Shown here in pieces: positions 1 to 64,000 of a stretch of 64,000 bases of DNA. The notes beneath the pieces are model-generated. The model was not told where the DNA came from and searched no databases. It was given only the letters and a program-made list of their open reading frames with translations. Position 1 is the stretch's first letter. The number at the start of each line of letters is the position of its first letter. Made by a program: the position numbers and the translations under genes. The stretch lies in NCBI RefSeq assembly GCF_030268965.1, contig NZ_BSSE01000008.1, positions 124,001 to 188,000 on the forward strand, given 5' to 3'. This stretch comes from Microtetraspora sp. NBRC 16547. Lineage in GTDB: Bacteria; Actinomycetota; Actinomycetes; Streptosporangiales; Streptosporangiaceae.

Positions 1-897
1 GAGTCCGCGCACACGGTGGCGGAGATGAGCCGCCACTATTCCGAGACGCCACCTCCACTGCGGTCACTACGACCGGATGTGCCCGTCGAGCTCGAAAAGC
101 TGGTCCTGGAACTCCTGGCGAAGAAGGCCGCCTCCCGGCCGACCGGGGCCTGGGAGGTGTACGAGCGGTTGCTGCCCTTCGTGGTCGCCCTGCCACCACT
201 GCCGGGGGCGACCACCGCGGCACCGTCACCCGATCCCATGCGTATGTACGCCACCGTCGTCGAACGCATCGCGGCGACCGCGCTCACAGGCCCGCGCGTA
301 CCGGCTCCCCGACCGGCCGGTGTGTCCAGGTTCTCCGAGGCTGAGCTCCTCGCCGCGAACGAACGCGCTGAGGAGCTGGCCGTCGACGGGAGGTTCAGCC
401 AGGCCATCGAGCTGCTGGAAAGCGCGCTACGTGGTGCCGATGACGTCCTGCCGAAGGCCCACCCGGTGGTCTTCGCGCTCCGGATGCGCCTGACCGACTC
501 GCGGTTCGCCGCTCGGGATTACCAGCAAGCAGCCAGGGAGTACGAGGAGCTCCTGCCTGAACTGGCCGGAATGCTGGGGTCCGACCACCAGGCAGTGCTG
601 GGCTGCCGCCTCAATCAGGCGCTCTGCTCCGCGGCCCTTGGGCGAAACGAGATCGCCCTGTCGCAGATGAGGGTGCTGCTCGCGGACATGCGATCCGCCC
701 TGGGCGACTCTGACCCGCTGACGCTGGAGCTGCGGCGGGAGCTTGGCGAACTTCTCGCCAAGCTTGGTGACCACGAGCGGGCGCGCGAGGTGCTGCGGCC
801 TCTTCTCGCCGACATGGTGGCGGTCCATGGTGCCGACCATCCGGAGGCACAGCGTGCTCGAGCCCTCTTGGAGAACCTCGATCGTCTGGCCGGCTAA
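1..897 (+). CDS. Serine/threonine protein kinase C-terminus with TPR tail (5' end outside window)
   Basis: The frame is open from the first base, so the gene starts upstream. The first ~55 residues look like the end of a Hanks-type kinase domain: an SRP-type arginine in 'KKAASRPTGAWEVYERL' matches the subdomain XI region. A Pro/Ala-rich linker of ~50 residues follows. The rest, from about residue 110, is helical with repeating A/L/Y spacing typical of tetratricopeptide repeats ('AIELLESALRGADD', 'AAREYEELLPELAG', 'AREVLRPLLADM'). Such kinases phosphorylate Ser/Thr targets, and the TPRs probably bind partners. The catalytic core is not in the window, so activity cannot be judged. The BTAD protein 160 bp downstream could be functionally linked, but that is inference. 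Confidence 0.75.
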   Translation, partial: ESAHTVAEMSRHYSETPPPLRSLRPDVPVELEKLVLELLAKKAASRPTGAWEVYERLLPFVVALPPLPGATTAAPSPDPMRMYATVVERIAATALTGPRVPAPRPAGVSRFSEAELLAANERAEELAVDGRFSQAIELLESALRGADDVLPKAHPVVFALRMRLTDSRFAARDYQQAAREYEELLPELAGMLGSDHQAVLGCRLNQALCSAALGRNEIALSQMRVLLADMRSALGDSDPLTLELRRELGELLAKLGDHERAREVLRPLLADMVAVHGADHPEAQRARALLENLDRLAG

Positions 898-1055
898 CCG
901 CCTCACGCCCGTGAACCGGCCAGGCATGCTGGTGATCTATTACCAAGACTTGATCGTTTGATCTTAGATCTTGATCGCGCACCGGGTAGATCTTCGGTTG
1001 TCACGAATCATGCGCCATCCAGCCCTTTCCGAGGACTGTCCGGGGGTGATGCGGT

Positions 1056-2699
1056 GTGATCAAGACGTTCCCGTCCCGCAGGCAGGGGACTCGCTACCTC
1101 GTCCGAGGTGCCCTCCTCAGCGTCGCGATGGTCGGCCTCAGTCCAACGGCCGGCTACGCGGTGACCATCCGAGACCCTTACTGCCACGTGTCCCAGCAGG
1201 CTTGGCAGGTCTACGACGTCGAGAAGTTCTGCGACCTGGTCAACAAGGATCTCGCCGAGGGCCGGATGCCTGACCTCCTGGCACGGTTGGAGGAATCGCG
1301 CCGCGTCCCGCAACCGCCGCCAACGGTCTCCAGGCCGACGGTGTCCGCGAAGCCGCGGCAGCAGAAGAAACCGCCGGACGTGGCTTCTCCCAAGAACGAT
1401 CGCACCACGCCCAGCCGCAATGTGCAGACGACTCCCGGCGAGCGGCCCGCCACTCCACCGTCCCGTGTGGAGAAGGCGCAGAGCAGCGAGCGGCACCGGA
1501 AGCCTGTCGACCACGTGACGGAGAAACCGTCACACGGCAAGGCAATCCGAGCCAAGCAGGACGAGCCTCGCTCTACTCCCACCGCGACGCCGTCGCCAGT
1601 GGTCCCCGGGATTGTGTCTCCGCGGCCCGCTATAACGCCAGGCGAATCTGCCGGGCACGTCGTCCCGAGTCCCCGAGCCTCCAATGTGACGACGACCGCC
1701 AGCGATCCGCTGATAGTCCCTATCGGAAAGGCCCTGCTGTACGGCATGGCGGTCGCGGGCGCGGCAGCGCTGCTCCTGCACCGGCTCCGCCCGACACCGG
1801 CCCGCGCAGAGATGATCCAGGGCACGGAGATCGACCCTGGAGAGCGACAGGACAAGACGAAGCCGAGCACCGTGGGCCTCGCCGTCCCAGCCACAACGAG
1901 CGCTCCTGTGCCCGAGAGCACTCCGAGGCCGGAGTGCAACCAGGTGGATGGCAGCCTGACGCTCGTCACGGTGCGGGTCCTGGACCAAGTAACGGTGTAT
2001 GGACCTGCCGGGAACGCCGACTGCAGCCGAGGAAAGGATGTCGCTGACCTCCTCGGTCTGCTGGTTGTTCACCGGGACGGCCTGACCCGGGAGCGGGCTT
2101 ACCAGGTGCTGTGGCCCGACATCACATTGGACCACTACGACTGCTTCCACGGGCCGAAGAGCGAGCTGCGCGACAGGCTGGTGCGGGTCCTGGGCCGCCC
2201 GAACCAGGGGAAGAACCTGCTCCAGTACGTCGGGGGTCGTTACCGGCTCAACCCGGCACTGGTCACCGCCGACCTATGGCAGCTCCTCGACGCGCTGGCC
2301 GAGGCGAAGCAGGCCAACAACCCCGAGCAGGTCATCGCGTCTCTGCACAGGGCCGTCGACCTCTACCCAGGGCCTTTTCTCCCGGCCGGTACCCATCCGT
2401 GGGTCGGCGAGACCGCCGAGGACTTGCGCCACGACGTCATCCAGGCGCTACTGCGGCTCAGCGAACTCGATCCTGACGTCGATCGCGTAACTGCCGTGCT
2501 GGAACGGGCCCACAGGTTGGACCCTGTCAACGAACAGGTGTCATGCCGGATGATGAGTCACTTCAGCGCCCTCGGCCGGAACGACGCGGTCTATGTGACT
2601 TACCGTGATCTCTGCCAGGTCCTCGCGGAGCTGGACGGGCTCTCGCCGTCGGCCAAGACTCGCGAGCTGTACGGCAAGCTCACTGGCCACGCCTCGTAG
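1056..2699 (+). CDS. Membrane-anchored protein with a C-terminal SARP/BTAD-like module
   Basis: 547 aa, GTG start. Residues 1-35 form an N-terminal hydrophobic, signal-like segment. Residues ~85-215 are a Pro/Ser/Thr/Lys-rich, probably disordered stretch. A hydrophobic segment at ~219-242 ('MAVAGAAALLLHRLRP') is probably a membrane anchor. From ~297 to the end the sequence resembles the winged-helix plus bacterial transcriptional activator domain (BTAD) of AfsR/SARP regulators: 'RERAYQVLWPD', 'YVGGRYRLNPALVTADLWQLLDAL' and 'LYPGPFLP' are typical. SARP regulators are normally soluble DNA-binding activators, so the signal peptide plus transmembrane segment is unusual. Some actinobacterial proteins of this architecture carry LysM domains; none is evident here. 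Whether the BTAD part faces the cytoplasm or binds DNA is unknown. Confidence 0.65.
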   Translation: MIKTFPSRRQGTRYLVRGALLSVAMVGLSPTAGYAVTIRDPYCHVSQQAWQVYDVEKFCDLVNKDLAEGRMPDLLARLEESRRVPQPPPTVSRPTVSAKPRQQKKPPDVASPKNDRTTPSRNVQTTPGERPATPPSRVEKAQSSERHRKPVDHVTEKPSHGKAIRAKQDEPRSTPTATPSPVVPGIVSPRPAITPGESAGHVVPSPRASNVTTTASDPLIVPIGKALLYGMAVAGAAALLLHRLRPTPARAEMIQGTEIDPGERQDKTKPSTVGLAVPATTSAPVPESTPRPECNQVDGSLTLVTVRVLDQVTVYGPAGNADCSRGKDVADLLGLLVVHRDGLTRERAYQVLWPDITLDHYDCFHGPKSELRDRLVRVLGRPNQGKNLLQYVGGRYRLNPALVTADLWQLLDALAEAKQANNPEQVIASLHRAVDLYPGPFLPAGTHPWVGETAEDLRHDVIQALLRLSELDPDVDRVTAVLERAHRLDPVNEQVSCRMMSHFSALGRNDAVYVTYRDLCQVLAELDGLSPSAKTRELYGKLTGHAS

Positions 2700-2703
2700 C
2701 CCG

Positions 2704-3045
2704 TCACCACGGTTCCAACCGAGTCGGGTGTGTCCCATAGATCTGCGCTAGGAGGGTGAGCGCCCAGGTGGAGGGCCGCCTGCCCCCGGCGGGCCAGGCT
2801 TCGTAGTCGTACAGCCTGCTCTCCCGCAGCGTTGCGGCGCCCGACGGGTCGAGGTCGTTGAAGGCGGTCACGACCTGAGTCGCGGTGAGGCCGCTGGCGT
2901 AGCGATAGAGCTTCAACGGGCTCACGTCGTGGTCGAGGGCCAGCACTACGGCGATCTGGTCGATCGTGAAGCGGTGCGCCCGCAGAGCACGGCTGCGCCG
3001 TCGGCATTCGAGCAGGGTCTGGTATCCCGTACCTGACATCATCAT
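2704..3045 (-). CDS. Short helix-turn-helix (XRE-like) protein, probably truncated
   Basis: 113 aa, convergent with the preceding gene; the two stop codons are 4 bp apart. The sequence has an N-terminal helical segment ('RSRALRAHRFTIDQIAVVL') followed by a conserved-looking region rich in Leu and Tyr. It resembles the amino-terminal part of long actinomycete regulators that combine an HTH with TPR repeats, but it stops just after 'WALTLLAQIYGTHPTRL'. I therefore think it is a truncated remnant or a short stand-alone version. No ligand or target can be deduced. Confidence 0.5.
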   Translation of the reverse strand: MMMSGTGYQTLLECRRRSRALRAHRFTIDQIAVVLALDHDVSPLKLYRYASGLTATQVVTAFNDLDPSGAATLRESRLYDYEAWPAGGRRPSTWALTLLAQIYGTHPTRLEPW

Positions 3046-3290
3046 CCATTCGCGCTGGTCAGTGGCGGGCGGATCGTAGGCCGGCTTCTAGAGGATGATC
3101 GAGTCTGGTTGGGGTGGTCCGTCAGCGGGGCGTCGAATGATCGCGAGGTGCACGACGGCATTTCCGCAGGTCACATGCGCTTCTCCGCGGTTACTGGCTG
3201 ACGTGATCCCGGGGATTCGATTCGGACATTGAGTCGATCCATCGTGCTGGTCCCTCCCGGATTTACCGGGACGTCACGGAGGTGACCAGC

Positions 3291-3785
3291 GTGAACGATC
3301 AGGAGCTTCGGCAGTTCGACGAGCCTCAGCCCGGCGTGATCTGGACGACCGTCCGGCTGCGGCGCGGAGCGGGCGAGATGCTGTGGTGGCGGGTTTTCCC
3401 CGGCCGCGGTGATCAGGTCGCGCCCGCCCGCAAGATGGTACGAGCTCTGCTGGAGGACACCCAGCGCGCCGACGATGCGGAGTGGGTGGCGGCCGAGCTG
3501 ATCAGCAACGCCCTCCTGCACACCCGCTCGGGAGCGCAGGGCGGCTACTTCGTAGTCGAGGTCGCGCGCAACATCTGCGTCGCGAAGGTCCTGGTGTACG
3601 ACCTCGGCGGCGGAGGCGTGCCCGTCTTCGGCCAAGGATTCACGCCGAGCGAGCACGGGCACGGCCTTCGCGGCGTCGCAGCGCTCGCCAACCGCGTCGG
3701 GCTGGAAGGCGATCCCGTCACAGGTCACGTCGTGTGGGCCCAACTCGTCCTGACCGTTCCGGACACCGCACGGGCTGCATCTTGA
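3291..3785 (+). CDS. RsbW-like ATP-binding protein (anti-sigma factor / histidine kinase-like ATPase)
   Basis: 164 aa from a GTG start at 3291, preceded by CGGAGG at 3277-3282; an upstream in-frame GTG at 3282 overlaps that ribosome binding site and is less likely. The protein has the compact GHKL ATPase layout: an N-box ('AAELISNALLHT', ~residues 66-77), a G1 region ('DLGGGG', ~103) and a glycine-rich G2 region ('EHGHGLRGV', ~120). RsbW-like proteins of actinomycetes either sequester sigma-B-type factors or act as orphan ATPases. No cognate sigma factor or STAS antagonist is adjacent. The next gene overlaps its stop codon, suggesting translational coupling. Confidence 0.8.
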   Translation: MNDQELRQFDEPQPGVIWTTVRLRRGAGEMLWWRVFPGRGDQVAPARKMVRALLEDTQRADDAEWVAAELISNALLHTRSGAQGGYFVVEVARNICVAKVLVYDLGGGGVPVFGQGFTPSEHGHGLRGVAALANRVGLEGDPVTGHVVWAQLVLTVPDTARAAS

Positions 3786-4090
3786 TCAGGAGCTTCGAGT
3801 CTGCGGAGCGGGCCGAGCTTCAGCAGATCCGGCGCGAGTACCCTCGCTGGGGGTTCCTTCTCGTGGAGGGCTGTTGGTTTGCGGTCCATGGCCGGAACAC
3901 CCTGATTGAAGCATCGACGGCTGATGAGCTACGCGCGGCACTCACGCTTTCGACCGGTCCAGTTTCACGCGACGCCGACACGGGGTGCGGCAGCCGCCCG
4001 TCGTACGCGCTGGCGGGTGATCAGATCCAGCCCGGGGTGCTGGCCGCCATGCCGACCGAAACCGGCACGTGGACGATTCTGTGGCGTTGA
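3782..4090 (+). CDS. Hypothetical protein coupled to the RsbW-like ATPase gene
   Basis: 102 aa if started at the TTG at 3782, which overlaps the TGA of the preceding gene (TTGA). The frame stays open further upstream inside that gene, but those residues are an out-of-frame shadow. The sequence has a mixed alpha/beta look ('RREYPRWGFLLVEGCWFAVHGRNTLIEA...DELRAAL') that recurs in small actinomycete proteins beside ATP-binding regulators. I do not recognise a named family. Coupling suggests it is made in a fixed ratio with the ATPase. Confidence 0.6.
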   Translation: MIRSFESAERAELQQIRREYPRWGFLLVEGCWFAVHGRNTLIEASTADELRAALTLSTGPVSRDADTGCGSRPSYALAGDQIQPGVLAAMPTETGTWTILWR

Positions 4091-4173
4091 ACAGGGGCGA
4101 TGTTCCGGTAACTGCCCTCGTGATGGCGTTCGGCGGAAGTCCATCGAACCTCCGATGGCTCTCGCCGAGTGCC

Positions 4174-4305
4174 TCACACGGCTTGGAAGAAGTGCGGATC
4201 CACACCCACCTGCTCGAGCTGCACGAGCTTGCGATTCACGCCGAGTTCGTAGTGCTTGAGAAGCTCACACAGGCGGTCGCCATCAACAAGATCGAGCGGT
4301 GGCGC
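4174..4305 (-). pseudogene. mrr: mrr restriction endonuclease, 3' (C-terminal) fragment separated by IS701
   Basis: The minus strand reads 'SAPPLDLVDGDRLCELLKHYELGV...VGVDPHFFQAV' and ends at a TGA at 4174-4176. This matches the C-terminal signature of Mrr-type restriction endonucleases ('xxPIDLIDGexLxxLLxxxELGV... DxxFFxxx'). The other part of the gene lies on the far side of the insertion sequence (5834-6002). Removing the element and one copy of its 5-bp target duplication restores a continuous junction (Thr-Arg-Asp-Ser-Ala-Pro-Pro). Mrr proteins cut modified DNA; this copy cannot be functional. Confidence 0.8.
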
Positions 4306-4310
4306 ACTGT

Positions 4311-5833
4311 CACGGCAGCTGTAGATCGTGATGTTCGGTCTTGATGGTCAAGTGATCGACGCTGCGGTCACTTCATTCCAACGGCGGTGACATCGCGCGG
4401 CGCGATGCTGGTGACGGCGTCGCCATAGTGACCAGCGCAGCGCGTGGACGATGTCATGGGCCCGGGCGTGGAAGCGACGGAGGAGGCGGGTCAGCTCCCG
4501 GCAGCTGAGCGGGACCAGGCCGATGGAAGCGGCGGCAGTGGCGGCAGTGGAGGCGCGGTCGAGGCTGACGGTCACGGCCAGCAGCATGTGGGCGAGCAGG
4601 CTGATCAGGCTCCACCGGTGCCAAGAAGTCCAGGTGGTGACCTGTCCTTGGTCGAGGCCGGTCAGGCCTTTGGCAGCCTGGAAGTCTTCCTCGATCTTCC
4701 AACGGCGGCACACCACCGCCACCAGTTCGCGCAGCAGTCGGGGAGAGGGTGACCAGCAGCGGTAAAACGACAGCTCACAGGTGTAGCGGTGGCGGCGGAT
4801 GAGCAGGGTCGAGGCGCCTTGGCCTGTCTCACCGTGCCCGTCGCGATCCTGTGGGGCGTCGTCGGGGCGGATGTCGATAGCGGCCCAGTCGTAGTGGCGG
4901 TCGCCCTTGGTTCCGGTCCCGGTCCGCAGTCGTTGCCAGGACGCGGTGGGCAGCGCGTGGGCCAGGTCGGCGACGGTGCTGGTTCCGGCGGGGGTGGTCA
5001 CCCGGTGGTCGGTCTTGACCGCGAGCACGTACCGGAAGTTCAGCGAGCGCAGTGTGGTGCGGAACTTGCGGCCACCGTAGACCTCGTCACCGGCCACCCA
5101 GGCGTCGGTGATCCCGCGTGCCTGCCAGGCGGCGAGCATCTGTGCAGCCAGCTGAGGCTTGGTGGCGAAGGTGATCTCGTCGGGGACCCCGGCCATGTCA
5201 CGGCGTTCGTCGTCGGCGGCCCATGCCTCGGGCAGGTACAGGCGGCGGTCGATCAGCGTGTGCCCGGCCGTGGTGGCGTAGGACAGGTGGACCGCGATCT
5301 GGCATAACCCGACTCCACCGAGGGCTCCGCTGTACTGGTGGGCGGCGCCAACCGCGTCGGGTGAGGACTTCTCGTCGCCGGTCTCGTCGATGACCAGCAC
5401 GGTTTCGTGGTTGCCGAGCTGGTCGATCGCCCAGACGGCGGCGTGTTCGGCGACGTGGTCGTGGTCGAAGCGTGCCCGGGACAGGAAGTGCTGCAGCACG
5501 TGCGGGCCGCGGTGGCCGATCTGCTCGGCCAGCGACCAGCAGTTGGCGCTCTCCTCGATCGTCACCATCGCTTCGATCATGTCGCGGCAGGTCAGCCGGG
5601 TCTCGCGGCGGCGGAAGCCGCCCGCGATCCGGTCCATCAGGTCATTGACGACGACGGGCCAGCGTTCATGCGCTACGGTGGCGGCCACGGCCACCGTATC
5701 TGGATCTTTCGACACAATTGATCATGATGCCGGTGGCCGTACCCATGTCCGCACCCGGCTCGCATCGAGGACCCGAGCCGATATGCGCTGACCTGGGGTA
5801 ACACGTCAAAGGTTACGATCTACAGCTGCCGTG
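4311..5833 (-). mobile_element. Complete IS701-family insertion sequence with TSD
   Basis: The element is 1523 bp, bounded by perfect 19-bp inverted repeats: CACGGCAGCTGTAGATCGT at 4311-4329 and its complement at 5815-5833. Both sides are flanked by ACTGT (4306-4310 and 5834-5838), a 5-bp target duplication. It carries one transposase gene on the minus strand. The flanks belong to one disrupted mrr gene, which independently confirms the boundaries. Perfect repeats and an intact transposase suggest recent transposition. Confidence 0.93.
4348..5715 (-). CDS. IS701 family transposase
   Basis: 455 aa DDE-type transposase. The likely catalytic acidic residues are Asp ~107 in 'VLVIDETGDEKS', Asp ~211 in 'WVAGDEVYGG' and Glu ~342 in 'RRWKIEEDFQAAKG', the order expected for the IS701/DDE_5 group. 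Other family marks are 'QYSGALGGVGLCQIAV' and the basic C-terminal tail. It catalyses cut-and-paste transposition of the surrounding element. Length is usual for the family and the frame is unbroken. Confidence 0.92.
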   Translation of the reverse strand: MSKDPDTVAVAATVAHERWPVVVNDLMDRIAGGFRRRETRLTCRDMIEAMVTIEESANCWSLAEQIGHRGPHVLQHFLSRARFDHDHVAEHAAVWAIDQLGNHETVLVIDETGDEKSSPDAVGAAHQYSGALGGVGLCQIAVHLSYATTAGHTLIDRRLYLPEAWAADDERRDMAGVPDEITFATKPQLAAQMLAAWQARGITDAWVAGDEVYGGRKFRTTLRSLNFRYVLAVKTDHRVTTPAGTSTVADLAHALPTASWQRLRTGTGTKGDRHYDWAAIDIRPDDAPQDRDGHGETGQGASTLLIRRHRYTCELSFYRCWSPSPRLLRELVAVVCRRWKIEEDFQAAKGLTGLDQGQVTTWTSWHRWSLISLLAHMLLAVTVSLDRASTAATAAASIGLVPLSCRELTRLLRRFHARAHDIVHALRWSLWRRRHQHRAARCHRRWNEVTAASIT

Positions 5834-6002
5834 ACTGTCCCTGGTGGATTCCCGCAACGTCTCGGCGGTGAAAGTCCCGGTCGTGATGAGGAGACCCTTG
5901 TCGCTCCGGCCTGCCAGTGCGTACGGAAGTCACGCACGGTTCCGGCGCCCACCCGAACCCTTGTAGCGCTGCACTGGAAGAAGACGGCGAAGCTGATGAA
6001 AT
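5834..6002 (-). pseudogene. mrr: mrr restriction endonuclease, central fragment with frameshifts
   Basis: On the minus strand, successive frames read 'FAVFFQC', 'RYKGSG', 'VGAGTVRDFRT' and 'ALAGRSDKGLLITTGTFT', then 'AETLRESTRDS'. Together this is the central part of Mrr ('VQCKRYKGxVGAGxVRDFxGAxxGRxDKGLLITTGxFT'), including the QxK-type nuclease core region. At least two frame changes are needed, so decay is not due only to the IS701 insertion, which cuts the gene immediately after 'TRDS'. The N-terminal part of Mrr is missing; the neighbouring gene starts to end only ~30 bp away. Confidence 0.75.
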
Positions 6003-6032
6003 GAAGATCATTGGCCTGCCAGTGATACACCG

Positions 6033-7082
6033 CTAGAACGGGTGACTGTATCGGCGGTCCTTCACGTGATCGTAAATTGCACGCAACCATGGCTGACGAA
6101 CCTCTGGCAGCCGTGCCAGCGTCCAGAGGAACACGTCCCAGTCCGGCCGGAACGGACCGAACGGCAGCTGCGGTGGGGGGTCATCGCGGTAGACGCCATC
6201 GGGCAGCCCACCCGAAACGGGAAGGTGCCGCTGATTGTGGTTGAAGGCCAGATACATCCACACATCGGCAGGCAGCGGTACCGCTGCCCCAGCAGCGCAT
6301 GGCCATACCTCCCCAGTCTGCGGATGCCGTGGGACCACGAAGATATCCGCGACCGTGGCGGACAGGCCCGGCCCGGCTAGAGCCAGGCTCTTTGCTGACG
6401 GCTCCGTTGGGAGCAGAGCATCGAGCGCTGGACGGAACGTGTCGGCAACGGGGCCATCAGGGAGGACAACCCGCGCACCGTCCGACGCCGCCAGCAGGTG
6501 GGCCAACGCTACCGCGACCGCAGCCGTCCACAGCGGGCTCCACCCGCCGATCGGCTCAATCGGCGGTGTTTCCGGCTGCTCCTCCCACAGCGCCTCCCAA
6601 CTGAGCACTCGAGGAGCAAGTCCATCGGCGCTGATAAGACGCACAGCGCGTGGGTCCAGCCACACCACCTGCCAATAGGTGCAGTCGTCGATGCGGGTGG
6701 CCACTTCGCGCCCGCACTGCGCGCACGCCAGGTTCGGGCCGTCCCTGCCGTCCAGGCCCATGCAGTAGCCATCACATCGCTCTGGAATCAGAACGGTTCC
6801 GCGTACGTCGCCCGGCGCGACCGCAATTGCTCCCTGCGGTCCGTACGAGAGGGCGTGCACCGGCGCGTACACACCACGAGCCTCGGCTTCCTTCGCGCCG
6901 ATCTCCTCCCACGGCCGCCACGGTGGACCGAAGGGCTCCGGATCGACTGCGTACGTCCCGGACTCCAGGAGCGCGGGAAGCAGCTCATGGCCGTACCTCT
7001 GATGGGCGTGGACGGGGAGCGCAACCTGCGACACAGGCAAGGTCAGCGCGGCACCACAGTCCGCGCACGCGAACACAGCCAT
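6033..7082 (-). CDS. Hypothetical protein with two cysteine-pair (zinc-binding) motifs
   Basis: 349 aa from an ATG at 7082 preceded by GAGGG; an earlier in-frame ATG at 7118 adds 12 residues without a better ribosome binding site. N-terminal CxxC at residues 6-9 and a second cluster at ~103-123 (C..C and CxxC around 'CDGYC' and 'CAQC') suggest a zinc ribbon. The remainder is Trp/Pro-rich and probably globular, with no motif I can tie to a reaction. Similar proteins of unknown function occur in actinomycetes. It is on the same strand as the decayed mrr gene but there is no sign they were functionally joined. Confidence 0.6.
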   Translation of the reverse strand: MAVFACADCGAALTLPVSQVALPVHAHQRYGHELLPALLESGTYAVDPEPFGPPWRPWEEIGAKEAEARGVYAPVHALSYGPQGAIAVAPGDVRGTVLIPERCDGYCMGLDGRDGPNLACAQCGREVATRIDDCTYWQVVWLDPRAVRLISADGLAPRVLSWEALWEEQPETPPIEPIGGWSPLWTAAVAVALAHLLAASDGARVVLPDGPVADTFRPALDALLPTEPSAKSLALAGPGLSATVADIFVVPRHPQTGEVWPCAAGAAVPLPADVWMYLAFNHNQRHLPVSGGLPDGVYRDDPPPQLPFGPFRPDWDVFLWTLARLPEVRQPWLRAIYDHVKDRRYSHPF

Positions 7083-7239
7083 GTGTCCCTCAGCGCCACG
7101 GTCTCGCATGATCCGCATGATCTTGACTCAGATTTAATCTTGGGGGAAGCGCTGGGGACCAATTAGTCGCCACAACAGTAGCGCCGGAGCGCCTGAGACT
7201 GTGGGCCTGGAAGAGCATCCACCTTCTCCACCGCTCCGG

Positions 7240-7806
7240 CTAGGTGCGGTCGTCGCCCCAGGCAAGGTTGAGGCACTCCGCTAGGTCCTCAGTCGTGCCC
7301 CCCACGTTGAGGAGGGCGCGGGCGGCCTGGGCCTGCCTGGTCGTAGGCAGATACCCGTCGAGGAGGTAGGGGAGCAAGAGTCGCCGCCCCAGTACCTCAC
7401 GCCACGAGATTCCTGATGGCCTGCGTACCACGGATATGTTGACCCTCAACGCGTGCTCGTTGCCTGGTGGGACGCCGGGCCGGTCGATCTCGATGGCGAC
7501 GTACCGGAATCCGTTGGCCAGGTCGCAGCCAGTGCAGCCAGCCGGACCCCGGCTCAGCCTGTTGCCGCACTCGGTGCAGGTGAGCCGGTCGTAGGCGGCG
7601 TCCACCACCCGCCACAGGTGCCTGTTGGGCTCGTCGATCACCATCTCAGCGACGTCGCGCTCATCCAGGGCCGTCAGCGTGCCGAACTCCTGCGTGACGA
7701 ACTCCCGCCATCCGGATTCGACGATCTCGTCCACGATTCCGGCGCATCGCTCGCACTCAGGCGCTCCGGCGGGTTCCCAGTGGTGGCATTTGCCGCACCG
7801 CCGCAT
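7240..7806 (-). CDS. Hypothetical protein with two four-cysteine clusters
   Basis: 188 aa. Two four-cysteine groups, C4/C7/C18/C21 and C77/C80/C91/C94, have CxxC spacing typical of structural zinc ribbons. The C-terminal half is helical ('RRLLLPYLLDGYLPTTRQAQAARALLNVGG'). Zinc ribbon proteins often bind nucleic acid or protein, but nothing here decides between them. It follows the same strand and shares the zinc-cluster style of the gene downstream (6033-7082); the 157-bp gap argues against a tight operon. Confidence 0.6.
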   Translation of the reverse strand: MRRCGKCHHWEPAGAPECERCAGIVDEIVESGWREFVTQEFGTLTALDERDVAEMVIDEPNRHLWRVVDAAYDRLTCTECGNRLSRGPAGCTGCDLANGFRYVAIEIDRPGVPPGNEHALRVNISVVRRPSGISWREVLGRRLLLPYLLDGYLPTTRQAQAARALLNVGGTTEDLAECLNLAWGDDRT

Positions 7807-8650
7807 CCTTGAACGGTACTCGCTGTCCTAAGCCGGACTCCACCCGATTATCGCGTCGTGACAATGTCGTTCAAGCAGCCTGCGAAGTGGCGGATGGACG
7901 CGTGGTCCACCCTGGCGGTTACCCGTCCGACATATGGTGACGGGCAACTAGCCACCACGACTAGTGACTGCCATCGGACGACCACAGAGGAATACAGCTC
8001 GCTCGATCGTTGGCCCTTGCCAGTGCCGCATCCCACGTAGGGAGCCCGCTCCGCGCCAGGGTGGAGGGGATTTCTCGTCACAACGCTCTCCTCTGAATGC
8101 CAGCCGGGTCCGCATTGCCGCGGACGGATGCTTGACGGTGGCGCAGAGTCGGGTCATGGTCTACGCCGACGCGAATCCGGCGACCCACCGAAAGCTGGCG
8201 GGGGCGCGACAAGGCACCCTGGCCACTCACGATGGCGATTGGATTGCGCACAGCCCTCTTGAATGTGCAATCGATGACGGCTGACCCGGGTACCAATGGG
8301 GGCTCCAGCTCGGGGATCGATAGGGATAACGGCTATGACCGGTACGTTCTAGATTGCGAGTCTTCGCAGCCCCACGCCTTTTGGAATGGTCCATTGATGA
8401 GGCCGACTGCACGCGCGGTGACCGGTGCAGCGATTGGTGTGGCGATCCACGATGCGATGGGTGTCGCGGCTGAGATCGCATCGGTCGTGGTCGAGGATCG
8501 ACGCAGCTCGGACGGCTTTTGGGTGATGCGGTGGCGAGCCCGACTCGCCGTAAGGCGACGTAGTTCATATGTGCTGCGCCGTACACATGGGCGTCCTGCT
8601 ATTCGCTGTGGTGCCCACCGTACGCAACCTGCTCCGCCGTACCCAGTGGT
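7807..8650. other. Stretch without a convincing gene
   Basis: Several frames are open here (the longest on the plus strand, 8232-8684), but none has a clear ribosome binding site, a recognisable domain or a compositional pattern like its neighbours. The plus strand near 8155-8284 reads 'YADANPATHRKLAGARQGTLATHDGDW' and could be gene debris. I see no tRNA, IS end or promoter I would defend. Confidence 0.4.
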
Positions 8651-8683
8651 CAGGCCCGCCGGCGCGGTGCGCCGGCGGGCCTG
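8651..8683. terminator. Perfect 15-bp stem hairpin
   Basis: Arms 8651-8665 and 8669-8683 are exact inverse complements (CAGGCCCGCCGGCGC) with a 3-nt loop GGT. There is no U-tract on either side. In high-GC actinomycetes such stems often terminate transcription without a T run, and the position downstream of the minus-strand pair at 8760-9341 fits that. Confidence 0.6.
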
Positions 8684-8720
8684 AGTCATGGTGACGGTCG
8701 TAAGGCAGTGCCCGGTTTTT

Positions 8721-8749
8721 CCGGGCCCGCCACAGGTAGGCGGGCCCGG
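8721..8749 (-). terminator. 11-bp stem hairpin just after the 8760-9131 gene
   Basis: CCGGGCCCGCC at 8721-8731 pairs with GGCGGGCCCGG at 8739-8749 around a 7-nt loop. It starts 11 bp past the stop codon of the minus-strand gene at 8760. It shares the GGGCCCGCC core with the 8651-8683 hairpin, so two tandem terminator-like structures close this gene pair. Confidence 0.6.
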
Positions 8750-8759
8750 CACACGGCCG

Positions 8760-9131
8760 TCAGACGATCAGGACGGGGCCAACCCCCATGAGTTCGACGA
8801 TCCGGGCGGCCACCGCCTCAGCCGGGGTGTCACGGGGCAGTGCTTTGGTGTGCAGTCCATCGGCGGTGCCCGTCCTGATTGTGATCGGGCGCTTCGGCGT
8901 CGTGCTGACCGTGATGCGGACGTGGTCCCCGGTGGCCTTGACGTCGTAGCCCTGATCGATGTGACGGCCGTGGATGTCATCGGTACGGACGTGGCCGTGG
9001 TTCGTGCGTTCGAACCCGTAGGCGCGCAGGGCGCGCAGGGCGCGCGTGTAAGCGGCAGTCAGCGGCATGAGGTCGCGGTAGGACGGCCATTCGAGAAGGC
9101 GGTCGTGGGCGATGTCGCTGACGACGTGCAC
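8760..9131 (-). CDS. Hypothetical protein, second gene of a small pair
   Basis: 123 aa from a GTG at 9131, 21 bp after the preceding minus-strand gene. It has a helical N-terminal half ('LMPLTAAYTRALRALRAYGFERT') and beta-rich C-terminal half with 'DVKATGDHVRITVSTTPKRPITIRTG'. I do not recognise a family. Two hairpins follow its stop codon. Position beside an integrative element suggests accessory function. Confidence 0.55.
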   Translation of the reverse strand: MHVVSDIAHDRLLEWPSYRDLMPLTAAYTRALRALRAYGFERTNHGHVRTDDIHGRHIDQGYDVKATGDHVRITVSTTPKRPITIRTGTADGLHTKALPRDTPAEAVAARIVELMGVGPVLIV

Positions 9132-9152
9132 GAGGTCCTGATCACTAACCGG

Positions 9153-9341
9153 TCAGCCGGATCGACGTTGGATGTCCCCGAGCTCGGCGAGCATGCCGTA
9201 CGAGACGATCTTCAGGAGCGTCCCGTCATCGGCGGCCGACGTGGGTCCGATCAGGATGTCGGTGCCGTCCCACATCAGCGTCCAGCCGGGTCCGTGATCA
9301 TTAAGTCCCCGCAAATGGGCCTCGGTCACCTCAATGCGCAT
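9153..9341 (-). CDS. Small hypothetical protein, first gene of a pair
   Basis: 62 aa from an ATG at 9341 with GGAAGG about 8 nt upstream; the frame is open to 9398 but without a better start. It begins 'MRIEVTEAHLRGLNDHGPGWTLMWDGTDILIG', a compact sequence with several aromatic residues. No known domain. It shares the strand with and lies 21 bp ahead of the 123-aa gene, so the two are probably co-transcribed. Confidence 0.55.
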   Translation of the reverse strand: MRIEVTEAHLRGLNDHGPGWTLMWDGTDILIGPTSAADDGTLLKIVSYGMLAELGDIQRRSG

Positions 9342-9660
9342 TGACTTCACCTTCCGCTTCCACGTTTCCCCTGAAACGGCGTCGGAGATTCCCGCCACGC
9401 CCTATTCACGCTCCGACGGAATAGCGAAGTCAAGCTGACGGGCCAACGCGTTTCATGACGCTTGTTGTTTCCCGAATCCGCTTCGCTAGGACGCCGATCC
9501 CATTGAAGTCAAGTCGGAGCGCGGCGTGCCTCCGAGTTGAATATCTCCTAGTCAGAGACGCTTTCAGTTAGGCAAGCCTCTCCAGTCGCGATAGTGACAA
9601 GAAATTTCGTGGTGCCGCTTGCGAGCCGCGCGAACCAGAGCAATAGTCGAGCTCCGCCGA
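9342..9660. other. Intergenic leader region upstream of the ICE regulator
   Basis: About 320 bp between divergent genes, slightly lower in GC than its surroundings (for example around 9540-9620). It probably holds promoters for the minus-strand pair and for the regulator at 9712. I could not identify -35/-10 boxes with confidence. Confidence 0.4.
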
Positions 9661-9690
9661 AATTCAACCGGCCTATACGCCGGTGAATTC
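9661..9690. promoter_or_regulatory. Imperfect palindrome in front of the ICE regulator gene
   Basis: AATTCAACCGGC (9661-9672) faces GCCGGTGAATT (9679-9689) across six bases. The arms are complementary except for one extra A. It ends just before the AAAGGAG ribosome binding site and 22 bp before the GTG start at 9712. This is a good candidate operator for the adjacent winged-helix protein, or a hairpin that modulates its translation. Confidence 0.45.
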
Positions 9691-9711
9691 AAGCCGGAAA
9701 GGAGCCTTACC

Positions 9712-10770
9712 GTGGCTGACAGGGATGCCGTTTTGATGGCTGGAGAAACCACCCCCGACACGCTGACGGACGGGGCGTCGAACGCCGCTGAATTCCCCTA
9801 CATCGCCGACGCGGCCGAAGACATGGGCCGGTCCTCCGACGGCCGCGTCGAGGCCGTATGGGGCGCGCTGATCGCCAACCCGGGCACATCCGCGACCCTG
9901 CTCGGGGCTGCGGTGGACATGAGCCGGACGGCCGCCGGGAAGATCCTCTCCGGCTTGGAGGCCGAGGGGCGCGCTGTGCGCACGCCGGGCAGTCACGACG
10001 GGCGCAAGCGCACGCCTGACATCTGGCACCCCGTCATTCCGGATATGGAGGAGACCGCTCCAGCCCCGGAATCTGTCGGCGATCAGAACATGAACCTCGA
10101 CGACGCAGACGCCGCCACGCCTGGCCCTGTGGAGATCGTTTCTGAGGACCTGCACACCGGCGATGAGGCCGATCAAGACGCATCAGCGGACCTTCACGAG
10201 GTCACCGGGCCGGAGGCTCTCACTTCGAGTGACTCCGAGGGTGCGGCCCTGCCGGTGGACGACGGGGCGGTCACGGACGCATGGGGTGATCAGGAGCCGG
10301 AGATCGGCGGCTCCGCACGCGATCACGGTCCGGAGACCGATACCCCGGAAATCGCCTCCGCGACCGCCGACCCCGCCTGGGAGCAGGCGCGGCGCGAGCT
10401 GATGAACCTCGCGGAGATGCTGCTCGGCACCGTGGAGGCGATGGACGGCGGCGACATCGCCGGAGCGCTGGGCCGTCTGGAACTCCTGCAGGCAGACGTG
10501 TCCCGTGTGCGCCGCGTCGCCCGAGCCGTCCTGACCGGCCCCAAGCGTGCCGTCGCCAGCTCAGACGCCGTGCCCGCACGGCCCGGCCAGCTCCGCGACC
10601 GGGTGCTTTCCCACCTGAAGGAGCACCCAGGCAAGGACTTCACTCCGTACGAGATCGGGCGAGTGCTCGGGAGCTCTTCCGGCGCCGTCGCCAACGCCCT
10701 CGACCGGCTGGTCTCCCTCGGTCAGGCCGAGCTGACCTGCGAGCGGCCCCGCCGGTTCGCCACCGCCTGA
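9712..10770 (+). CDS. Winged-helix DNA-binding protein with two wHTH-like regions
   Basis: 352 aa from a GTG at 9712 with AAAGGAG 9 nt upstream; the longer frame upstream runs through the palindrome and is unlikely. Residues ~45-105 look like a MarR/penicillinase-repressor type winged helix ('ALIANPGTSATLLGAAVDMSRTAAGKILSGLEAEGRAV'). The centre is very acidic (Asp/Glu-rich, ~110-225). The last ~65 residues form a second winged helix ('RVLSHLKEHPGKDFTPYEIGRVLGSSSGAVANALDRLVSLG'). It opens the plus-strand leading module of the ICE and probably controls its replication or transfer genes; that role is inferred from position and domain type. Confidence 0.65.
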   Translation: MADRDAVLMAGETTPDTLTDGASNAAEFPYIADAAEDMGRSSDGRVEAVWGALIANPGTSATLLGAAVDMSRTAAGKILSGLEAEGRAVRTPGSHDGRKRTPDIWHPVIPDMEETAPAPESVGDQNMNLDDADAATPGPVEIVSEDLHTGDEADQDASADLHEVTGPEALTSSDSEGAALPVDDGAVTDAWGDQEPEIGGSARDHGPETDTPEIASATADPAWEQARRELMNLAEMLLGTVEAMDGGDIAGALGRLELLQADVSRVRRVARAVLTGPKRAVASSDAVPARPGQLRDRVLSHLKEHPGKDFTPYEIGRVLGSSSGAVANALDRLVSLGQAELTCERPRRFATA

Positions 10771-10874
10771 CCCACTCTCGGGCAGGTCGTTCCGTACGGC
10801 CCGCATCCTGCAAAGCCACCACAGACGTCAGCGCCGCAAGGCCACATGCCTCAACCCTGAAGGAGGGACCCACC

Positions 10875-11879
10875 ATGGCCCATGAAATCGAGATCTTCAC
10901 GGACGGCTCCGCTGGAATTGCCGTCGCCGGACGGCCCGCCTGGCACCGGCTCGGCTATGTCGCTCCCGGCCAGATGACTGCCGAAGAGCTGCTCACCCGT
11001 GCCAACCTGGCGAGCTGGAACGTCCGCAAGGTGCCCGTCGGGCAGGTCACCGATCCGGACACCGGCCAGCCTGTAGCCGCCGATGAGGACTTCCTGGTTG
11101 TCCGTACCAACCCGGTCACCGGTGAACCGGAGCGGCTGGGCATGGTCGGCAAGGACTACAAGATCGTGCAAAACGAGGAGGTCGCCGACTTTCTGCAGAC
11201 ACTGGTCGACGAGTCCGGCGCGATCTTCGACACCGGTGGTTCGCTGAACGGCGGACGCCGAGTGTTCGTCACCATGAAGCTCCCCGAGCCGCTGATGGTG
11301 GGCGGCATCGACCGGGTCGACCTCTATCTCGCCGCGTTCTCCCGGCACGACGGCTGGGGGTCCTTCACCACCGTCGCGACCCCCGTCCGCGTGGTGTGCG
11401 CCAACACCGAACGCGCCGCACTGCGCAACCACGCCTCCATGTTCAAGGTCCGTCACACCGGCTATATCGCCGGACGGATCGCGGAGGCCCGTGAGGCACT
11501 CAAGCTGACTTGGCGGCATGGCCAGGCGTTCGCGGAGCAGGCCGAGCAGTTGCTCCGGGTCCCAATGGACGTCAAGGAGTTCCGCCAGTTCACCGGCACG
11601 CTGCTCCCGCTTGCCGGCGACGCCAAGGAACTGGCCCGGCGCAACCATGAGGCGGCGATCCGCGAACTGGAGTGGCTGTTCACCTCTGGCCCGACCAACG
11701 AGAACATCCGGGGCACTCGCTGGGCGGCGTACAACGCGGTCACCGAACGGCTCGACCACCGCAGCCCGGTGATCGGACGCCGGGAGGCGGGCGTCGTCCG
11801 GGCCGAGCGCGCCCTGCTCGACGACCACCCGCACAGCAAGATCAAGACGCGCGCGTTCGAACTGCTCACCACCGGCTGA
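10875..11879 (+). CDS. DUF932 family phage/plasmid-like protein
   Basis: 334 aa, ATG preceded by AAGGAGGG. The sequence has the marks of the DUF932 / phage-plasmid-like protein family: N-terminal 'PAWHRLGYV', then 'YKIVQNEEVADFLQTLVDESGAIFDTGGSLNGGRRVFVTMKLP', then 'TPVRVVCANTERAAL'. Members are common on actinomycete phages, plasmids and integrative elements. Their reaction is unknown; a role linked to element replication or DNA handling is often suggested. It is probably co-transcribed with the next two genes, ending at the hairpin at 12697. Confidence 0.85.
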   Translation: MAHEIEIFTDGSAGIAVAGRPAWHRLGYVAPGQMTAEELLTRANLASWNVRKVPVGQVTDPDTGQPVAADEDFLVVRTNPVTGEPERLGMVGKDYKIVQNEEVADFLQTLVDESGAIFDTGGSLNGGRRVFVTMKLPEPLMVGGIDRVDLYLAAFSRHDGWGSFTTVATPVRVVCANTERAALRNHASMFKVRHTGYIAGRIAEAREALKLTWRHGQAFAEQAEQLLRVPMDVKEFRQFTGTLLPLAGDAKELARRNHEAAIRELEWLFTSGPTNENIRGTRWAAYNAVTERLDHRSPVIGRREAGVVRAERALLDDHPHSKIKTRAFELLTTG

Positions 11880-11952
11880 GCCTGCCCGACCTCTACGGCC
11901 TGCCCCTCGGCGGGTGGGCCCCATTCCCATGCATCTCCAGGAGTGATCACCT

Positions 11953-12333
11953 GTGGAAACGTTGGAGTCCTTCGTCCGCCGGAACGCCCACACCACCCGA
12001 GGGCAATACGACACCGCTGCAACCGAACTGATCCGCCAGCTCGACCAGCTTCACCGGCCCACCTCAGACCGCTTGCACGACGCCGCGTACTTCCAGGCCC
12101 TCCATGTGTGGTGGGACATGGTGCTGATGCAGGTCGACAAGTACGACCTCGACATCGGGCAGGCCGTACGGCAGGTGCGTGCCTGGGCCACGCGCTACCT
12201 GACCTGCGTGCCGGGGCCGACCAAGCCGGGCACACTGTTCGACCATGCCCTCGCCCACACCGGCCGAGCGGCGGCACGTCGTTTCCTGGCTGCCACGGGT
12301 GACAAACACGACGGGGCAGCGACCCAGCGATGA
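11953..12333 (+). CDS. Hypothetical ICE protein
   Basis: 126 aa, GTG start with AGGAG ~9 nt upstream. All-helical sequence with two amphipathic stretches ('LESFVRRNAHTTRGQYDTAATELIRQLDQL' and 'YFQALHVWWDMVLMQVDKY'). No recognised domain. It overlaps the start of the following gene (ATGA), so the two are translationally coupled and probably act together. Confidence 0.65.
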   Translation: METLESFVRRNAHTTRGQYDTAATELIRQLDQLHRPTSDRLHDAAYFQALHVWWDMVLMQVDKYDLDIGQAVRQVRAWATRYLTCVPGPTKPGTLFDHALAHTGRAAARRFLAATGDKHDGAATQR

Positions 12334-12683
12334 TCGACGTAGAGACCTTCCGGCTGCTCGCGTGGACGTGGGACGTCTCCACTGCCAAGAAGTACGCGGC
12401 GGGACGCACCCCCAACGCGCAGCTCCAGCCCCGCAACTGGACCGCCCTGCTCGCGCTGGTCGTCATCGACGAGGCGCACGCCGAGACCGTCGATCTGGCC
12501 GAGCCGCTCATCGCCGTCCCCGCCTCCCTTGGCGGCGGTCCATTGGTGATCGACGGCTGGCACCGGATCCACAAAGCTCTCGCCATTGGCGTCGAGCGAC
12601 TCCCGGTGATCATGTTGACCAGGGAGGAGGAGTACGCCTGCCGCATCCATGGCGGCGAGAAGGGATACTGCAGAGTGCGCTGA
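12330..12683 (+). CDS. ParB/sulfiredoxin-fold-like hypothetical protein
   Basis: 117 aa, start overlapping the previous stop by four bases. The C-terminal half contains 'PLVIDGWHRIHKALAIGVERLPVIML', which resembles the G-x-H/R-x-R core of ParB/Srx-fold nuclease or NTPase domains ('xxDGxHRxxAAxxxGxxxIPVxxL'). ParB-like domains in mobile elements act in segregation, as nucleases or as regulators. The protein is too short for a full ParB and lacks an HTH, so the assignment is tentative. It is the last gene before a terminator hairpin. Confidence 0.5.
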   Translation: MIDVETFRLLAWTWDVSTAKKYAAGRTPNAQLQPRNWTALLALVVIDEAHAETVDLAEPLIAVPASLGGGPLVIDGWHRIHKALAIGVERLPVIMLTREEEYACRIHGGEKGYCRVR

Positions 12684-12696
12684 CATCGAGCTCGTC

Positions 12697-12720
12697 CGCC
12701 CGCCTCGCTGGGCGGGCGTT
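12697..12720. terminator. 8-bp stem hairpin between convergent genes
   Basis: CGCCCGCC (12697-12704) pairs with GGCGGGCG (12711-12718) around a 6-nt loop, followed by TT. It sits 13 bp after the stop of the 12330-12683 gene and 11 bp before the end of the convergent GIY-YIG gene, so it probably terminates both. Confidence 0.7.
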
Positions 12721-12730
12721 GCGCGATAGG

Positions 12731-13573
12731 TCATCCGTGCCCGTTGGCCCGGCGCTTCCTCACCTCGTCGCGCAGCGTGGATAGGGGCACCAGCCCATCG
12801 TCCGTCTCCACGTGCCAGAACTCCCATCCGTTCCACGAGCCCGCCTGGCACAGCTTTCCTGCAGCGTCGGAAAGCGACGTTGCCTCGGCGCCCTGGAGCC
12901 AGATGGCACCGTTAGCGTCGATCTCCGCATATCCGGGATAGATCGGGCTCTTGGAGACGATCCTCCCTCCTGCGATGATCAGGCCCTCGGTGATGAGGTC
13001 GACGATCCTTACCTTGCCGCCGAGGGTGGGCTTGCTCGGCAACACGACCTTCTTCTTCTGTGGAACGGCTGCGACCTCATGGCCGAGCACGTGGAGCAGG
13101 CTGACGATCGGCTCGATGCAGGTTTCCAGAATGACCTGCTCGTGGTGCGGAAGCGTCTCGTCGCTCGGTCGATTGCCGTTGTGCAGCCGTATGCGCGCGG
13201 AGTCATGGAGAAGGTCGTACAGCCGGCCTTCGAGCCAACCGGCCTGGGCCGAGTGGAAGCCGTACTCCGTGTCGCGCCGGATCAGCACGGCCCGATACCA
13301 GTGCTGCTTGCCTCGCAGATGTTCCAGCACTCGGGAACGGAGCTTGCCGGGCGAGGCCTTGCCGACGTACGCGCCCCAATGCCCCTCAGCGTCCGGCCGA
13401 TCGAGCAGCACGTATGCCCCCGGCACCTCCCACCCGTCACCCAGGGACCGGACGAGAGGCCGGTCGGCGACAGCCAGCCGCAACGCGGTGTGCTCGATGA
13501 CCACCTCAACGGGCCCGTGAGCGGGAAGCGGAACCAGGACCTTGAGCGGCAGGATCGCCCCGTCGTTCTTCAC
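12731..13573 (-). CDS. GIY-YIG nuclease-fold protein with C-terminal RAMA/DUF4357-like domain
   Basis: 280 aa from a GTG at 13573 with a strong GGAGGAGG 8 nt upstream; an ATG at 13606 lies in front of that site. Residues ~52-120 have the GIY-YIG layout: 'GAYVLL', 'GAYVGKAS', Arg ~79-81, His 85 and Glu ~115 in 'GWLEGRLYDLL'. The C-terminal ~95 residues ('VRIVDLITEGLIIAGGRI...DANGAIWLQG...SLSDAAGKL...NGWEFWHVE') match the RAMA/DUF4357 module found with restriction and modification enzymes. It probably recognises or cuts DNA, perhaps modified DNA. It lies at the end of the transfer operon and may be a cargo or defence gene of the ICE. Confidence 0.7.
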   Translation of the reverse strand: MKNDGAILPLKVLVPLPAHGPVEVVIEHTALRLAVADRPLVRSLGDGWEVPGAYVLLDRPDAEGHWGAYVGKASPGKLRSRVLEHLRGKQHWYRAVLIRRDTEYGFHSAQAGWLEGRLYDLLHDSARIRLHNGNRPSDETLPHHEQVILETCIEPIVSLLHVLGHEVAAVPQKKKVVLPSKPTLGGKVRIVDLITEGLIIAGGRIVSKSPIYPGYAEIDANGAIWLQGAEATSLSDAAGKLCQAGSWNGWEFWHVETDDGLVPLSTLRDEVRKRRANGHG

Positions 13574-13665
13574 CTCATTGCCCTCCTCCGGCCAAGAATC
13601 ACACATAGATCCTTTCGGAGGGTAGTCGCTTCATGTCGATCCGTCGTCACAAGACGAGCAGTTCC

Positions 13666-14595
13666 TCACGATCGGAGTGCCAGATCCGTTGGACGTGACA
13701 TCCCCGATGGGCGGGTGAAGCCGACCAGGTCCGCACGAGCGTACGGAGCGATCTTGACGATATCGCCGGTCTGAGGTGCGTGGATCATCTGGCCGTTGCC
13801 GAGCACGATGCCAACGTGTCCCGGGCCGTCGGATTCCATCCGGAAGAAGGCGAGGTCGCCCGGCTGCTCCTCTCCCCGTGGGATGCGCGCACCATGACGC
13901 CACTGGTCGTAGGTGACGCGCGGAATGGTGATTCCGGCGGCCTGGTAGGCGCGCATGGCCAGCCCGGAACAGTCGAACGCCCGAGGCCCTTCGGCTCCCC
14001 ACACGTACGGCTTGCCGAGCTGCGCCTGGGCATAGGCGATCACGGAGGCGGCCCGTTCCCCGGGGATGACGGCTGCACACGCGCCGATGAAGGCGTCGAC
14101 GACGCGCTGGGCGAGCGGTTCCCATCTCGCGTATTCCTCGGGGTACGCCGAGTGCTGTACAGCTTGCGCGGCGCGAGCCAGCGGAATGCGTTCCCATCCG
14201 GAAACAGCCGTGAGCCTTCGGTAGAAGCTGCGTGTGGCGTGCCGGGGATCAAGGATCTCCTCGCGACTGCCCCACCCTTGAGAGGGGCGTTGCTGGAACA
14301 ACCCGACGGAGTCCCGGTGGCCGTACGTGAGGTTCCGGAGCCTGGACTCCTGCATGCCAGTGGCAACAGCGATGACGGCCGCGCGGGCGGGTAGCTCAAG
14401 ATCGACGGCCACGTCGATGATGGTAGCGGCGTTGCCTACCTGTTCATCGTTCAGCTCCCTCATCCGCCCGGTCTCGCGCACTGGAACGGCGCACACGCCA
14501 GGCCCACCTGAACGGGTGAAGACATCGGCCACCACGGTGCTGAGCACGACGAGGAGCAGGAGGAGCGCAGCGGCGCCGGCCGCGGCGAGCCTCAC
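13666..14595 (-). CDS. NlpC/P60 peptidoglycan hydrolase (VirB1-like, last gene of transfer operon)
   Basis: 309 aa. Residues 1-24 form an uncleaved or cleavable hydrophobic N-terminus. Residues ~50-160 resemble a lytic-transglycosylase-like or phage-tail-lysozyme region ('ATGMQESRLRNLTYGHRDSVGLFQQRPSQGWG'). Residues ~165-300 form an NlpC/P60 endopeptidase with Cys ~208 in 'FDCSGL' and His ~259 in 'GHVGIVLG'. It should cut peptidoglycan cross-links in the wall, opening a path for the conjugation channel. Its start overlaps the stop of the previous gene by four bases. Confidence 0.88.
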   Translation of the reverse strand: MRLAAAGAAALLLLLVVLSTVVADVFTRSGGPGVCAVPVRETGRMRELNDEQVGNAATIIDVAVDLELPARAAVIAVATGMQESRLRNLTYGHRDSVGLFQQRPSQGWGSREEILDPRHATRSFYRRLTAVSGWERIPLARAAQAVQHSAYPEEYARWEPLAQRVVDAFIGACAAVIPGERAASVIAYAQAQLGKPYVWGAEGPRAFDCSGLAMRAYQAAGITIPRVTYDQWRHGARIPRGEEQPGDLAFFRMESDGPGHVGIVLGNGQMIHAPQTGDIVKIAPYARADLVGFTRPSGMSRPTDLALRS

Positions 14596-15455
14596 GACTC
14601 CTCGATCGCGCCTGCACGGTCCAGCCAGGCTCCCGGGAGCTGACTCAATCGCAGCCGAGGTCCGGTGGAGCCCACAGGGAGCCAGACAGGTCCGGCCGGG
14701 CCGTCACCGATGCTCGTCTGTACGGCTGTCGCGACTGGAACTTCGGGGGTGGTGAGCAGCTCGCGGAGGTGGACCTCACGACGATTGCCAGGCAGCCACA
14801 GCAGGACCGGTGTGGTGATGTTTGTGGCCTCGGCCAGGTTGGCGTAGTCGATGAGCTTGGCGGCGACCTTCCCCAGCTGCTCGCTGCCGGTGTCGTGCTC
14901 AAGGAAGAAGTCGACTTCCCGGCCGTCTTCCAGCCAGCGTCCGTACGCGTCGGGGTGGGCCAGGTCGCCCCACATCTGAGCACAGCGCCGTTCTGACCAC
15001 CATTCGCGTACGGCAGAGCCGCTGGAGCGACGGGCACAGGCATGAACGTCGGCGAAGAACTCATTCACCCCGACGAGATGGCCGAGCCGGGGTGAGAAAC
15101 AGATGCTGATCGCCATGTCAGGCCGGTAGCCGAGCTCGGCCACCGTTATACCGCGCCGCGATGCGAGTACGGCCGCTCCGGCGCGGCCGAGCACCCAGTG
15201 TCCTGGCGAGGAGCCCTGGGCGGTCCAGGGGCGGAACCGCGTCAGCGCACCGAGCTGGCGCAGGATGTGCAGGCGTCGCCGGGCGGTCTGCGGCTGAGTG
15301 AAGAAGATCTTCTGGATCTGGTGGGTGGTGAGCACCCGGTGCTCGTGAATGTGGTCCAGCAGTGCGTGGTCGCGAAGGGTGAGACGGGCGGCGAGCCGGG
15401 CGAGAGCGTCTGCGTCGAGGCGGGGCTGAGCCATCTGCGTACGGTTGCGGTTCAC
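14592..15455 (-). CDS. Replication-relaxation (Replic_Relax) family protein
   Basis: 287 aa. An N-terminal winged helix ('RDHALLDHIHEHRVLTTHQIQKIFF...RRRLHILRQLGALTRFRP') is followed by an alpha/beta domain with 'HLVGVNEFFADV', 'PDAYGRWLEDGREVDFFLEHDTGSE' and 'PVLLWLPGNRRE'. This is the replication-relaxation family carried by actinobacterial and firmicute conjugative elements. The conserved acidic residues in the second half recall a PD-(D/E)XK-like fold. It overlaps both neighbours by four bases in the transfer operon. No conventional relaxase is visible in the element, so this protein is the best candidate for oriT processing. Confidence 0.8.
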   Translation of the reverse strand: MNRNRTQMAQPRLDADALARLAARLTLRDHALLDHIHEHRVLTTHQIQKIFFTQPQTARRRLHILRQLGALTRFRPWTAQGSSPGHWVLGRAGAAVLASRRGITVAELGYRPDMAISICFSPRLGHLVGVNEFFADVHACARRSSGSAVREWWSERRCAQMWGDLAHPDAYGRWLEDGREVDFFLEHDTGSEQLGKVAAKLIDYANLAEATNITTPVLLWLPGNRREVHLRELLTTPEVPVATAVQTSIGDGPAGPVWLPVGSTGPRLRLSQLPGAWLDRAGAIEES

Positions 15456-17860
15456 GACTTCTCGGCCTCCTTAATGTGTCCTCGTGGGTCGGTATGACGC
15501 CATGGCCTTCGGACGGTCCGGGGCTGCGCGAGCTGCGGCGTGAACCGCTCTCGGGAGGCAGCGCGCACCTCCGCCGCTCGCTCCTCGGTCGCGAGGGGAA
15601 GCGGCCGGGTGCGGAAGGTGAAGGCCGGAGTGTTCCGGCCGTCGACGACCAGCCGGGCGGCGGCTTGGAAACCACCCAGGTGCGTAAGGTCATGAGGGCT
15701 GATCAGCGGAGCGACGTGCGCTTTCAACTCCCCTGAGTCTTTTGGTGACACCGCGAGATAGATCTTGTTGCGGGCGTCCGCCGAGATCGCCTCACGCAAA
15801 TCCGCGGGGAGCTGGTCGAGGTGCTGATGAGCGAGGACGAGCGATAGCCGGTAGCCACGTGCCTCGGCCAGCACGTCTCCGATGTGGCCCGGCAGATTGA
15901 GGAAGTTGTGGCACTCGTCGATGTAGACGGCCGCGTCGCGCCGTACGGCCTGCGCCTGGCGGGATCGGCGGGTGACGGCCTGCCAGGTGTGGGCGAGCAG
16001 GACCGAGCCGAACAGGCGGGCGGCGTCATCGCCGAGGATCCCCTTCGGCAGCCGGGCCAGGATCAGTCCGCCCTCATCAAGCAGGTCACCGACAGAGACC
16101 GTGGTCCTCGGGCTGGTCAGGGCATCGCGGACGAACGGGCGGAGTAGGACAGCGCGCAGCTTGTTCATCACCGGACCGATAACGCTCGCCTGCCCAGCGG
16201 GGGTGAGCGCCTGGTAAGAGTCCCAAAAACCGCGCAGCAGTTCGTCGTTCAGTGACCTGGTGATGCGCGCCCGGAAGGCCGAGTCGGTGAGTAGCCGAGG
16301 AACATCCGCCAGAGTGGCGCGCGGTCCGAGGACGCGGGTCAGCGTCAGGCAGGCCGAGCGCAGCAGGTCGTCGACGCGCGGTCCCCAAGCGGAAGCGAAG
16401 CATCGGTGGAAGATGGTGACGATCGAGTCGACCGCGAAGGCGGGGTCGGGGCCGGACAGCACGTTGATCGCCGGTGGTACGGCGGCATCCTGCGGGTCGA
16501 ACAGCACGGTACGGCCGATCGCCGCAGCGGGAAGACGCTCCAGTACGTCGGTGATCAGGTCACCTTTCGGATCGATTACCAGAGCCCCTCGGCCGGCCTC
16601 CGCGTCAGCGAGGATCATGTTGGCGAGCAGAGTGGATTTGCCGACGCCGGTTCCGCCGAGCACGTGGACGTGGTGCCGGGCGTCGGCGATCGACAGGGCC
16701 ACGGGCCGCTGTGGGCCGCTGTCGGCGTCCCCCAGGATCCGCACAGGCCCCTCGTATGGCACCGCCGGGGACGGGGCGACGGGACGCGCTCCGGCCCGGC
16801 TGATGCCGGGGGCGTCGGCGTCCAGGGGCAGATGGGCGAGGGCGGCCAGCTCGGCGACCGACAGCAGGTAGCCCCGGTCGAGTTGTCGCGAGGCCAGCGC
16901 GTGGGCCGGTCTGCAGAGGCGGTGTCGGCGCAGGTACTGGTGGCCGGAGGTGAACAGCGCGAAGACCGATGCCACGCTGTGGGCGCGGCCTCGCAGCCAG
17001 CCGTCGGCACCGGATGCGGTGGTGGCCACGCCGTACCGGATGGCGACTTCGTAGCGGGGCTGGCTCGCCTTGGCGAGGATCGCTCTGACCTGCTCGGCCC
17101 GTTCCGGAAACATGCGGGCCAGCTCGGCGGGGTGCCCGTCGCCGGACATCGTCCCGTGCCCGGGAGTGATGAGGTCGAACAGCTCTCCCAGCGGGTGTGC
17201 CGATCGTGCGCCACGGAGGAAGGCCGCTGCGCGGTGCGCGCGGCCAAGCCGCGCTCCAGTAATCGGGCGGGCCAGGACCTGCACCGCCACGTGCTGACTA
17301 TGAGCCAGTCCGGACATCGCGCCGAGCAATGCCCGAAGCGGATCGGCATCATGGTCGTGCTTGAGCGGTAGATGCTCGGCCTGCCCAAGAACCAGACAAC
17401 CGCCCGTCGCATCGGCGTCACGTGGCAACGGCGGTGTGGCGGACTTGGTCGTGGTCGTGGCCCCTGGCCAGGCGGACTGCACGGCCTTCTCGATGATCCC
17501 GTTCGGGACGCATCCGGGCACCCACACCTGGATCCGCACTCCGGCGGCGTCGCCGACGTACTCGAACACGATGTGCGGCTGGCCGAGCAGGAACCGCTTC
17601 CAGGCGGGCCGCAGCAGCCCGACCAGATGCGACCACAGCGCGACAGCACCGGCGAGGTCGACCTGCGGCGGGCAGGAGATCTCAACGAGCCAGGCATCCC
17701 GCGCCAGCCGTACGTGGCGAAGACGCCAAAGCAACCGGCGTACAACCGTCAGCAGGCCCGTGAATGCGAAGACCGCGACGGCGAAGCGCCAGCCGTACGT
17801 CCACATCAGCTCGGGCAACCGCTGCGGCAGCTCGTCGAGGATCCTGGGCAGGTCGTTCAC
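15452..17860 (-). CDS. VirD4/TraG-like type IV coupling ATPase
   Basis: 802 aa. N-terminal membrane segment at ~residues 22-44 ('FAVAVFAFTGLLTVVRRLLW'). Walker A at ~402-409 ('GGTGVGKST') with 'ALVIDPKGDL' after it. Walker B at ~645 ('AAVYIDECHNF'). C-terminal TraM-recognition-like region ('LVLAHQHLDQLP'). VirD4 proteins bind the DNA-protein substrate and feed it to the secretion channel. The long region before the P-loop is unlike proteobacterial VirD4 and typical of actinobacterial versions. Start and stop both overlap neighbours by four bases. Confidence 0.88.
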   Translation of the reverse strand: MNDLPRILDELPQRLPELMWTYGWRFAVAVFAFTGLLTVVRRLLWRLRHVRLARDAWLVEISCPPQVDLAGAVALWSHLVGLLRPAWKRFLLGQPHIVFEYVGDAAGVRIQVWVPGCVPNGIIEKAVQSAWPGATTTTKSATPPLPRDADATGGCLVLGQAEHLPLKHDHDADPLRALLGAMSGLAHSQHVAVQVLARPITGARLGRAHRAAAFLRGARSAHPLGELFDLITPGHGTMSGDGHPAELARMFPERAEQVRAILAKASQPRYEVAIRYGVATTASGADGWLRGRAHSVASVFALFTSGHQYLRRHRLCRPAHALASRQLDRGYLLSVAELAALAHLPLDADAPGISRAGARPVAPSPAVPYEGPVRILGDADSGPQRPVALSIADARHHVHVLGGTGVGKSTLLANMILADAEAGRGALVIDPKGDLITDVLERLPAAAIGRTVLFDPQDAAVPPAINVLSGPDPAFAVDSIVTIFHRCFASAWGPRVDDLLRSACLTLTRVLGPRATLADVPRLLTDSAFRARITRSLNDELLRGFWDSYQALTPAGQASVIGPVMNKLRAVLLRPFVRDALTSPRTTVSVGDLLDEGGLILARLPKGILGDDAARLFGSVLLAHTWQAVTRRSRQAQAVRRDAAVYIDECHNFLNLPGHIGDVLAEARGYRLSLVLAHQHLDQLPADLREAISADARNKIYLAVSPKDSGELKAHVAPLISPHDLTHLGGFQAAARLVVDGRNTPAFTFRTRPLPLATEERAAEVRAASRERFTPQLAQPRTVRRPWRHTDPRGHIKEAEKS

Positions 17861-19608
17861 AACGGGTCGCCCTCCTCGTCCAAGCTCCGGAGCGGAGGTG
17901 GCTCCACGGTGTCGAGAGCGGCGAGTTGCGCCGGATCGCTGGTCGCCAGCATCGCCTCGGCGGGTGAGGCGACAACCTGGAAGGCGACCCGGTTGGCGGG
18001 GCCGGCGACCATGAGCGCCTCGCCCCGCTCCGCGGTGAGCAGGAACTGACGTTCGCCGTCGGACAGGTCGAAGGCGTCACCGACGGCCTCGATGGCCTGT
18101 GGAGCCTGGCGGAGCAGGATCTGGCTGGCGGCGTTGGCGACGATGGCCTGGCCGAGATCGGAGCCGAGCAGGTCGGCGGCGTCCTGGGTGATGACAGCGA
18201 GTCCCGTCCAGTGCTTGCGGGCAGCCTTGGCCATCCGGAACAGGAATCGGGCGCCTTCGGCTTCACGCATGAGCAGCCATGCCTCGTCCACGACAACGAG
18301 GCGTCTGCGCCGATCGCGGGGGTTGGCGACCCTGCGCCAGATGGCGTCCAACGCGAGGAGAGTGCCGACAGCTTTCAGCTCCTCGGGCAGGTCGCGTAGC
18401 GAGAACACGATCAGGTGACCGGAGGGATGGGTGGTGGTCGGCCCGTCGAACAGTCCCCGGTAGGAGCCGGTCACGTACGGCGCGAGTCTGCTCGCGAGCT
18501 CCTCGCCCTGCAGGTTCGCGACGAGGTCGGTGAGAAGCGGCGCGGGCCGGTGCCAGGTACGACTGTCGCGAGAGATGCCCGCCTTGGCGTAGGTGCTCAG
18601 GATCGCCGAGTCGAGCACCGCGCGGGCCTGCGCATCGAGGGGTTCACCGAGCATCGTCGCGATCAGCGTCTGCAGGAACAGCGCCCGCCGGGCGAGGACG
18701 TCATCCTCCGGTCCATGACTCGCCGGAAGATCGAGAGGATTCCAGCGCACACCGCTCGCGCCGAGGCGAAGGTGGGTCCCGCCGACCGCGTAGGCGAGGC
18801 GCGCGTACTCGTCCTCGGGGTCGACGACCGCGACTTCGACTCCGTGGTAGAGCAGCCGGAGGATCTCCAACTTGGTGAAGAAGCTCTTGCCTGCTCCGCT
18901 GCGGGCGAGGACGACCGAGTTGTGGTTGTCCTGCGCGAAGCGGTCCCACAGCACCGCCCCGGAGCTGCTCGCGTTCACCCCGTACAGCACGGCTGTGTCG
19001 CTGGCAGTGCCTGCCAGGTCGGGTGAGGTGAACGGGAAGGCGGTGGCGAGCGCGGTGGTGTCGAAGCTGCGGCGCAGCCGGATCGCGTCGGTGGCCAGCG
19101 GCAGGGTCGTCACCCACCCTTGCAGGGCGCGGAAGGTCGTCGGCTGCGCCTCCAGTAGGAGGGACGCGGCGAGCGTGCGAACGCGTTCAACTTCGATCTC
19201 CAGCTCGTCCTCGTCGACCGCGTGGACGGTGAGGTAGAGGCCGAGCCGGAAGAGGCGGCCGTGTCCGCGTGCGAGGCTGGCGGCCAGGTCGGTGGCGTCG
19301 TCGGCGGCGGCTTCGGCTTCGAAGTCCTGCAGACGGCCGTGTTCGGCGTCGGCGCGGCTGGTGGATTCCAGGCGGGCGAGTTGGCGGCGCAGCCGCATCG
19401 CGGCCACCGCCTTGGGGATCGGCTCGATGTGCAGCGAGACGTCCAGCCGTCCGGGGTAGGTCACCAGCGGCTCCAGCCATCCTGCCCCGACCTCGCGCGG
19501 GTACCCGGTCACGGCGAACGACGCGGTAACCCCGTGAGGCAGGGCGAGGCTGCGGGCACCGATCCGCAGCGCGCCCGGGTGGGCGAATGTGCCGTGCCGA
19601 AGTGTCAT
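17857..19608 (-). CDS. VirB4-like conjugation ATPase
   Basis: 583 aa from the ATG at 19608, which overlaps the stop of the PrgI-like gene (ATGA); the frame is open far upstream only as a shadow of that gene. Walker A at ~239 ('ARSGAGKSFFTK') followed by 'VEVAVVDPEDEYARL', Walker B at ~439 ('RLVVVDEAWLLM') and 'GLAVITQDAADLL' are VirB4/TraC marks. It energises pilus assembly and DNA transport at the inner face of the membrane. Length is near the family norm. Confidence 0.9.
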   Translation of the reverse strand: MTLRHGTFAHPGALRIGARSLALPHGVTASFAVTGYPREVGAGWLEPLVTYPGRLDVSLHIEPIPKAVAAMRLRRQLARLESTSRADAEHGRLQDFEAEAAADDATDLAASLARGHGRLFRLGLYLTVHAVDEDELEIEVERVRTLAASLLLEAQPTTFRALQGWVTTLPLATDAIRLRRSFDTTALATAFPFTSPDLAGTASDTAVLYGVNASSSGAVLWDRFAQDNHNSVVLARSGAGKSFFTKLEILRLLYHGVEVAVVDPEDEYARLAYAVGGTHLRLGASGVRWNPLDLPASHGPEDDVLARRALFLQTLIATMLGEPLDAQARAVLDSAILSTYAKAGISRDSRTWHRPAPLLTDLVANLQGEELASRLAPYVTGSYRGLFDGPTTTHPSGHLIVFSLRDLPEELKAVGTLLALDAIWRRVANPRDRRRRLVVVDEAWLLMREAEGARFLFRMAKAARKHWTGLAVITQDAADLLGSDLGQAIVANAASQILLRQAPQAIEAVGDAFDLSDGERQFLLTAERGEALMVAGPANRVAFQVVASPAEAMLATSDPAQLAALDTVEPPPLRSLDEEGDPL

Positions 19609-20546
19609 CGTTCCTCCCTGGCGGTGATGGGCTCCGCGAAGGTTTCGCTGATGATGTCGCCGCCGGGGTCGAGGCATTCGGCCAGCGCTTGGTGTGCGGC
19701 TTCGGCGTCGAGCACGTGCGCGGTGAGGCCGAGCGCGGCCAGCGATCGTCCGGTCTCGGCGGCCCGGCGGAGCACCACGGCCGCCCCCGCGTCCCGTACG
19801 GCTCTGCGTCGCCCTGTCGTGGGCGTGTTGTCGCGGATGACGATGAGCACCTGCCGGGTCTGCAGGTCGCGTGAGGCGTTGAGCTGGGCCAGGAAGGCGG
19901 CGTGTTCGCGCGCGGCCTCCTCCAATGCCGGGTGCGGCAACGTCGCGGCGTGCCGTTCGATGGCGTCGATCTGGCCGCTGAGGTCGATGCGGCGGGCGCG
20001 GACGAGGATCTGCACCGGGGCGTCGAGGCTGTTGAGCCATCGCCCGAACGCTCCGACCAGCGCCGCCTGCTCGTCCGTCGTACGCAGGTGGAAGGAGAGC
20101 GTGGACGCCTCGACCAGTACGGCGACGTCGCCGTCGGACAGCTCCAGCACTCCGTCGGTGCGGACAGCACGGACGGGAAGCTTCAACGGCTCGGGCAGGC
20201 GTCCGCGCACGCGGCACCAGCGCGGTGGCTTGGCAACCCCTTCGGGGGCGGCGACCAGTTCCTTGGCCGAACGCCAGTGGAGGAGCGCGGCAAGGCCGTA
20301 CCGGTCCAGGGTGAGACCGTCGCGGCGGCCGAGCGCGACCGCGATGCCGACTGCAACGAGCGGCAGCGCGACCGCGGCGATCACGACGATCGGCAGGAGG
20401 CGACCTGCCAGCCAGTAGATGCCGGCGGCAACCCCACCGGTGAGGGTCAGGATCAGGAGTTGCCGTGCGGTGAGCCCGGAAACGACCTTGTCGGGCCGGT
20501 CCACGTCGGCGGGTATCCGCGCGATCAGGGGTTCGCTGTCGGTCAT
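19605..20546 (-). CDS. PrgI-like inner-membrane protein of the T4SS
   Basis: 313 aa. N-terminal 'IPADVDRPDKVVSGLTARQLLILTLTGGVAAGIYWL' followed by a second hydrophobic segment ('IVVIAAVALPLVAVGIAVAL') is the two-TM PrgI signature. PrgI alone is ~100 aa; here ~200 further residues form a cytoplasmic domain, partly like the N-terminal part of VirB4 ('DVAVLVEASTLSFHLRTTDEQAALVGAFGRWLNSL'). PrgI-like genes directly precede virB4 in Firmicutes and Actinobacteria transfer operons, as here. Confidence 0.8.
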   Translation of the reverse strand: MTDSEPLIARIPADVDRPDKVVSGLTARQLLILTLTGGVAAGIYWLAGRLLPIVVIAAVALPLVAVGIAVALGRRDGLTLDRYGLAALLHWRSAKELVAAPEGVAKPPRWCRVRGRLPEPLKLPVRAVRTDGVLELSDGDVAVLVEASTLSFHLRTTDEQAALVGAFGRWLNSLDAPVQILVRARRIDLSGQIDAIERHAATLPHPALEEAAREHAAFLAQLNASRDLQTRQVLIVIRDNTPTTGRRRAVRDAGAAVVLRRAAETGRSLAALGLTAHVLDAEAAHQALAECLDPGGDIISETFAEPITAREER

Positions 20547-22126
20547 CGCCTACCTCCCTTGCGGTCGGATGGAGGGTCCAGACGAAGCCGGAGCTGGACC
20601 GGGCGTGGGCGGCGGGTGGGCATACCGGGCAGCCGGTCCTGCACCCATGGCGGCTTGGGCCGGACCCACGTCGTGGGCCGTGGGCGCGGTATGGGCGGGG
20701 CCTGCGGCCGGGGGACGCGTTGGGCCGGGAACGGAAGAGCGAGCTGTGTCCCCTGTTTGCCCCGGTTCGACGGGAGCGGGATCGGCAACGCGAGCTGCTG
20801 ACCCGAGGACGAAGAGGTTGAGGCCGGACTGCGGTTGGCCGGAGCCGCGCCGGAGGCGGAGGTGGGTTGGGTCGTTCCTCCTGCACCGCTGGGACCTGGA
20901 CTGGCGGCCAGCGCAAGGCCCGGCTTGGTTCGCCCGCCCATGTGGCTCACGCTCGTAGTGGCCTTCTGCGCCGGTCCCAGCCGTGCGGCGGCCCCTGCAC
21001 TCTGGGAGCCGCGGAACAGGCCACCGACGACGCCGAGCGTCTTGTACAGCAGGAACGTGCGGGCCAGGCGCATCACCAGGCGGGGCTGGGCCTGCTGCCA
21101 GATGGTGCGGGCCACCCAGCCGGGGATCCGGATCAGCACGTACAGCAGGCCGATCAGGATCAACACGTCGGCTGCCTGCGCGACCGGCGAGTCGCCGCTG
21201 GTGAGAACGGCCTCGTGGGAGTGGGCCTCGGGCTGGGTGAGCTGCACCTTGAACGCGAGGATGAGCACCAGCGCCTGGAGGACCTGGATCGCCAGTACTC
21301 CGAAGAAGCAGCGCCACCACAGCCGGGCGATGCCTTCGGTCTGCGGCAGCGCGTGGAACAGCAACGCGAGCGGCGCGGCGATCATCAGGAACAGCAGCAG
21401 GGTGATCCGGATGACGGCGATGAACGCGAGGATCGTGCCCATCAGCACCGCCGTACCGGCCATGAGCACGAGATAGATCACCGCGCCCGTCGGGTTGGTG
21501 ACCAGGGCGAGGACCTTGCCCGCCAGCAGATCGCCGGCGCGCTGCGGGTTCACGCCGTCACCGAGCAGGCCCTCTACCAGCGCGTTGGCCAGCTCGATCG
21601 CCTGCTCGCAGACGAGTAGCGAGCCGTTGACGAGGATGGCCGCGACCACCAGGCGAGGAGCGACCTCCTTGACCGTGGTGGAGGTCTGCACGCTGCCGTA
21701 CGACATGACGATCAGTCCGCCTGCGAGCACGAACAACACAAGCAGCGCATTCGCGACCAGGGCGACGTGGCCGGCCAGCTCCTGGACGCGGGCGAGCATC
21801 GACGGCGGAGGGGATGACAGCAGGCTCTGCCCGACGAGCCGGAACGCGGGGTTGATCGCGTCTCTTACGAGGTTGGTGAACCAGCCGTTGACCGCCTCGT
21901 TCACCTTGCAGCCCATGTCCAGCCACCCACAGCCTGTGGACGGTGTCGCTGAGCCGACCTGGGGCGACGGCGTTACGGACGGCGTGGGGTGAGGCGATGC
22001 GGCGGCAACCGGCGAAGCCGCAAGAACCAGCAGGCCAGCCGTGAGCACCGTCAGGAGGACGCAGATGCTGACCGCGAGCCGCGGATCTCCGTCTCGGGCG
22101 GCGGGAGAAGGACGACGACGGGGCAT
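20543..22126 (-). CDS. VirB6/TrbL-like polytopic membrane protein
   Basis: 527 aa. Signal-like N-terminus (residues ~18-45), then at least six hydrophobic helices between ~115 and 345 ('VALVANALLVLFVLAGGLIVMSYG', 'AVLMGTILAFIAVIRITLLLFLMIAAPLALLF', 'LILIGLLYVLIRIPGWV'). A soluble Pro/Gly/Ser/Gln-rich tail follows (~380-527). This is the layout of VirB6/TrbL channel subunits in Gram-positive elements. The pilin gene ends 2 bp upstream and the PrgI-like gene overlaps its stop. The proline-rich tail may contact other channel parts. Confidence 0.82.
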   Translation of the reverse strand: MPRRRPSPAARDGDPRLAVSICVLLTVLTAGLLVLAASPVAAASPHPTPSVTPSPQVGSATPSTGCGWLDMGCKVNEAVNGWFTNLVRDAINPAFRLVGQSLLSSPPPSMLARVQELAGHVALVANALLVLFVLAGGLIVMSYGSVQTSTTVKEVAPRLVVAAILVNGSLLVCEQAIELANALVEGLLGDGVNPQRAGDLLAGKVLALVTNPTGAVIYLVLMAGTAVLMGTILAFIAVIRITLLLFLMIAAPLALLFHALPQTEGIARLWWRCFFGVLAIQVLQALVLILAFKVQLTQPEAHSHEAVLTSGDSPVAQAADVLILIGLLYVLIRIPGWVARTIWQQAQPRLVMRLARTFLLYKTLGVVGGLFRGSQSAGAAARLGPAQKATTSVSHMGGRTKPGLALAASPGPSGAGGTTQPTSASGAAPANRSPASTSSSSGQQLALPIPLPSNRGKQGTQLALPFPAQRVPRPQAPPIPRPRPTTWVRPKPPWVQDRLPGMPTRRPRPVQLRLRLDPPSDRKGGRR

Positions 22127-22128
22127 CG

Positions 22129-22494
22129 CTACGCCCCCACGATCCCTTTGAGGACGTTGACCAGCAGCGGCGCCAGGACGGCGATGCCGTACCCGAACGC
22201 GGCATAACGGAGCGTCTTCTTGGCGGCCTCGACCTCACCGGGGTCGCCTCCGGCCAGGATGTAGCGGACGCCTCCGATGGTCAGGAACAGCGTGGCCAGC
22301 CCGACGAGCAGGCCGATGATGACGTTGCGCAGGTTGTCGATCACCTGGTTCAGGGAGGACGGGGCGGCGAGCAGGTCCGCGGCCCAGGCCGGCGACGTGC
22401 AGAGCACGATGACGGCGGCGATCAGGGCGAGGGTCCAGCAGCGGGTCCAGGTGGTGCCCATCCGGCGGTGTCCCGAGCGCGATGGCGTGGGCAT
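22129..22494 (-). CDS. VirB2-like pilin / TrbC-type small membrane protein
   Basis: 121 aa from the ATG at 22494 with GAGGAGG 6 nt upstream. It has a signal peptide (residues ~1-39, cleavage likely after 'SPAWAA') and two further hydrophobic helices ('VIIGLLVGLATLFLTIGGVRYIL' and 'AAFGYGIAVLAPLLVNVLKGIV'). This two-helix plan with a short polar loop containing 'AGGDPGEVEAAKKTLRYA' is typical of pilin subunits of actinobacterial and firmicute conjugation systems. The subunits probably form a short channel or pseudopilus. Confidence 0.85.
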   Translation of the reverse strand: MPTPSRSGHRRMGTTWTRCWTLALIAAVIVLCTSPAWAADLLAAPSSLNQVIDNLRNVIIGLLVGLATLFLTIGGVRYILAGGDPGEVEAAKKTLRYAAFGYGIAVLAPLLVNVLKGIVGA

Positions 22495-22528
22495 GAAAGC
22501 CTCCTCGATGACAGCGGGGTGCTGGTGC

Positions 22529-22646
22529 CAGAGGTCCGCACTCGACCGGCGGGGCCGCCGGGTTTCCTCCTTCGCGGGATGCGGGTGGCGGTGCGGCTGG
22601 GGACCGGTGGACCGCCCTGGCCTTCGCCAGCCGGTGCGGACCTCTG
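22529..22646. repeat. 13-bp perfect inverted repeat enclosing a GC-rich leader
   Basis: CAGAGGTCCGCAC (22529-22541) recurs as its exact inverse complement at 22634-22646. The two arms are 92 bp apart and lie in the only sizeable gap inside the transfer operon, between the sigma-like gene and the pilin gene. A smaller stem (CCGGCGGGGCCGCCGG region, ~22545-22561) sits inside. It could be an RNA structure that modulates pilin expression, a recognition site, or part of an oriT. Confidence 0.5.
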
Positions 22647-22666
22647 ACACTCGGGAAATACGCCGG

Positions 22667-23470
22667 TCAGAAGGCCGGATCGGACATCGAGTCGTGAATC
22701 TTGGTGCTGACTCGACCGTCGAGGATCGCGTCCCGCAGGCGGGCTTCGGCACGGCTCCTGCGCTTGCGCAGCGCGTCATAGCCGAGGCCGAGCGCCTCCG
22801 CGACGTCGGTCAGGTTCACGTCTTCGAGGCGGGTGGTCCCGATCACCTGGGCCTCGAACCTCGTGATGATCCCCTGCTCGACGGCGTCGGCGAGCAGCAG
22901 ATCCGGGTGGCCGGCGGGCGGTGCCGACATCGGTCGCAGGATCGTGTCCGGCGAAACCGGAACGACGTCGGTCCAGCGCGCTCGCTGGCCCGCCTTGCGT
23001 GCAATGCGGCACAGCCGGAGCATGATGCGGGGCCGGTCCAGGTCGATGTCGTCGAGGGCATGGACGAAGCCGATGACCACCTCGGCGGTGATATCCGCCC
23101 TGTCGGTTGCCGAGGTTGCGCGCGAGAGGGTGGAGATCACGTGCCGCAGGCCGGGCAGGGCCACCCCTACGCAGCCGATCGTCCAGGCGTCGCCGTACGT
23201 CCTCGCCTGGGTGATGAGCTCACGCCAGGCCGCGTCGCGGGTGGTGCGGTCGGCCGAGGGGTGCAGCAGGATCGCCCGGAGTTCGGTGAGCGGAATCAGC
23301 CGGGCGGGCAGCCCATTCCCGATCGCCTTGCCGTCGATGGCGAGCGGAGCGGGGCCCTCGCAGAGCTGCCTGAGAGTCCGCTCAACGGTGTCGAGCAGGC
23401 TCGGGTCCCAGATGATCGTTCGCGCAGTGGTCGGGTGCGCTTCTGGCCGGTCGTACGAGATTCGTGGCAT
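22667..23470 (-). CDS. Sigma-70 region 4-like DNA-binding protein, first gene of transfer operon
   Basis: 267 aa from the ATG at 23470. The C-terminal ~60 residues ('RFEAQVIGTTRLEDVNLTDVAEALGLGYDALRKRRSRAEARLRDAI') resemble the helix-turn-helix of sigma factor region 4. The preceding part is helical but lacks clear region 2 motifs, so it is more likely a sigma-like regulator than a complete sigma factor. It heads the minus-strand operon that encodes the conjugation machinery and may control it. Only a weak G-rich ribosome binding site is seen. Confidence 0.6.
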   Translation of the reverse strand: MPRISYDRPEAHPTTARTIIWDPSLLDTVERTLRQLCEGPAPLAIDGKAIGNGLPARLIPLTELRAILLHPSADRTTRDAAWRELITQARTYGDAWTIGCVGVALPGLRHVISTLSRATSATDRADITAEVVIGFVHALDDIDLDRPRIMLRLCRIARKAGQRARWTDVVPVSPDTILRPMSAPPAGHPDLLLADAVEQGIITRFEAQVIGTTRLEDVNLTDVAEALGLGYDALRKRRSRAEARLRDAILDGRVSTKIHDSMSDPAF

Positions 23471-23804
23471 GTGAACCCCCGTTGATGTGCCCGAATGGAT
23501 CAGGACACGTCCAGCCACTCATCTGGTTTAGGGAGAATTCGGAGCCAGTTTGGGATCACGCGCACGCGGCCGGTATCCGAAAGCTGTCCCGGATGTGTAC
23601 CGAATCGCGCTGACCTGCAAGGACAACTCCCGGATGCTCAAATCGGGATAAATTGAACCCGACCCCAAAACACCCTTCGACCTGCGGGAATATCCTCCGC
23701 AAGACGGGCGATCAATAAGCAGGTAAAGATCTGTCGGTCAGCTTTGTCGCGTACGGGCTGGTCTGACCGACTCTGGCTGGAGACCGGGGAGGCGGACGTG
23801 GAGA
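23471..23804. other. Upstream region of the transfer operon
   Basis: About 330 bp with lower GC than the flanks (for example 23630-23740). No gene is visible. It probably contains the promoter of the transfer operon, but I cannot point to boxes. Confidence 0.4.
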
Positions 23805-24398
23805 TCAAGGCAGTTGCGCCCACGGACCGGGCGCATGCTCGGATTTGGAAACCCACAGCGACGGCTGCAACTCCCGAACTCCCGAGGGGCAGTTCTCATC
23901 CCAGGGGAACAGCCCATCTCTATCCGGCCAGACCATCTCCATGAACGCCAGCGGCTGCCGCCGGTAGAACCACAGCGCCGCCCCGAACAAGGGCTTGTAC
24001 CAACTCTCGTGAACGGGCTTGATGACGACGGGAAAACCTTCCAGCACGTCGTCACGCTCCTGCCCAGGGAGCATGGGATGGCCTGCCGCGATGGCATCAG
24101 CCAGAGTGTTCAGGCATGCGCGCATGAGATCGAGGTCCAGGCCGAACATGGCCACTTCAGGCGAGCCGAAGCTGTGATGAAGTCCGATCGTGAAGGCCCA
24201 TCCCGGACCGGTCTCGTCTTCCGGAACCATCACGACACTCCGGCCGAATCGCTCGACGTGCGTGACGGTCTGCTGGTCGAAGGCGTCGAGTCCGACGCTT
24301 GAGTCCGCGCAGATGACGCACGAACAAGAAACCGGATCAATCACGATCAGGAGCGTAGACGAAGCCACTGACGAGATCAGGAGGCGTTCAAAAGGCAC
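23805..24398 (-). CDS. DUF4262 domain protein
   Basis: 197 aa as the longest frame; a GTG at 24344 giving ~179 aa is also plausible. 'GPGWAFTIGLHHSFGSPEVAMFGLDLDLMRACLNTLADAI' is the DUF4262 core, a family of unknown function common in actinobacteria and on mobile elements. It sits between the transfer operon and the methyltransferase operon, on the opposite strand to the latter. Confidence 0.75.
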   Translation of the reverse strand: MPFERLLISSVASSTLLIVIDPVSCSCVICADSSVGLDAFDQQTVTHVERFGRSVVMVPEDETGPGWAFTIGLHHSFGSPEVAMFGLDLDLMRACLNTLADAIAAGHPMLPGQERDDVLEGFPVVIKPVHESWYKPLFGAALWFYRRQPLAFMEMVWPDRDGLFPWDENCPSGVRELQPSLWVSKSEHAPGPWAQLP

Positions 24399-24526
24399 CG
24401 CCTACAGCCGACTGCCGGGATCGCAGTCGACGCACGCCCAAGGCCCAGGTCCGAGCGATTACCTCACTGATCACATGTCCGATCTGGCGGGCGACATGAG
24501 GTATTTCCAGGTGTAGCTGGGGATCG

Positions 24527-25348
24527 GTGACCGTCTCGGGTCACCGCGCAATGACGAAACCGTCCACCTCTGGCCGGCAGTTGCTGCCGCTGTCGGTCTG
24601 GCTCTGCGCCGACGAGCAGCCCGAACACGACCGAGCCGCCACAGGGTGTCCTCGCCGCAACACCCTGGTCGGCATCGAGCTCGCCCGCCATCTCATCTCC
24701 GCGTGCACCAAGCCCGGCGAGTTGATCGTCGAGACGCACCCGGTCAACGCCGCCACGCTCGCGTGCGCCGTACTACAAGGGCGGAAGGCGGTCGCTCTCG
24801 TGCCCAAGGTCGCGTACGCCCAGGCCATCCGCGCCCAGCTCCAGGAGATCTTCCCTGCCAAGGATCTGACCGGCATATACCTGCGCCCGTCGTCGCCTCG
24901 GCAGATGGACGCGGCGCTGGCCAAGCAGGCCGGAACCGCTCATCTGGTGATCTACGCGCCGCCGTGCCCTTCCGGACAGCAGTGCCCCGCCTGTCCCGAC
25001 AACGACGATCACGAGGGCGAGCGGCCCGCCGTGATGCGCGGCGCGTGGCAGGTCCTCGGCGACGGCGGACACCTCGCCGTCGTCACCGCACCCCACCGCG
25101 AAGGCGAACGGCTACGCGACCAGGCGCCTGCCCTGATCCGAGCCGCCCGCGCCGCCGGGTTCGCCTACACCCAGCACGTCATCGCGCTGCGGGTTCCCGT
25201 ACGCGAAGGCGAGTTGGTCGTCCAGGCCGCTCCCGAAGGCCTCGGCCATCTCTACGACGTCCGGCGGCCTGCGCCGCCCGTGACGGTCGGCGTACACGCC
25301 GACGTCCTGCTGTTCACGAAGATCACCAGCGACGGAGGTACGCGATGA
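24527..25348 (+). CDS. Degenerate DNA-methyltransferase-like partner protein
   Basis: 273 aa (GTG at 24527; ATG at 24551 is an alternative). Its architecture parallels the true methyltransferase that follows. 'KPGELIVETHPVNAATLACAVLQGRKAVALVP' stands where the SAM-binding motif should be, and 'LVIYAPPCPSGQQCPACPDN' where the catalytic (S/N)PPY motif should be. Both motifs deviate, so it is probably inactive. 'VLGDGGHLAVVTAPHREGE' matches the following strand-helix. Its stop overlaps the start of the next gene (ATGA). I infer a heterodimer or regulatory subunit. Confidence 0.6.
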   Translation: MTVSGHRAMTKPSTSGRQLLPLSVWLCADEQPEHDRAATGCPRRNTLVGIELARHLISACTKPGELIVETHPVNAATLACAVLQGRKAVALVPKVAYAQAIRAQLQEIFPAKDLTGIYLRPSSPRQMDAALAKQAGTAHLVIYAPPCPSGQQCPACPDNDDHEGERPAVMRGAWQVLGDGGHLAVVTAPHREGERLRDQAPALIRAARAAGFAYTQHVIALRVPVREGELVVQAAPEGLGHLYDVRRPAPPVTVGVHADVLLFTKITSDGGTR

Positions 25349-26190
25349 CGATGCCCTCGGTCTGGGCGACGGGCAACCTGACCTCCCGCACCCAGCGGAC
25401 GGGTCGCTACCTGTCCGCGTCGATGAACCACCCCGCGAAGATGCTGCCCGCGATTGCCGCCCAGGTCATCGCCACCTACACCAAGCCCGGCGACCTGGTC
25501 CTCGACCCCATGTGCGGCATCGGAACCACACTGGTGGAAGCTGTCCACCTCGGACGCGAGGCGGTCGGCGTGGAGTACGAGGCCCGCTGGGCCAACCTCG
25601 CCGTCGCGAACCTGCTGCACGCCCACCGCCAGGGTGCGACCGGCACCAGCCGCGTGATCGTCGGAGACTCTCGCCGCATCCGCGTCCTTCTCGGAGACCG
25701 CGCGGGTCGTGTGGCGCTGGTGCTGACCTCGCCACCGTACGGCTCCTACACCCATGGCCATGTGCGGTCCAGTCGCGACAGCGGAGAACCAGGCGTCAGC
25801 AAGCTGAACCATCGGTATTCGGCGGATCCCGGGAATCTTGCCCACCGCGACCTGACCACGCTGATCGGCGGGTTCACCGAGATCCTGTACGGCTGCCGCC
25901 GGTTGCTACGGCCCGGCGGCGTTGTGGCCATCACCATTCGGCCTATACGAGTGAGGGGTGAGCTTGTCGACCTGCCCGGGCAGGTCATGGAGGCCGGCCA
26001 GCAGGTCGGGCTGATTCTCGTCGACCGGATCGCGGCGCTCCTGTGCGGTCTGCGCGATGACGGGATCGTGTCCCGGGCGTCGTTCTTCCAGATGCATGAG
26101 GCCCGCCGTGCGCAGGCCCGCGGCCTGCCGGTCCACGCCATCGCCCACGAAGACCTTCTGATCTTCCGTACACCCAGGGGTGCGGCATGA
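25345..26190 (+). CDS. DNA methyltransferase (N4-cytosine/N6-adenine type)
   Basis: 281 aa from the ATG at 25345 with GGAGG ~7 nt upstream; the frame upstream is a shadow of the preceding gene. SAM-binding motif 'LDPMCGIGTTLVEAVHLGREAVGVEYE' (~52-80) and catalytic 'LTSPPYGSY' (~128-136) are intact. SPPY is commoner in N4-cytosine enzymes, but either base is possible. No restriction endonuclease is adjacent, so it may be solitary and serve anti-restriction or epigenetic control of the ICE. Coupled to genes on both sides. Confidence 0.85.
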   Translation: MTMPSVWATGNLTSRTQRTGRYLSASMNHPAKMLPAIAAQVIATYTKPGDLVLDPMCGIGTTLVEAVHLGREAVGVEYEARWANLAVANLLHAHRQGATGTSRVIVGDSRRIRVLLGDRAGRVALVLTSPPYGSYTHGHVRSSRDSGEPGVSKLNHRYSADPGNLAHRDLTTLIGGFTEILYGCRRLLRPGGVVAITIRPIRVRGELVDLPGQVMEAGQQVGLILVDRIAALLCGLRDDGIVSRASFFQMHEARRAQARGLPVHAIAHEDLLIFRTPRGAA

Positions 26191-26342
26191 GGGACGGGCT
26201 TGACCAGAGGGATCGAGACGAGCGTCGATGGCGTCCGCTCTGTGCGGCCGTCAGGGACGTCGGCGGATTCCGCCAGATGGTGGCCGCCTGGGGTGAGCTG
26301 GCGTCAGTCGTACGGCAGCGCGTTCCGCGGGGAATGCGATGA
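26187..26342 (+). CDS. 51-aa ORF bridging methyltransferase and excisionase
   Basis: The ATG at 26187 overlaps the methyltransferase stop (ATGA, 26187-26190) and the TGA at 26340-26342 overlaps the next ATG (26339). It reads 'MRDGLDQRDRDERRWRPLCAAVRDVGGF', then 'WGELASVVRQRVPRGMR': basic, charged, one helix-rich domain. Double overlap with its neighbours is strong evidence that it is translated. It may be a small DNA-binding accessory factor; function is unknown. Confidence 0.6.
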   Translation: MRDGLDQRDRDERRWRPLCAAVRDVGGFRQMVAAWGELASVVRQRVPRGMR

Positions 26343-26569
26343 AGCCGGGGCTGACGCTGGCGCAGATCCAGCAACTACCCGCCGTGGTCGACCTGGTCAC
26401 AGCGGGGCGAGCACTGGGGCTGGGCCGTACCAAGTCGTACCAGCTCGCGCGAACCGGAGAGTTCCCTTGCCGGATCATCCGGATCGGCAAGAGCTACCTG
26501 GTGCCCACCAGCGCGCTGCTCGCCCTGCTCAGCGACCACTGTGACACCGAGGAGGACGCGCATGGCTGA
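26339..26569 (+). CDS. Excisionase-like HTH protein (Xis/AlpA type)
   Basis: 76 aa. A MerR/excisionase winged helix is visible: 'LPAVVDLVTAGRALGLGRTKSYQLARTGEFPCRIIRIGKSYLVPTSALLALL'. Such proteins bend DNA at the attachment site and tip the integrase towards excision. It overlaps the start of the integrase gene, the usual xis-int arrangement of actinomycete integrative elements. Confidence 0.85.
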   Translation: MKPGLTLAQIQQLPAVVDLVTAGRALGLGRTKSYQLARTGEFPCRIIRIGKSYLVPTSALLALLSDHCDTEEDAHG

Positions 26570-28130
26570 AGGAACGACGTTCAAACGCTGCTCCTGCAAG
26601 GACGGGAACGGCAAGCCGTACGGGCAAAAGTGTCCGAAGCTCCGCCGCCCAGGCGGGGCATGGAGTCACCGCCATGGGAGCTGGAACTACCAACTCGAAC
26701 TGCCGCCCACTGCTGAGGGCAAGCGGCGCGGTCCGCTACGCCGTGGCGGGTTCGAGTCGCAGGATGTGGCCGAGACCGAACTCGCCCAGGTGCGGGAACT
26801 ACTGGCGCTGGCCGACCCCCTGGAGCCGAAGACCCGGGTGCAGATCGCCGACCTGATCAAGAAGACGCTTGCGGAGACAGGAAATTTGCCCGGTGCCGAG
26901 ACGGTCCGCCGTAAGGTCCGCAGGGGTCATGATCTGGGCGTCGAGATCACGGTGGGGGCGTGGCTGGAGGAGTTCCTCAAGCGCAAGCGCACGATCGAGG
27001 AGACCACCCGCCGCTCGTATGAGGGTCATATCCGGCTCTACCTGATCCCATACCTCGGGCATCTGCGATTGGATCGACTGAAGGTGAGCCACATCGCCGA
27101 CATGTTCGACGAGATCGAGGAGTTCAACACCACCATCACCGATCAGCGTAGAAGTGGTGATCCGCAGATCCGGGCGAGCGTGAAGTACCGGCGGCCGATC
27201 GGCGTCTCGACCATGCACAGCATCCGCGCCACCTTGCGGCACGCGCTCAACATGGCGATCCGCCAGGATCGGCTGATCGACTTCAACCCCGCCGCCGTGC
27301 TGGAGATGCCCCCAAGGGCGCGGCCCAAGGCGCTGGTGTGGACCGACGAGCGTGTGAAGCAGTGGCGGACCGACTTCCGCGACTACTTCACCGCAGAGAA
27401 GCAGCGCCGTGGCGGGCGCCGAGTGGACCCGATCGACGCCTATGTCAGCTCGCCACGGCCCTCGTCGGTCATGGTGTGGACTCCTGCTCAGACCCGGCTG
27501 TTCCTGGAGGAGGCCGCACAGCATCGCCTGTTCGCGATGTACCGGCTGATCACCGTGAGAGGGCTTCGGCGTGGGGAGGCCTGCGGGTTGCGCTGGAAGG
27601 ACGTCAACCTGGAGGCGGGGATGCTCACGATCAATTGGCAGCTCGTCCAGCTTGCCTGGGGTGTCCACGAAGGTAAGCCCAAGACCGATGCCTCAGAACG
27701 GACCCTTGCTCTCGATTCCGACACAATCGCGATCCTGCGCGCGCACCGGACGAGGCAGCTGCAGGAACGGATGGCGCTCGGGGAGGCGTGGAAGGACACC
27801 GGGTTCGTCTTCACCCAGGAGGACGGGGACCGGCTCCACCCGCAGTACGTCTCCGACCAGTTCCTGTGGCTCGCCTACATGGCCGGTCTGCCACCGATCC
27901 GGCTGCATGACCTCAGACACGGCGCGGCCTCGCTCATGCTCGCTGCGGGAGTAGAGATGAAGGTCGTGCAGGAGACCCTTGGCCACACCTCCAGCGCCTT
28001 CACCGCCGACACCTACACGAGCGTCTTTCCCGAAGTCGCCAAAGCCGCCGCCGAGAAGACCGCCGCGCTGCTCTCGATGAACGAGAAGGAGCAGCCTGTG
28101 TCTGGCGACATCATCGCCCTACGCCAGTGA
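26562..28130 (+). CDS. Tyrosine recombinase (ICE integrase)
   Basis: 522 aa from the ATG at 26562, preceded by GAGGAGG; an in-frame ATG at 26541 lies upstream of that site. N-terminal Cys-containing region ('CSCKDGNGKPYGQKCP'), SAM-like core-binding domain at ~125-215 ('RRSYEGHIRLYLIPYLGHLRLDRL'), catalytic domain from ~300. The catalytic set is complete: Arg ~332 ('RGLRRGEACGLRW'), His-x-x-Arg at ~448 ('LHDLRHGAASLM'), 'LGHTS' at ~472 and Tyr ~483 ('DTYTSV'). It should integrate and excise the 9.7-28.1 kb element. I found no tRNA or obvious att repeat beside it. Confidence 0.92.
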   Translation: MAEGTTFKRCSCKDGNGKPYGQKCPKLRRPGGAWSHRHGSWNYQLELPPTAEGKRRGPLRRGGFESQDVAETELAQVRELLALADPLEPKTRVQIADLIKKTLAETGNLPGAETVRRKVRRGHDLGVEITVGAWLEEFLKRKRTIEETTRRSYEGHIRLYLIPYLGHLRLDRLKVSHIADMFDEIEEFNTTITDQRRSGDPQIRASVKYRRPIGVSTMHSIRATLRHALNMAIRQDRLIDFNPAAVLEMPPRARPKALVWTDERVKQWRTDFRDYFTAEKQRRGGRRVDPIDAYVSSPRPSSVMVWTPAQTRLFLEEAAQHRLFAMYRLITVRGLRRGEACGLRWKDVNLEAGMLTINWQLVQLAWGVHEGKPKTDASERTLALDSDTIAILRAHRTRQLQERMALGEAWKDTGFVFTQEDGDRLHPQYVSDQFLWLAYMAGLPPIRLHDLRHGAASLMLAAGVEMKVVQETLGHTSSAFTADTYTSVFPEVAKAAAEKTAALLSMNEKEQPVSGDIIALRQ

Positions 28131-28185
28131 CCAGCTCAGAGTGAGGGGAACCGTCTATTCTGGGCTCTTCACAGTTGGGGGTGCG

Positions 28186-28281
28186 ATGAAGGTCAGCGCG
28201 TCGTTGGCCCGGGCGGGAGGCCTCGACCACCCCGACTACCCTCACCTGCGAGGAGCCACTGTAGGAGCCGACGATGGATAG
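28186..28281 (+). CDS. Possible 31-aa leader ORF overlapping the 398-aa gene
   Basis: ATG at 28186, stop TAG at 28279-28281 overlapping the ATG of the next gene (28274). It reads 'MKVSASLARAGGLDH', then 'YPHLRGATVGADDG'. The overlap could couple translation. There is no strong ribosome binding site other than GGGGGTG and the composition is ordinary, so it may be chance. Confidence 0.25.
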   Translation: MKVSASLARAGGLDHPDYPHLRGATVGADDG

Positions 28282-29470
28282 CGAGATTCAGTTGATCAGC
28301 GACGGCGACGGCCTGGCGATCACCGGGGATCCGACGGCTGTCGAAGAATTCCTCGTCTCGGAGGGCCTGTGGTCGTCGTCGAAGGACCTCGGACAGCGGC
28401 TCAAGTCCGTCCTCGGTACAGGGGCCGTAGTAGCGCAGGCAGGTTCCGAGATTGGCGCCAACTCAGGCCGCTGGCTGAAGCTGACTGAAGAGTCAGCACA
28501 CCTAGTCAACAAGTACGGGCTGAGGAAAGCCACGAAGACGGGGCTCCCCACAGGTGTGGTCCTGGGGAAGAAGGGCGGCCAGATCGGGGCATTCGTCGAA
28601 TTCGTGAAGAGGCCCCGCTCGCTTCTGAACCCGGCGATGCTTTCTGGTGTCGCGGGCATCATGGCGCAGGCTGCGATGCAACAGTCCATGGCCGAGATCA
28701 CCGCCTATCTCGCCAGGATCGACGAGAAGGTCGACGACGTGCTCCGCAACCAGAAGGACGCTGAGTTGGCGGACATGATCGGAGCGGGCGACGTGATCGG
28801 GCGGGCCATGACCATCCGAGATCAGGTGGGCCGGGTGTCGGAGACCCTATGGTCGACGGTGCAGAACACGCCGGAGACAATCGCGTCAACCCAGGCGTAC
28901 GCGTTGCTTCAACTCAAAGCAATCGCGGAGAAGATGGAGCGGGAGACCAAGATCCGTGGCCTCGCCAAGACGGCCAAGGAAGCAAAGCGGGAGGTTCAGG
29001 AGTGGCTCGCGGTTCTGGCTCGCTGCTTCCAACTGCAGGACGCGATCGACGTGCTTGAACTCGACCGGGTGCTGGACGCGTCTCCGGAGGAACTGGACGC
29101 GTATCGTCGCGGACTGAAGGCTGCCCGGCATGACCGGTTGGAACTCATCTCACGGAGCACCGAGTCTCTCTTGGCCCGCATGAATGTGGCTGTCGGCACG
29201 GCCAATGCCAAGGTGCTGCTGCACCCGACTGCGTCCCGGGCTGTGGTGGATTCGAGCAACCATGTCGCGACCGGCGTCCTTGACTTCCACGGGCTGCTCG
29301 GGATCGAGTCCGGCCGCCAGTCATGGGAGGCGAGACGATGGATGGACGCGGCCACGGAGGCGAGGGACAAGGCACTCGAGAAGGCGGGGCCCGTGGCGGC
29401 TGGCATCGCCGTCGGGAGCGTCGCGATCGCCCTCAAGGTCTTGCAGGATCGAGAGAGGAAGGCTGAGTGA
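28274..29470 (+). CDS. Unknown 398-aa helical protein beside the integrase
   Basis: I do not recognise a family. Residues ~75-130 contain a glycine/alanine-rich, mildly hydrophobic region ('NPAMLSGVAGIMAQAAMQQSM'). 'AEITAYLARIDEKVDDVLRNQKDAELADM' (~136-165) is a coiled-coil-like helix. The middle is helical and charged. The C-terminus has a small hydrophobic segment ('VAAGIAVGSVAIALKVL', ~376-392). Proteins with this 'IDEKVDDVLRNQ' segment recur in actinomycete accessory regions. Position directly after an integrase makes it a likely cargo gene. Confidence 0.6.
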   Translation: MDSEIQLISDGDGLAITGDPTAVEEFLVSEGLWSSSKDLGQRLKSVLGTGAVVAQAGSEIGANSGRWLKLTEESAHLVNKYGLRKATKTGLPTGVVLGKKGGQIGAFVEFVKRPRSLLNPAMLSGVAGIMAQAAMQQSMAEITAYLARIDEKVDDVLRNQKDAELADMIGAGDVIGRAMTIRDQVGRVSETLWSTVQNTPETIASTQAYALLQLKAIAEKMERETKIRGLAKTAKEAKREVQEWLAVLARCFQLQDAIDVLELDRVLDASPEELDAYRRGLKAARHDRLELISRSTESLLARMNVAVGTANAKVLLHPTASRAVVDSSNHVATGVLDFHGLLGIESGRQSWEARRWMDAATEARDKALEKAGPVAAGIAVGSVAIALKVLQDRERKAE

Positions 29471-29745
29471 GGGCTCCAGTCGTCAGCCGCGTGGGCTCTC
29501 GGTTGAACCGCCCCAGTGAGCCTGTGTAGGCCTCACTCGAGCCGTTCCGCCAGGTCGCGGCATCGTCTGCGGTCCTTCCGGTGCTCTCGATCTGCAGGAC
29601 TTCAAGGCCGAGCGCCCAGTAGGACCGCGACTGTCAGTCTGCGGGCCGGCGGACGGTGAGCGTAGGAGCTTCCATCCTGAAAACCTCGACCCCTACCTGG
29701 CGATCGCCGCTCGCACCCCGACTACACCCTCAACTGCGAAGAGCC

Positions 29746-31062
29746 CTATTCTGCCGGGTCATGCGATCGGCCGTTGCGGCGCATGGCGCGGCGTTGCTGG
29801 GCGTACAGCGCGGCCGATACCAGTGCGCCGACGAGCAAGAGGACAATGGCGAGCGCGTATACGGGCAGGTAGCGGGTGTCGAACATCGACGTATTGTCGT
29901 CGACCTCGCTGGCGTTGATGCCGAGGAACGCGAGGATCAGTCCGACAGGAACGGCGACCGTGGACACGAACCCGATAGCCACGGTCCAGCGCAGCCGCCG
30001 GTCTTCGTCCGCACGGCGTTCCTGGCTTTCGATCGCGGTCAGCTCGGCGGCAGTGGCCCGCTCAAGGCGGCGGAGCATGCGGGCGACGGTCTCGGCCTTG
30101 GCCACCAATCCCATCGCCTCATACAAGGCGTCGTGGTAGCCGACCACGCGCAGCGAGGGGACGAGCAGGCCGAGGTCCGCCGTCGCTTCGACGCTGTAGC
30201 TCAGGTCCAGCTCCATGTCTCCGAGCTTGCCGCTCAGGCTCTCCAGGGTCTTGCGCCGCATCTGTGTACCCTGGTGCGTACGGTCGCCGGCCCGGAACGT
30301 GGACACCGCGCAGTAGGCCGCCGACCGGATCTCGCGTAATCGCGCCGCGCTGGCCACGCCCTGGACCGCGGACAGGAAGACGGTGTTCTCCACGTAGTCC
30401 TGCTGACCGCACAGAACGCTGACGTACGGCCCGACCGCGGCCACCGCGTCAGGTCTCCGGTTCAGCTCCACCGGGTAGGTGATCGCGCTGAACTCCTTCC
30501 GGTACGGCAGGTCGCTGCGGTAGATGACCCGCTGCACGATGTCATCGCATTTGGCCGCGGACATCTTCGGCCCGAAGGCAATCTGGTGCCGCTCGGGCAG
30601 GAACACACCCTCCATGCCGAGTGCTTCGGCGGCCAGCGTCGTGACGGTCTGGTCTCCGACTTTCACATCGAGGTAGTAGCAGTCCTCCAGCAAGTCGATC
30701 GTGTGTGCCAGCTCGCAGCTCACATCGAGGCTGAGTACGGCGACGATCTGCCTGGACGGGACCACCAGCAGCCATAACCGGGCGCCGGTCAGTACGCGGA
30801 GACGATCCCAGCGTCGGAAAGCGATCTGGTCGTGATCGAGATCGATCCGCTGGATCACCTTCGGCAACTGTGCGGCTGATCCGGTGAAGTACTCCTCCAG
30901 CCGGCCGAGCCGCAGGTACTCCACTGGCAGCGCGTGATCGGCGTCCTCGGGGAGGTGCCAGGGCGTGGCGTAGATGTTGGTCAGCCGTACGCAGTCGCGC
31001 TGCGCGGGCGGGTCGAAGAGTCGTTTGCTGTTGGCTTGCCGCTTAGAACGGATGCCAGACAA
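29746..31062 (-). CDS. Two-TM membrane protein with CorA-like C-terminal topology
   Basis: 438 aa (TTG start at 31062 overlapping the upstream gene by 20 bp; a later start is possible). Residues 1-~330 form a soluble mixed domain. From ~330 a long charged helix ('AKAETVARMLRRLERATAAELTAIESQERRADEDRRLRW') leads into two C-terminal transmembrane helices joined by a short loop ('LAFLGINASEVDDNTSMFD'). The plan of long cytoplasmic domain, coiled stalk and two terminal TMs is that of CorA channels, but the GMN signature is replaced by GIN, so ion transport is unproven. TM-tethered effectors in defence systems share such plans. Confidence 0.55.
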   Translation of the reverse strand: MSGIRSKRQANSKRLFDPPAQRDCVRLTNIYATPWHLPEDADHALPVEYLRLGRLEEYFTGSAAQLPKVIQRIDLDHDQIAFRRWDRLRVLTGARLWLLVVPSRQIVAVLSLDVSCELAHTIDLLEDCYYLDVKVGDQTVTTLAAEALGMEGVFLPERHQIAFGPKMSAAKCDDIVQRVIYRSDLPYRKEFSAITYPVELNRRPDAVAAVGPYVSVLCGQQDYVENTVFLSAVQGVASAARLREIRSAAYCAVSTFRAGDRTHQGTQMRRKTLESLSGKLGDMELDLSYSVEATADLGLLVPSLRVVGYHDALYEAMGLVAKAETVARMLRRLERATAAELTAIESQERRADEDRRLRWTVAIGFVSTVAVPVGLILAFLGINASEVDDNTSMFDTRYLPVYALAIVLLLVGALVSAALYAQQRRAMRRNGRSHDPAE

Positions 31063-31930
31063 CGTCGCGGTCTCCCTCGCGGAGGGACCTGACCCGATGC
31101 GCGAACTCCTCGGCGATGCGGGGATCCTCGCCGACGTTCTGCATGAGCCAGGTCGTCATGGTCAGTTCACGAACGTCCCGTAGAACCGTGTAGCCCTGCC
31201 AGCTCCGCACGTCAAACCCGTAGGCATTGCAGAACGCCCGATACTGCTCCTCCGGCAGACCGAAACGCTGTCCGGAGATCGACGTGGGCATGAGGTCCCA
31301 CTCCCGCGGCCCGCGCGCCACGACCTCGAAGTCCAGCAACACTGCCTGCCCGTCGGCCCGAAGCAGGTTCGCCGTGTGCGCGTCCCCGTGGATCGGCCCG
31401 TGCGGCAGGGCGAATTCCAGTTCGGCATAGCGCTTGACCAGCTCTCGGCACCGTGCACGTAGGAAGTCCAGGTCCTCATCCCGTACGGCTCGTGCCGCGT
31501 CCAGCCGAGGCTCCACCTGGTAGAGCGGGTCGAAATCCGGCAGCTCACACGGCGGATCGCCGGCATCGTGGAACACACGGAGCAACTCGGCGAGGTCGGC
31601 AGGCCCAGGTGACGGCTCGTCCGGCGTGACGGCTTTCCAGAAGGAGACGGGATAGCCGTCGACGACGATCGGCTGCGCAACCTCGGAGTACGCCTGGACG
31701 GCGGGAACGCCGGCGGTCTGGAGCCAGGAGGCGACGCAGAGCTCTTTCTCCACGACGGGTAACCGTTCCTGGCCGCGAGCGATCCGCACGACGACAGGCT
31801 CGGACGCGAGCCTGTAGATGGCGTTTTCCCCCAGCCGCAGTAGCTCTGCACCCTGCGAATTCAGCCCAGCCGTACGGCACGCGGATTTCATGACATCGGT
31901 GAGCACGCCCAAGCTGAAGTCAGCCGCCAT
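31043..31930 (-). CDS. Aminoglycoside phosphotransferase (APH) fold kinase
   Basis: 295 aa from an ATG at 31930 with GAGG ~8 nt upstream; another ATG at 31966 would add 12 residues. It has the APH/choline-kinase catalytic loop 'ALPHGPIHGDAHTANLLRADGQAVLLDFEVVARGPREWDL' with catalytic Asp in HGDAH and the metal-binding Asp in LLDFE. A nucleotide-binding Lys/Arg region is near 'EPVVVRIARGQERLPVVEKEL'. Substrates of such actinomycete enzymes are often unknown, so antibiotic resistance should not be assumed. It overlaps the two-TM gene, suggesting an operon. Confidence 0.82.
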   Translation of the reverse strand: MAADFSLGVLTDVMKSACRTAGLNSQGAELLRLGENAIYRLASEPVVVRIARGQERLPVVEKELCVASWLQTAGVPAVQAYSEVAQPIVVDGYPVSFWKAVTPDEPSPGPADLAELLRVFHDAGDPPCELPDFDPLYQVEPRLDAARAVRDEDLDFLRARCRELVKRYAELEFALPHGPIHGDAHTANLLRADGQAVLLDFEVVARGPREWDLMPTSISGQRFGLPEEQYRAFCNAYGFDVRSWQGYTVLRDVRELTMTTWLMQNVGEDPRIAEEFAHRVRSLREGDRDVVWHPF

Positions 31931-32039
31931 GAGATCATCCTCACCCGTCCCGGCATCACCCGTCAAACCGAATCATCATATGTCCAGTGATTCTCGATGA
32001 TGGCGCCATGGAACGGGGCGGGTTCCACCAATGCTCTCT

Positions 32040-32320
32040 TCACATACCGGCGGTATAACCAAGCCCTCGCAGGCGCGACTCCAGTCGGACAGCTGCAGCT
32101 TCGCGTTGATCTTCTAGGGCAATTAGCGACGTTGCATATCGGTCACCCCACGAACGGTATGTATCGACAAGCGCCTGCCGTTCCGCAGAGACTATATTCT
32201 TTGTGCGAGAGGAAAGATCCTCGCCGAGTATGTCGAGCACTCGTTCGCGCGTCAGCTGATTTGATGGATGCTGAGATTTGTTCTTGAAGCGTGCGGTCCA
32301 TTGATCGACGACTCCCCGGA
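32040..32320 (-). pseudogene. hsdM: C-terminal remnant of a type I DNA methyltransferase (HsdM-like)
   Basis: The minus strand reads 'QWTARFKNKSQHPSNQLTRERVLDILGEDLSSRT' and on to 'AERQALVDTYRSWGDRYATSL'. This is the terminal helical region of actinomycete N6-adenine methylases of type I restriction systems. An in-frame TGA lies just upstream (~32320), and the catalytic NPPY domain is absent. The fragment directly follows the HEPN-motif gene on the same strand. It is clear debris of a restriction-modification locus. Confidence 0.65.
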
Positions 32321-32342
32321 ATCAATCTTTGTCGCGCAACAG

Positions 32343-33713
32343 CTATTGGATGTACCCGGTGTTGCACATCGCCGCTTCCAATTCGGGGTAGCTGTAGTAA
32401 TCGTCTTGCCCTTCCAGCGCCCGCACGTTGGTCAGGAACTCGGTGAACACCACCGACCGAACCGAGCCAAGGTGTGCCGTTCCGCGGAACAGCGACACCA
32501 CCAATTCCGGCATTTCTGCTGCTCGACGGCACTGATCGTTCGCGCACCAGTCGCCCAACGCGGAGCGCAGCGTCTCGACGGTCAGGAAGGGGGCGTGCTG
32601 TACGAGTAGTCGGCCAGCCTGTTCGCCCGAGCGATAGCTCCCCGCTTCCCGGATGACCTGCTGGACCGCGGGCACGAAGTACGGATCGGGACGCGACGAC
32701 GCCACTATCAGCCGATGGGCCCAGGGCAACGAGGTGAAGTGTGTTTCGAGGAACGACAGCCGTTCGCGAGCATACGGGCTGCGGACCAGCGCGAGACTCG
32801 CCGCTATGCCTGCTGGGAGCGGTTCCCAATCATTGACAGTGACCGAGGCGTTCAACATGGCATGGAGTCGGGTAGCCAGGGCCTGGTCCACGATGCTCCA
32901 GAAGTAGTCCTCGTAGCCCAGTCGCACGAGAACCCGCAGTTGCGTGGCGCCGTCTAGCAGTTGGAATCGCTCGCTTTGCTGTGCCACGGCCGTGCGGACC
33001 ATTTCGCGGTCGCGATTGGCGAAGGAGGTCAGGGCGACAGCCATCCGGTCTGCGTGCTCCGCAGCCGGCAGCCGTCCGTCCGGATCGAGTTCAAGTAATG
33101 CGTGCTTGGCGGCGAATGCGACGATGCTCCTGCGAGCGGCGGAGCGGACTCGGTCGAAGAAGATGGCTTGGATGTGCGGGGCCGTCGGCACGAAGTATGG
33201 ATCGCAGATGTAGTCGGCGAATTCGGCGACGACCTTTCGGCCCTGCGTAGGCGGGTGGATCAGCAACGTGGTCAACGCGACGGCCAGGTGGCTGCGAGCC
33301 ACTTCGGGTCGCGGCTCGTAGACGTCGCCGAGATTGCGCAGCGAGGGGTGTACGCACAGGTTGCGGTCCTCGCGGATGCGCTCCAACTCGCGCACTCCGA
33401 TCGAGTCGATCAGCTCGAACTCGGCGGCATTGTCCAGAAGTGTCGATTCGATAAGCTGCATGGCGCGCACGCCATCCTTGTTCAATCCCTTGGCCTGTGC
33501 TTGGGTAATGGTGGTGCGGAACGGGATCGCTGAGGTGTCGCCGTCGTCGGCCAGCCGGATGAGCTTAGTGATGACGTCTGCGGTGACCGCGGTCCAGGTT
33601 GCGGCAATGCAGGCACGTGTCGCGCCCGCGTTGTAGCAGCGCCACGCCTCCTCGACCAGTAGCCGAACGTCGGGGCTCCACACCTGCCCGATGTAGGTTT
33701 CCACGTCCGTCAC
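32343..33713 (-). CDS. HEPN-motif protein of unknown function
   Basis: 456 aa from a GTG at 33713 with GGAGG ~9 nt upstream; the frame is open to 33764. The N-terminal ~180 residues are helical: 'VRLLVEEAWRCYNAGATRACIAATWTAVTADVITKLIRL', then 'ERIREDRNLCVHPSL'. 'RNLCVH' (~116-121) fits the R-x4-H motif of HEPN ribonucleases, and the surrounding helices fit the HEPN bundle. The long C-terminal part is also helical and unlike anything I know. HEPN RNases act in toxin-antitoxin, anti-phage and RNA-processing systems. The adjacent hsdM remnant supports a defence context, but this is inference. Confidence 0.6.
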   Translation of the reverse strand: MTDVETYIGQVWSPDVRLLVEEAWRCYNAGATRACIAATWTAVTADVITKLIRLADDGDTSAIPFRTTITQAQAKGLNKDGVRAMQLIESTLLDNAAEFELIDSIGVRELERIREDRNLCVHPSLRNLGDVYEPRPEVARSHLAVALTTLLIHPPTQGRKVVAEFADYICDPYFVPTAPHIQAIFFDRVRSAARRSIVAFAAKHALLELDPDGRLPAAEHADRMAVALTSFANRDREMVRTAVAQQSERFQLLDGATQLRVLVRLGYEDYFWSIVDQALATRLHAMLNASVTVNDWEPLPAGIAASLALVRSPYARERLSFLETHFTSLPWAHRLIVASSRPDPYFVPAVQQVIREAGSYRSGEQAGRLLVQHAPFLTVETLRSALGDWCANDQCRRAAEMPELVVSLFRGTAHLGSVRSVVFTEFLTNVRALEGQDDYYSYPELEAAMCNTGYIQ

Positions 33714-33827
33714 GCCCACCGTCCTCCTGTCGCCTGGTTCAGCGGCACGCCACGCCGCCTCCATTGATCGGCAGCATATGAGCGTCGGTCGAGGCTGTCA
33801 GATGGAAATCGTTTCTGCTCGGGAGTC

Positions 33828-34271
33828 GTGACGGGGCCAGTCCACTCCCGCGGCACCTACGGCGCGCCTCGCGTCCACGCTGTCCTGCATGGCGAAGGCC
33901 AGCGGTGCGGCCGTCGGCGTGTGGCCCGGCTGATGCGCCAGGCCGGACTCGCGGGCCGTCACCGGCGCCGCCGCCCACTGACCACCATCCCCGACCCAGC
34001 CGCCGATGGGCGGCCTGACCTCATCGGTCGGGACTTCCAGCCCGATCCGGCCGCACTCGACACCCGCTGGTGCGGCGACATCACCTACATCCCCACCGGC
34101 GAAGGCTGGCTGTATCTGGCCACGGTCATCGACATCGCCTCACGCCGCGTGGTCGGCTGGGCCACCGCCGACCACCTACGCACCGAGTTGGTCGCCGACG
34201 CCCTGCAGGCCGCGTGCCGGCAGCGACGTCCGCAAGGAGAGGTGATCTTCCACTCGGACCGCGGCTGCCAG
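33828..34271 (+). pseudogene. IS3-family transposase OrfB, 5' part
   Basis: Reads 'GTYGAPRVHAVLHGEG', 'RVARLMRQAGLAGRHRRRR', 'TRWCGDITYIPTGEGWLYLATVIDIASRR' and 'EVIFHSDRGCQ'. These are the HTH_21 and rve (integrase core) segments of IS3 OrfB with the first two catalytic Asp residues. The frame is cut after Gln at 34271 by the IS30-family element. Its own 5' part, orfA and the left inverted repeat are missing. Confidence 0.88.
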
Positions 34272-35763
34272 CTCGGGTTCAAGGAGTCGTTGCAACACTG
34301 CCTGTCAGCGAGCATAGATGCTCATTGAACGTCTCAGCGGGAGTACGCCAGCCGAGTGTCTTGCGGGGGCGGCTGTTGAGCGCGGCGGCGACTGCGTCCA
34401 GATCGTTTCGGGTATGCCTGCTCAGGTCTGTTCCCTTGGGGAAGTACTGCCGGAGCAGGCCGTTGGTGTTCTCGTTGGTGCCGCGCTGCCAAGGACTGTG
34501 CGGGTCGGCGAAGTAGACCTCCAGCCCGGTGTCGATGCGCAGCTGAGCATGCTGAGCCATCTCCGCGCCCTGGCCCCAGGTCAGTGACCTACGCAGGTGC
34601 TCGGGCAGCGTAGCGATCGTGGCGGCGATGGCGTCGCGGACGGCTTCGGCGCCGTGCCCGGCAAGCGCCGGGCCGTTCTTGACCCGCTGGCCCTCGCCGT
34701 AGCCGTCCATCCGGGGCAGATGCAGCAGCATCGTGTAGCGGGTGGTGCGCTCGACCAGCGTGCCGATCGCGGAACTGTCCAAGCCGATGATGAGGTCGCC
34801 TTCCCAGTGCCCGGGCACGGCGCGGTCGGCGGCCTCGGCGGGCCGTTGACTGATCAGCACTTCCTCGCTGACGAACTTCTTTCCGCGCTGGCGGGTCCGG
34901 GCCCGGGGCACCCGCAGCGCACGGCCGGTGCGGGTGCCCCGGGCCCGGACCACCCGCAGCGCACGGCCGGTGCGCAGGCAGGCCGTCAGCTCGCGGCGCA
35001 GCGCGCCGCGGCCTTGGATATACAAGGCCTGGTAGATGGCCTCGTGCGAGATCCGCATCGTCTCATCCTCAGGAAAATCGACCGGGAGCCGGCCCGCGAT
35101 CTGCTGCGGACTCCATGACGTCGCCCAGCGCCGGTCCTGGCGGCGCCCGTGGCGTCGCCCGATCCAGCGGACCTGTGGTCCTTCAACCTCACCGCCGTCC
35201 GGGGCGCAGACCATGCCGGCCAGCCGATCCTGCACATACTGCCGCAGCTGGTCGTTGGCGGCGAGCTTGCACACCTTGGGTCGGCGGGCTTGGCGGTCGG
35301 CGTGCCATTGTGCGACCGAGGCCCGGTAGTCCAGACGGCCGCCACGGGTCGCCGCGTTGCGCCGCAGCTCCCGCGAGATCGTCGACGGGGCTCGTCCCAG
35401 ACGGCGGGCGATCTCCCGCACTCCGCACTCCTTGGCGCGCAGCACGGCGATCTCCTCGCGTTCGGCGAATGATAGGTAGCGGCCTGAGGGTGGGTCCAGG
35501 CTGATCGGCGGCATCCCGCCACCTTCGCGGAACCAGCGCGGCCCCAGCGGGGCCGACACGCCGCATGCGATAGCGGCCTCTTCGCTTGATAGCCCCTGGG
35601 CGATCAGCAGCCAGAAACGCTGCCGCTCCTCGCGCCGATTGACCGGGGGCCGCCCTGGTGACCGAAGTGGCGGGCGACCGGCCTGAATCGCCGCACGCGC
35701 CCTTCCCTGCGCCACAACATCCTCCTCGACGATCGAGGTGTTGCGACGACCAGTTGAATCCGC
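34272..35763 (-). mobile_element. IS30-family element inserted in an IS3 element
   Basis: About 1.49 kb. The ends carry imperfect inverted repeats: left 34273-34298 and the complement of right ~35738-35763 agree at most positions, with shared pieces TTCAA, GTCGT and GCAACAC. CCAG occurs on both sides (34268-34271 and 35764-35767) as a probable 4-bp target duplication. Removing the element restores the IS3 OrfB frame exactly at Gln-Tyr-Thr-Ser, which fixes the boundaries to within a base or two. Confidence 0.85.
34279..35715 (-). CDS. IS30 family transposase
   Basis: 478 aa from a GTG at 35715 with GAGGAGG 5 nt upstream; the frame running on to 35772 leaves the element. N-terminal HTH ('LSFAEREEIAVLRAKECGVREIARRLGRAPSTISRELRRN') and C-terminal DDE domain: 'GHWEGDLIIGLDSSAIGTLVERTTRY' (D), 'YFADPHSPWQRGTNENTNGLLRQYFPKGTD' (D...E). 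Between them a 42-bp direct duplication (34909-34932 and 34951-34974) repeats 14 codons ('TGRALRVVRARG' / 'TGRALRVPRART'). The frame is intact, so it may be active. Confidence 0.92.
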   Translation of the reverse strand: MAQGRARAAIQAGRPPLRSPGRPPVNRREERQRFWLLIAQGLSSEEAAIACGVSAPLGPRWFREGGGMPPISLDPPSGRYLSFAEREEIAVLRAKECGVREIARRLGRAPSTISRELRRNAATRGGRLDYRASVAQWHADRQARRPKVCKLAANDQLRQYVQDRLAGMVCAPDGGEVEGPQVRWIGRRHGRRQDRRWATSWSPQQIAGRLPVDFPEDETMRISHEAIYQALYIQGRGALRRELTACLRTGRALRVVRARGTRTGRALRVPRARTRQRGKKFVSEEVLISQRPAEAADRAVPGHWEGDLIIGLDSSAIGTLVERTTRYTMLLHLPRMDGYGEGQRVKNGPALAGHGAEAVRDAIAATIATLPEHLRRSLTWGQGAEMAQHAQLRIDTGLEVYFADPHSPWQRGTNENTNGLLRQYFPKGTDLSRHTRNDLDAVAAALNSRPRKTLGWRTPAETFNEHLCSLTGSVATTP

Positions 35764-36034
35764 CCAGTACACCAGCGGCTCTTACGCCCAGCTCGCCCAA
35801 GAGTCGGGGGTGCGGCTCTCGGTCGGGCGCATGGGGCAGTGCTGGGACAACGCGCTGGCCGAGTCGTTCTTCGGCACCTTGAAAGGGGAACTGCTGGATG
35901 GGCAGGTCTGGCCGAGCCGGGCTGCCGCCCACAGCGCGATCTTCGAGTTCATCGAGAGCTGGTACAACCTGCACCGGCTCCACAGCAGCCTTGGCTACCG
36001 TAGTCTCGCCGCCTACGAGGCCCTCGCGGCCTGA
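35764..36034 (+). pseudogene. IS3-family transposase OrfB, 3' part
   Basis: Continues the interrupted OrfB: 'QYTSGSYAQLAQESGVRLSVGRMGQCWDNALAESFFGTLKGEL' with the catalytic Glu in 'ALAESFFG', ending 'SLGYRSLAAYEALAA'. Together with 33828-34271 it would encode a nearly complete catalytic domain. The region just after the stop (to ~36072) probably contains the right end of the IS3 element. Confidence 0.88.
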
Positions 36035-36550
36035 TCCACCACATCAGCGGTGTCCGTCGAACCGAAGTGACCCCATCTTGGGACTGCGCCGTATCAGCGG
36101 ACGCCACATCGACGGCGAGGGCCTTGCCTGCACTCGCGGCGAGCGCGGCACCGGCACCTACGGCTGGAAACGCGCCCTCAACGCCCTCGCCATCACCTTC
36201 CCCGGCCGCCTGCCCCTGTGACCCCATCAGGCGAGAGACCGGCAGCAAAACCCTCAACCCAAGATCCAGCAGTTACCCGCTTGGGATCGCACAACGTATC
36301 GACCGTCACCTGCTTACACAAAAGACTGGACACGCTGCAGACAACAGACGCCGAGTGACGGCGTACACCACCGACAAGATCACGAAATATGATCCCGAGT
36401 GACCCGGACCAGCCATTCGGCGCCTCTCTGCGCCTGAAGTACTCGAGTTCTTGAGCCCCACACTCGCTCCCGAGGCCAACCGAATGGCTCCCACTGGGAA
36501 CCCGCCGGCATCCCCACACCCGGCGCCGGAAGCGATCCGACCATGCCAGA
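36035..36550. other. Intergenic debris after the IS3 element
   Basis: No convincing gene. The plus strand from ~36076 reads 'GLRRISGRHIDGEGLACTRGERGTGTYGWKRALNALAITFPGRLPL' before a stop at ~36221, probably the tail of a lost gene. TGACCCCATC occurs at 36068 and again at 36218, bracketing that piece. Confidence 0.4.
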
Positions 36551-38086
36551 GTGATCCACATGATCCCCGCACACGTCCCCGACGAGCCACCGCTCACCTA
36601 CGACGACAGTTTCGACGTACCGGTCCTTTTCCGTAACGAGCCTGCGAAGAAGCCCAGGAGGCAGTGGCGGACGGCTAAGCAAGAGCCGTGGGCGGGGTCG
36701 GGCGGGTTCCCGGCGACCGACGGCTGGTATGTCTCAACCACCACATGGCGGGAGATCATCAAGGCCGCCATTGAGGTCGGACGCGACGTCACCCCGCACT
36801 TGCAGAATCAGCCGCGGTATGCACACGGGGAACTCGTCGCCCGGGTTGCCCCGCTGTACGCCTATCTGGGCATGCACCCCGTCATGCCTCAGTTCCCCGT
36901 ACGAGGCACCAAGGGTCGGCGCCTGACCCTGAACCCGGTGTATGCGTACGGTACCGAGCGCAGCGCGAAGAACGCAGCCGCCTACCGGTTGGGTATGACG
37001 ATGACCGAGTGGGCCTGCCGTTCACTGCTGGGCCTCGGTCAGACCGAGCACCTCGAACTTGGTGGCCCGATCCCCGCCCTGATCAACACGTTCAAGGATC
37101 CGAAGGAGAAGCTGCCCGACCTATGGGGGCAGCACCAGGAAGAGGATTTGTACTGGCTGATCGAGGCCAAGGGTGGCGACGTGGGCCTCAGCACGCTCCG
37201 CAAGGGATGGGCGCAACTGGCCGCCGGCAGCAAGATCCTCGGCTCGTATGCCCACCGCACCGTCCTGGTCGCAGCTTGTGTGCGACCCGGAGACGACCTC
37301 TTCCTCACCATTGACCACGACTTGCACTTCGGACAGCCGCCGCTCACCCCAGCCGGATTCGATATCGACGATGAGTCAGGGGTCGGCCCAGGCAATCTCG
37401 AAGACCGTCTCGGCGACAGCGACGACGCGCTCATCGGCGCGGCCCGCGCCCAAATGCTCGCCTACCTGGCGTTGCGCTCCGCTCCCGCATCGCAACTGCG
37501 CACCGTGCCCGTCCTCGCCGACCGCGCGTCCCGTCATCGGCGCTCCGGGCTGACCACGCCCCTGGAAGGCGACGACCTCACCCGCGTCATGCGGGCCGAA
37601 GCCCGCGGAGCAATGCGCCACACCGAGCGGCACATCCTGCGCGCCAGGATCCGTTCCACGGGTCTCGATGACTTCCTCACCTGCCGCATCCCCGGAACCG
37701 AGGTTCACCTCGGCATGTCCCGGAAGCTGTTCGCTGCCTGCGAGCGTCTCCACGAGGAAGACCTGGCCATCGCCCAGCGCACCCCGGGGCTGCGCGCCGA
37801 GGATCAGCCGGCCGATGTCCAGGAACTCAGCAATGACGCTCAGGAAGAACAGCGACTCACCCAGCGGCGGATCTTCCGCGAGCAGCAGGAGGAAGCCCGC
37901 CCCCGGCTGCGCCCCCTGCTCCGCGACGCCTACGAGCGGGGAGCGACAAGCGACTGGAGCGATCTGCTGCGCCGTCCCCAGGAGCCAGAACTCGACCTGG
38001 AAGGCGACGAGGGGCTCCTCGAAGCGGCGACGCCGGAGACGTACCTGGCCGTCAGCCGCTACGGCCTGCCCCCAGCACGCGCCTAG
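36551..38086 (+). CDS. Unknown 511-aa protein with a PD-(D/E)XK-like nuclease motif
   Basis: No family recognised. Residues ~185-210 read 'EKLPDLWGQ' then 'DLYWLIEAKGGDVG': a Pro-Asp (D190), 15 residues, then Glu-Ala-Lys (E205, K207) after a hydrophobic strand. That is the active-site layout of PD-(D/E)XK nucleases. A conserved-looking N-terminal segment with 'YAYGTERSAKNAAAYRLGMTMTEWACRSLLGLGQTEH' precedes it, and the C-terminus is helical and charged ('QEEQRLTQRRIFREQQEEARPRLRPLLRDAYERG'). A DNA-cutting function is plausible but unproven. It stands alone between IS debris on both sides. Confidence 0.55.
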   Translation: MIHMIPAHVPDEPPLTYDDSFDVPVLFRNEPAKKPRRQWRTAKQEPWAGSGGFPATDGWYVSTTTWREIIKAAIEVGRDVTPHLQNQPRYAHGELVARVAPLYAYLGMHPVMPQFPVRGTKGRRLTLNPVYAYGTERSAKNAAAYRLGMTMTEWACRSLLGLGQTEHLELGGPIPALINTFKDPKEKLPDLWGQHQEEDLYWLIEAKGGDVGLSTLRKGWAQLAAGSKILGSYAHRTVLVAACVRPGDDLFLTIDHDLHFGQPPLTPAGFDIDDESGVGPGNLEDRLGDSDDALIGAARAQMLAYLALRSAPASQLRTVPVLADRASRHRRSGLTTPLEGDDLTRVMRAEARGAMRHTERHILRARIRSTGLDDFLTCRIPGTEVHLGMSRKLFAACERLHEEDLAIAQRTPGLRAEDQPADVQELSNDAQEEQRLTQRRIFREQQEEARPRLRPLLRDAYERGATSDWSDLLRRPQEPELDLEGDEGLLEAATPETYLAVSRYGLPPARA

Positions 38087-38384
38087 CTATTAGGGCTCGC
38101 ATTCGATCAGGGGCGACCTCAGGTCAAGTGTCCGGAGTACGGGAAGCTCCGGGGTGAGGCGGTCGGAGCTGCCGCGATGAGTCCCGACCGGGCGCACCAG
38201 GGGGCCGTTGGCGTGCGGGGCGAGTGCTCCGGCGGGGAGGCGCGCGGGTACGCGTCTGCGATGTGCTTCTGATCACCCAGCCGAGGCCAGCGCTCGGCGA
38301 GCGTGTAGGTGCCAAATACTGGGTCACGGGGTTTGATCTGGGGTTTTGCTGTGCTCGATGGCTCGGCTCCGGCAGGATCGCAGG
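38087..38384. other. Non-coding stretch after the PD-(D/E)XK-like gene
   Basis: No frame here looks like a gene on either strand. It separates an apparently intact gene from transposase debris. Confidence 0.35.
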
Positions 38385-38540
38385 ATGGCTCTGCGGCTGT
38401 TGTATTTGATCGTTTTACGGGTATTCGGTTGGATCGCGCTGCTCGCCCGGTCGCAGGCGTCCAAAGACGCAGAGATTCTGGTATTTGCGCGCCGGAGAAG
38501 GTTGCGTCCACGGAAGTGGTGTAAGAGTTTCCGCTGGTAG
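38385..38540 (+). pseudogene. N-terminal remnant of an integrase-core transposase
   Basis: 'MALRLLYLIVLRVFGWIALLARSQASKDAEILVFARR' resembles the N-terminus of actinomycete IS481/IS3-like integrase-core transposases, where the text normally continues 'LRHEVAVLRRQ'. Here the frame shifts after 'ILVFARRR' and ends at ~38540. No catalytic domain follows, so it is a remnant. Confidence 0.5.
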
Positions 38541-38671
38541 AGGCGTGGCGTCGTGAAATAGGGACCCGCCGGAGATCAATTACTCGTCCGAGCTCGGTGA
38601 CGGACCACTAGCAGGTCCGTGATGCCGGGGAGGGGCGAGGCGATTCCAAGAGTCCTACTGCGTGCCCGATA

Positions 38672-39185
38672 TCAGTGGCATACCGTCACGACGGCCATGT
38701 TGCTGATCGTGCCAACCCCTATCGCCGCGGCGTCATGGGCTCCTGCGACCTTCAGCCGGACCGTGCCGCCGTCCGCCGACATGGGTGACCTTGAGGAACG
38801 CCGGCGGGCGCGCTGTGCCGTCGGGCGCCCACCAGGTCGCGACGATTCCCAGCAGGAGCGACACCAACGCGATGCCGACCAGGATTCGGGCACGGGCCAA
38901 CCGGCGGGCCGCGGTCTTGGCGAGAGCGACGTGGTAGCGACAGCGCCAGCCCGAGGCCGATGAACAGGGTGACGGCCACCCTCCATTCCGGGTCGAGGTT
39001 CGCGGTCGTATCGCGCCCCTTGATCACCACGCCGGTGGTCACCAGCGTGATGAACGCGGCCAGCCCGTTGCGCCAGACTTGACGGTGGTAAGGGAGGACT
39101 GTGCCAATGCCGCGAAGCGGTCACGCTCGGCCAGGTCTGTCGCGGAGGGTGGATGTTGTGGCTTGCGCGGCCGGACCGCTTTGGG
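38672..39185 (-). pseudogene. Frameshifted gene for a small two-TM protein, downstream of the CHAT cluster
   Basis: In successive minus-strand frames the DNA reads 'SSGPKAVRPRKPQHPPSATDLAERDRFAALAQSSLTTV', 'WRNGLAAFITLVTTGVVIKGRDTTANLDPEWRVAVTLFIGLGLALSL', 'ARILVGIALVSLLLGIVATWWAPDGTARPPAFLKVTHVGG' and 'ADGGTVRLKVAGAHDAAAIGVGTI'. Together they give a coherent small membrane protein with two hydrophobic helices. At least three frame changes are needed. It follows the 120-aa zinc-motif gene by overlap, so it was probably the last gene of that operon. Confidence 0.6.
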
Positions 39186-39193
39186 GCCGCTGC

Positions 39194-39556
39194 TCACGCC
39201 GTCTCGTCCACTTCGAACTTGATCCGGAAGCTCGCGCCGCAGCTCTGTGCGGCTTCGGGAGCGCCCGCGTGGGGGTGCCCGCACGCGCAGGTGACGTCGA
39301 TCTGCACCACGTCGCCCATGACGTCGGCGTCGGCCACTCCGCGCTCTCCGGGCAGCGTGCTGGAGACCGCGCTGGCCGTCTGCCGGTCGCTCAGGTGGTG
39401 GGTGCAGCGGGGGCAGGGGCCCTCGACCCGGGTGGAGATGATGGCGTCGGTGGCTAACACCGCGGCGATCAGTGTGCCGGCCTCCAGCATCTCGAAGGCC
39501 CGGGCCGTCCACTCGTAGGCCGAGGTCTTCAGGTAGGGGACTTCGGGATCGTCCAT
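39194..39556 (-). CDS. Hypothetical 120-aa protein with cysteine/histidine motifs in CHAT cluster
   Basis: ATG at 39556, 20 bp after the CHAT gene. The first half is helical ('AYEWTARAFEMLEAGTLIAAVLATDAIIS'); the second has 'CPRCTHH' and 'VTCACGHPHAGAPEAAQSCGASF', which look like metal-binding or zinc-ribbon pairs. Family unknown. Its position directly after a CHAT protease gene and before a small membrane protein suggests a three-gene unit in which this could be the substrate or adaptor. That is inference only. Confidence 0.6.
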   Translation of the reverse strand: MDDPEVPYLKTSAYEWTARAFEMLEAGTLIAAVLATDAIISTRVEGPCPRCTHHLSDRQTASAVSSTLPGERGVADADVMGDVVQIDVTCACGHPHAGAPEAAQSCGASFRIKFEVDETA

Positions 39557-39575
39557 GGATGTCCGCTCTCGCGGG

Positions 39576-41210
39576 TCAGGGGCCGAGGTGGAGGTAGGAG
39601 GCCCACCGGCTGGGATCGGTGGGGTCAGCGGCGCGCAGCTCGCCGACCGCGCGGTGCAGAGCCACGGCCGGTGAGGTCGCGCTGGCGGTCTCATAGAAAG
39701 CTCCGGCGATGGCCGCCGCGGCCCGATCGGGCAACGGCCATATCGCGGCCAGGATATGGCGGTAGCCGATGCGCTGCAGGGCCGACGCCAGGTGGATCGA
39801 CTCATCGGCCAGGACGGGTGCGCCCGCCGCGCTCTCGCAGGCCGACAGGTAGGCCAACTCGGCGCCGGGCAGGTCAAGCGTGGCCAGTTCAGCCACGGTG
39901 AGCGGCCCATCGTGCAGGATGAGCGCGCTGCGGTCCGGCTCGCGGAAGTCCTGGAAGGCGTGACCGGCGAAATGCACCTGGCCGTGCTCCGGGAGAGCGG
40001 CAAGCACCGCATGGCGGGTGGCACCGTCCCCGATGAGCAGTCGGTCGGGTGGCTGGACACAGCTCATCGCCGCCAGTTCGGACTCCACACCTGGCAATTA
40101 GGCCCAGCCCGGCGTCCGCGGGAGCCCGACGGCTAGCTGGTGGAACGGCGCCGGCCGTGCGGCCCGCTCACGACTGCGCAGCAGCGCGCCGAGGGTGGGC
40201 ATGGAGGAGGAGACGACCCGGTCCAGCGCCCATCCGTCCGTGTCGGCGACGGTGTGGTGCCGCGGGTGGTGGCTCGCGGCGTGCAGGGGCAGGAAGCTGA
40301 GGACGTCAACCGGGCACCACCACACGCGCTGCCCCGGCTCTGGGGCGAGGGCGTCCAAGATGGGGCCCGTTACAGTGTCCCAGAGCCAGTCGAGGGTGTC
40401 GTGGATGGCGTGGCGGCGCCTCTCACGCTCCAGGAAGGTGCGCGGGCGCGCCATGATCGACGACATCAGCCTTCCGGCATGGGCATGGGCATGGGCGTCG
40501 GCCAGCGTCAGCTTCGGCAGGCTGAGCACCTCGGGGGCGGGACGGCCCGGGCGCACGATGAGGGCATGGCAGCCGTACTGGCTGGCGTTGACGATGATGA
40601 CGGGGCCTGCACCAGCGGCCTGGAGCAGCTCGTCGTAGGGGGTGGGGGCGAGGAAGTGGCGGAAGCCGTCCAGCTTGCGCACCTCACCCACGACCCGGTC
40701 CCATTCCCGGGCCAGCGCCCTGCGCTCCTCACCGAGGTTGTCGTTTTGAGCGTCGAGACCCGAGTTCAACGCCGTACGGAGCGAGGAGACCTTGGCCGCC
40801 AGGTCAGGATGTGTCCGCGCCAGCTCGGTCAGATCGCCGCGCAGGTGGAGCATCTGCTGCCAGAGCACCGATCTGCCCTGTTCCAGGAGCTCGACCGCGG
40901 TGGCCGGCTGCCCGGCCAGGATCGCGCAGGCCGCCGCATCCGCTGCCAGGCCCGGCCACTCGGTCAGGTTCTCCCGGCGGACGGGCAGACTCAGGCCGTG
41001 CCAGGCCACCGCGGGCACCAGCCGTACCGCCAGGTCGAACCCCTCGACGGCCTCGGCCATGTCGCCCTTCTCCGCGGCCAGCCGTGCCCAGTTACCCGCG
41101 GACCATGCTCGGATCCTGGGGGCTCGCTGGATCAGTCAGGCGGCAGGCCTCCTCCAGCGCTGCTCGCGGCGCTGGGGCGACGAGCGGGCCCTATCGGCAA
41201 GAACGTCTTG
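39576..41210 (-). pseudogene. CHAT-domain caspase-like protease gene, broken by an in-frame stop
   Basis: From ~41060 the minus strand reads a TPR tail, then a CHAT domain ('GPVIIVNASQYGCHALIV...VWWCPVDVLSFLPLHAASHHP...VSSSMPTLGALLRSR'). At 40098-40100 a TAA interrupts 'GLPRTPGWA*LPGVESELA', and the same frame continues to 39576 with both catalytic residues: His in 'HFAGHAFQDF' and Cys in 'YLSACESA'. Upstream of 41060 the TPR reading continues after a frame change near 41100 ('LEEACRLTDPASPQDPS' / 'AGNWARLAAEKGDM'). CHAT proteins are caspase-like proteases. The nonsense codon separates the N-terminal part from the active site, so it is probably inactive. Confidence 0.78.
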
Positions 41211-41233
41211 AAGTGCGTATGTAGCCCAGGCCC

Positions 41234-42895
41234 TTACTCCGCTGCTGCATCCCCCCGGTCCATCATGGCTATCCACTCGGACACCTCCGTCTCAGCCCGG
41301 CGTATGTCGGCAGCGCTCTGTTCTTTGTCCTCCTCCCAGCTCACGCTCTTGAAGACCTCCTCCCCTTCCCACTCAGTGAGTAGATCATGAGGTCTGTGAT
41401 CCCAATCGCTGAGCTCCCCGTAGTACTCCATGGCGCTATACAGCAGCCGGAGATCCGCCTCGACGAGTCGGTAGCGGGGGTTCACTTCATAAAAATGCTG
41501 ATGCGCGGGGCGTCGGAGGTTCACTTCGACTGCTCCAAGGTAGCTCTCCGATCCGTCCAGAAGCGCCTGGTGGATATCGTCGAGTTCGCCTCTACGAACC
41601 CCGTGTACGAGGGCGAAGGCCACTTCTGCATTTGCTAGCAGCGTGCCCAGTCCGTCGATGGAGTGGGTCGACCACACCTTGGGCGCACCTCCTAAGAGAG
41701 CTGCGGCAATGTGGAACGGCTTTGGTGGGCCGGTTGGTGTCGGGAGGATGAAGAGAGTGCCAATGGCGACGGTGAGGTTGCGTCGGAACTCCGGTACTAC
41801 ACGCATCAGCTGGCGGAATGTCTCACGCTCTATTTGCCCTGGGTAGACCTCAAGTTCGTTGAAGTGCAGCGCCACAGCGACGTCGTCATTGTTCGGGTCG
41901 CGAGGTGTACCTGGGGGCCGGAATTCCGACCCGCGCGACGGCAAGCCTGTCTCGAAGTCGCTGACAGCGAGCGTTCTCGCGGTCTCCCTCCCGCCTTGCA
42001 GGAGATGCTTCATCAACCCCCCTTCTGGAGTTTGCGGCTTCCCGAAAAAGAGCGCGGAGACCCGAACCATGTCAACCGATGTGCCCACGACAAGGCCGAT
42101 TCCTGCATAGGTGACCTGCTCTGTTTCTGCGCTGACCAAGTCCGAACCAGCGGTGGAGGTGGTGAGCCACTTCGGGTCATAACGGACTATGACTGTGCGT
42201 CCACCCAACCGAAAGGACAAGTGAGGGGACTGGCTGGACGTGTTGCGGCTGCGCATCGAGGCGCTGAAAGCCACGTACATTCCCTGCTCGACCGCAGGGA
42301 GACGCGCTTCGTCCAGAGGAACGGCGCGCTCACGCCATGACTCGAAGACGGGGCGCACCGTTCCGACGAATATTCCAGGAGCGAACCCCTGCCCAGAAAA
42401 CGGCCGAGTCGGGTCAAGGCCTGCACGTTGAGCCGCCTGTTGGACGACATCTCCACCAGGAAGCATCGCGACCCTCGGCACGTTGAGATAGTCGATGCTG
42501 CTGTAGCTCATCTTCCACGTCTGGCCAGCTTTCCTCAGCCCAGCCGTCCAGATTTCGTGCTCCGCCTTGAGCCTGGAGAGTTCCTCAACGGAGTATGCCT
42601 CCCCGTTGTTCTTGTCGACAATGCCGTGGCAGTTCGGGCAGAGCAACATGAGATTCGGCACAGCATTTCTGGCGTCGATTGACAGGGCGGGATCCGCCCG
42701 CGGCCCGCGATCGCTAAGCGCCACGATGTGAGCCGTCTGGGCCGTTGGTGTGCGTCCCGTGGTTCCAGGGTCCAATTCCTGCCGGCACATCTGGCACATG
42801 CCGTTCGCCAGCCTCCAGAGCTCCTTGCGAGCGCTCTCATTGGCCTCCGGTCCTCTGGCCACATCGCCTCCAAACATTGCCGCTTCGGGTTGCAT
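41234..42895 (-). CDS. HNH endonuclease-domain protein with long unknown C-terminal region
   Basis: 553 aa. Residues ~34-95 form an HNH domain: 'MCQMCRQELDP' (CxxC), 'TAHIVALSDRGPRADP' (catalytic His region), 'NLMLLCPNCHGIVDKN' (N...CxxCH). The remaining ~430 residues have no motif I know. Starts at 42877 or 42862 are also possible, the last with GGAGG close by. HNH domains nick or cut DNA, and fusions to large unknown domains are common in phage-defence and anti-plasmid systems. Its stop lies just ahead of the decayed CHAT locus on the same strand. Confidence 0.75.
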   Translation of the reverse strand: MQPEAAMFGGDVARGPEANESARKELWRLANGMCQMCRQELDPGTTGRTPTAQTAHIVALSDRGPRADPALSIDARNAVPNLMLLCPNCHGIVDKNNGEAYSVEELSRLKAEHEIWTAGLRKAGQTWKMSYSSIDYLNVPRVAMLPGGDVVQQAAQRAGLDPTRPFSGQGFAPGIFVGTVRPVFESWRERAVPLDEARLPAVEQGMYVAFSASMRSRNTSSQSPHLSFRLGGRTVIVRYDPKWLTTSTAGSDLVSAETEQVTYAGIGLVVGTSVDMVRVSALFFGKPQTPEGGLMKHLLQGGRETARTLAVSDFETGLPSRGSEFRPPGTPRDPNNDDVAVALHFNELEVYPGQIERETFRQLMRVVPEFRRNLTVAIGTLFILPTPTGPPKPFHIAAALLGGAPKVWSTHSIDGLGTLLANAEVAFALVHGVRRGELDDIHQALLDGSESYLGAVEVNLRRPAHQHFYEVNPRYRLVEADLRLLYSAMEYYGELSDWDHRPHDLLTEWEGEEVFKSVSWEEDKEQSAADIRRAETEVSEWIAMMDRGDAAAE

Positions 42896-43388
42896 GTATG
42901 TGCGTGCTGCTCAGACTTAACGAATCTTGCCAGCGATCGATTCTTGCAGTGTTAACTCCGTTAGGAACGTCATTCGAATGCTCAGGCACGCCTACGCAAG
43001 TCAGAACTGGCTCCGTTCTTTAGCTGGGGCGGTGGCCTGCTTGCCAGGTGTGGTGGCATCGTTGGCGTCGGTAGACGTTCCAGCCGACGTAGTGCCATGG
43101 TGCGTTGGGCACGACAGGCTACGGGAAGATGATCCATGGTCGCTCCCGGTGCTCTGCATCACCATAAACCGGCCCACCGACAATGCGTGCTGTAGTTTTC
43201 AGCGGTTGGCTTCGTACGTGTCCTGTCGTCCGCGCTCGCCTACGTGCGGTGGCGGCTGTCGCCGTGCTCGGTGCGTGCTCGCACGCCCCATCACGTGTTG
43301 TCAGTGCCCGGCATCGCCTGACACGCAATCGACGCGGAGACGGCACCAATTACCATCAAACGGCACCGCGCGGCACTAAAAGATCTTG
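42896..43388. other. Stretch left of the first att repeat
   Basis: No supported gene. The last ~60 bp before the att copy contain CGGCAC three times (near 43341, 43360 and 43370). Arm-type integrase sites are often repeated like this, but I cannot prove it. GC falls slightly near 43340-43385. Confidence 0.35.
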
Positions 43389-43433
43389 CTTCTAATCCGA
43401 CGGTCGGGGGTTCGAATCCCTCAGGGCGCGCTC
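43389..43433 (+). repeat. att repeat 1: 3' half of tRNA-Arg(UCU)
   Basis: 45 bp identical to three later copies. It begins in the anticodon loop (CTTCTAA, anticodon TCT) and runs through the variable loop, T stem-loop (GGGGG-TTCGAAT-CCCTC) and 3' acceptor strand AGGGCGC plus G. No D arm or 5' acceptor strand precedes it, so it is not a functional tRNA. This is the classic footprint left by integrases that use tRNA 3' ends. Confidence 0.92.
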
Positions 43434-43898
43434 ATCATCATGGCCCTGACCTGCGGTTTCTCGTCCGCGAGGGGCTTCGGTGCGACCAGCAGGTCCCGGA
43501 TGGTTGCTCGTTGTTTGCTCGCGTGTACGGATCGGGCACACGGTAGATCGTTTAGATGGGCAGTGTCAGGTCGGCCCTTAAGGACGATCATCTGAAGACC
43601 AAGACAGAACGGCCCCCGCAGGCTGCTGCGCCCGGTGGCGGCATACTGACGGCCAAGCGCGGGCCAAGCGGACTCTTCTCTTGCAACGCGGCGAGCCGGT
43701 GAGCTTGGTCCAGAGACGGACGCCCGTGCAGCGGGGGCCACGAATCTGCTCTTCGGATGTCAGGGCCGCCAAGCCCTCCTATTAGGTAGCGCACTGCCTA
43801 TTGGGGAACTGCACGTCCCTGCACAGGCTCACTGCTGGGCGAACATCGGAGCGTGGGAGGGCTCGACCGGCGATCACCTGTTGCAGCCCTGACCCATG
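43434..43898. other. Left end of unit 1, no gene seen
   Basis: Contains a doubled TTGCTCG motif (43503-43521; GGTTGCTCGTTGTTTGCTCG, followed by CGTGTACGG) that recurs near the right end of the unit at 51737-51750. I interpret this as an arm-type binding site of the lost integrase. The minus-strand frame at 43421-43741 has no recognisable domain. Confidence 0.4.
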
Positions 43899-44456
43899 TC
43901 ATGACGGCGATTCGCTGGCGAGGTGTCCGCCTTCGTTCTCCCACCGGTATTCGGCTTGCGCGGTCATTGATGTGTCGGTGGCGCTGCCGCTTAGAACGAG
44001 GATGTCGGCGGGCCGGGCGCTGCCGCGGCCCTGGGTGGCGAGCCTGAATGCGTTCGCCGCCGCAGCCGTGCCGGTTTCGGGTGGGATCACCAGGAGTTCC
44101 CAGTTATCACCGGTGGCCGTGTGCAGGCTGAGCAGGTGCAGGTCGATGGAGCGGAACCAGCCGACCCTGATGACGCGGCCGCTGGCCGGTATCCGGTGCG
44201 GGATATTGGTCCAAGCGTCGGGATGCAGGCCGACGCGCAGCACTTTCACCTTCAGCCGGCGATCCACCTCGGCGATGAGGCCGGGCAGTTCGTCACCGGC
44301 GTTGGTGGAGTAGGGCCACCACGCGCCGTCCACGGCGCCCAGGTGACGCGGCGTGGGATCAAGTCGAAGTCGCACCGTTGCCGAGCGGTCCGGCGGCGGA
44401 GCGGGAGGCGGGACGGCGGTGGCCGGTTGGGAAGTGTGGAATTGGTTCGGCGTCAT
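43899..44456 (-). CDS. DUF5994 family protein (copy 1)
   Basis: 185 aa, ATG with GAGGGG upstream. 'VRLRLDPTPRHLGAVDGAWWPYSTNAGDELPGLIAEVDRRL' is the DUF5994 signature, shared with the second copy at 50105-50503. The C-terminal extension ('SMTAQAEYRWENEGGHLAS') is specific to this copy. Function unknown; such genes often lie near ANTAR, STAS and other stress genes of actinomycetes, as here. Confidence 0.8.
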   Translation of the reverse strand: MTPNQFHTSQPATAVPPPAPPPDRSATVRLRLDPTPRHLGAVDGAWWPYSTNAGDELPGLIAEVDRRLKVKVLRVGLHPDAWTNIPHRIPASGRVIRVGWFRSIDLHLLSLHTATGDNWELLVIPPETGTAAAANAFRLATQGRGSARPADILVLSGSATDTSMTAQAEYRWENEGGHLASESPS

Positions 44457-44765
44457 GGTCGCCGTTCCCCTCTCGACCCGCGAACGGGGCCGTCACGGTG
44501 AAACGCTGAGGGCGGCGCTGATTTGATCGTCAACGTGCGGAAGGTCCCCAGTACTTTCACCGTACTCGCCCGCGACCCGATCGTTGCTGCTCGTGTCGGA
44601 CCGGGGTGTTGGTCGTTATCGTCAGGCGAGCCGATCAGCCCCTGCAAGCTACCTCCTCGCCAGTCAGTTGGCCCGTTGGCATGGGTCCGAGGCGTGCGGC
44701 TCGCCAAGGGATGCCTCACCGCGCGACCGCGATGGCTCCCGCCGCAGCGGCTCGAAACCCAAGAT
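44457..44765. other. Intergenic region of unit 1
   Basis: 309 bp between two minus-strand genes. Some frames are open but without start signals. Probably the promoter of the DUF5994 gene. Confidence 0.35.
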
Positions 44766-44933
44766 TCAGCGGCCGGGCCGGGTGCCTCCTTGCCGGAACC
44801 GCACAAGCGCGAAGATGAGGTCGGCCACCAAGATGACCACACCGATGGTCAGCAGGTAGAACAGGCCCTTGACGACGACGCCGATGATTCCCAGGACAAT
44901 CGCCACGAGGAGCAGTATCAGGAACAGTGCCAT
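44766..44933 (-). CDS. Small hydrophobic two-helix membrane protein
   Basis: 55 aa from an ATG at 44933 with AGGAGG 6 nt upstream. Reads 'MALFLILLLVAIVLGIIGVV', 'VKGLFYLLTIGVVILVADLI', 'FALVRFRQGGTRPGR': two adjacent transmembrane helices and a basic tail. Very similar small 'hydrophobic protein' genes occur in stress-response loci of actinomycetes. The ideal ribosome binding site and composition support expression. Confidence 0.75.
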   Translation of the reverse strand: MALFLILLLVAIVLGIIGVVVKGLFYLLTIGVVILVADLIFALVRFRQGGTRPGR

Positions 44934-45138
44934 CGCCAACCTCCTTCTGGTCCTGTGGTGTCAGCGGCGGGCGAGGCGCCGTTCGCCGCCCGCACCCGCT
45001 GGCCTCCCCTTTTGTCCTCTTCCGTCCTCCTGCCACCTGGCCACTGCGCCGCGCCTGGGTGCTGTGGGGCATATTGCGAGGTGATCGGCGGCCGCGTCGC
45101 TATGCCCAGCTGAGTGACGGCCGCTGAGCTCCCTGCGG

Positions 45139-45399
45139 TTAGAGGTATTGGCCCGCCTCGGCGCTGGATGTCTTCAACACCCGCACCGACACCACGTTGG
45201 CCAGGTTGATGACCACGCCGTTGAGGTCGCTTTCGCCGCCGTACCTCGCCTGGGTCAGCACCAGACTGCGCCTCTCGTCCAGAGCGCGTGCGATCGCCTC
45301 CAGCGCCTCGGGCTCCCCACTGAAGTCTTCACTCATCACGGAGACGTCTTCGCCGCTCACCAGATGAAACCGCATGATCAGCATGATGTCGCCAGGCAC
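45139..45399 (-). CDS. Hypothetical 86-aa protein
   Basis: GTG at 45399 with AAGGGGG ~7 nt upstream. A compact beta/alpha sequence ('MRFHLVSGEDVSV', 'EALEAIARALDERRSLVLTQARYGGESDLNGVVINLANVVSVRVL'). It resembles a small sensor or binding domain, but I do not recognise a family. Confidence 0.55.
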   Translation of the reverse strand: MPGDIMLIMRFHLVSGEDVSVMSEDFSGEPEALEAIARALDERRSLVLTQARYGGESDLNGVVINLANVVSVRVLKTSSAEAGQYL

Positions 45400-45791
45400 G
45401 GGCGGCCCCCTTTCCGCCAGAATTCCCCAAGGGCACCTGCCCAGCGTGCAACGCTCTAAGCGGGTGCCCTCTGCGTCGATCTGCCCACAATGTGGATCTG
45501 GACGTTCTGAAGAAATGGTCGGCGGTGCCCTCTCACTCGGCTTGATCTAACGCGGCGGCCAACCGCGCGCCCACAGGGCACGCGCGCTCCACAGCCTTGC
45601 GGGCCACCGCATCACCTCAGCCCGGGGCTCGCGGGTATGGCGAGGAGGGAGACCACATCCGGCTATGCGCCTACGCCGCAGTGTCCACGGCTTGCTGCCG
45701 GCCGAAGTAGCGTGCACTGGTGGGGGCCGCGTCTTCACCCCGGACCAAGCAAGATCCGGTATTTCCGATGTACCCCTCCAGGGAGGCGGTC
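45400..45791. promoter_or_regulatory. Divergent intergenic region with a nested hairpin
   Basis: Lies between two divergently oriented genes (45139-45399 minus, 45792 plus). GGGCACC (45431-45437) pairs with GGTGCCC (45463-45469), and inside it AGCGT (45443-45447) pairs with ACGCT (45451-45455). This may be an operator or leader structure. Confidence 0.4.
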
Positions 45792-46502
45792 GTGACCCGG
45801 GAACGCCAGCTGACCGACGCGTTTGCCGAACTGACGGACACACTCGTCCGGGACTTCGACGTCGTCGACTTGTTGCACCAGCTCACCCTGCGCTGCGTGC
45901 AACTGCTGGATGTCGATGCGGCCGGGCTGCTGCTGACCGATCAACAAGGGCGGCTGCGTCCGATGGCGGCCTCTACTGAGCAGGCCCGCATGCTGAAGCT
46001 GCTCCAGCTGCAGAACTCGGAAGGTCCCGGTCTGGACTGCTACCGCACCGGCGAGCCGGTGACCTGTATCGATCTCGCAGCTGGGGGAGGGCGGTGGCCT
46101 CGCTTCGCCGCTGCGGCGCAGCATGCCGGCTTCATCGCGGTCCAGGCACTGCCGATGCATTGCGGTGAAAAGGTCATCGGCGCGTTGAGTCTTCTGCGCA
46201 CGGCGACCGGCCAGTTGACCGCAGACAATCTGCACATTGCGCAGGCGCTGGCCAACGTGGCCACCATCAGCATCCTGCACCAGCGTGCGCTGGAGCAGCC
46301 CGAGGCGACCGCCGAGCAGCTGCAGGCCGCACTGAGCAGTCGCGTGCTCATCGAACAAGCCAAAGGAGTGCTGGCCGAACGGCGCCACATCGACACGGAC
46401 CGGGCCTTCGACTCCTTGTGTATCTACGCGCGCAGCCGCGACCTGCGTCTGTACGCGGTAGCCGATGCCGTCGTCCACGGCAAGCTTGACATCGCCGACT
46501 GA
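45792..46502 (+). CDS. GAF and ANTAR domain antitermination regulator
   Basis: 236 aa from a GTG at 45792 with GGGAGG 7 nt upstream; ATG at 45768 is an alternative. Residues ~5-165 form a GAF sensor ('DVDAAGLLLTDQQGRLRPMAAST', 'VQALPMHCGEKVIGALSLL'). Residues ~175-235 are an ANTAR domain ('QLQAALSSRVLIEQAKGVLAERRHIDTDRAFDSLCIYARS'). ANTAR proteins bind paired hairpins in mRNA and prevent termination. Candidate targets are leader hairpins in the same unit (for example 47298-47320). Confidence 0.85.
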   Translation: MTRERQLTDAFAELTDTLVRDFDVVDLLHQLTLRCVQLLDVDAAGLLLTDQQGRLRPMAASTEQARMLKLLQLQNSEGPGLDCYRTGEPVTCIDLAAGGGRWPRFAAAAQHAGFIAVQALPMHCGEKVIGALSLLRTATGQLTADNLHIAQALANVATISILHQRALEQPEATAEQLQAALSSRVLIEQAKGVLAERRHIDTDRAFDSLCIYARSRDLRLYAVADAVVHGKLDIAD

Positions 46503-47354
46503 GCCCACCGTGTGTCCCTGTCGGGCTCACTCCATTTCTTTCTTCACCTTCGCCGTGATCGGCCGAAGGCGAGGACGAACACGTCGACGGGGATCCTCGC
46601 GAGGTCGCGCCCCCGATCACACAGTTTCCCACCCACAGGAGGCGTTGGCGTCGGTCTGCGGCTTGGGTCGGCGGTAGGCGACCAGTCCGACCATGTTACG
46701 TTTAGTAGTCATATCTTGCTGTACGTGACTGAATCCGCTGTGGGCTGCCCCGGCGTGGCGGGCGGGGAAACCGATGGACATCGATCGATCATGACGAGGG
46801 ATACCCCATGCACGAGGTACCGACTCCCCACGACCCGGCCAGCCACATCATCAGCACATGGCTAGGACAGGTGCTCTACCTGGCCGGGGCACAGCTTTCC
46901 GAGTTCCCTGTGCCAGCAGACGCACTCCTGCCGTCCCCCGCGTGCTGTATGGCCACACCAGCAGTCTCGTCCTGGCTAGCGGAGGGCCATGGCACGTCAC
47001 AGGCCTGATCCGGCAAGCTCATCCGTGACATTGAGCAGCTCCGCCGCATTGCCGAAATCCGGCCCAGCGAGAGCGTCTGGAGGAGCCCCACGTACACCCA
47101 CCTCGACCGCGACACCCCTGGGTGACGCCCGGGCCCTCAACGCCGTGCGGGATCAACTCGGGCAACGAGGCAGTTCTGTGCGTCTGGGTTGGCCCTCGGG
47201 AAGGTGGATGTTTCACGGTCCTCGGCTCAGCACTATTGGTCGTCCCCGAGAACCATCGCCCGTCTGAACGTTGATGATCTAAGCCCTCCTTGAGGAACCC
47301 CGCCCGTGGCCAAGGGCGGGCACGGGTAGTTCCCGTCTGGAAGGAGGGCCCTTT
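46503..47354. other. 850-bp region with gene debris
   Basis: A small plus-strand frame starting 'MHEVPTPHDPASHIISTWLGQVLYLAG' (46808-47008) may be a short gene or a remnant. A second piece near 46999-47125 reads 'LIRDIEQLRRIAEIRPSESVWRSPTYTHLDRDTPG'. Near 46700-46735 the GC content drops (TTACGTTTAGTAGTCATA), which may mark a promoter. The leader of the ferredoxin reductase gene lies at the right end. Confidence 0.4.
47298..47320 (+). promoter_or_regulatory. Leader hairpin before the reductase-desaturase operon
   Basis: CCCGCCC (47298-47304) pairs with GGGCGGG (47314-47320) over a 9-nt loop, 35 bp before the ATG at 47355 and just ahead of the GAAGGAGG ribosome binding site. It may act as an attenuator. 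An ANTAR regulator is encoded 0.9 kb upstream and could act here; only one clear stem is visible, while ANTAR targets usually have two. Confidence 0.4.
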
Positions 47355-48446
47355 ATGACTGGCCTGGCCAGAACCCCGATCGACGATGTCACGCTGCGCC
47401 TGGCGGACACGGCCGCCTGGCTGACGACGCCGCTCATGCCCGAGGACTACCTCACTCTGATCAACCCTTTATGGTCCTCACGAGAGCTCCGCGGCCGCGT
47501 CGAGGCGGTCCACCCTGAGACCAAGGACGTGGCGAGCCTCGTCATCCGTCCCGGCCGTAGCTGGAGCACACATCGAGCCGGCCAGTTCATCAGAGTGGGC
47601 GTCGACATCGATGGCGTACGGCACTGGCGCACCTACTCGTTGTCCTCGGCGCCGGAGCGCGGCGACGGTCGCGTCACGATCACGGTGAAATCGGTCCCCG
47701 GCGGTGTCGTCTCCACTCAGCTCGTTCACCGGACCACGCCGGGGACCATCGTCGCCCTGACCCGGCCGGAGGGCGGCTTCGTGCTGCCGGAGCCGGTTCC
47801 GTCCCGCCTGCTGTTCGTGACCGCGGGAAGCGGAATCACGCCCGTGATGGCGATGCTGCGCAGCCTGGCACGGCCCGGGAACATGCCGGACGTGATCGTC
47901 CTGCACTCGGCGCCCACCCGTGAGGAGGTCATCTTCGGGCCCGAACTCCGCACGCTGGCGGGCCGGTTCCCCAACCTGCACCTGCACCTGCAGTACACCA
48001 GGTCGAGCGGTCGGCTGAACCTGTCGCAGTTACCCGACCTGTGCCCGGACTGGCCCGAACGTCATGTCTGGGCGTGCGGGCCGACCGGGATGCTGCGCGA
48101 AGCTGAGACGTACTGGCGCGAGGCCGGCATCGCCGATCGGCTACGTGTGGAGCACTTCCGTCCTGCCGTGACGACATCGGCCGCAGGCGGCGGCGGACAT
48201 GTCCGTTTTCTTGTGAGCGGGCGGGAGGCGGACGCGGACGGCGCAACCCCGCTGCTGGTGGTAGGCGAGAACGCGGGGGTCCTCATGCCGAGCGGCTGCC
48301 GCATGGGCATCTGTTACCGGTGCACGGGACGGCTGCGGTCGGGCCGCGTCCGTGACCTGCGGACCGGACGCGAATACGGCGAAGAGGGAGAACTCATCCA
48401 GACCTGCGTTTCGGCCGCCGACGGCAACGTTGAAATCGAGCTGTGA
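47355..48446 (+). CDS. Ferredoxin reductase-like oxidoreductase with C-terminal 2Fe-2S domain
   Basis: 363 aa, ATG with GAAGGAGG. FAD-binding 'HWRTYSLSS' (~91-99), NAD(P)-binding 'FVTAGSGITPVMAMLRSL' (~153-170) and 'HVWACGPTGML', then a plant-type 2Fe-2S domain with Cys ~314, 319, 322 and ~351 ('SGCRMGICYRCTG' ... 'QTC'). This matches the electron-donor partner of membrane acyl desaturases (the Rv3230c type). It passes electrons from NADPH to the desaturase encoded 6 bp downstream. Confidence 0.92.
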   Translation: MTGLARTPIDDVTLRLADTAAWLTTPLMPEDYLTLINPLWSSRELRGRVEAVHPETKDVASLVIRPGRSWSTHRAGQFIRVGVDIDGVRHWRTYSLSSAPERGDGRVTITVKSVPGGVVSTQLVHRTTPGTIVALTRPEGGFVLPEPVPSRLLFVTAGSGITPVMAMLRSLARPGNMPDVIVLHSAPTREEVIFGPELRTLAGRFPNLHLHLQYTRSSGRLNLSQLPDLCPDWPERHVWACGPTGMLREAETYWREAGIADRLRVEHFRPAVTTSAAGGGGHVRFLVSGREADADGATPLLVVGENAGVLMPSGCRMGICYRCTGRLRSGRVRDLRTGREYGEEGELIQTCVSAADGNVEIEL

Positions 48447-48452
48447 GGACTC

Positions 48453-49622
48453 ATGAAGACCATCAGTGAGGCGGATACCGAGGAGTTCGGCCGCGAGCTG
48501 GACAAGATCCGCGACGATGTGATCGCGAACCGGGGCGAGGACGACGCGAGGTACATACGGCGCGTCATCGCCGTACAGCGTGCCCTGGAGGTGAGCGGCC
48601 GTACGCTGCTCTTCGCCTCCGTCCTGCCTCCGGCCTGGCTCGCCGGGACCGCCGCGTTGGCCACCGCCAAGATCCTGGAGAACATGGAGATCGGCCACAA
48701 CGTCCTGCACGGGCAGTGGGACTGGATGCGCGACCCCGCGATCCACTCCAGCACGTGGGAGTGGGATCTGGTGTCCCCGGCCCGTCACTGGAAGTACACC
48801 CACAACTACCTGCATCACAAGTGGACGAACGTGCTCGGCAAGGACCGGGACATCGGTTTCGTCCTGCTGCGTCTCAGTCCCGAGCAGCCGTGGCATCCCT
48901 ACTACCTTGGGCAGCCTCTCTACAACGCGATCCTGGCGCCCTTTTTCGAATGGGGAGTGGCGCTACACGATCTCGAGGTGGAGCGCGTGCGCGGTGGAGA
49001 CAAGAGCTGGAACGAGGTGTTCATCCAGCTTCGCGAGATCCTCCGCAAGGCCGGACGCCAAGTCGTCAAGGACTATGTGGCGTTTCCCTTGCTGGCCGGG
49101 CCGTTGTTCTTGCCCGTTCTGATCGGCAACTTCACCGCCAACATGACGCGCAACGTGTGGGCGCACACCGTCATCTTCTGCGGTCATTTCCCCGACGAGG
49201 CCGCGACCTTCACCGAGGAACAGGTCGAGGGCGAGACTCGCGGCGAATGGTACCTGCGCCAACTGCTCGGCTCCTGCAATCTCACCGGTGGCTCGCTCTT
49301 CCACATCATGGCCGGCAATCTCAGCTACCAGATCGAGCACCACCTCTTCCCGGATCTCCCGAGCAATCGGTATGCCGAGGTAGCGCCCCGCGTGCGCGCC
49401 CTGTGCGAGCGGTTCGGGCTGCCCTACAACACCGGTTCACTGCTCCGCCAGACCGTCCGGGTCTGGAAGCGTGTCTTCCGGCTGTCACTGCCCACGTCGC
49501 CCGGCGGCCCGGAGCGGACGGCCGCGCCCGCTCGCCTGCAGGCGGTGACGGCGCCCGCCGGCTACACGACGGGCATCGACGTTCTGGGACGCGCGCCCGC
49601 TCTGCGTGGTGCCTCAGGCTAG
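48453..49622 (+). CDS. Membrane fatty acid desaturase (DesA3-like)
   Basis: 389 aa. Three histidine boxes bind the di-iron site: 'EIGHNVLHGQWDW' (~78-90), 'HNYLHHKW' (~116-123) and 'YQIEHHLFPDLP' (~291-302). Hydrophobic segments lie at ~50-70 and ~210-235. It resembles mycobacterial DesA3, which with its reductase makes oleoyl chains from stearoyl-CoA. It is co-transcribed with the reductase gene. Desaturation raises membrane fluidity, a common cold or stress response. The last 9 bp overlap the convergent STAS gene. Confidence 0.92.
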   Translation: MKTISEADTEEFGRELDKIRDDVIANRGEDDARYIRRVIAVQRALEVSGRTLLFASVLPPAWLAGTAALATAKILENMEIGHNVLHGQWDWMRDPAIHSSTWEWDLVSPARHWKYTHNYLHHKWTNVLGKDRDIGFVLLRLSPEQPWHPYYLGQPLYNAILAPFFEWGVALHDLEVERVRGGDKSWNEVFIQLREILRKAGRQVVKDYVAFPLLAGPLFLPVLIGNFTANMTRNVWAHTVIFCGHFPDEAATFTEEQVEGETRGEWYLRQLLGSCNLTGGSLFHIMAGNLSYQIEHHLFPDLPSNRYAEVAPRVRALCERFGLPYNTGSLLRQTVRVWKRVFRLSLPTSPGGPERTAAPARLQAVTAPAGYTTGIDVLGRAPALRGASG

Positions 49623-50021
49623 CGGTGCCTCAGGCAGGCGCACGGGATCGCGATGTCTGGACGCGATCGCGCCGGACAGCGTGGGGTGGACGGTGAAGCT
49701 GTGGTCCAGTCCCGTGACGCGCAGCAGATCGACCATCCGAGGGGTCGGTGCGGCGAGCCGGAGCGTGATGCCGAACTCCCTGGTACGGCGCTGGATGCCG
49801 ACCAGTACGGCCAGCCCGGAGGCGTCGCAGAAGGACACCCCGGACAGATCGAGGATGAGTACGTTCTCGGCCCGTTGGAGCGCGTTGCGTAGACGCATGC
49901 GTAGCGCCGGGCTCGTAGCGATATCGATCTCGCCGTGCAGTCCGATGATGGTATGGGCGGGCCGGCACGCGGCCAGCAGGCGCGCGTGCGTACGGGCCCT
50001 GGAGTGGACGGTGGTGGTCAT
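49614..50021 (-). CDS. STAS domain anti-sigma factor antagonist
   Basis: 135 aa. 'IGLHGEIDIATSPALRMRLRNALQRAENVLILDLSGVSFCDASGLAVLVGIQRRTREFGITLRLAAPTPRMVDLLRVTGL' is a full STAS domain with the phosphorylatable Ser in 'CDASGL'. Such proteins bind RsbW-type kinases. The RsbW-like gene of this window is 46 kb away, so the partner is unknown. It ends within the end of the desaturase gene. Confidence 0.9.
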   Translation of the reverse strand: MTTTVHSRARTHARLLAACRPAHTIIGLHGEIDIATSPALRMRLRNALQRAENVLILDLSGVSFCDASGLAVLVGIQRRTREFGITLRLAAPTPRMVDLLRVTGLDHSFTVHPTLSGAIASRHRDPVRLPEAPLA

Positions 50022-50104
50022 GAGATCTCCGATGTCGAGAAGCTGAAGATTGGGTATGCCGTGCCCCTGGTGTAAGGGGCCGCCGGCTGTGGTCGAGCGT
50101 GCCT

Positions 50105-50503
50105 TCAGGCGGCTGACGCGTTCACGGCGCCAGGGGCCATCAGCAACAGGCTGGTGTGGCTGGCGCTTGTTGTGGTCAGTCCGACCAGGTGGGAGTCGAT
50201 GTCCCGCGAGTTGTTCACCTCGACAAGGCGGCCCCGGGCCGGAAAATCACGCGGGATGTCGTCCCAGACGTCGGGGTTGAGATCCACCCGGACGGTCACC
50301 CCGCCCAGTCGCTGGTCGACGGCCGCGATGAGACGGGGCAGTTCCGCGGCGGCGTCCCGCGAACTCGGCCACCACATGCCATCCACGGTGCGGCGGCTGT
50401 CGGGGACGGAGTCGAGATTCAGTCGCACGACGCAGGGGTCCGTTATCACGGTGACGGAAAACGGCGTGGACGGTCGGATGCGGTACAGGAGTTTCGGCGT
50501 CAT
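50105..50503 (-). CDS. DUF5994 family protein (copy 2)
   Basis: 132 aa from an ATG at 50503; the frame runs to 50731, but the upstream part lacks similarity. 'CVVRLNLDSVPDSRRTVDGMWWPSSRDAAAELPRLIAAVDQRL' matches DUF5994 and the first copy. It is shorter than copy 1 and ends 'SLLLMAPGAVNASAA'. Two copies bracket the desaturase, STAS and ANTAR genes, which suggests they belong to one stress regulon. Confidence 0.8.
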   Translation of the reverse strand: MTPKLLYRIRPSTPFSVTVITDPCVVRLNLDSVPDSRRTVDGMWWPSSRDAAAELPRLIAAVDQRLGGVTVRVDLNPDVWDDIPRDFPARGRLVEVNNSRDIDSHLVGLTTTSASHTSLLLMAPGAVNASAA

Positions 50504-51863
50504 GGTCGGCCGGTCTATCTCGGTTTTCAGGACCGCGTTTACTATCGCCTCGGGCGACGCCGACCCTGATGCCAACGCACGAAAAGTCCTTGGTATCTCC
50601 AAGCTATCCGTCAAAGTGGTCACAGATGGGCCCGAGGCGGGCAACACGACGGAGATCTTCACATACTCGCCGACAGCGCCGGTGAACTCGGAACACCCCC
50701 GCCGTGCCGGGCTCGTCCTGAGACCGGCCAAGATCGCGAAGTTTCTCGCCGGTCTCGCCTGAGACGCGCTGGGGCCAGGAACACCGCATCCTCCCGGCTC
50801 AGTGCCTCAACACCCGCTGGGGGCTCGTGGCCTTCCTGCCAGTTGGGCGGTTACCGCGGACATCAAGGCGCTCGTGTCCACACGCGCCGGGTGCCACCAG
50901 CACCCTGTCCCGGCTGCTCGCCGCGTCCCTGTCCCCACCGGCTGGCGCCACATCGCCGGGCGGGGTGCAGCGGCCGGCCCCGCACGGCCGGGGCCGTCCC
51001 GCGGCCGTCGGCCCGGCCAAGACCAGCCGGCAGAGAAGGGGAAGCAGCCTGCGGCGGGAACCATCGCGGAGCATGAGGGCCTGCATCTGTGTGGCGCCGC
51101 GCATATTCATCTGTCGCTTGTTGGGCGAGTCTGGCTGTGTAACGCATCGTCCCGAACCGGGCTCACCTGCCAGAACGCTGGCCCGGCGTCGATGCGGTCC
51201 AAGCCGCTACAGCGAACGCGCCACCCGAGGCGACACCGGACGCATCGGCGAACGCTACAGGGGTCAACAAGCCTGAGCAGCGAACTCCGCTGGTGCCCCC
51301 GCCCCCGTGCACAGCTGGCAACGAACTCCTCTGGTGGGGTCCGTCTCGTGCACGTGAGCGAGCCGCACCACCTCTGCCCAGCGCACCCGTAGCCCGTCAC
51401 GGCCCTCGGGTGAAAGGCCGTTTTAGCCGATCCCGGCACCGGTGAACCACGCCCGGATATGGTGCGTTCATGCATGCCCGCTCTTCAGCGAAGGTGTCAA
51501 GCACCGCCTCGCCATCGGCGGCGAGGGCGTGGCCATACCGCACGGTTTCGCCGGGCCGGGGCCGTCAGATCGTTCTGTGCGTCTGTCCTCGCTGTGGGGT
51601 AGGTGATGCCCCCGGTAGGGCGCATGCGGCCGTCTGGGTGATGTCCCCGCGGATGGTGTAACTCCAAGGGACGTGACCGTTCGAGGCTTCAGGTGGCTGG
51701 CCGATGTTGATGGTCAAGTCCCCATGGTCGCTCGGTGGTTGCTCGTGTGTAAGCGGTACGACATGACAGGGGCTGTCATCAACCAACACGGAAGTGGCAA
51801 CAATGCCGGACGGAACGACAGAAAGCGGCACGCCGAAACACGGGGTGGCATTTGTCCAGGTCA
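50504..51863. other. 1.36-kb region without a supported gene, right end of unit 1
   Basis: Many frames are open because GC is high (up to ~200 codons at 50802-51392), but none has a clear ribosome binding site or a recognised domain. A hairpin lies near 50973-50996 (CGGCCCCG ... CGGGGCCG). The right end (51737-51760) carries TTGCTCGTGTGTA, resembling the left-end motif of the same unit. I see no tRNA besides the att repeat that follows. Confidence 0.4.
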
Positions 51864-51908
51864 CTTCTAATCCGACGGTCGGGGGTTCGAATCCCTCAGG
51901 GCGCGCTC
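51864..51908 (+). repeat. att repeat 2: 3' half of tRNA-Arg(UCU)
   Basis: Identical over 45 bp to the copies at 43389, 57478 and 63317, and shares the two preceding bases CA with the last two. It separates unit 1 from unit 2. The region to its right (CACTCATCAGGCC...CCTGACCTGGGCTTCT) resembles the region right of repeat 1 (ATCATCATGGCCCTGACCTGCGGTTTCT), as expected for related attP arms. Confidence 0.92.
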
Positions 51909-52258
51909 CACTCATCAGGCCATCCGGTGCCTGACCTGGGCTTCTACTTGATCGTGTCCTTGCCGAGGATGCAGCCGGACGCCATCGGATGCAGCCCCAG
52001 GCGGCCACTCCCGGAACATATCCGGAATGATCTTGGCTACGTTTCCGCAGGTTGCCAGGCGGATTCCGCCAACTTCCGGAACGATTCCGAGCCCTTCCTA
52101 GTGCCCGCAGGAGCCTCTCTATCCTCTGGCGAAGCGCTCCCGAGCCTGCGGCAGGCATCTCATGTGCCACCAGGGCACGCTTGCCCCAGCTGCGCCGGCC
52201 AGACCTGTTCCTGCTTCTACAGTGGGCGCTTCGGGGAATGATCGCTACGCTCTCGCCC
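51909..52258. other. Left end of unit 2
   Basis: 350 bp upstream of the DUF4236 gene. A plus-strand frame is open from 52052 but has no family resemblance before 'MALGFSF' at 52259. It may hold a promoter or the arm of the old attachment site. Confidence 0.35.
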
Positions 52259-53317
52259 ATGGCGTTAGGGTTCTCCTTCAAGCTGCTACCGGGTGTTAAG
52301 GTTCGCGCTTCAACGCGCGGGCTTGGCGCCAGTGTCGGACCAGTCGGAGTCTTTGTCGGTGGCGGAGGCCGCCGACGAAGAGGTGGCAGCTCCCGTTCTT
52401 CCGGGCCGTCGCGAACGTCCATCGCCGCCTATCAGCGGCAGTTGCGGGCGGCTCAGAAGGCCGAACAGGCACAGCAGTTGGCCGCCGCGTTCGACGCCAT
52501 CCTGAACCTGCATCGAGTCGAGTTTCCGCCAGCCCAACCGTTTGCCGCTCCCGAGTCGGAGCAGATTCCGGTCTTGTCCATCCAGGACCGCCATAAGCGG
52601 CAGGAACTCAAAGGTCTCGGCCTGTTCCAGCGTGAAGCCCGCGCACAAGCGAAGAGGCGGGCGGAGGAGGCAGCGGCTAAGGAGATTCGCGAGATCCATC
52701 TCCGCCAGGAGAAAGAACGCCGTGCAATCCAGGACAGCCTTGACGCCGAATGGGCAGCCTTGCGCGGCAACGACCCCAAGACCGTGCTCTCCGCCTTGGA
52801 GGAAGCTTTCGAGGACAACGAAGCACCTGCCGTCGCTGTCGGTGTCGAGGGCGGCGAAGTCTGCATCGTAGTCCTCGTGCCGGGGGTTGATGTAGTACCG
52901 GATCGGTGGCCTAGCCGCACCGAGGCGGGCAACATCAGTCTCCGCAAAACCCCAAAGAAGACCATCTCGACCTACTACAAGCAGATGGTGGCGGGATATG
53001 TCCTGGTGACCATTCGAGAGGCCTTCGCGACCGCACCCGGTCTCACCTCCGCGAGAGTGATCGCCATTCGTATGAGCGGCGAGAACGCATACGGCGAAGC
53101 CCAGTTGCAGTGCCTTTTGGCCGTCCGGATAACCAAGGCGGCCTTGGCGGGGATTCGCTGGAACACAGCAGATGCGGCACAGGTGATCAATGACGCTGCA
53201 TCCGAGATATTGATCAAACAGCGAGGGCAGGCGATGGAGCTCATGCCCCTGGACATCACCCATGAGCCACACCTCGGGTCGGTGATGTCGCTGCTTCAGT
53301 CCGCCCTCATGACGTGA
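52259..53317 (+). CDS. DUF4236 domain protein with long C-terminal region
   Basis: 352 aa from an ATG at 52259. 'MALGFSFKLLPGVKVRASTRGLGASVGPVGVFVG' is the DUF4236 signature, a short beta-rich domain of unknown function. A long charged helix follows ('YQRQLRAAQKAEQAQQLAAAFDAIL', then 'QAKRRAEEAAAKEIREIHLRQEKERRAIQDSL'). The last ~170 residues resemble an alpha/beta domain ('AVAVGVEGGEVCIVVLVPGVDVVPDRWPS'). The gene lies between att repeat 2 and the integrase remnant, so it is probably cargo or debris of unit 2. Confidence 0.7.
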   Translation: MALGFSFKLLPGVKVRASTRGLGASVGPVGVFVGGGGRRRRGGSSRSSGPSRTSIAAYQRQLRAAQKAEQAQQLAAAFDAILNLHRVEFPPAQPFAAPESEQIPVLSIQDRHKRQELKGLGLFQREARAQAKRRAEEAAAKEIREIHLRQEKERRAIQDSLDAEWAALRGNDPKTVLSALEEAFEDNEAPAVAVGVEGGEVCIVVLVPGVDVVPDRWPSRTEAGNISLRKTPKKTISTYYKQMVAGYVLVTIREAFATAPGLTSARVIAIRMSGENAYGEAQLQCLLAVRITKAALAGIRWNTADAAQVINDAASEILIKQRGQAMELMPLDITHEPHLGSVMSLLQSALMT

Positions 53318-53396
53318 TATTCGGCCAGGGTCATACTTCCACTGACGTTCTCTACAGTCGACCGAAGCAGAGCTTTTGCGAACCCAGACATGCGGC

Positions 53397-53426
53397 AAAG
53401 GGCCCCGGCGTGAACCGAGACCCTTC
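53397..53426 (-). terminator. Hairpin downstream of the unit-2 integrase remnant
   Basis: AAGGG-CCCCGG-CGTGAA-CCGAG-ACCCTT forms a stem-loop 23 bp beyond the integrase stop. A near-identical hairpin follows the unit-3 integrase remnant at 61514-61543. The two copies support common ancestry of the integrase loci. Confidence 0.6.
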
Positions 53427-53448
53427 GTGTGAATGCTCATGCGTTGTC

Positions 53449-54471
53449 TCATCCGGCGAGGGCATCCATGATTCGTTGGTTGGCCACATCGCGTTGCCCG
53501 TCGATGCACTTGGCGTAGACCCTGAGCATGACGTCGACTCCGTGACCGGCCCGTTCCGCGGCTTCCGGGGCGTGAACCCCGGCGTTCAGCCAGAGCGAGA
53601 CTGCCGCGTGCCGCAGGTCGTACGGCCGGGCCGCCAGGGGAGAAGCGGCCTGATCGGGTGTGAGCGCGTATGTGCGGGCTTCCTTCCAGACCATTGCGTA
53701 GGCCGAGCCGGAGATCACGCCGCCCGTCCTCGTGCGGAACAGGCGTCCGTCGTTGCCGACGCCGTACCGGTCGAGATGATCGCGGAGGATGGCCACCAGT
53801 TCGGGCGGGATCGGAACCGGCCGTGTGACCTTCTGGTCTCGGTGTTTGAGCCCTCGCTCGTCATGGGCCTTGCCGGAATCGGTGAATCGCTTGTTGCTCT
53901 GTGGTGCGGTCTTCTCCAGGGTGAGCAGGCCCCAGCCGTCGTTGGGAAGGTGGCAGTCCTTCTCTCGGAGTCCGGCCGCCTCAGCAGGTCGAAGGCCGCC
54001 GAAGTACATGCAGGCGAACATGGCCGCCAGCATCGGCCCGCGCGTTCTGCCGCAGTAGGTGACCGCCGTCAGCAGCTCGCGCGCCTGGTCGGGATTCACG
54101 ACTGCACGCCGGTCGATTTCGTCCGTGGTCTTGACACGGCGGAGCTTCACCCGGTCGAGCGGATTTGCCGAAAGCTCTTCCAGCTCTACCGCGTAGTCCA
54201 AAGCGTGATGGAACACAGCCCGCTTGCGCCGGTAGGTCGAGGCCGCAGCCGCCTTCCCGTCGAGGAGGAGCGCGAGGGCTTCCAAAGCCGATCGCGTGTG
54301 CTTGGCGTCTTCCAATGCAGTCAACCCACGCCTTCCGCTGGCGTTGGGTCGCGCCGCCGCCCAGATGCAGCACGACGATCGCCATATTGTGGCCGAGGTC
54401 CATCGTGGCCGGGGCGATCGAAGATCCAGGGTTCGTTCCTCACCCTGGCTCACCGGAACGCGGCTGATCAC
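53449..54471 (-). pseudogene. Tyrosine integrase, N-terminally damaged (unit 2)
   Basis: The catalytic domain looks complete: Arg in 'YFGGLRPAEAAGLREKDC', His-x-x-Arg box as 'YDLRHAAVSLWLNAG', 'AERAGHGVDVML' and Tyr in 'RVYAKCIDGQ'. The core-binding part is readable from 'DAKHTRSALEALALLLDG'. Before ~54400 the integrase text continues in another frame ('MDLGHNMAIVVLHLGGGA'), so the N-terminus is frameshifted and the first ~60 residues here ('MISRVPVSQGEERTLDL...') are unrelated. It lies 1.5 kb from att repeat 2, oriented towards it. Confidence 0.82.
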
Positions 54472-54561
54472 CGTTTATCGCGCGGGACGAGCAGACCAGG
54501 GCCAGCTTCCCCTGGGTTTTCCTGCATCGTCGGGCGAACCACGAGAGCAGGGCGTCGCTTG

Positions 54562-55593
54562 TCAGTCGATTCGGATGATCACCTTTCCGAAGGGCTTGCT
54601 GTCGAGGTAATAGGTGAAGGCGTCGTGTGTGTCGGCGAAGCCGAACACGCGGTCGATGACCGGTCGCAGGTGGTGTGCGGTGATCGCCTGGTTCATGGCC
54701 TCGTGATCAGCGCGGTTGCCGACGAAGATTCGTCTGATGGTCGCGAGGGTGGATCCGTAGGCTTCGCCGGAGATCTCGATGCGGGACCTGTGTCTGCCGG
54801 TCGGGTCGGATACCGCGAGCAGCACGATCTGCCCGTAGAGGGCTGCGGCTCTGACCGACTGCTCGATGGTGGCGGGCCCGTTGGTCTCGACGATGAGATC
54901 CGCCCCGCGCCCCTCGGTGAGCTCGCGCACCGCCTGCCCCCATTCAGGGGTATCGACGTAATTGATGACGTGGTCTGCGCCGAGTTCTTTCAGCTTGCCG
55001 GCTTTGATCTCGCTGGAAGTGGTGGAGATGACGCGGCAGCCCAGCATTTTCGCGAATTGGAGGGCGAAGAGAGAAACGCTTCCGGTGCCGAGGGTGAGAA
55101 CGGTCTGTCCGGGGCGAAGGGGTTCGCCACCGACGATCGAGTTCCACGCGGTCACGCCGGCGCAGGGCAGGGTCGCCGCCTCCTCCCAGCTCAGATGGTC
55201 CGGCACGTGGACCGCCCACTGCTGATCGAGGAGCACGTACTCGGTCAGCATGCCATCCAAGGTGCAGCCGAACTGGTCGAGGAACTCGGGCTTCAGCCTG
55301 CCGTCGTGCCACCGGGGCCAGTAGCCGCCGACGACCCGATCGCCCACCTTGAAACGAGTCACTTCCTCACCGACGGCGACGACCTCACCGGCTCCATCGC
55401 TGAGCGGGACAACGCCGGGTGCCGACGGCAAGGGGTACCGCTCGTGCAGGATGAGCGCGTCGCGACGGTTGAGCGAAACCGCGTGGACGCGGACAAGGAT
55501 GTCGGTCGGCTTCGGCTTCGGCGTCGGCATCGGCTCTTCACGCGGCACGATCCCGTCGAGGTGGCCGAGCTTCTCCAAACGGTAAGAACGCAT
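54562..55593 (-). CDS. MDR-superfamily NAD(P)-dependent oxidoreductase
   Basis: 343 aa from the ATG at 55593; an earlier start at 55638 adds 15 residues. N-terminal GroES-like domain ('DILVRVHAVSLNRRDALILHERYP...GVVPLSDGAGEVVAVGEEVTRFKVGDRV') and a Rossmann domain ('GQTVLTLGTGSVSLFALQFAKMLGCRVI', ~150-177). The zinc ligands of alcohol dehydrogenases are not evident, so it is closer to quinone oxidoreductases or enoyl reductases. It overlaps no gene but lies 42 bp after the NTF2 gene on the same strand. Confidence 0.85.
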   Translation of the reverse strand: MRSYRLEKLGHLDGIVPREEPMPTPKPKPTDILVRVHAVSLNRRDALILHERYPLPSAPGVVPLSDGAGEVVAVGEEVTRFKVGDRVVGGYWPRWHDGRLKPEFLDQFGCTLDGMLTEYVLLDQQWAVHVPDHLSWEEAATLPCAGVTAWNSIVGGEPLRPGQTVLTLGTGSVSLFALQFAKMLGCRVISTTSSEIKAGKLKELGADHVINYVDTPEWGQAVRELTEGRGADLIVETNGPATIEQSVRAAALYGQIVLLAVSDPTGRHRSRIEISGEAYGSTLATIRRIFVGNRADHEAMNQAITAHHLRPVIDRVFGFADTHDAFTYYLDSKPFGKVIIRID

Positions 55594-55634
55594 GGTCGCC
55601 CCACGGTTGTTCGATTCGCCTACCGTCCGCACGT

Positions 55635-56048
55635 TCATCCCTCGATAAACTGGTAGTCGGTCCGGATCCGGCCGTCCTCGCCGAGGACGAGAATCTCAAG
55701 TCCGACGCCTGCCGGTTCACCACCGCCCGTGGGCACCATTTCCCAGTTGAACTTGACGACGTCGGCGAGACGGTCGGCGTTGTCCCGCGGCCTGAAGAAG
55801 AACTCCCCGGGCGCGATGAACTCCTCATACGAGCGGGTTACTCTGACGTCGAGTGCCTCATGTCCGCGAGCTTCGAGGATGGGGGTGAGGCCCAGCGCCG
55901 CGGCCGTCTCCCGGATCTCCTGCGGTGGCTGGAGTATCTGGACACCGTCCTCGGTCCACAGCTCGGCGATGGCCTTACGGCGCAACTCGGCATCCGGCTC
56001 GTTCCAGACCGCCACGTAGCGGCCGACCAGCTCCTTGATATTGATCAC
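55635..56048 (-). CDS. NTF2-like/SnoaL-like protein
   Basis: 137 aa. 'VGRYVAVWNEPDAELRRKAIAELWTEDGVQIL' and 'FNWEMVPTGGGEPAGVGLEILVLGEDGRIRTDYQFI' are typical of the NTF2/SnoaL fold, a cone-shaped pocket used in small-molecule binding or isomerase chemistry. It is the first gene of a pair with the oxidoreductase and divergent from an XRE regulator. The pair may act on one small molecule. Confidence 0.8.
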   Translation of the reverse strand: MINIKELVGRYVAVWNEPDAELRRKAIAELWTEDGVQILQPPQEIRETAAALGLTPILEARGHEALDVRVTRSYEEFIAPGEFFFRPRDNADRLADVVKFNWEMVPTGGGEPAGVGLEILVLGEDGRIRTDYQFIEG

Positions 56049-56166
56049 AGCTTTTCCTTCGTCGTGACGTGTTCGTGAATGCTGCCAATCCTGGCCGCGA
56101 CGCCGTGGCCCGACAATTCCCTGGAGGGAATGGCCATACGCCGTTCACTGCGTTAGACAAGGTCCG
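56049..56166. promoter_or_regulatory. Divergent promoter region of the NTF2/MDR pair and XRE regulator
   Basis: 118 bp between divergent starts. It should hold both promoters and the operator of the XRE protein. A TTCCCTGGAGGGAA palindrome at ~56117-56130 (TTCCCT / AGGGAA) is the best operator candidate. Confidence 0.5.
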
Positions 56167-57012
56167 GTGACCATCACTTCGGAACGCGGCGGGTTCGCCG
56201 GTGTCCTGCGCGAGTGGCGCGGACGCCGCGGCGTCAGCCAACTGGACCTCGCTCTGCGTGCCGGAACCACGCAGCGGCACGTCAGCTTCATCGAGAGCGG
56301 GCGGTCGACCCCCGGCAGGGCCATGGTCGTAAGGCTCGCCGAGTCGCTGGAGATGCCGCTTCGGGAACGGAACGCGCTGCTGCTGGCCGCGGGCTACGCC
56401 CCCGCCTACCCGGAAACTCAGTTCGATGACCCCGAGCTCGAACCGGTCCGCACCGCACTGGAAGGCGTCTTGCGAGGGCACCACCCGTATCCCGCGGTGA
56501 TCGTCGATCGGCGCGGCGATCTCGTCTCGGCCAACAACGCGTTCTGGGTGCTGACCGAGAGCGTGGCGTCCCATCTCCTTAAGCCGCCTGTCAACGTGCC
56601 CCGCTTGTTGCTAGATCCTCAAGGAATGGCGCCGCGGATCATCAACCTGGACGTATGGGCCTGGCACGTGATCGACCATATCCGGCAGGAAGCGGCTCGC
56701 AATCCCGATGACCGGCTTGAGGCGCTGGTCACTGAGCTCACGAAACTGGTACCCGATCGCCCCCGGCAACCGGGACCGGGTCACCTCGGCTTCGCGGTCC
56801 CGCTGCGGCTCCGCTTCGGCGACGGCGAGCTTCAGCTCCTGACCACGCTGACCCACTTCGGGACCGCGGTCGACGTCACCGTCGCCGAGCTGCGGATGGA
56901 GGCCTTCCTTCCAGCCGACGCGGCGACCGCTTCCGCCCTCGCCGAACTCGGGCGGGCCGCACCCGGCAGCGCCTCCCGCAAGAGACACCAAGATCCACAA
57001 AATAAATCATAA
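56167..57012 (+). CDS. XRE-family regulator with MmyB-like ligand-binding domain
   Basis: 281 aa. HTH at ~10-70 ('GVLREWRGRRGVSQLDLALRAGTTQRHVSFIESGRSTPGRAMVVRLAESL'), then a domain with 'PYPAVIVDRRGDLVSANNAFWVL' and 'LRLRFGDGELQLLTTLTHFGTAVDVTVAELRMEAFLPAD', the MmyB-like ligand-binding fold. It is divergent from the oxidoreductase pair and probably represses it, with a small molecule as inducer. The target is inferred from the shared intergenic region. Confidence 0.88.
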   Translation: MTITSERGGFAGVLREWRGRRGVSQLDLALRAGTTQRHVSFIESGRSTPGRAMVVRLAESLEMPLRERNALLLAAGYAPAYPETQFDDPELEPVRTALEGVLRGHHPYPAVIVDRRGDLVSANNAFWVLTESVASHLLKPPVNVPRLLLDPQGMAPRIINLDVWAWHVIDHIRQEAARNPDDRLEALVTELTKLVPDRPRQPGPGHLGFAVPLRLRFGDGELQLLTTLTHFGTAVDVTVAELRMEAFLPADAATASALAELGRAAPGSASRKRHQDPQNKS

Positions 57013-57477
57013 GGGGATTCAGCGGGAGTGGCGGGAGACTGAAATACCGGTTGACCCGCCCCCGAGCAGTGTCCGATGGTTCGGGAACGAGTTGCATCGC
57101 AGTTCATATGGGTTCAGAGCCGTTCAGGCAGGCCACGCCCTGCCCCTGACCAGAGCTACCGGGTCGATCTTTTGATCTGCAGGTTCAGGGTTCGAGGACT
57201 GCGACGGTTGAGCTATGGCCAGGGTTGCAGTTTGGGTTGCAGTTCACCGCCGTACCAGCCCGTTCTAGGTGGACCGCCGAGCCATGTTGATCCAGGTGGG
57301 ACTGTCGTGAACGGTAACGCCCCGAGCTGCTAATGCGGTTTGGTTTCCGCTCCGTCCACCGCGACTGCTCCTTACGACATGATCCGGAACATGCTCGGAT
57401 CGAGCTTGCTGGACGAGGCAAGACCTCCCAGATCACCCGCAGGTCAGGATGTCGCTCGAAGCAAGAGCGGAAATCCA
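57013..57477. other. Right end of unit 2 with arm-type repeats
   Basis: GGTTGCAGTT occurs twice (57223-57232 and 57235-57244). The following ~110 bp (57245-57350) align loosely with the region 62695-62790 in unit 3 (shared words ACTGTC, TGAACGGT, CCGAGCT, TAAT.CG). I interpret this as an attP arm shared by the integrases of both units. No gene is visible. Confidence 0.5.
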
Positions 57478-57522
57478 CTTCTAATCCGACGGTCGGGGGT
57501 TCGAATCCCTCAGGGCGCGCTC
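57478..57522 (+). repeat. att repeat 3: 3' half of tRNA-Arg(UCU)
   Basis: Third identical 45-bp copy. It is followed after 60 bp by an ISL3-family element. Confidence 0.92.
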
Positions 57523-57582
57523 CCAAGACCAGGCCACATTGTCAACGGCCAAGTGCGTGTCGCCGCTGGTGGCCAGGTTAAA

Positions 57583-59398
57583 GTGGCTCTGGCACAAAGA
57601 TCGTGATGCGGTGACTGCGTGTGATCAGGGTCGCGATTCCGTAACTGGCCAGGTATGAGGACGGCCGCACCGCCAAGATCAGGTTCGACCAAGAATCGGA
57701 TCACCAGCGAGCGGCCGTGAGGGCTATTGTGCTGCACCCCCAGGCAGGTGAGGGGACCTGCTACCTCGATCTTCTCCACCTGTTCCTTCCCCATCTGAAG
57801 AACGTGCACGTGGAGACCGTCACGTGCACGGAGAACGGATTACTCATTTGCGCTCGGACCCGCTACGCCGAGCCGTCCTGCCCGTCCTGCGGCACATCAG
57901 GGCGGCGGGTGCACAGCCGCTACCGTCGTCGTCTCAGCGATGTGACCTGCGGCGATACACCCGTGACGATCGAGCTGGAAGCACGTCGGTTCTTCTGCGC
58001 CAATCCGGTATGCGCTGCGGTGACCTTCGCCGAGCAGGTTCCCGACCTCACCGCGGCGTATGCGCGGCGCACGCCCGCGCTCAGCCGCCTGCTGGCGAGC
58101 ATCGCTCTGGCGTTGGCCGGCCGGGCCGGGACCAGACTCAGCGGCAAGCTGGGCATCCACGTGTCCCGCTCGCTGCTGATACGACTGATACGCGCCCTGC
58201 CCGACCCTGAGATCGGCCAGGTCACAGTGCTGGGCGTGGATGACTTCGCCAAGCGAAAAGGCCACGCCTACGCCACCGTCCTGGTGGACATGGCCACCCA
58301 CCGCCCCATCGACGTTCTGGACGAGCGCCGCGGTGATGTCTTGGCCGACTGGCTGCGCGACCACCCAGGCATCGAGGTGATCTGTCGTGACCGAGCCGGC
58401 GCCTATGCCGAGGGCGCCCGCGACGGAGCACCCGAGGCCATCCAGGTAGCAGATCGGTGGCACCTGTGGAAGAACCTGTGCGACGCCGTCGAGAAGACGG
58501 TCCGAGCTCACCGAGCTGACCTGGACGAACCCGCCCCCCAGGGCGAAGAGCCCGTCGAAGCAGCGACTCAAGATGCACCTTCCGCAACCGAGACGGGGCC
58601 GATCGAGTCACGAACGACAGTCCGCACTCGTGAACGTCACGCCGCCATCCACGCCTTGCTCACCGAAGGTCGCAACATCACGCAGATTTGCCGGATCCTG
58701 GGCCTGGATCGCAAGACCGTCAACAAGTACCGCCACGCCGCCAGTGCTGACGAACTCCTCAACGGCCCACGCTTCCGCTCCCGGGCCTTCAATGACTTCG
58801 TCCCCTACTTGCAACAACGTTGGGAGGAGGGCTGCACCGACGCCGCCGTGCTGTTCACCGAGATCACCGCTCGCGGCTATCGTGGCAGCGCTCGCTCCGT
58901 GCGCCGCTACGTTCAACCGCTCCGTGCGGCCCTGGGCATGTCCGCCCTTCCACCGCCTCCGCCGACAGTCCGGCAGATGACGCAGTGGATTACGCGCCGC
59001 CCGGACCGGCTCACCGAGGACGACCAGGTCCAGCTCAAGGACGTCCTGACCCGCAGTCCGCGTCTGACCGCGCTTGCCGGACACGTCGCCGCCTTCGCCC
59101 GGCTTCTTCTCGAACGGCGCGGCCAGGACCTGGCCGCGTGGATGACGGCCGTTGAAGCGGACGACCTGCCGCAGCTGCACTCCTTCGCCCGAGGCCTCCG
59201 CCGTGACCAGGCCGCAGTCCTCCACGGGCTCACCCTGGAGCACAGCTCGGGCGCGGTCGAGGGCAACGTCAATCGGATCAAGGCGCTCAAGCGGCAGATG
59301 TATGGACGGGCCAAGCTCGACTTGCTCCGTAAGCGGATCCTGCTCGGCGCGTGACATCACCCAGAGTTACCGCATCACGATCTTTGTGCCAGAGCCAC
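57583..59398 (+). mobile_element. ISL3-family insertion sequence
   Basis: About 1.8 kb. Perfect 30-bp inverted repeats at 57583-57612 and 59369-59398 start GTGGCTCTGGCACAAAG. A few more matching A/T bases lie outside both ends. I see no convincing 8-bp target duplication, so the exact ends are uncertain by a few bases. One intact transposase gene lies inside. Confidence 0.9.
57717..59354 (+). CDS. ISL3 family transposase
   Basis: 545 aa. N-terminal zinc-finger part ('CPSCGTSGRRVHSRYRRRLSDVTCGDTPVTIELEARRFFCANPVC') is the zf-ISL3 domain. Then 'VLGVDDFAKRKGHAYATVLVDMATHRPIDVLDERRGDVLADWLRDHPGIEVICRDRAGAYAEG' gives the catalytic Asp residues, and 'HSSGAVEGNVNRIKALKRQMYGRAKLDLLRKRIL' the C-terminal Glu. 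Length and order match the family. Intact frame and perfect IRs suggest a potentially active element. Confidence 0.94.
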   Translation: MRAIVLHPQAGEGTCYLDLLHLFLPHLKNVHVETVTCTENGLLICARTRYAEPSCPSCGTSGRRVHSRYRRRLSDVTCGDTPVTIELEARRFFCANPVCAAVTFAEQVPDLTAAYARRTPALSRLLASIALALAGRAGTRLSGKLGIHVSRSLLIRLIRALPDPEIGQVTVLGVDDFAKRKGHAYATVLVDMATHRPIDVLDERRGDVLADWLRDHPGIEVICRDRAGAYAEGARDGAPEAIQVADRWHLWKNLCDAVEKTVRAHRADLDEPAPQGEEPVEAATQDAPSATETGPIESRTTVRTRERHAAIHALLTEGRNITQICRILGLDRKTVNKYRHAASADELLNGPRFRSRAFNDFVPYLQQRWEEGCTDAAVLFTEITARGYRGSARSVRRYVQPLRAALGMSALPPPPPTVRQMTQWITRRPDRLTEDDQVQLKDVLTRSPRLTALAGHVAAFARLLLERRGQDLAAWMTAVEADDLPQLHSFARGLRRDQAAVLHGLTLEHSSGAVEGNVNRIKALKRQMYGRAKLDLLRKRILLGA

Positions 59399-59690
59399 TT
59401 TTACACGGCCACGGACACACATCCCCTGTGACCTGGTCTTTTGCTTTGGTACGGCATGTGCCGCCCATGCAGCCGTAGGCCACCGAGAGCCGCCGTTTGT
59501 CGCTGATCGCGGGATATACGCGGGATGGAATCGCTGACGTTTCCGCAGGTCGTGTGTCACGAACGCTGAAGGAGGCGTTGATGTAGAGGCCTCTGGATGC
59601 GGTGCTGTGCAAGAGATGGAGGTAGGTCCTCCGGGATCGCCCTGCAGGGGGAGGTCCCAAACCACCGCAGGCTGCGTCGGTTAAGCGCCG
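59399..59690. other. Short stretch between ISL3 and the group II intron
   Basis: About 290 bp. No gene supported. The minus strand contains 'SVRDTRPAETSAIPSRVYPAISDKRRLS', which may be a decayed gene of unit 3. Confidence 0.3.
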
Positions 59691-59696
59691 GTCGTG

Positions 59697-61470
59697 GTGA
59701 GCGCTGCGGGAAAAGGCGCGACTGATCGCGTCAGGTGTGGGTCAGGAAGGCGAGCGAGAGCGAACCGCTGATGACGTGTCGTAAGAAATTCCAGTGGCGT
59801 CGAAACCGGGGCAAGACCTGGGCTCCGGGACAAGTCTGGGGGGAGCCTGCCGACTGCCCAGACGGCGTCCGGCATGTAGGCGGCGCGAGCCTGGCCCGGG
59901 CTCTTGTGCGGAACGTGAGAACCTGTCGCCCCGATACTGTCGCCGGCCCGGAGGGCCGGCGACGAGAGGGAGATCCCCAAGCGGTCCACGCCGCAAGGGG
60001 CCGAGTACCGACGCGGGGCACGGGGGCGGACCGTCTCGTAGTAGTGACGAAGCCCGGTAATGCGGGTGGAGCGAAGGGGACGGGTCATCTGGGTCTGTTC
60101 GGTGGTCAACCGGCATCGCCGGGAGGAGCCAGGTGAGCGGACCGAAGTCGTTTGAGATTTCCAAGCACATGGTCCTTGAGGCGTACCGGAGGGTGAAGGC
60201 CAACAAGGGGGCGGCGGGAGTCGACGGTCAGTCGATCGAGCAGTTCGAGCAGGACCTCAAGGGGAACCTGTACAAGCTGTGGAATCGGATGTCGTCGGGG
60301 TGTTACTTCCCGCCGCCGGTGCGGATGGTGGAGATCCCCAAGCCGGGAGGCAATGGGGTCCGGGTTCTTGGCGTACCTTCGGTCGCGGACCGGGTCGCGC
60401 AGACCGTGGCGGCCATGGTCCTGGAGCCGGGAGTGGAGAAGATCTTCCATCCCGATTCGTACGGGTATCGGCCTCGCAAGAGCGCGCTGGATGCGGTGGG
60501 GGTGTGCCGGGAACGCTGCTGGAGAGCCGACTGGGTTATCGATCTTGATATTGAAGGGTTCTTCGACAATCTCGATCACGAGTTGGTGCTCAAGGCCGTC
60601 GCCCACCACACCGGCCACAAGTGGATCCTGCTGTATGTGGAGCGGTGGCTCAAAGCGCCGCTTCAAAAGCCGGATGGCACGCTGGTGGCACGGGATCGCG
60701 GTAGCCCGCAGGGTTCAGCGATCTCACCCTTGCTCGCCAACTTGTTCATGCATTACGCGTTCGACGTGTGGATGGCTCGGGAGTTTCCGGGGGTCGCCTT
60801 CGAGCGGTATTGCGATGATGTGGTGGTTCACTGTCGCAGCGAGGCCGAAGCGCACCAGGTGCGACAGGCGATCGCGGAGCGACTGGCCGAATGCGGGGGG
60901 TTGCGGTTGCATCCCGGCAAGACCCGCATCGTGTACTGCAAGGACGGCAAGAGGCGTGGCTCGTACGAACACACCTCATTCACCTTCCTTGGGTACGGAT
61001 TCCGAGTCCGCAGGGTCCGGGCGAAGACGGGAGCGTATTTCTTCAGCTTCAACCCGGCCATCAGTGATGAGGCGGCCAAGCGCATCCGGGCGCAGATCCG
61101 CGCCTGGCGGCTGCACCTGCGCAGTGGAGCAGGCCTGAAGGACCTCGCACGCGAGATCAACGCCGTCGTGCGCGGGTGGATCAACTACTACGGGCGCTAC
61201 TACCGGTCCGCGTTGGTTCCCAGCCTCAACCGGATCAACGACTACCTGGTCCGGTGGATCGTGCAGAAGTACAAGCGGTACCGCGGCCGATGGATGCGAG
61301 CGCGAGACGCTCTGGGGAGAGCCGCAACGCTTTACCCTGGGCTCTTCGCCCACTGGCACTTCGTCAAGCCGTGACCCGAAGCGACTGGATGACGGGAGCC
61401 GTGTAAATCGAGAGGTTTACGCACGGTTCTGCGAGGGCCGGGGGCTGAGATGCCCCCGGCTACTCACCGA
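59697..61470 (+). mobile_element. Group II intron (ribozyme plus maturase gene)
   Basis: The RT gene is preceded by ~430 bp of structured, non-coding sequence starting near GTGAGCGCTGCGG (5' end about 59697), as expected for ribozyme domains I-IV. Downstream, 61398-61434 forms a domain V-like hairpin: GAGCCGTG ... CACGGTTC with a GAGA loop region. Next a GGGCCGGGGGC...GCCCCCGGCTACTCA stem (about 61436-61468) fits domain VI and the 3' end. Exact exon junctions are estimates. Confidence 0.82.
60133..61374 (+). CDS. ltrA: Group II intron reverse transcriptase/maturase
   Basis: 413 aa. 'VKANKGAAGVDG', 'VRVLGVPSVADRVAQ', 'SYGYRPRKSA', 'DLDIEGFFDNLDHELV', 'SPQGSAISPLLANLF', and the active site 'ERYCDDVVVHCRS' (~223-235) are RT motifs. 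The usual YADD is YCDD here. The C-terminal maturase region ('FTFLGYGFRVRR', 'LAREINAVVRGWINYYGRYYRSALVPSLNRINDYL') is present. No C-terminal HNH endonuclease follows, so mobility may use nascent DNA at replication forks. Confidence 0.94.
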   Translation: MSGPKSFEISKHMVLEAYRRVKANKGAAGVDGQSIEQFEQDLKGNLYKLWNRMSSGCYFPPPVRMVEIPKPGGNGVRVLGVPSVADRVAQTVAAMVLEPGVEKIFHPDSYGYRPRKSALDAVGVCRERCWRADWVIDLDIEGFFDNLDHELVLKAVAHHTGHKWILLYVERWLKAPLQKPDGTLVARDRGSPQGSAISPLLANLFMHYAFDVWMAREFPGVAFERYCDDVVVHCRSEAEAHQVRQAIAERLAECGGLRLHPGKTRIVYCKDGKRRGSYEHTSFTFLGYGFRVRRVRAKTGAYFFSFNPAISDEAAKRIRAQIRAWRLHLRSGAGLKDLAREINAVVRGWINYYGRYYRSALVPSLNRINDYLVRWIVQKYKRYRGRWMRARDALGRAATLYPGLFAHWHFVKP

Positions 61471-61513
61471 GGGTCGGTTTCCGGACGTCTGCGGGATGAA
61501 TCCAAGGTACGCC

Positions 61514-61543
61514 GAAGGGCCCCGGAGTGATCCGAGACCCTTC
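61514..61543 (-). terminator. Hairpin downstream of the unit-3 integrase remnant
   Basis: GAAGGG (61514-61519) pairs with CCCTTC (61538-61543), and CGGA/TCCG pair inside with wobble pairs between. It is nearly identical to the hairpin at 53397-53426 in unit 2 and lies 23 bp past the integrase stop. Confidence 0.6.
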
Positions 61544-61565
61544 GCTTTCCCGTGCTTATGTTGGA

Positions 61566-61802
61566 TCATGCGACGAGAGCATCCGTGATCCGCTGGTTGG
61601 CCACGTCGCGTTGCCCGTCGATGCACTTGGCGTAGACCCTGAGCATGACGTCGACTCCGTGACCGGCCCGTTCCGCGGCTTCCGGGGCGTGGACCCCGGC
61701 GTTCAGCCAGAGCGAGACCGCCGCGTGCCGAAGGTCGTACGGCCGACCCGCCAAGGGAGAGGCGACCTGGTCGGGTGTGAGCGCGTAGGTTCGGGCTTCC
61801 TT
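61566..61802 (-). pseudogene. Tyrosine integrase C-terminal remnant (unit 3)
   Basis: Reads 'KEARTYALTPDQVASPLAGRPYDLRHAAVSLWLNAGVHAPEAAERAGHGVDVMLRVYAKCIDGQ'. It is almost identical to the same part of the unit-2 integrase and includes the His-x-x-Arg box and catalytic Tyr. The upstream part of the gene is lost: at 61803 the sequence changes abruptly to a very GC-rich ~120-bp stretch. It was probably close to att repeat 3 before the ISL3 and intron insertions. Confidence 0.88.
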
Positions 61803-61934
61803 CAAGGGCGGCGCTCCGCGCCGCCTCGCGGCCCTCGCCCGCTCGGCGGCCGGGCGTGCGGCCTGGGGGCCGGTCCCGGCCGCCGACGGCCCGGGCCGCC
61901 CGCCGCACGAGCAGGTGCCGTGTGACCTCGTCGG

Positions 61935-62477
61935 TCAGCGGTTGAGCCCCTTGCGGTAGCGCAACTTCCTGATTGGCAGGACCTCACTGCGGTCAAGGAC
62001 GAGCGCACCATCGTGGTGCCAGCCATTTCGCTCATAGAAGGAGCGTGCTCGCGTGTTCCCTTCCAGAACCCAGAGGGTTGCCTCGGCGTATCCAGCCGAC
62101 GCCATGGCGTCGAGGACAGCGGTGATCAGTGTTTTGCCCACGCCAGTGCCCCAGACGTCGGGGAGCGTGTAGATCGAGCCGATCATGCCCACCTGCACGG
62201 AGTCGTCATCCTCGTCGTCAGTGGGATAGAAGCGCGAGTATCCAACAACGTGGTCAGTCTGCTCAACGAGCAACGTGCCTGCCCCCGCGCCCCCGGCGCG
62301 GGTCAGCAAGCCTTCCCACGTCTTCGTCAGCGTCTCATGGTCGAGACCATCCAGGTAATCGTCCGACAGAAGCCCACGGAAGGCCGCACGCCATGATGTC
62401 CTCTGGACCCTGGCCAGGGCCGGGGCATCTTGCTGCGTGGCGAGTCTGATTCGAAGTGTCACGTGGTCTTCTCCCAT
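61935..62477 (-). CDS. GNAT family N-acetyltransferase
   Basis: 180 aa from an ATG at 62477; a GTG at 62462 is also possible. 'RIRLATQQDAPALARVQRTSWRAAFRG' starts the fold, 'VGMIGSIYTLPDVWGTGVGKTLITAVLDAMASAGYAEATLWVLEGNTRARSFYERNGW' holds the acetyl-CoA loop (V-x-P-x-x-x-G-x-G) and motif B. It acetylates a small molecule or protein; the substrate is unknown. Cargo of unit 3. Confidence 0.9.
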   Translation of the reverse strand: MGEDHVTLRIRLATQQDAPALARVQRTSWRAAFRGLLSDDYLDGLDHETLTKTWEGLLTRAGGAGAGTLLVEQTDHVVGYSRFYPTDDEDDDSVQVGMIGSIYTLPDVWGTGVGKTLITAVLDAMASAGYAEATLWVLEGNTRARSFYERNGWHHDGALVLDRSEVLPIRKLRYRKGLNR

Positions 62478-62831
62478 AGCGCCGTCTCTCCGCGTGTTCG
62501 CAGACGCTAGCCGTGACCGGGGCGGACGCAAAGCGATTATTTCTCTCGCGCAGCCCACCTTCGTTCCTGCGGCCCTTACGATCGCCTTGCTGTGGCTAGT
62601 CGCCGTACGTGGTTGGGGGCGATCGACGGTCCGAGGCCTCGTTCCTCAGCCCCGGCCCAACGAAGCGCCGTTGGTTGCACTTCGAGTTGCAGTACGGAAC
62701 CGTCCGGGGCTGTTCAGAACGGACCGCGCAGGCCCGCTGACCTGCATTGAACTGTCCTGAACGGTGATCGGCCGAGCTTTTAATCCGCGGATTCGTGAGT
62801 TGACCTTCGGACCTGCTCCTCTTGCGGGACA
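62478..62831. other. Intergenic region with arm-type repeats (unit 3)
   Basis: GGTTGCACTT (62673-62682) and AGTTGCAGTA (62685-62694) mirror the doubled GGTTGCAGTT of unit 2 (57223-57244). The next ~90 bp also resemble unit 2. No gene seen. Confidence 0.5.
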
Positions 62832-63197
62832 TCACTCCCAGGAGCCTGGCGCGTCAACGATGAGATCTTCAGGCCGTGGGAGCGTGGCCGGCTCATCTTC
62901 GACGGAGTAGACCTCAAGACACGAAAGATGGCCTTCTTCGACGAAGAGCAAGACACCATCACTGCGCCCACGTACGTCAGCGGAGATCAGCACGCCATCT
63001 TGCACCGGCGAGGCGAGTGCGCGAGGTCCTGTTCCCACTCGAAGATCCACTGTCGCGCATCCGCATCCGCAACGCCCGCTGACAACTGCCGAAGGAACCT
63101 GAGCCCGAAGTTCGTCCGCGCCGGGGAAATCCTGCGCGAGGAGTGCCAGGATGACGGCTTGCTCCTCGACTGACAGACGACGCTCACTGCTCGACAC
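62832..63197 (-). CDS. Hypothetical protein with Cys-x-Cys-x-Cys motif
   Basis: 121 aa from a GTG at 63197; the frame is open to 63317 but enters the att repeat, so the longer form is unlikely. 'SVEEQAVILALLAQDFPGADELRAQVPSAVVSGRCGCGCATVDLRV' is conserved-looking, and 'VLLFVEEGHLSCLEVYSVEDEP' and 'LPRPEDLIV' follow. Similar proteins of unknown function are frequent in actinomycetes. Cargo at the right end of unit 3. Confidence 0.65.
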   Translation of the reverse strand: MSSSERRLSVEEQAVILALLAQDFPGADELRAQVPSAVVSGRCGCGCATVDLRVGTGPRALASPVQDGVLISADVRGRSDGVLLFVEEGHLSCLEVYSVEDEPATLPRPEDLIVDAPGSWE

Positions 63198-63316
63198 GTC
63201 GTCACGGTAGCGGATCGGGCCTGCGGGATATCTGCGGGATGATCTTCTCTGCCCCCCGTACATCGATAGCTTGCCGAGCAGGTCAGCGGCATATGGCTGG
63301 GGGAAAGAATCACCCA

Positions 63317-63361
63317 CTTCTAATCCGACGGTCGGGGGTTCGAATCCCTCAGGGCGCGCTC
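63317..63361 (+). repeat. att repeat 4: 3' half of tRNA-Arg(UCU)
   Basis: Fourth identical 45-bp copy, closing unit 3. The integrase remnant of the next unit begins ~145 bp to its right, which is the distance expected for an att-adjacent integrase gene. Confidence 0.92.
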
Positions 63362-63377
63362 CCTATGAGCAGTAAGA

Positions 63378-63416
63378 AGAGCTCCTGGCCAGCGGTGATG
63401 CCGGTCAGGAGCCCTC
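63378..63416. terminator. Hairpin between att repeat 4 and the integrase remnant
   Basis: GAGCTCCTG (about 63378-63386) faces CAGGAGCCCTC (about 63405-63415), giving a 6-bp CTCCTG/CAGGAG stem with partial flanking pairing. It lies downstream of the minus-strand integrase remnant, where a terminator is expected. Confidence 0.5.
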
Positions 63417-63504
63417 TTGTTGTGTCCGGTGGCGTACGGCTATGCCCGAGCGGTTGCGGATGATCGTGCCAAATACGTGCGCAAGTTTCCGCGGCTGCTT
63501 TGGA

Positions 63505-63744
63505 TCACTCGACGCCCCTCCGAGCCTCCGAGATCCGTCGCTTGACGGCCTTGTCCTGGCCCGCGATGCACTTGGCGTAGATCCGCAGGAGCCCTCGCAG
63601 CCGCTGGGAGCTTGGTAGCGCGTTTTGCAGGATGGTCTTGTTCCGCAGGGCTGTGCTCGTAGCGGCCCGCTTGCCGTCGAGCAGCGAGGTTGCCGTGTCG
63701 AGCAGCTCCCGTACGGCTGCGCCCGGCGATCGGCAAGGCGCCCA
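63505..63744 (-). pseudogene. Tyrosine integrase with internal deletion (unit 4)
   Basis: One frame reads 'AAVRELLDTATSLLDGKRAATSTALRNKTILQNAL', then 'PSSQRLRGLLRIYAKCIAGQDKAVKRRISEARRGVE' and a TGA at 63505-63507. The first part matches the core-binding domain of the unit-2 integrase ('LALLLDGKAAAASTYRRKRAVFHHAL'). The second matches its C-terminus with the catalytic Tyr ('MLRVYAKCIDGQ'). About 200 residues between them, including the Arg and His-x-x-Arg boxes, are deleted in frame. No start codon is seen. Confidence 0.75.
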
Positions 63745-63938
63745 TCACCCGCAAGGTGGACAAACTCGCGCAAGTCCGAGGCATCACCGCGGGCGGTAGC
63801 TGGCGGACCTCCACGCCATCACCAGCCTGTTGCCCGTCTTCCAAGCCGGCCCCGTCGAACTGCAAGGGTCCGGGTGCCCTTGGCTGTGCCGTGCACCGTC
63901 ACCGCCCGCACCGCGCGGCGGGTCCTGGTAAGCCTCGC

Positions 63939-64000
63939 CTACTTGCTGCGCAGGCTGCCCAGCGGGTTGGGGTCTTCCTCCAGCGCGGTGACCGCCGCCT
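63939..64000 (-). CDS. C-terminal end of a gene leaving the window
   Basis: The minus strand reads 'AAVTALEEDPNPLGSLRSK' before a TAG at 63939-63941. The frame is open to the window edge, and the end looks like a typical charged C-terminus. Too short to identify. Confidence 0.35.
   Translation of the reverse strand, partial: AAVTALEEDPNPLGSLRSK

Follow-up and report, generated by a model that had tools for sequence, protein, structure and literature searches.

Tandem accretion of pSAM2-type AICEs is a known phenomenon. The sections of PMC9513070 drawn on here describe AICE/DAICE accretion at tRNA-Arg in Streptomyces, with several elements, different integrases, identical direct repeats and a remnant element; units at this tRNA are reduced to a partial integrase plus cargo, and cis-mobilisation has been proposed. 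The array analysed here resembles the one described in those sections in the use of one tRNA-Arg by different integrases, the identical repeats and the remnant units. It differs in belonging to Streptosporangiaceae, in its larger number of displaced cores, and in having decay junctions that lead back to an origin-like site.

Close integrases for tRNA-Lys and tRNA-Met are reported among pSAM2-type AICEs in the relevant part of PMC3218068. As outlined there, these elements share with a complete relative, L151, the att sites, a tyrosine Int, an Xis-like gene, RepSA, an FtsK-type Tra, GntR and NUDIX. In contrast, no unit in the window (the whole 64-kb stretch of DNA analysed) retains rep and tra, and the int relatives in the array are decayed or different. 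Staphylococcal rolling-circle plasmids carry DSO-gene-SSO cassettes whose cargo spreads between plasmids, according to the portion of PMC5037232 concerned with them. Like the cassettes described in that portion, our units have a cargo segment bordered by a rolling-circle origin, putative in our case; unlike in those cassettes, integrated elements appear to have lost their backbone by deletion, with att as the second border.

Two further classes invite comparison. CIMEs, or cis-mobilisable elements, are att-bounded, lack a working integrase and lie beside elements with the same att. The window units are similar in their att borders, their lack of a working integrase and their neighbours with the same att, and their cis-mobilisation is putative. 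Tycheposons, which are marine cyanobacterial elements, likewise combine a tyrosine recombinase, a tRNA target and small cargo units.

Core repeats and the intact tRNA-Arg(UCU) gene

Four direct repeats begin at 43389, 51864, 57478 and 63317, with the positions and orientation given in the original prediction, and all four are identical across CTTCTAAT...GCGCGCTC. Their sequence matches tRNA-Arg(UCU) from the anticodon loop to the acceptor end, as had been proposed, and ARAGORN made no tRNA call in the 64-kb window. The intact gene was expected upstream of 43.4 kb, probably beyond the window; it was found at C8:105322-105397, 18.6 kb before the window begins and 62 kb before the first displaced core.

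The genome-wide repeat search suggested as a check was run with a 44-bp core across the 7.82-Mb genome, allowing up to 3 mismatches. It returned five matches, every one exact, on the same strand and on contig C8 rather than scattered, while the reversed pattern used as a control gave none; about 2e-19 exact copies are expected by chance. From the intact tRNA onward, the core-to-core spacings are 62,035, 8,475, 5,614 and 5,839 bp, the last three agreeing with the predicted units of 8.5, 5.6 and 5.8 kb. The further unit anticipated beyond the last repeat is bounded by a decayed sixth copy 10,382 bp on (C8:197698-197740; 95% identity, one base missing). The four repeats thus stood, but the limits first given to the array did not: it extends farther on both sides and holds five bounded units.

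Maintenance by recombination, one of the reasons offered for the identity of the cores, is not required. Every integration deposits a new copy of the same core, because the 76-nt intact tRNA-Arg(UCU) is identical in four relatives (G001, G002, G003 and G064). The displaced cores show 0 changes in 176 bases, which limits divergence since integration to at most 1.7% (95% upper limit). Across Streptosporangiaceae, raw counts that include the intact tRNA and were not vetted copy by copy give at least one core in 156 of 297 genomes and at least two in 71; the highest number, five, is that of the present genome.

Anatomy of the units

The window opens within unit 1, which measures 62 kb from C8:105398 behind the intact tRNA. 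Its distal 43.4 kb (1..43388) carry defence genes and transfer-gene remnants, together with a pair (26339..28130) formed by an HTH_17 excisionase-like gene (26339-26569, + strand) and a 529-aa tyrosine recombinase (26541-28130, + strand; PF00589 E 9e-23). Related recombinases are encoded 1-9 kb away from type-A left arms at Lys/Met cores; the one here sits about 45 kb inside unit 1, which counts against the account favoured below. Integron-integrase models gave it 26.4 of 265 bits, far under the cut-off, and with respect to integron gene cassettes, the repeats here are tRNA 3' halves.

The first displaced 3' half (43389..43433, +) is both the right end of unit 1 and the left end of unit 2. It is followed by a type-A left arm (43433..43610, +); elsewhere this arm lies behind intact tRNA-Lys(UUU) in G001 and behind displaced Lys/Met 3' halves in relatives. 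Unit 2 (43434..51863) encodes a DUF5994 protein, a GAF-ANTAR protein, an FAD/2Fe-2S oxidoreductase and a fatty acid desaturase. No integrase was detected in unit 2, and units 1 and 2 both lack an int adjoining att.

Unit 3 starts with an exact core (51864..51908, +) and a left arm (51907..52094, +) that is 88% identical to the spacer separating int from an intact tRNA-Arg(UCU) gene in Microbispora siamensis (L125). Its integrase lacks the N-terminal third (53449..54321, − strand), matching residues 149-454 of a 460-aa homologue. No origin-like element lies at this break, which is of another kind than that of unit 4. The cargo (54562..57012) comprises a zinc-type alcohol dehydrogenase (−), a small protein (−) and an MmyB-like regulator (+). 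Frames of 399 and 421 aa in this unit have no Pfam matches and are probably spurious.

Behind the exact core of unit 4 (57478..57522, +), an ISL3-family insertion sequence with 57-bp inverted ends (57569..59412, +) interrupts the left arm. The arm continues at 59413..59552 (+) and is 96% identical to the int-tRNA spacer of Microtetraspora malaysiensis (L124). Between int and att lies a group II intron (59553..61467, +) with an RVT_1/GIIM protein at 60133-61374; M. malaysiensis has no insertion at this site (G064:C48:103567/8), and Rfam at gathering thresholds found nothing else in 36000-64000. An int 3' fragment, from about residue 383, with its downstream sequence (61468..61801, −) is joined straight at CTTGA to an origin-like element (61802..61909, −), whose GC-rich hairpins end ...GGAGCGCCGCC-CTTGA. 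The cargo is a GNAT acetyltransferase (61935..62558, −). The right part and arm of the unit (62703..63316, +) match M. malaysiensis at 90.6% identity, core included; the left arm that comes next is a different one in that species. After the last exact core of the window (63317..63361, +), unit 5 begins (63362..64000); the remnant of an int 3' end is recognisable in it at the DNA level (63522-63584).

The host is a soil actinobacterium. The array shows a single tRNA gene serving as a loading dock for genes of defence, metabolism and biosynthesis; one 32-kb NRPS-containing stretch of it is 98% identical to a counterpart in another GTDB genus.

Evidence for tandem accretion

Repeated integration at one tRNA gene, as originally predicted, agrees with every test made. 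An intact target is followed by direct 3'-half copies that bound distinct units, and the units share their arm-int anatomy with elements adjoining intact tRNAs in relatives. Integrases of the family face an intact tRNA at 46 of 80 loci, in one orientation in all 46. The left arms of units 3 and 4 correspond to int-tRNA spacers of relatives, and in a circular Streptomyces plasmid that encodes an integrase of this family, a tRNA-like 3' half adjoins int.

The whole 20 kb might instead be one composite element with internal tRNA-like repeats, rather than several insertions. Against this, arms reassort around the cores between species: one right arm (G000, G064 and G006; 70-78% identical) joins different left arms at the cores, as does a second (91%), against a shuffled-sequence baseline of 16-40%. 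Every core here has its own left arm after it, and unit contents occur in differing contexts. M. glauca speaks for a composite element: it has the cargo of unit 2 and, 10 kb away, part of the right end of unit 4, with no recognisable cores around or between them. We consider that reading very unlikely and rejected it on the arm reassortment and the differing contexts of the units.

Units also come and go independently among relatives, as seen from the reassorted arms and, among the matches listed, from a near-complete 20-kb block in none of eight relatives, which carry pieces alone; conserved backbone, named in advance as a contrary outcome, was thus not what we saw. No clean empty site was found; in the present genome the downstream chromosomal flank lies on another contig, C37, and the stretches examined around it have no core. 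The distance from the tRNA to the conserved downstream stretch is 24 kb in G001, of the same genus, compared with at least 147 kb from the tRNA to the contig end in the present genome, assuming no intervening rearrangement.

Taken as successive integrations, this anatomy points to at least two contributing integrase lineages. We classify the window units as AICE-derived rather than as AICEs because no replication initiator or FtsK-type transfer gene was found among the proteins scanned in units 2-4; a RepSA search likewise gave no match on C8. Most units of the array lack an intact integrase. Units 2-4 are att-bounded and, as in CIMEs, no intact integrase or transfer gene was found in them; a working integrase was rejected for the small units of the window, where only truncated copies turned up. 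Phage records gave only distant int matches (<60% identity). The region is probably a tandem accretion array of pSAM2-type AICE-derived elements at tRNA-Arg(UCU), some of them decayed by origin-directed deletion.

A candidate rolling-circle origin

The 108-bp element of unit 4 consists of GC-rich hairpins whose last bases are CTTGA, with a DNA fold z of -3.2. Fuller elements carry it about 8-9 kb from int. We found 24 copies at 23 of 80 int loci, all in a single orientation, and a conserved 22-bp tail beyond CTTGA in 35 of 55 copies among those listed. The present genome has 23 matches, 9 of them within 5 kb of an integrase by PF00589 positions; the unit-4 copy falls outside these 9, its adjoining int fragment being too short for the model. 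Because the 108-bp element keeps one position and one orientation within int loci, we dropped a dispersed REP-like repeat or an insertion end as explanations.

L151 has a distal half-core at 319-369 and the origin-like element at 1212-1328, followed by NUDIX, HTH, GntR, FtsK, RepSA (E 2e-104), int and tRNA-Tyr. It has the att halves, tyrosine Int, RepSA and FtsK-type Tra of an AICE; its int scores 19.4 of 27.1 bits, below the Pfam cut-off, yet is homologous to A1. The pC194 nick site is quoted as CTTG^AT in the part of PMC5037232 that gives it, and this motif, a hairpin and a matching Rep occur together in the element. Because the hairpin with CTTGAT resembles a pC194-type origin and the complete relative encodes RepSA, the 108-bp element is a candidate RepSA-type (pC194-type) double-strand origin of rolling-circle replication.

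Decay junctions

In 12 junctions across nine species, CTTGA runs directly into the 3' portion of int, xis or rep. All 12 share one base as their fixed end, 5 nt past the hairpin, and the hairpin side is always kept. Breakpoint positions were judged from aligned DNA, and in 7 of 10 testable cases close intact homologues have CT(C/G)GA at the breakpoint (P ~1e-13, base rate 0.0073); for each of the 7, the motif is shared by 3 to 6 of the six nearest homologues. The motif is absent in the other three, one of which has a mis-set reading frame. Of 20 more elements lacking the tail, 2 lie directly against int, 4 are followed farther on by an integrase or RepSA match, 1 shows a weak match on the opposite strand, 9 adjoin nothing recognisable and 4 lack a proper test.

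The fixed end, the variable partner and the CTTG-like target would also suit the end of a rolling-circle transposon (IS91/Helitron-like) making one-ended insertions into int, as would the 23 matches in this genome. However, complete elements hold the 108-bp element in a single place and orientation relative to int, no transposase adjoins it in the elements annotated, and the sequence beyond it is not conserved, which makes this explanation improbable.

Accretion followed by random decay is a possible, if doubtful, alternative: unrelated deletions would have removed int, and the element would be merely a fragile palindrome at which slippage between 5-bp repeats ends. The hairpin is strong, a 5-bp near-repeat is present at the breakpoint, and slippage beside a hairpin would yield identical junctions. 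Unit 3, moreover, decayed without an origin-like element, and PMC9513070, in the sections cited above, describes Streptomyces elements that decayed until a partial integrase, cargo and direct repeats were left. Random decay does not readily account for an identical base at 12 junctions in nine species with the hairpin side always retained, nor for the scarcity of tails lacking the GC hairpin (just 2 in the loci examined, one cut by the locus end), nor for the agreement of the motif with the nick consensus of pC194-type origins. Loss of int from unit 4, and likewise from relatives in other species, is best explained by a deletion from the putative origin to an origin-like site in int, xis or rep. 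Judged from these junctions, origin-directed deletions may reduce AICEs to cargo-bearing att units, a decay route not found in the literature searched.

Proposed mechanism

Each arriving element would have carried a tRNA 3' half on its attP. Integration would restore the tRNA using the incoming 3' half and shift the resident half to the element's distal end, so that successive arrivals leave a row of att-bounded units. A deletion would then run from the rolling-circle origin, nicked at CTTG^A beside the GC hairpin, to an origin-like CT(C/G)GA in int, xis or rep, with a RepSA initiator that ends replication early at the false site as the putative agent. Transfer and replication genes would be lost, leaving att, the int 3' end, half of the origin, cargo and att, and the resulting immobile unit could be carried in cis by a later element at a neighbouring att. 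We lean towards the view that AICEs have a built-in domestication route, in which the origin serves as the fixed deletion end and the att ends and cargo are spared.

Implications for the family

Decayed islands that retain part of an integrase and a few cargo genes are frequent behind tRNA genes, and how they arose from mobile elements is seldom visible. Here the breakpoints can be read, with the same origin-like base joined to varied points in int, xis and rep in nine species. If the proposed route is true, replication of an integrative element would be linked to its own domestication, and a hairpin-CTTGA fused to a gene would be a sequence signature for finding remnants. The route would also be a source of the cargo-only att units stacked behind tRNA genes across Streptosporangiaceae. 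A replication error would then be a means of fixing foreign genes.

Organization of the tRNA-Arg(UCU) array

The four repeats predicted in the window (43389, 51864, 57478 and 63317) proved on sequence checking to be real, identical and all direct. Searched across the genome, the 44-bp core, a tRNA-Arg(UCU) 3' half, occurs at exactly five places, all on one strand of contig NZ_BSSE01000008.1 (C8). The fifth is part of an intact tRNA-Arg(UCU) gene and precedes the first window copy by 62,035 bp, which places the tRNA upstream and outside the window (C8:124001-188000), as anticipated. A decayed sixth core lies 10,382 bp beyond the last exact copy.

In M. malaysiensis, a displaced core of GCAGG type (L087, G064:C48:94834-94877) sits in an array whose intact tRNA is of GGGGG type. 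GCAGG is the tRNA-Arg(UCU) sequence of other genera, and this core is possibly the fossil of a foreign 3' half. Displaced tRNA-Lys halves are repeated at four places in M. fusca and three in M. glauca (L105, L109, L212; G002:C43, G003:C48), and a displaced tRNA-Tyr half (88%) is present in Microtetraspora sp. NBRC 16547 too (L065, G000:C12). These Lys and Tyr halves represent the same habit at other tRNAs.

Integrase loci and reassorted arms support tandem accretion

The original prediction of repeated integration at one tRNA is supported by the sequences flanking the cores. We examined the 460-aa tyrosine integrase family (int) in the best 80 of 559 loci, taken from named genomes. An intact tRNA follows int within 1.5 kb in 46 of these 80, always in the same orientation (46/46): Tyr in 16, Arg(UCU) in 14, Arg(CCU) in 9, Met in 3, Lys in 2 and Ser in 2. 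The left arms of units 3 and 4, the sequences after their cores, correspond to the int-tRNA spacer in relatives' int loci. In relatives, the type-A arms of units 1 and 2 come after a tRNA-Lys or after displaced halves of tRNA-Lys or tRNA-Met, and homologues of unit 1's 529-aa recombinase (int529) lie 1-9 kb away.

The arms also reassort. Unit 1's right arm is also present, at 70-78% identity over 150 bp, in M. malaysiensis and in genome G006, where other left arms follow; the core in G006 is a 4-mismatch variant. Unit 4's right arm is shared with M. malaysiensis (91%), where the left arm that follows is a different one (37%). Shuffled-sequence controls scored 16-40%. Against M. malaysiensis, the unit 1 core differs at 0/44 positions versus 42/150 in the arm (P = 4e-6), and the unit 4 core at 1/44 versus 13/150, which is not significant (P = 0.13). 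A small circular Streptomyces plasmid carries an int of the 460-aa family, genes of the type found in AICEs (pSAM2-type actinomycete integrative elements) and, twice beyond int, a 3' half that by eye is tRNA-Ser-like. Together, the reassorted arms, int-tRNA spacers and plasmid half argue for accretion. PMC9513070 already describes accretion at tRNA-Arg, defective AICEs and remnants that retain cargo and part of an integrase, and PMC3218068 reports AICEs in tandem as well as integrases that use tRNA-Lys and tRNA-Met.

Contents of the units and their flank

The 62 kb of unit 1 include a type I restriction set, genes of GmrSD-like, CHAT and HNH-effector-like types, int529 with an excisionase-like neighbor, and, from weak matches, TraD-like and SCO6880-like transfer-gene remnants. 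Defence genes are abundant in this unit (window 1-43388 and C8:105398-124000), and its HNH gene matches CBASS-type effectors. Unit 2 encodes a GAF-ANTAR protein, an oxidoreductase, a desaturase and DUF5994; unit 3, a truncated integrase, an alcohol dehydrogenase and an MmyB-like regulator; unit 4, a fragment of an integrase, a GNAT acetyltransferase, an ISL3-family insertion sequence and a group II intron; and unit 5 (C8:187361-197697), TetR-like and sensor-kinase genes, a CAAX protease and a phosphoesterase/PQQ protein.

Between the unit 3 left arm and int lies a stretch of ~1.3 kb (window 52095-53379) that is missing from intact loci; it had no counterpart in eight relatives among the matches listed, and a search for inverted ends found none. 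The unit 4 intron (window 59553-61467) lies between int and att, and the M. malaysiensis site is uninterrupted. Elsewhere on the contig, 1.86 kb (C8:232411-234269) with 92-98% identity across every array compared may be another group II intron; shortly after it, ARAGORN predicts a selenocysteine tRNA (L062 7394-7487; C8:234393-234486).

Outside the window, from window position 73777 onward and 37 bp past the decayed sixth core, 32 kb (C8:197777-229956) are 98.2% identical to G064:C48 of M. malaysiensis, which belongs to another GTDB genus, compared with 81-92% for stretches left of the tRNA. One protein scanned there revealed an NRPS gene. A stretch left of the tRNA in the same-genus relative G001 lies far to its right in M. 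glauca (L068/L090-L094, G003:C25), an arrangement that suggests inversion around the tRNA-Arg hot spot.

A putative rolling-circle origin

The unit 4 int fragment stops at window 61801/61802, the boundary with a GC-rich element of 108 bp (61802..61909, minus strand); the minus strand reads hairpins, CTTGA, int. The element has 23 matches in the genome. At E 1e-8 or better, 24 copies occur in 23 of the 80 int loci (best 80 of 559), in one orientation relative to int (two-sided P = 1e-7), and the hairpin pattern is present in 70/297 Streptosporangiaceae genomes. The element lies ~8-9 kb upstream of int in ten of the 23 loci (L128, L129, L130, L136, L151, L155, L164, L166, L193, L196). L151, from Nonomuraea sp. 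MG754425, is complete, with a half core (319-369), the element (1212-1328), NUDIX, HTH, GntR, FtsK, RepSA, int and tRNA-Tyr. Of 31 loci tested, 5 contained another half core that matches the tRNA exactly.

Most copies continue as CTTGA-TCCCTATAAGNACAATTCGGCA; this tail scored at least 14/22 in 35/55 rows among the matches listed, some of which represent the same place twice. The pC194 origin is quoted in PMC5037232 as CTTG^ATAATA on the complementary strand, and PMC3218068 groups pSAM2 with the pC194 family on its nick site. We infer that the element is the rolling-circle origin.

CTTGA junctions and a proposed origin-linked deletion

Among tail-less copies followed, twelve run from CTTGA straight into a known element gene, in the direction in which the nicked strand is read. 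For int of the 460-aa family the joined residues are 383 (window), 210, 192, 176, 258, 151 (where homology starts 21 nt further on), 413 and 218; the other junctions lie in an int529-type recombinase (residue 341), xis (residue 14), RepSA (residue 344), and a stretch immediately before xis, read as the rep 3' end. They come from nine species, with two each from Microbispora rosea and two further genomes. In the first search (15 copies), three had no match and two had weak integrase matches. The second (20 copies) gave two direct junctions, four copies with integrase or RepSA further downstream, one weak opposite-strand match and nine without a match; in the remaining four the search pattern overlooked the site or picked up a different one.

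CTCGA or CTGGA, counted when three or more of the six most similar intact homologues have it, lies exactly at the breakpoint in 7/10 junctions with alignable homologues (P ~1e-13 at a base rate of 0.0073 per base in rep-xis-int). It is missing at the other three, those of G008:C19, of G000:C19 and, in an alignment whose frame was mis-set, of N. jiangxiensis. Only two tails lacking the GC hairpin, the form expected of a reciprocal product, occurred in the loci examined, one cut by the locus end and one with another hairpin.

Illegitimate recombination at plasmid rolling-circle origins has long been known. PMC5703833 ties single-stranded DNA to such events, and the literature searched yielded no description of origin-fixed deletion in AICEs. 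In the mechanism we propose, rolling-circle replication would run from the 3' end of CTTG across NUDIX, tra, rep, xis and int; a premature cut by the initiator, at CTNG^A within int, would create an end that it joins to the origin. The backbone would be gone and hairpin-CTTGA fused to the 3' part of int, which is the polarity observed. Slippage next to the hairpin predicts the same products. Unit 3 lacks a CTTGA-type junction, and units 1 and 2 lack int at att.

For origin-directed deletion, the single long RepSA frame in the genome (C21, 502 aa) means that a candidate initiator acting in trans may exist. Two M. rosea loci are clean units with a distal half core, one at tRNA-Met (3.8 kb) and the other at tRNA-Arg(UCU) (6.5 kb); in both, int was aligned from residue 1 and there is no room for rep and tra. 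These two units would be the outcome of origin-directed deletion.
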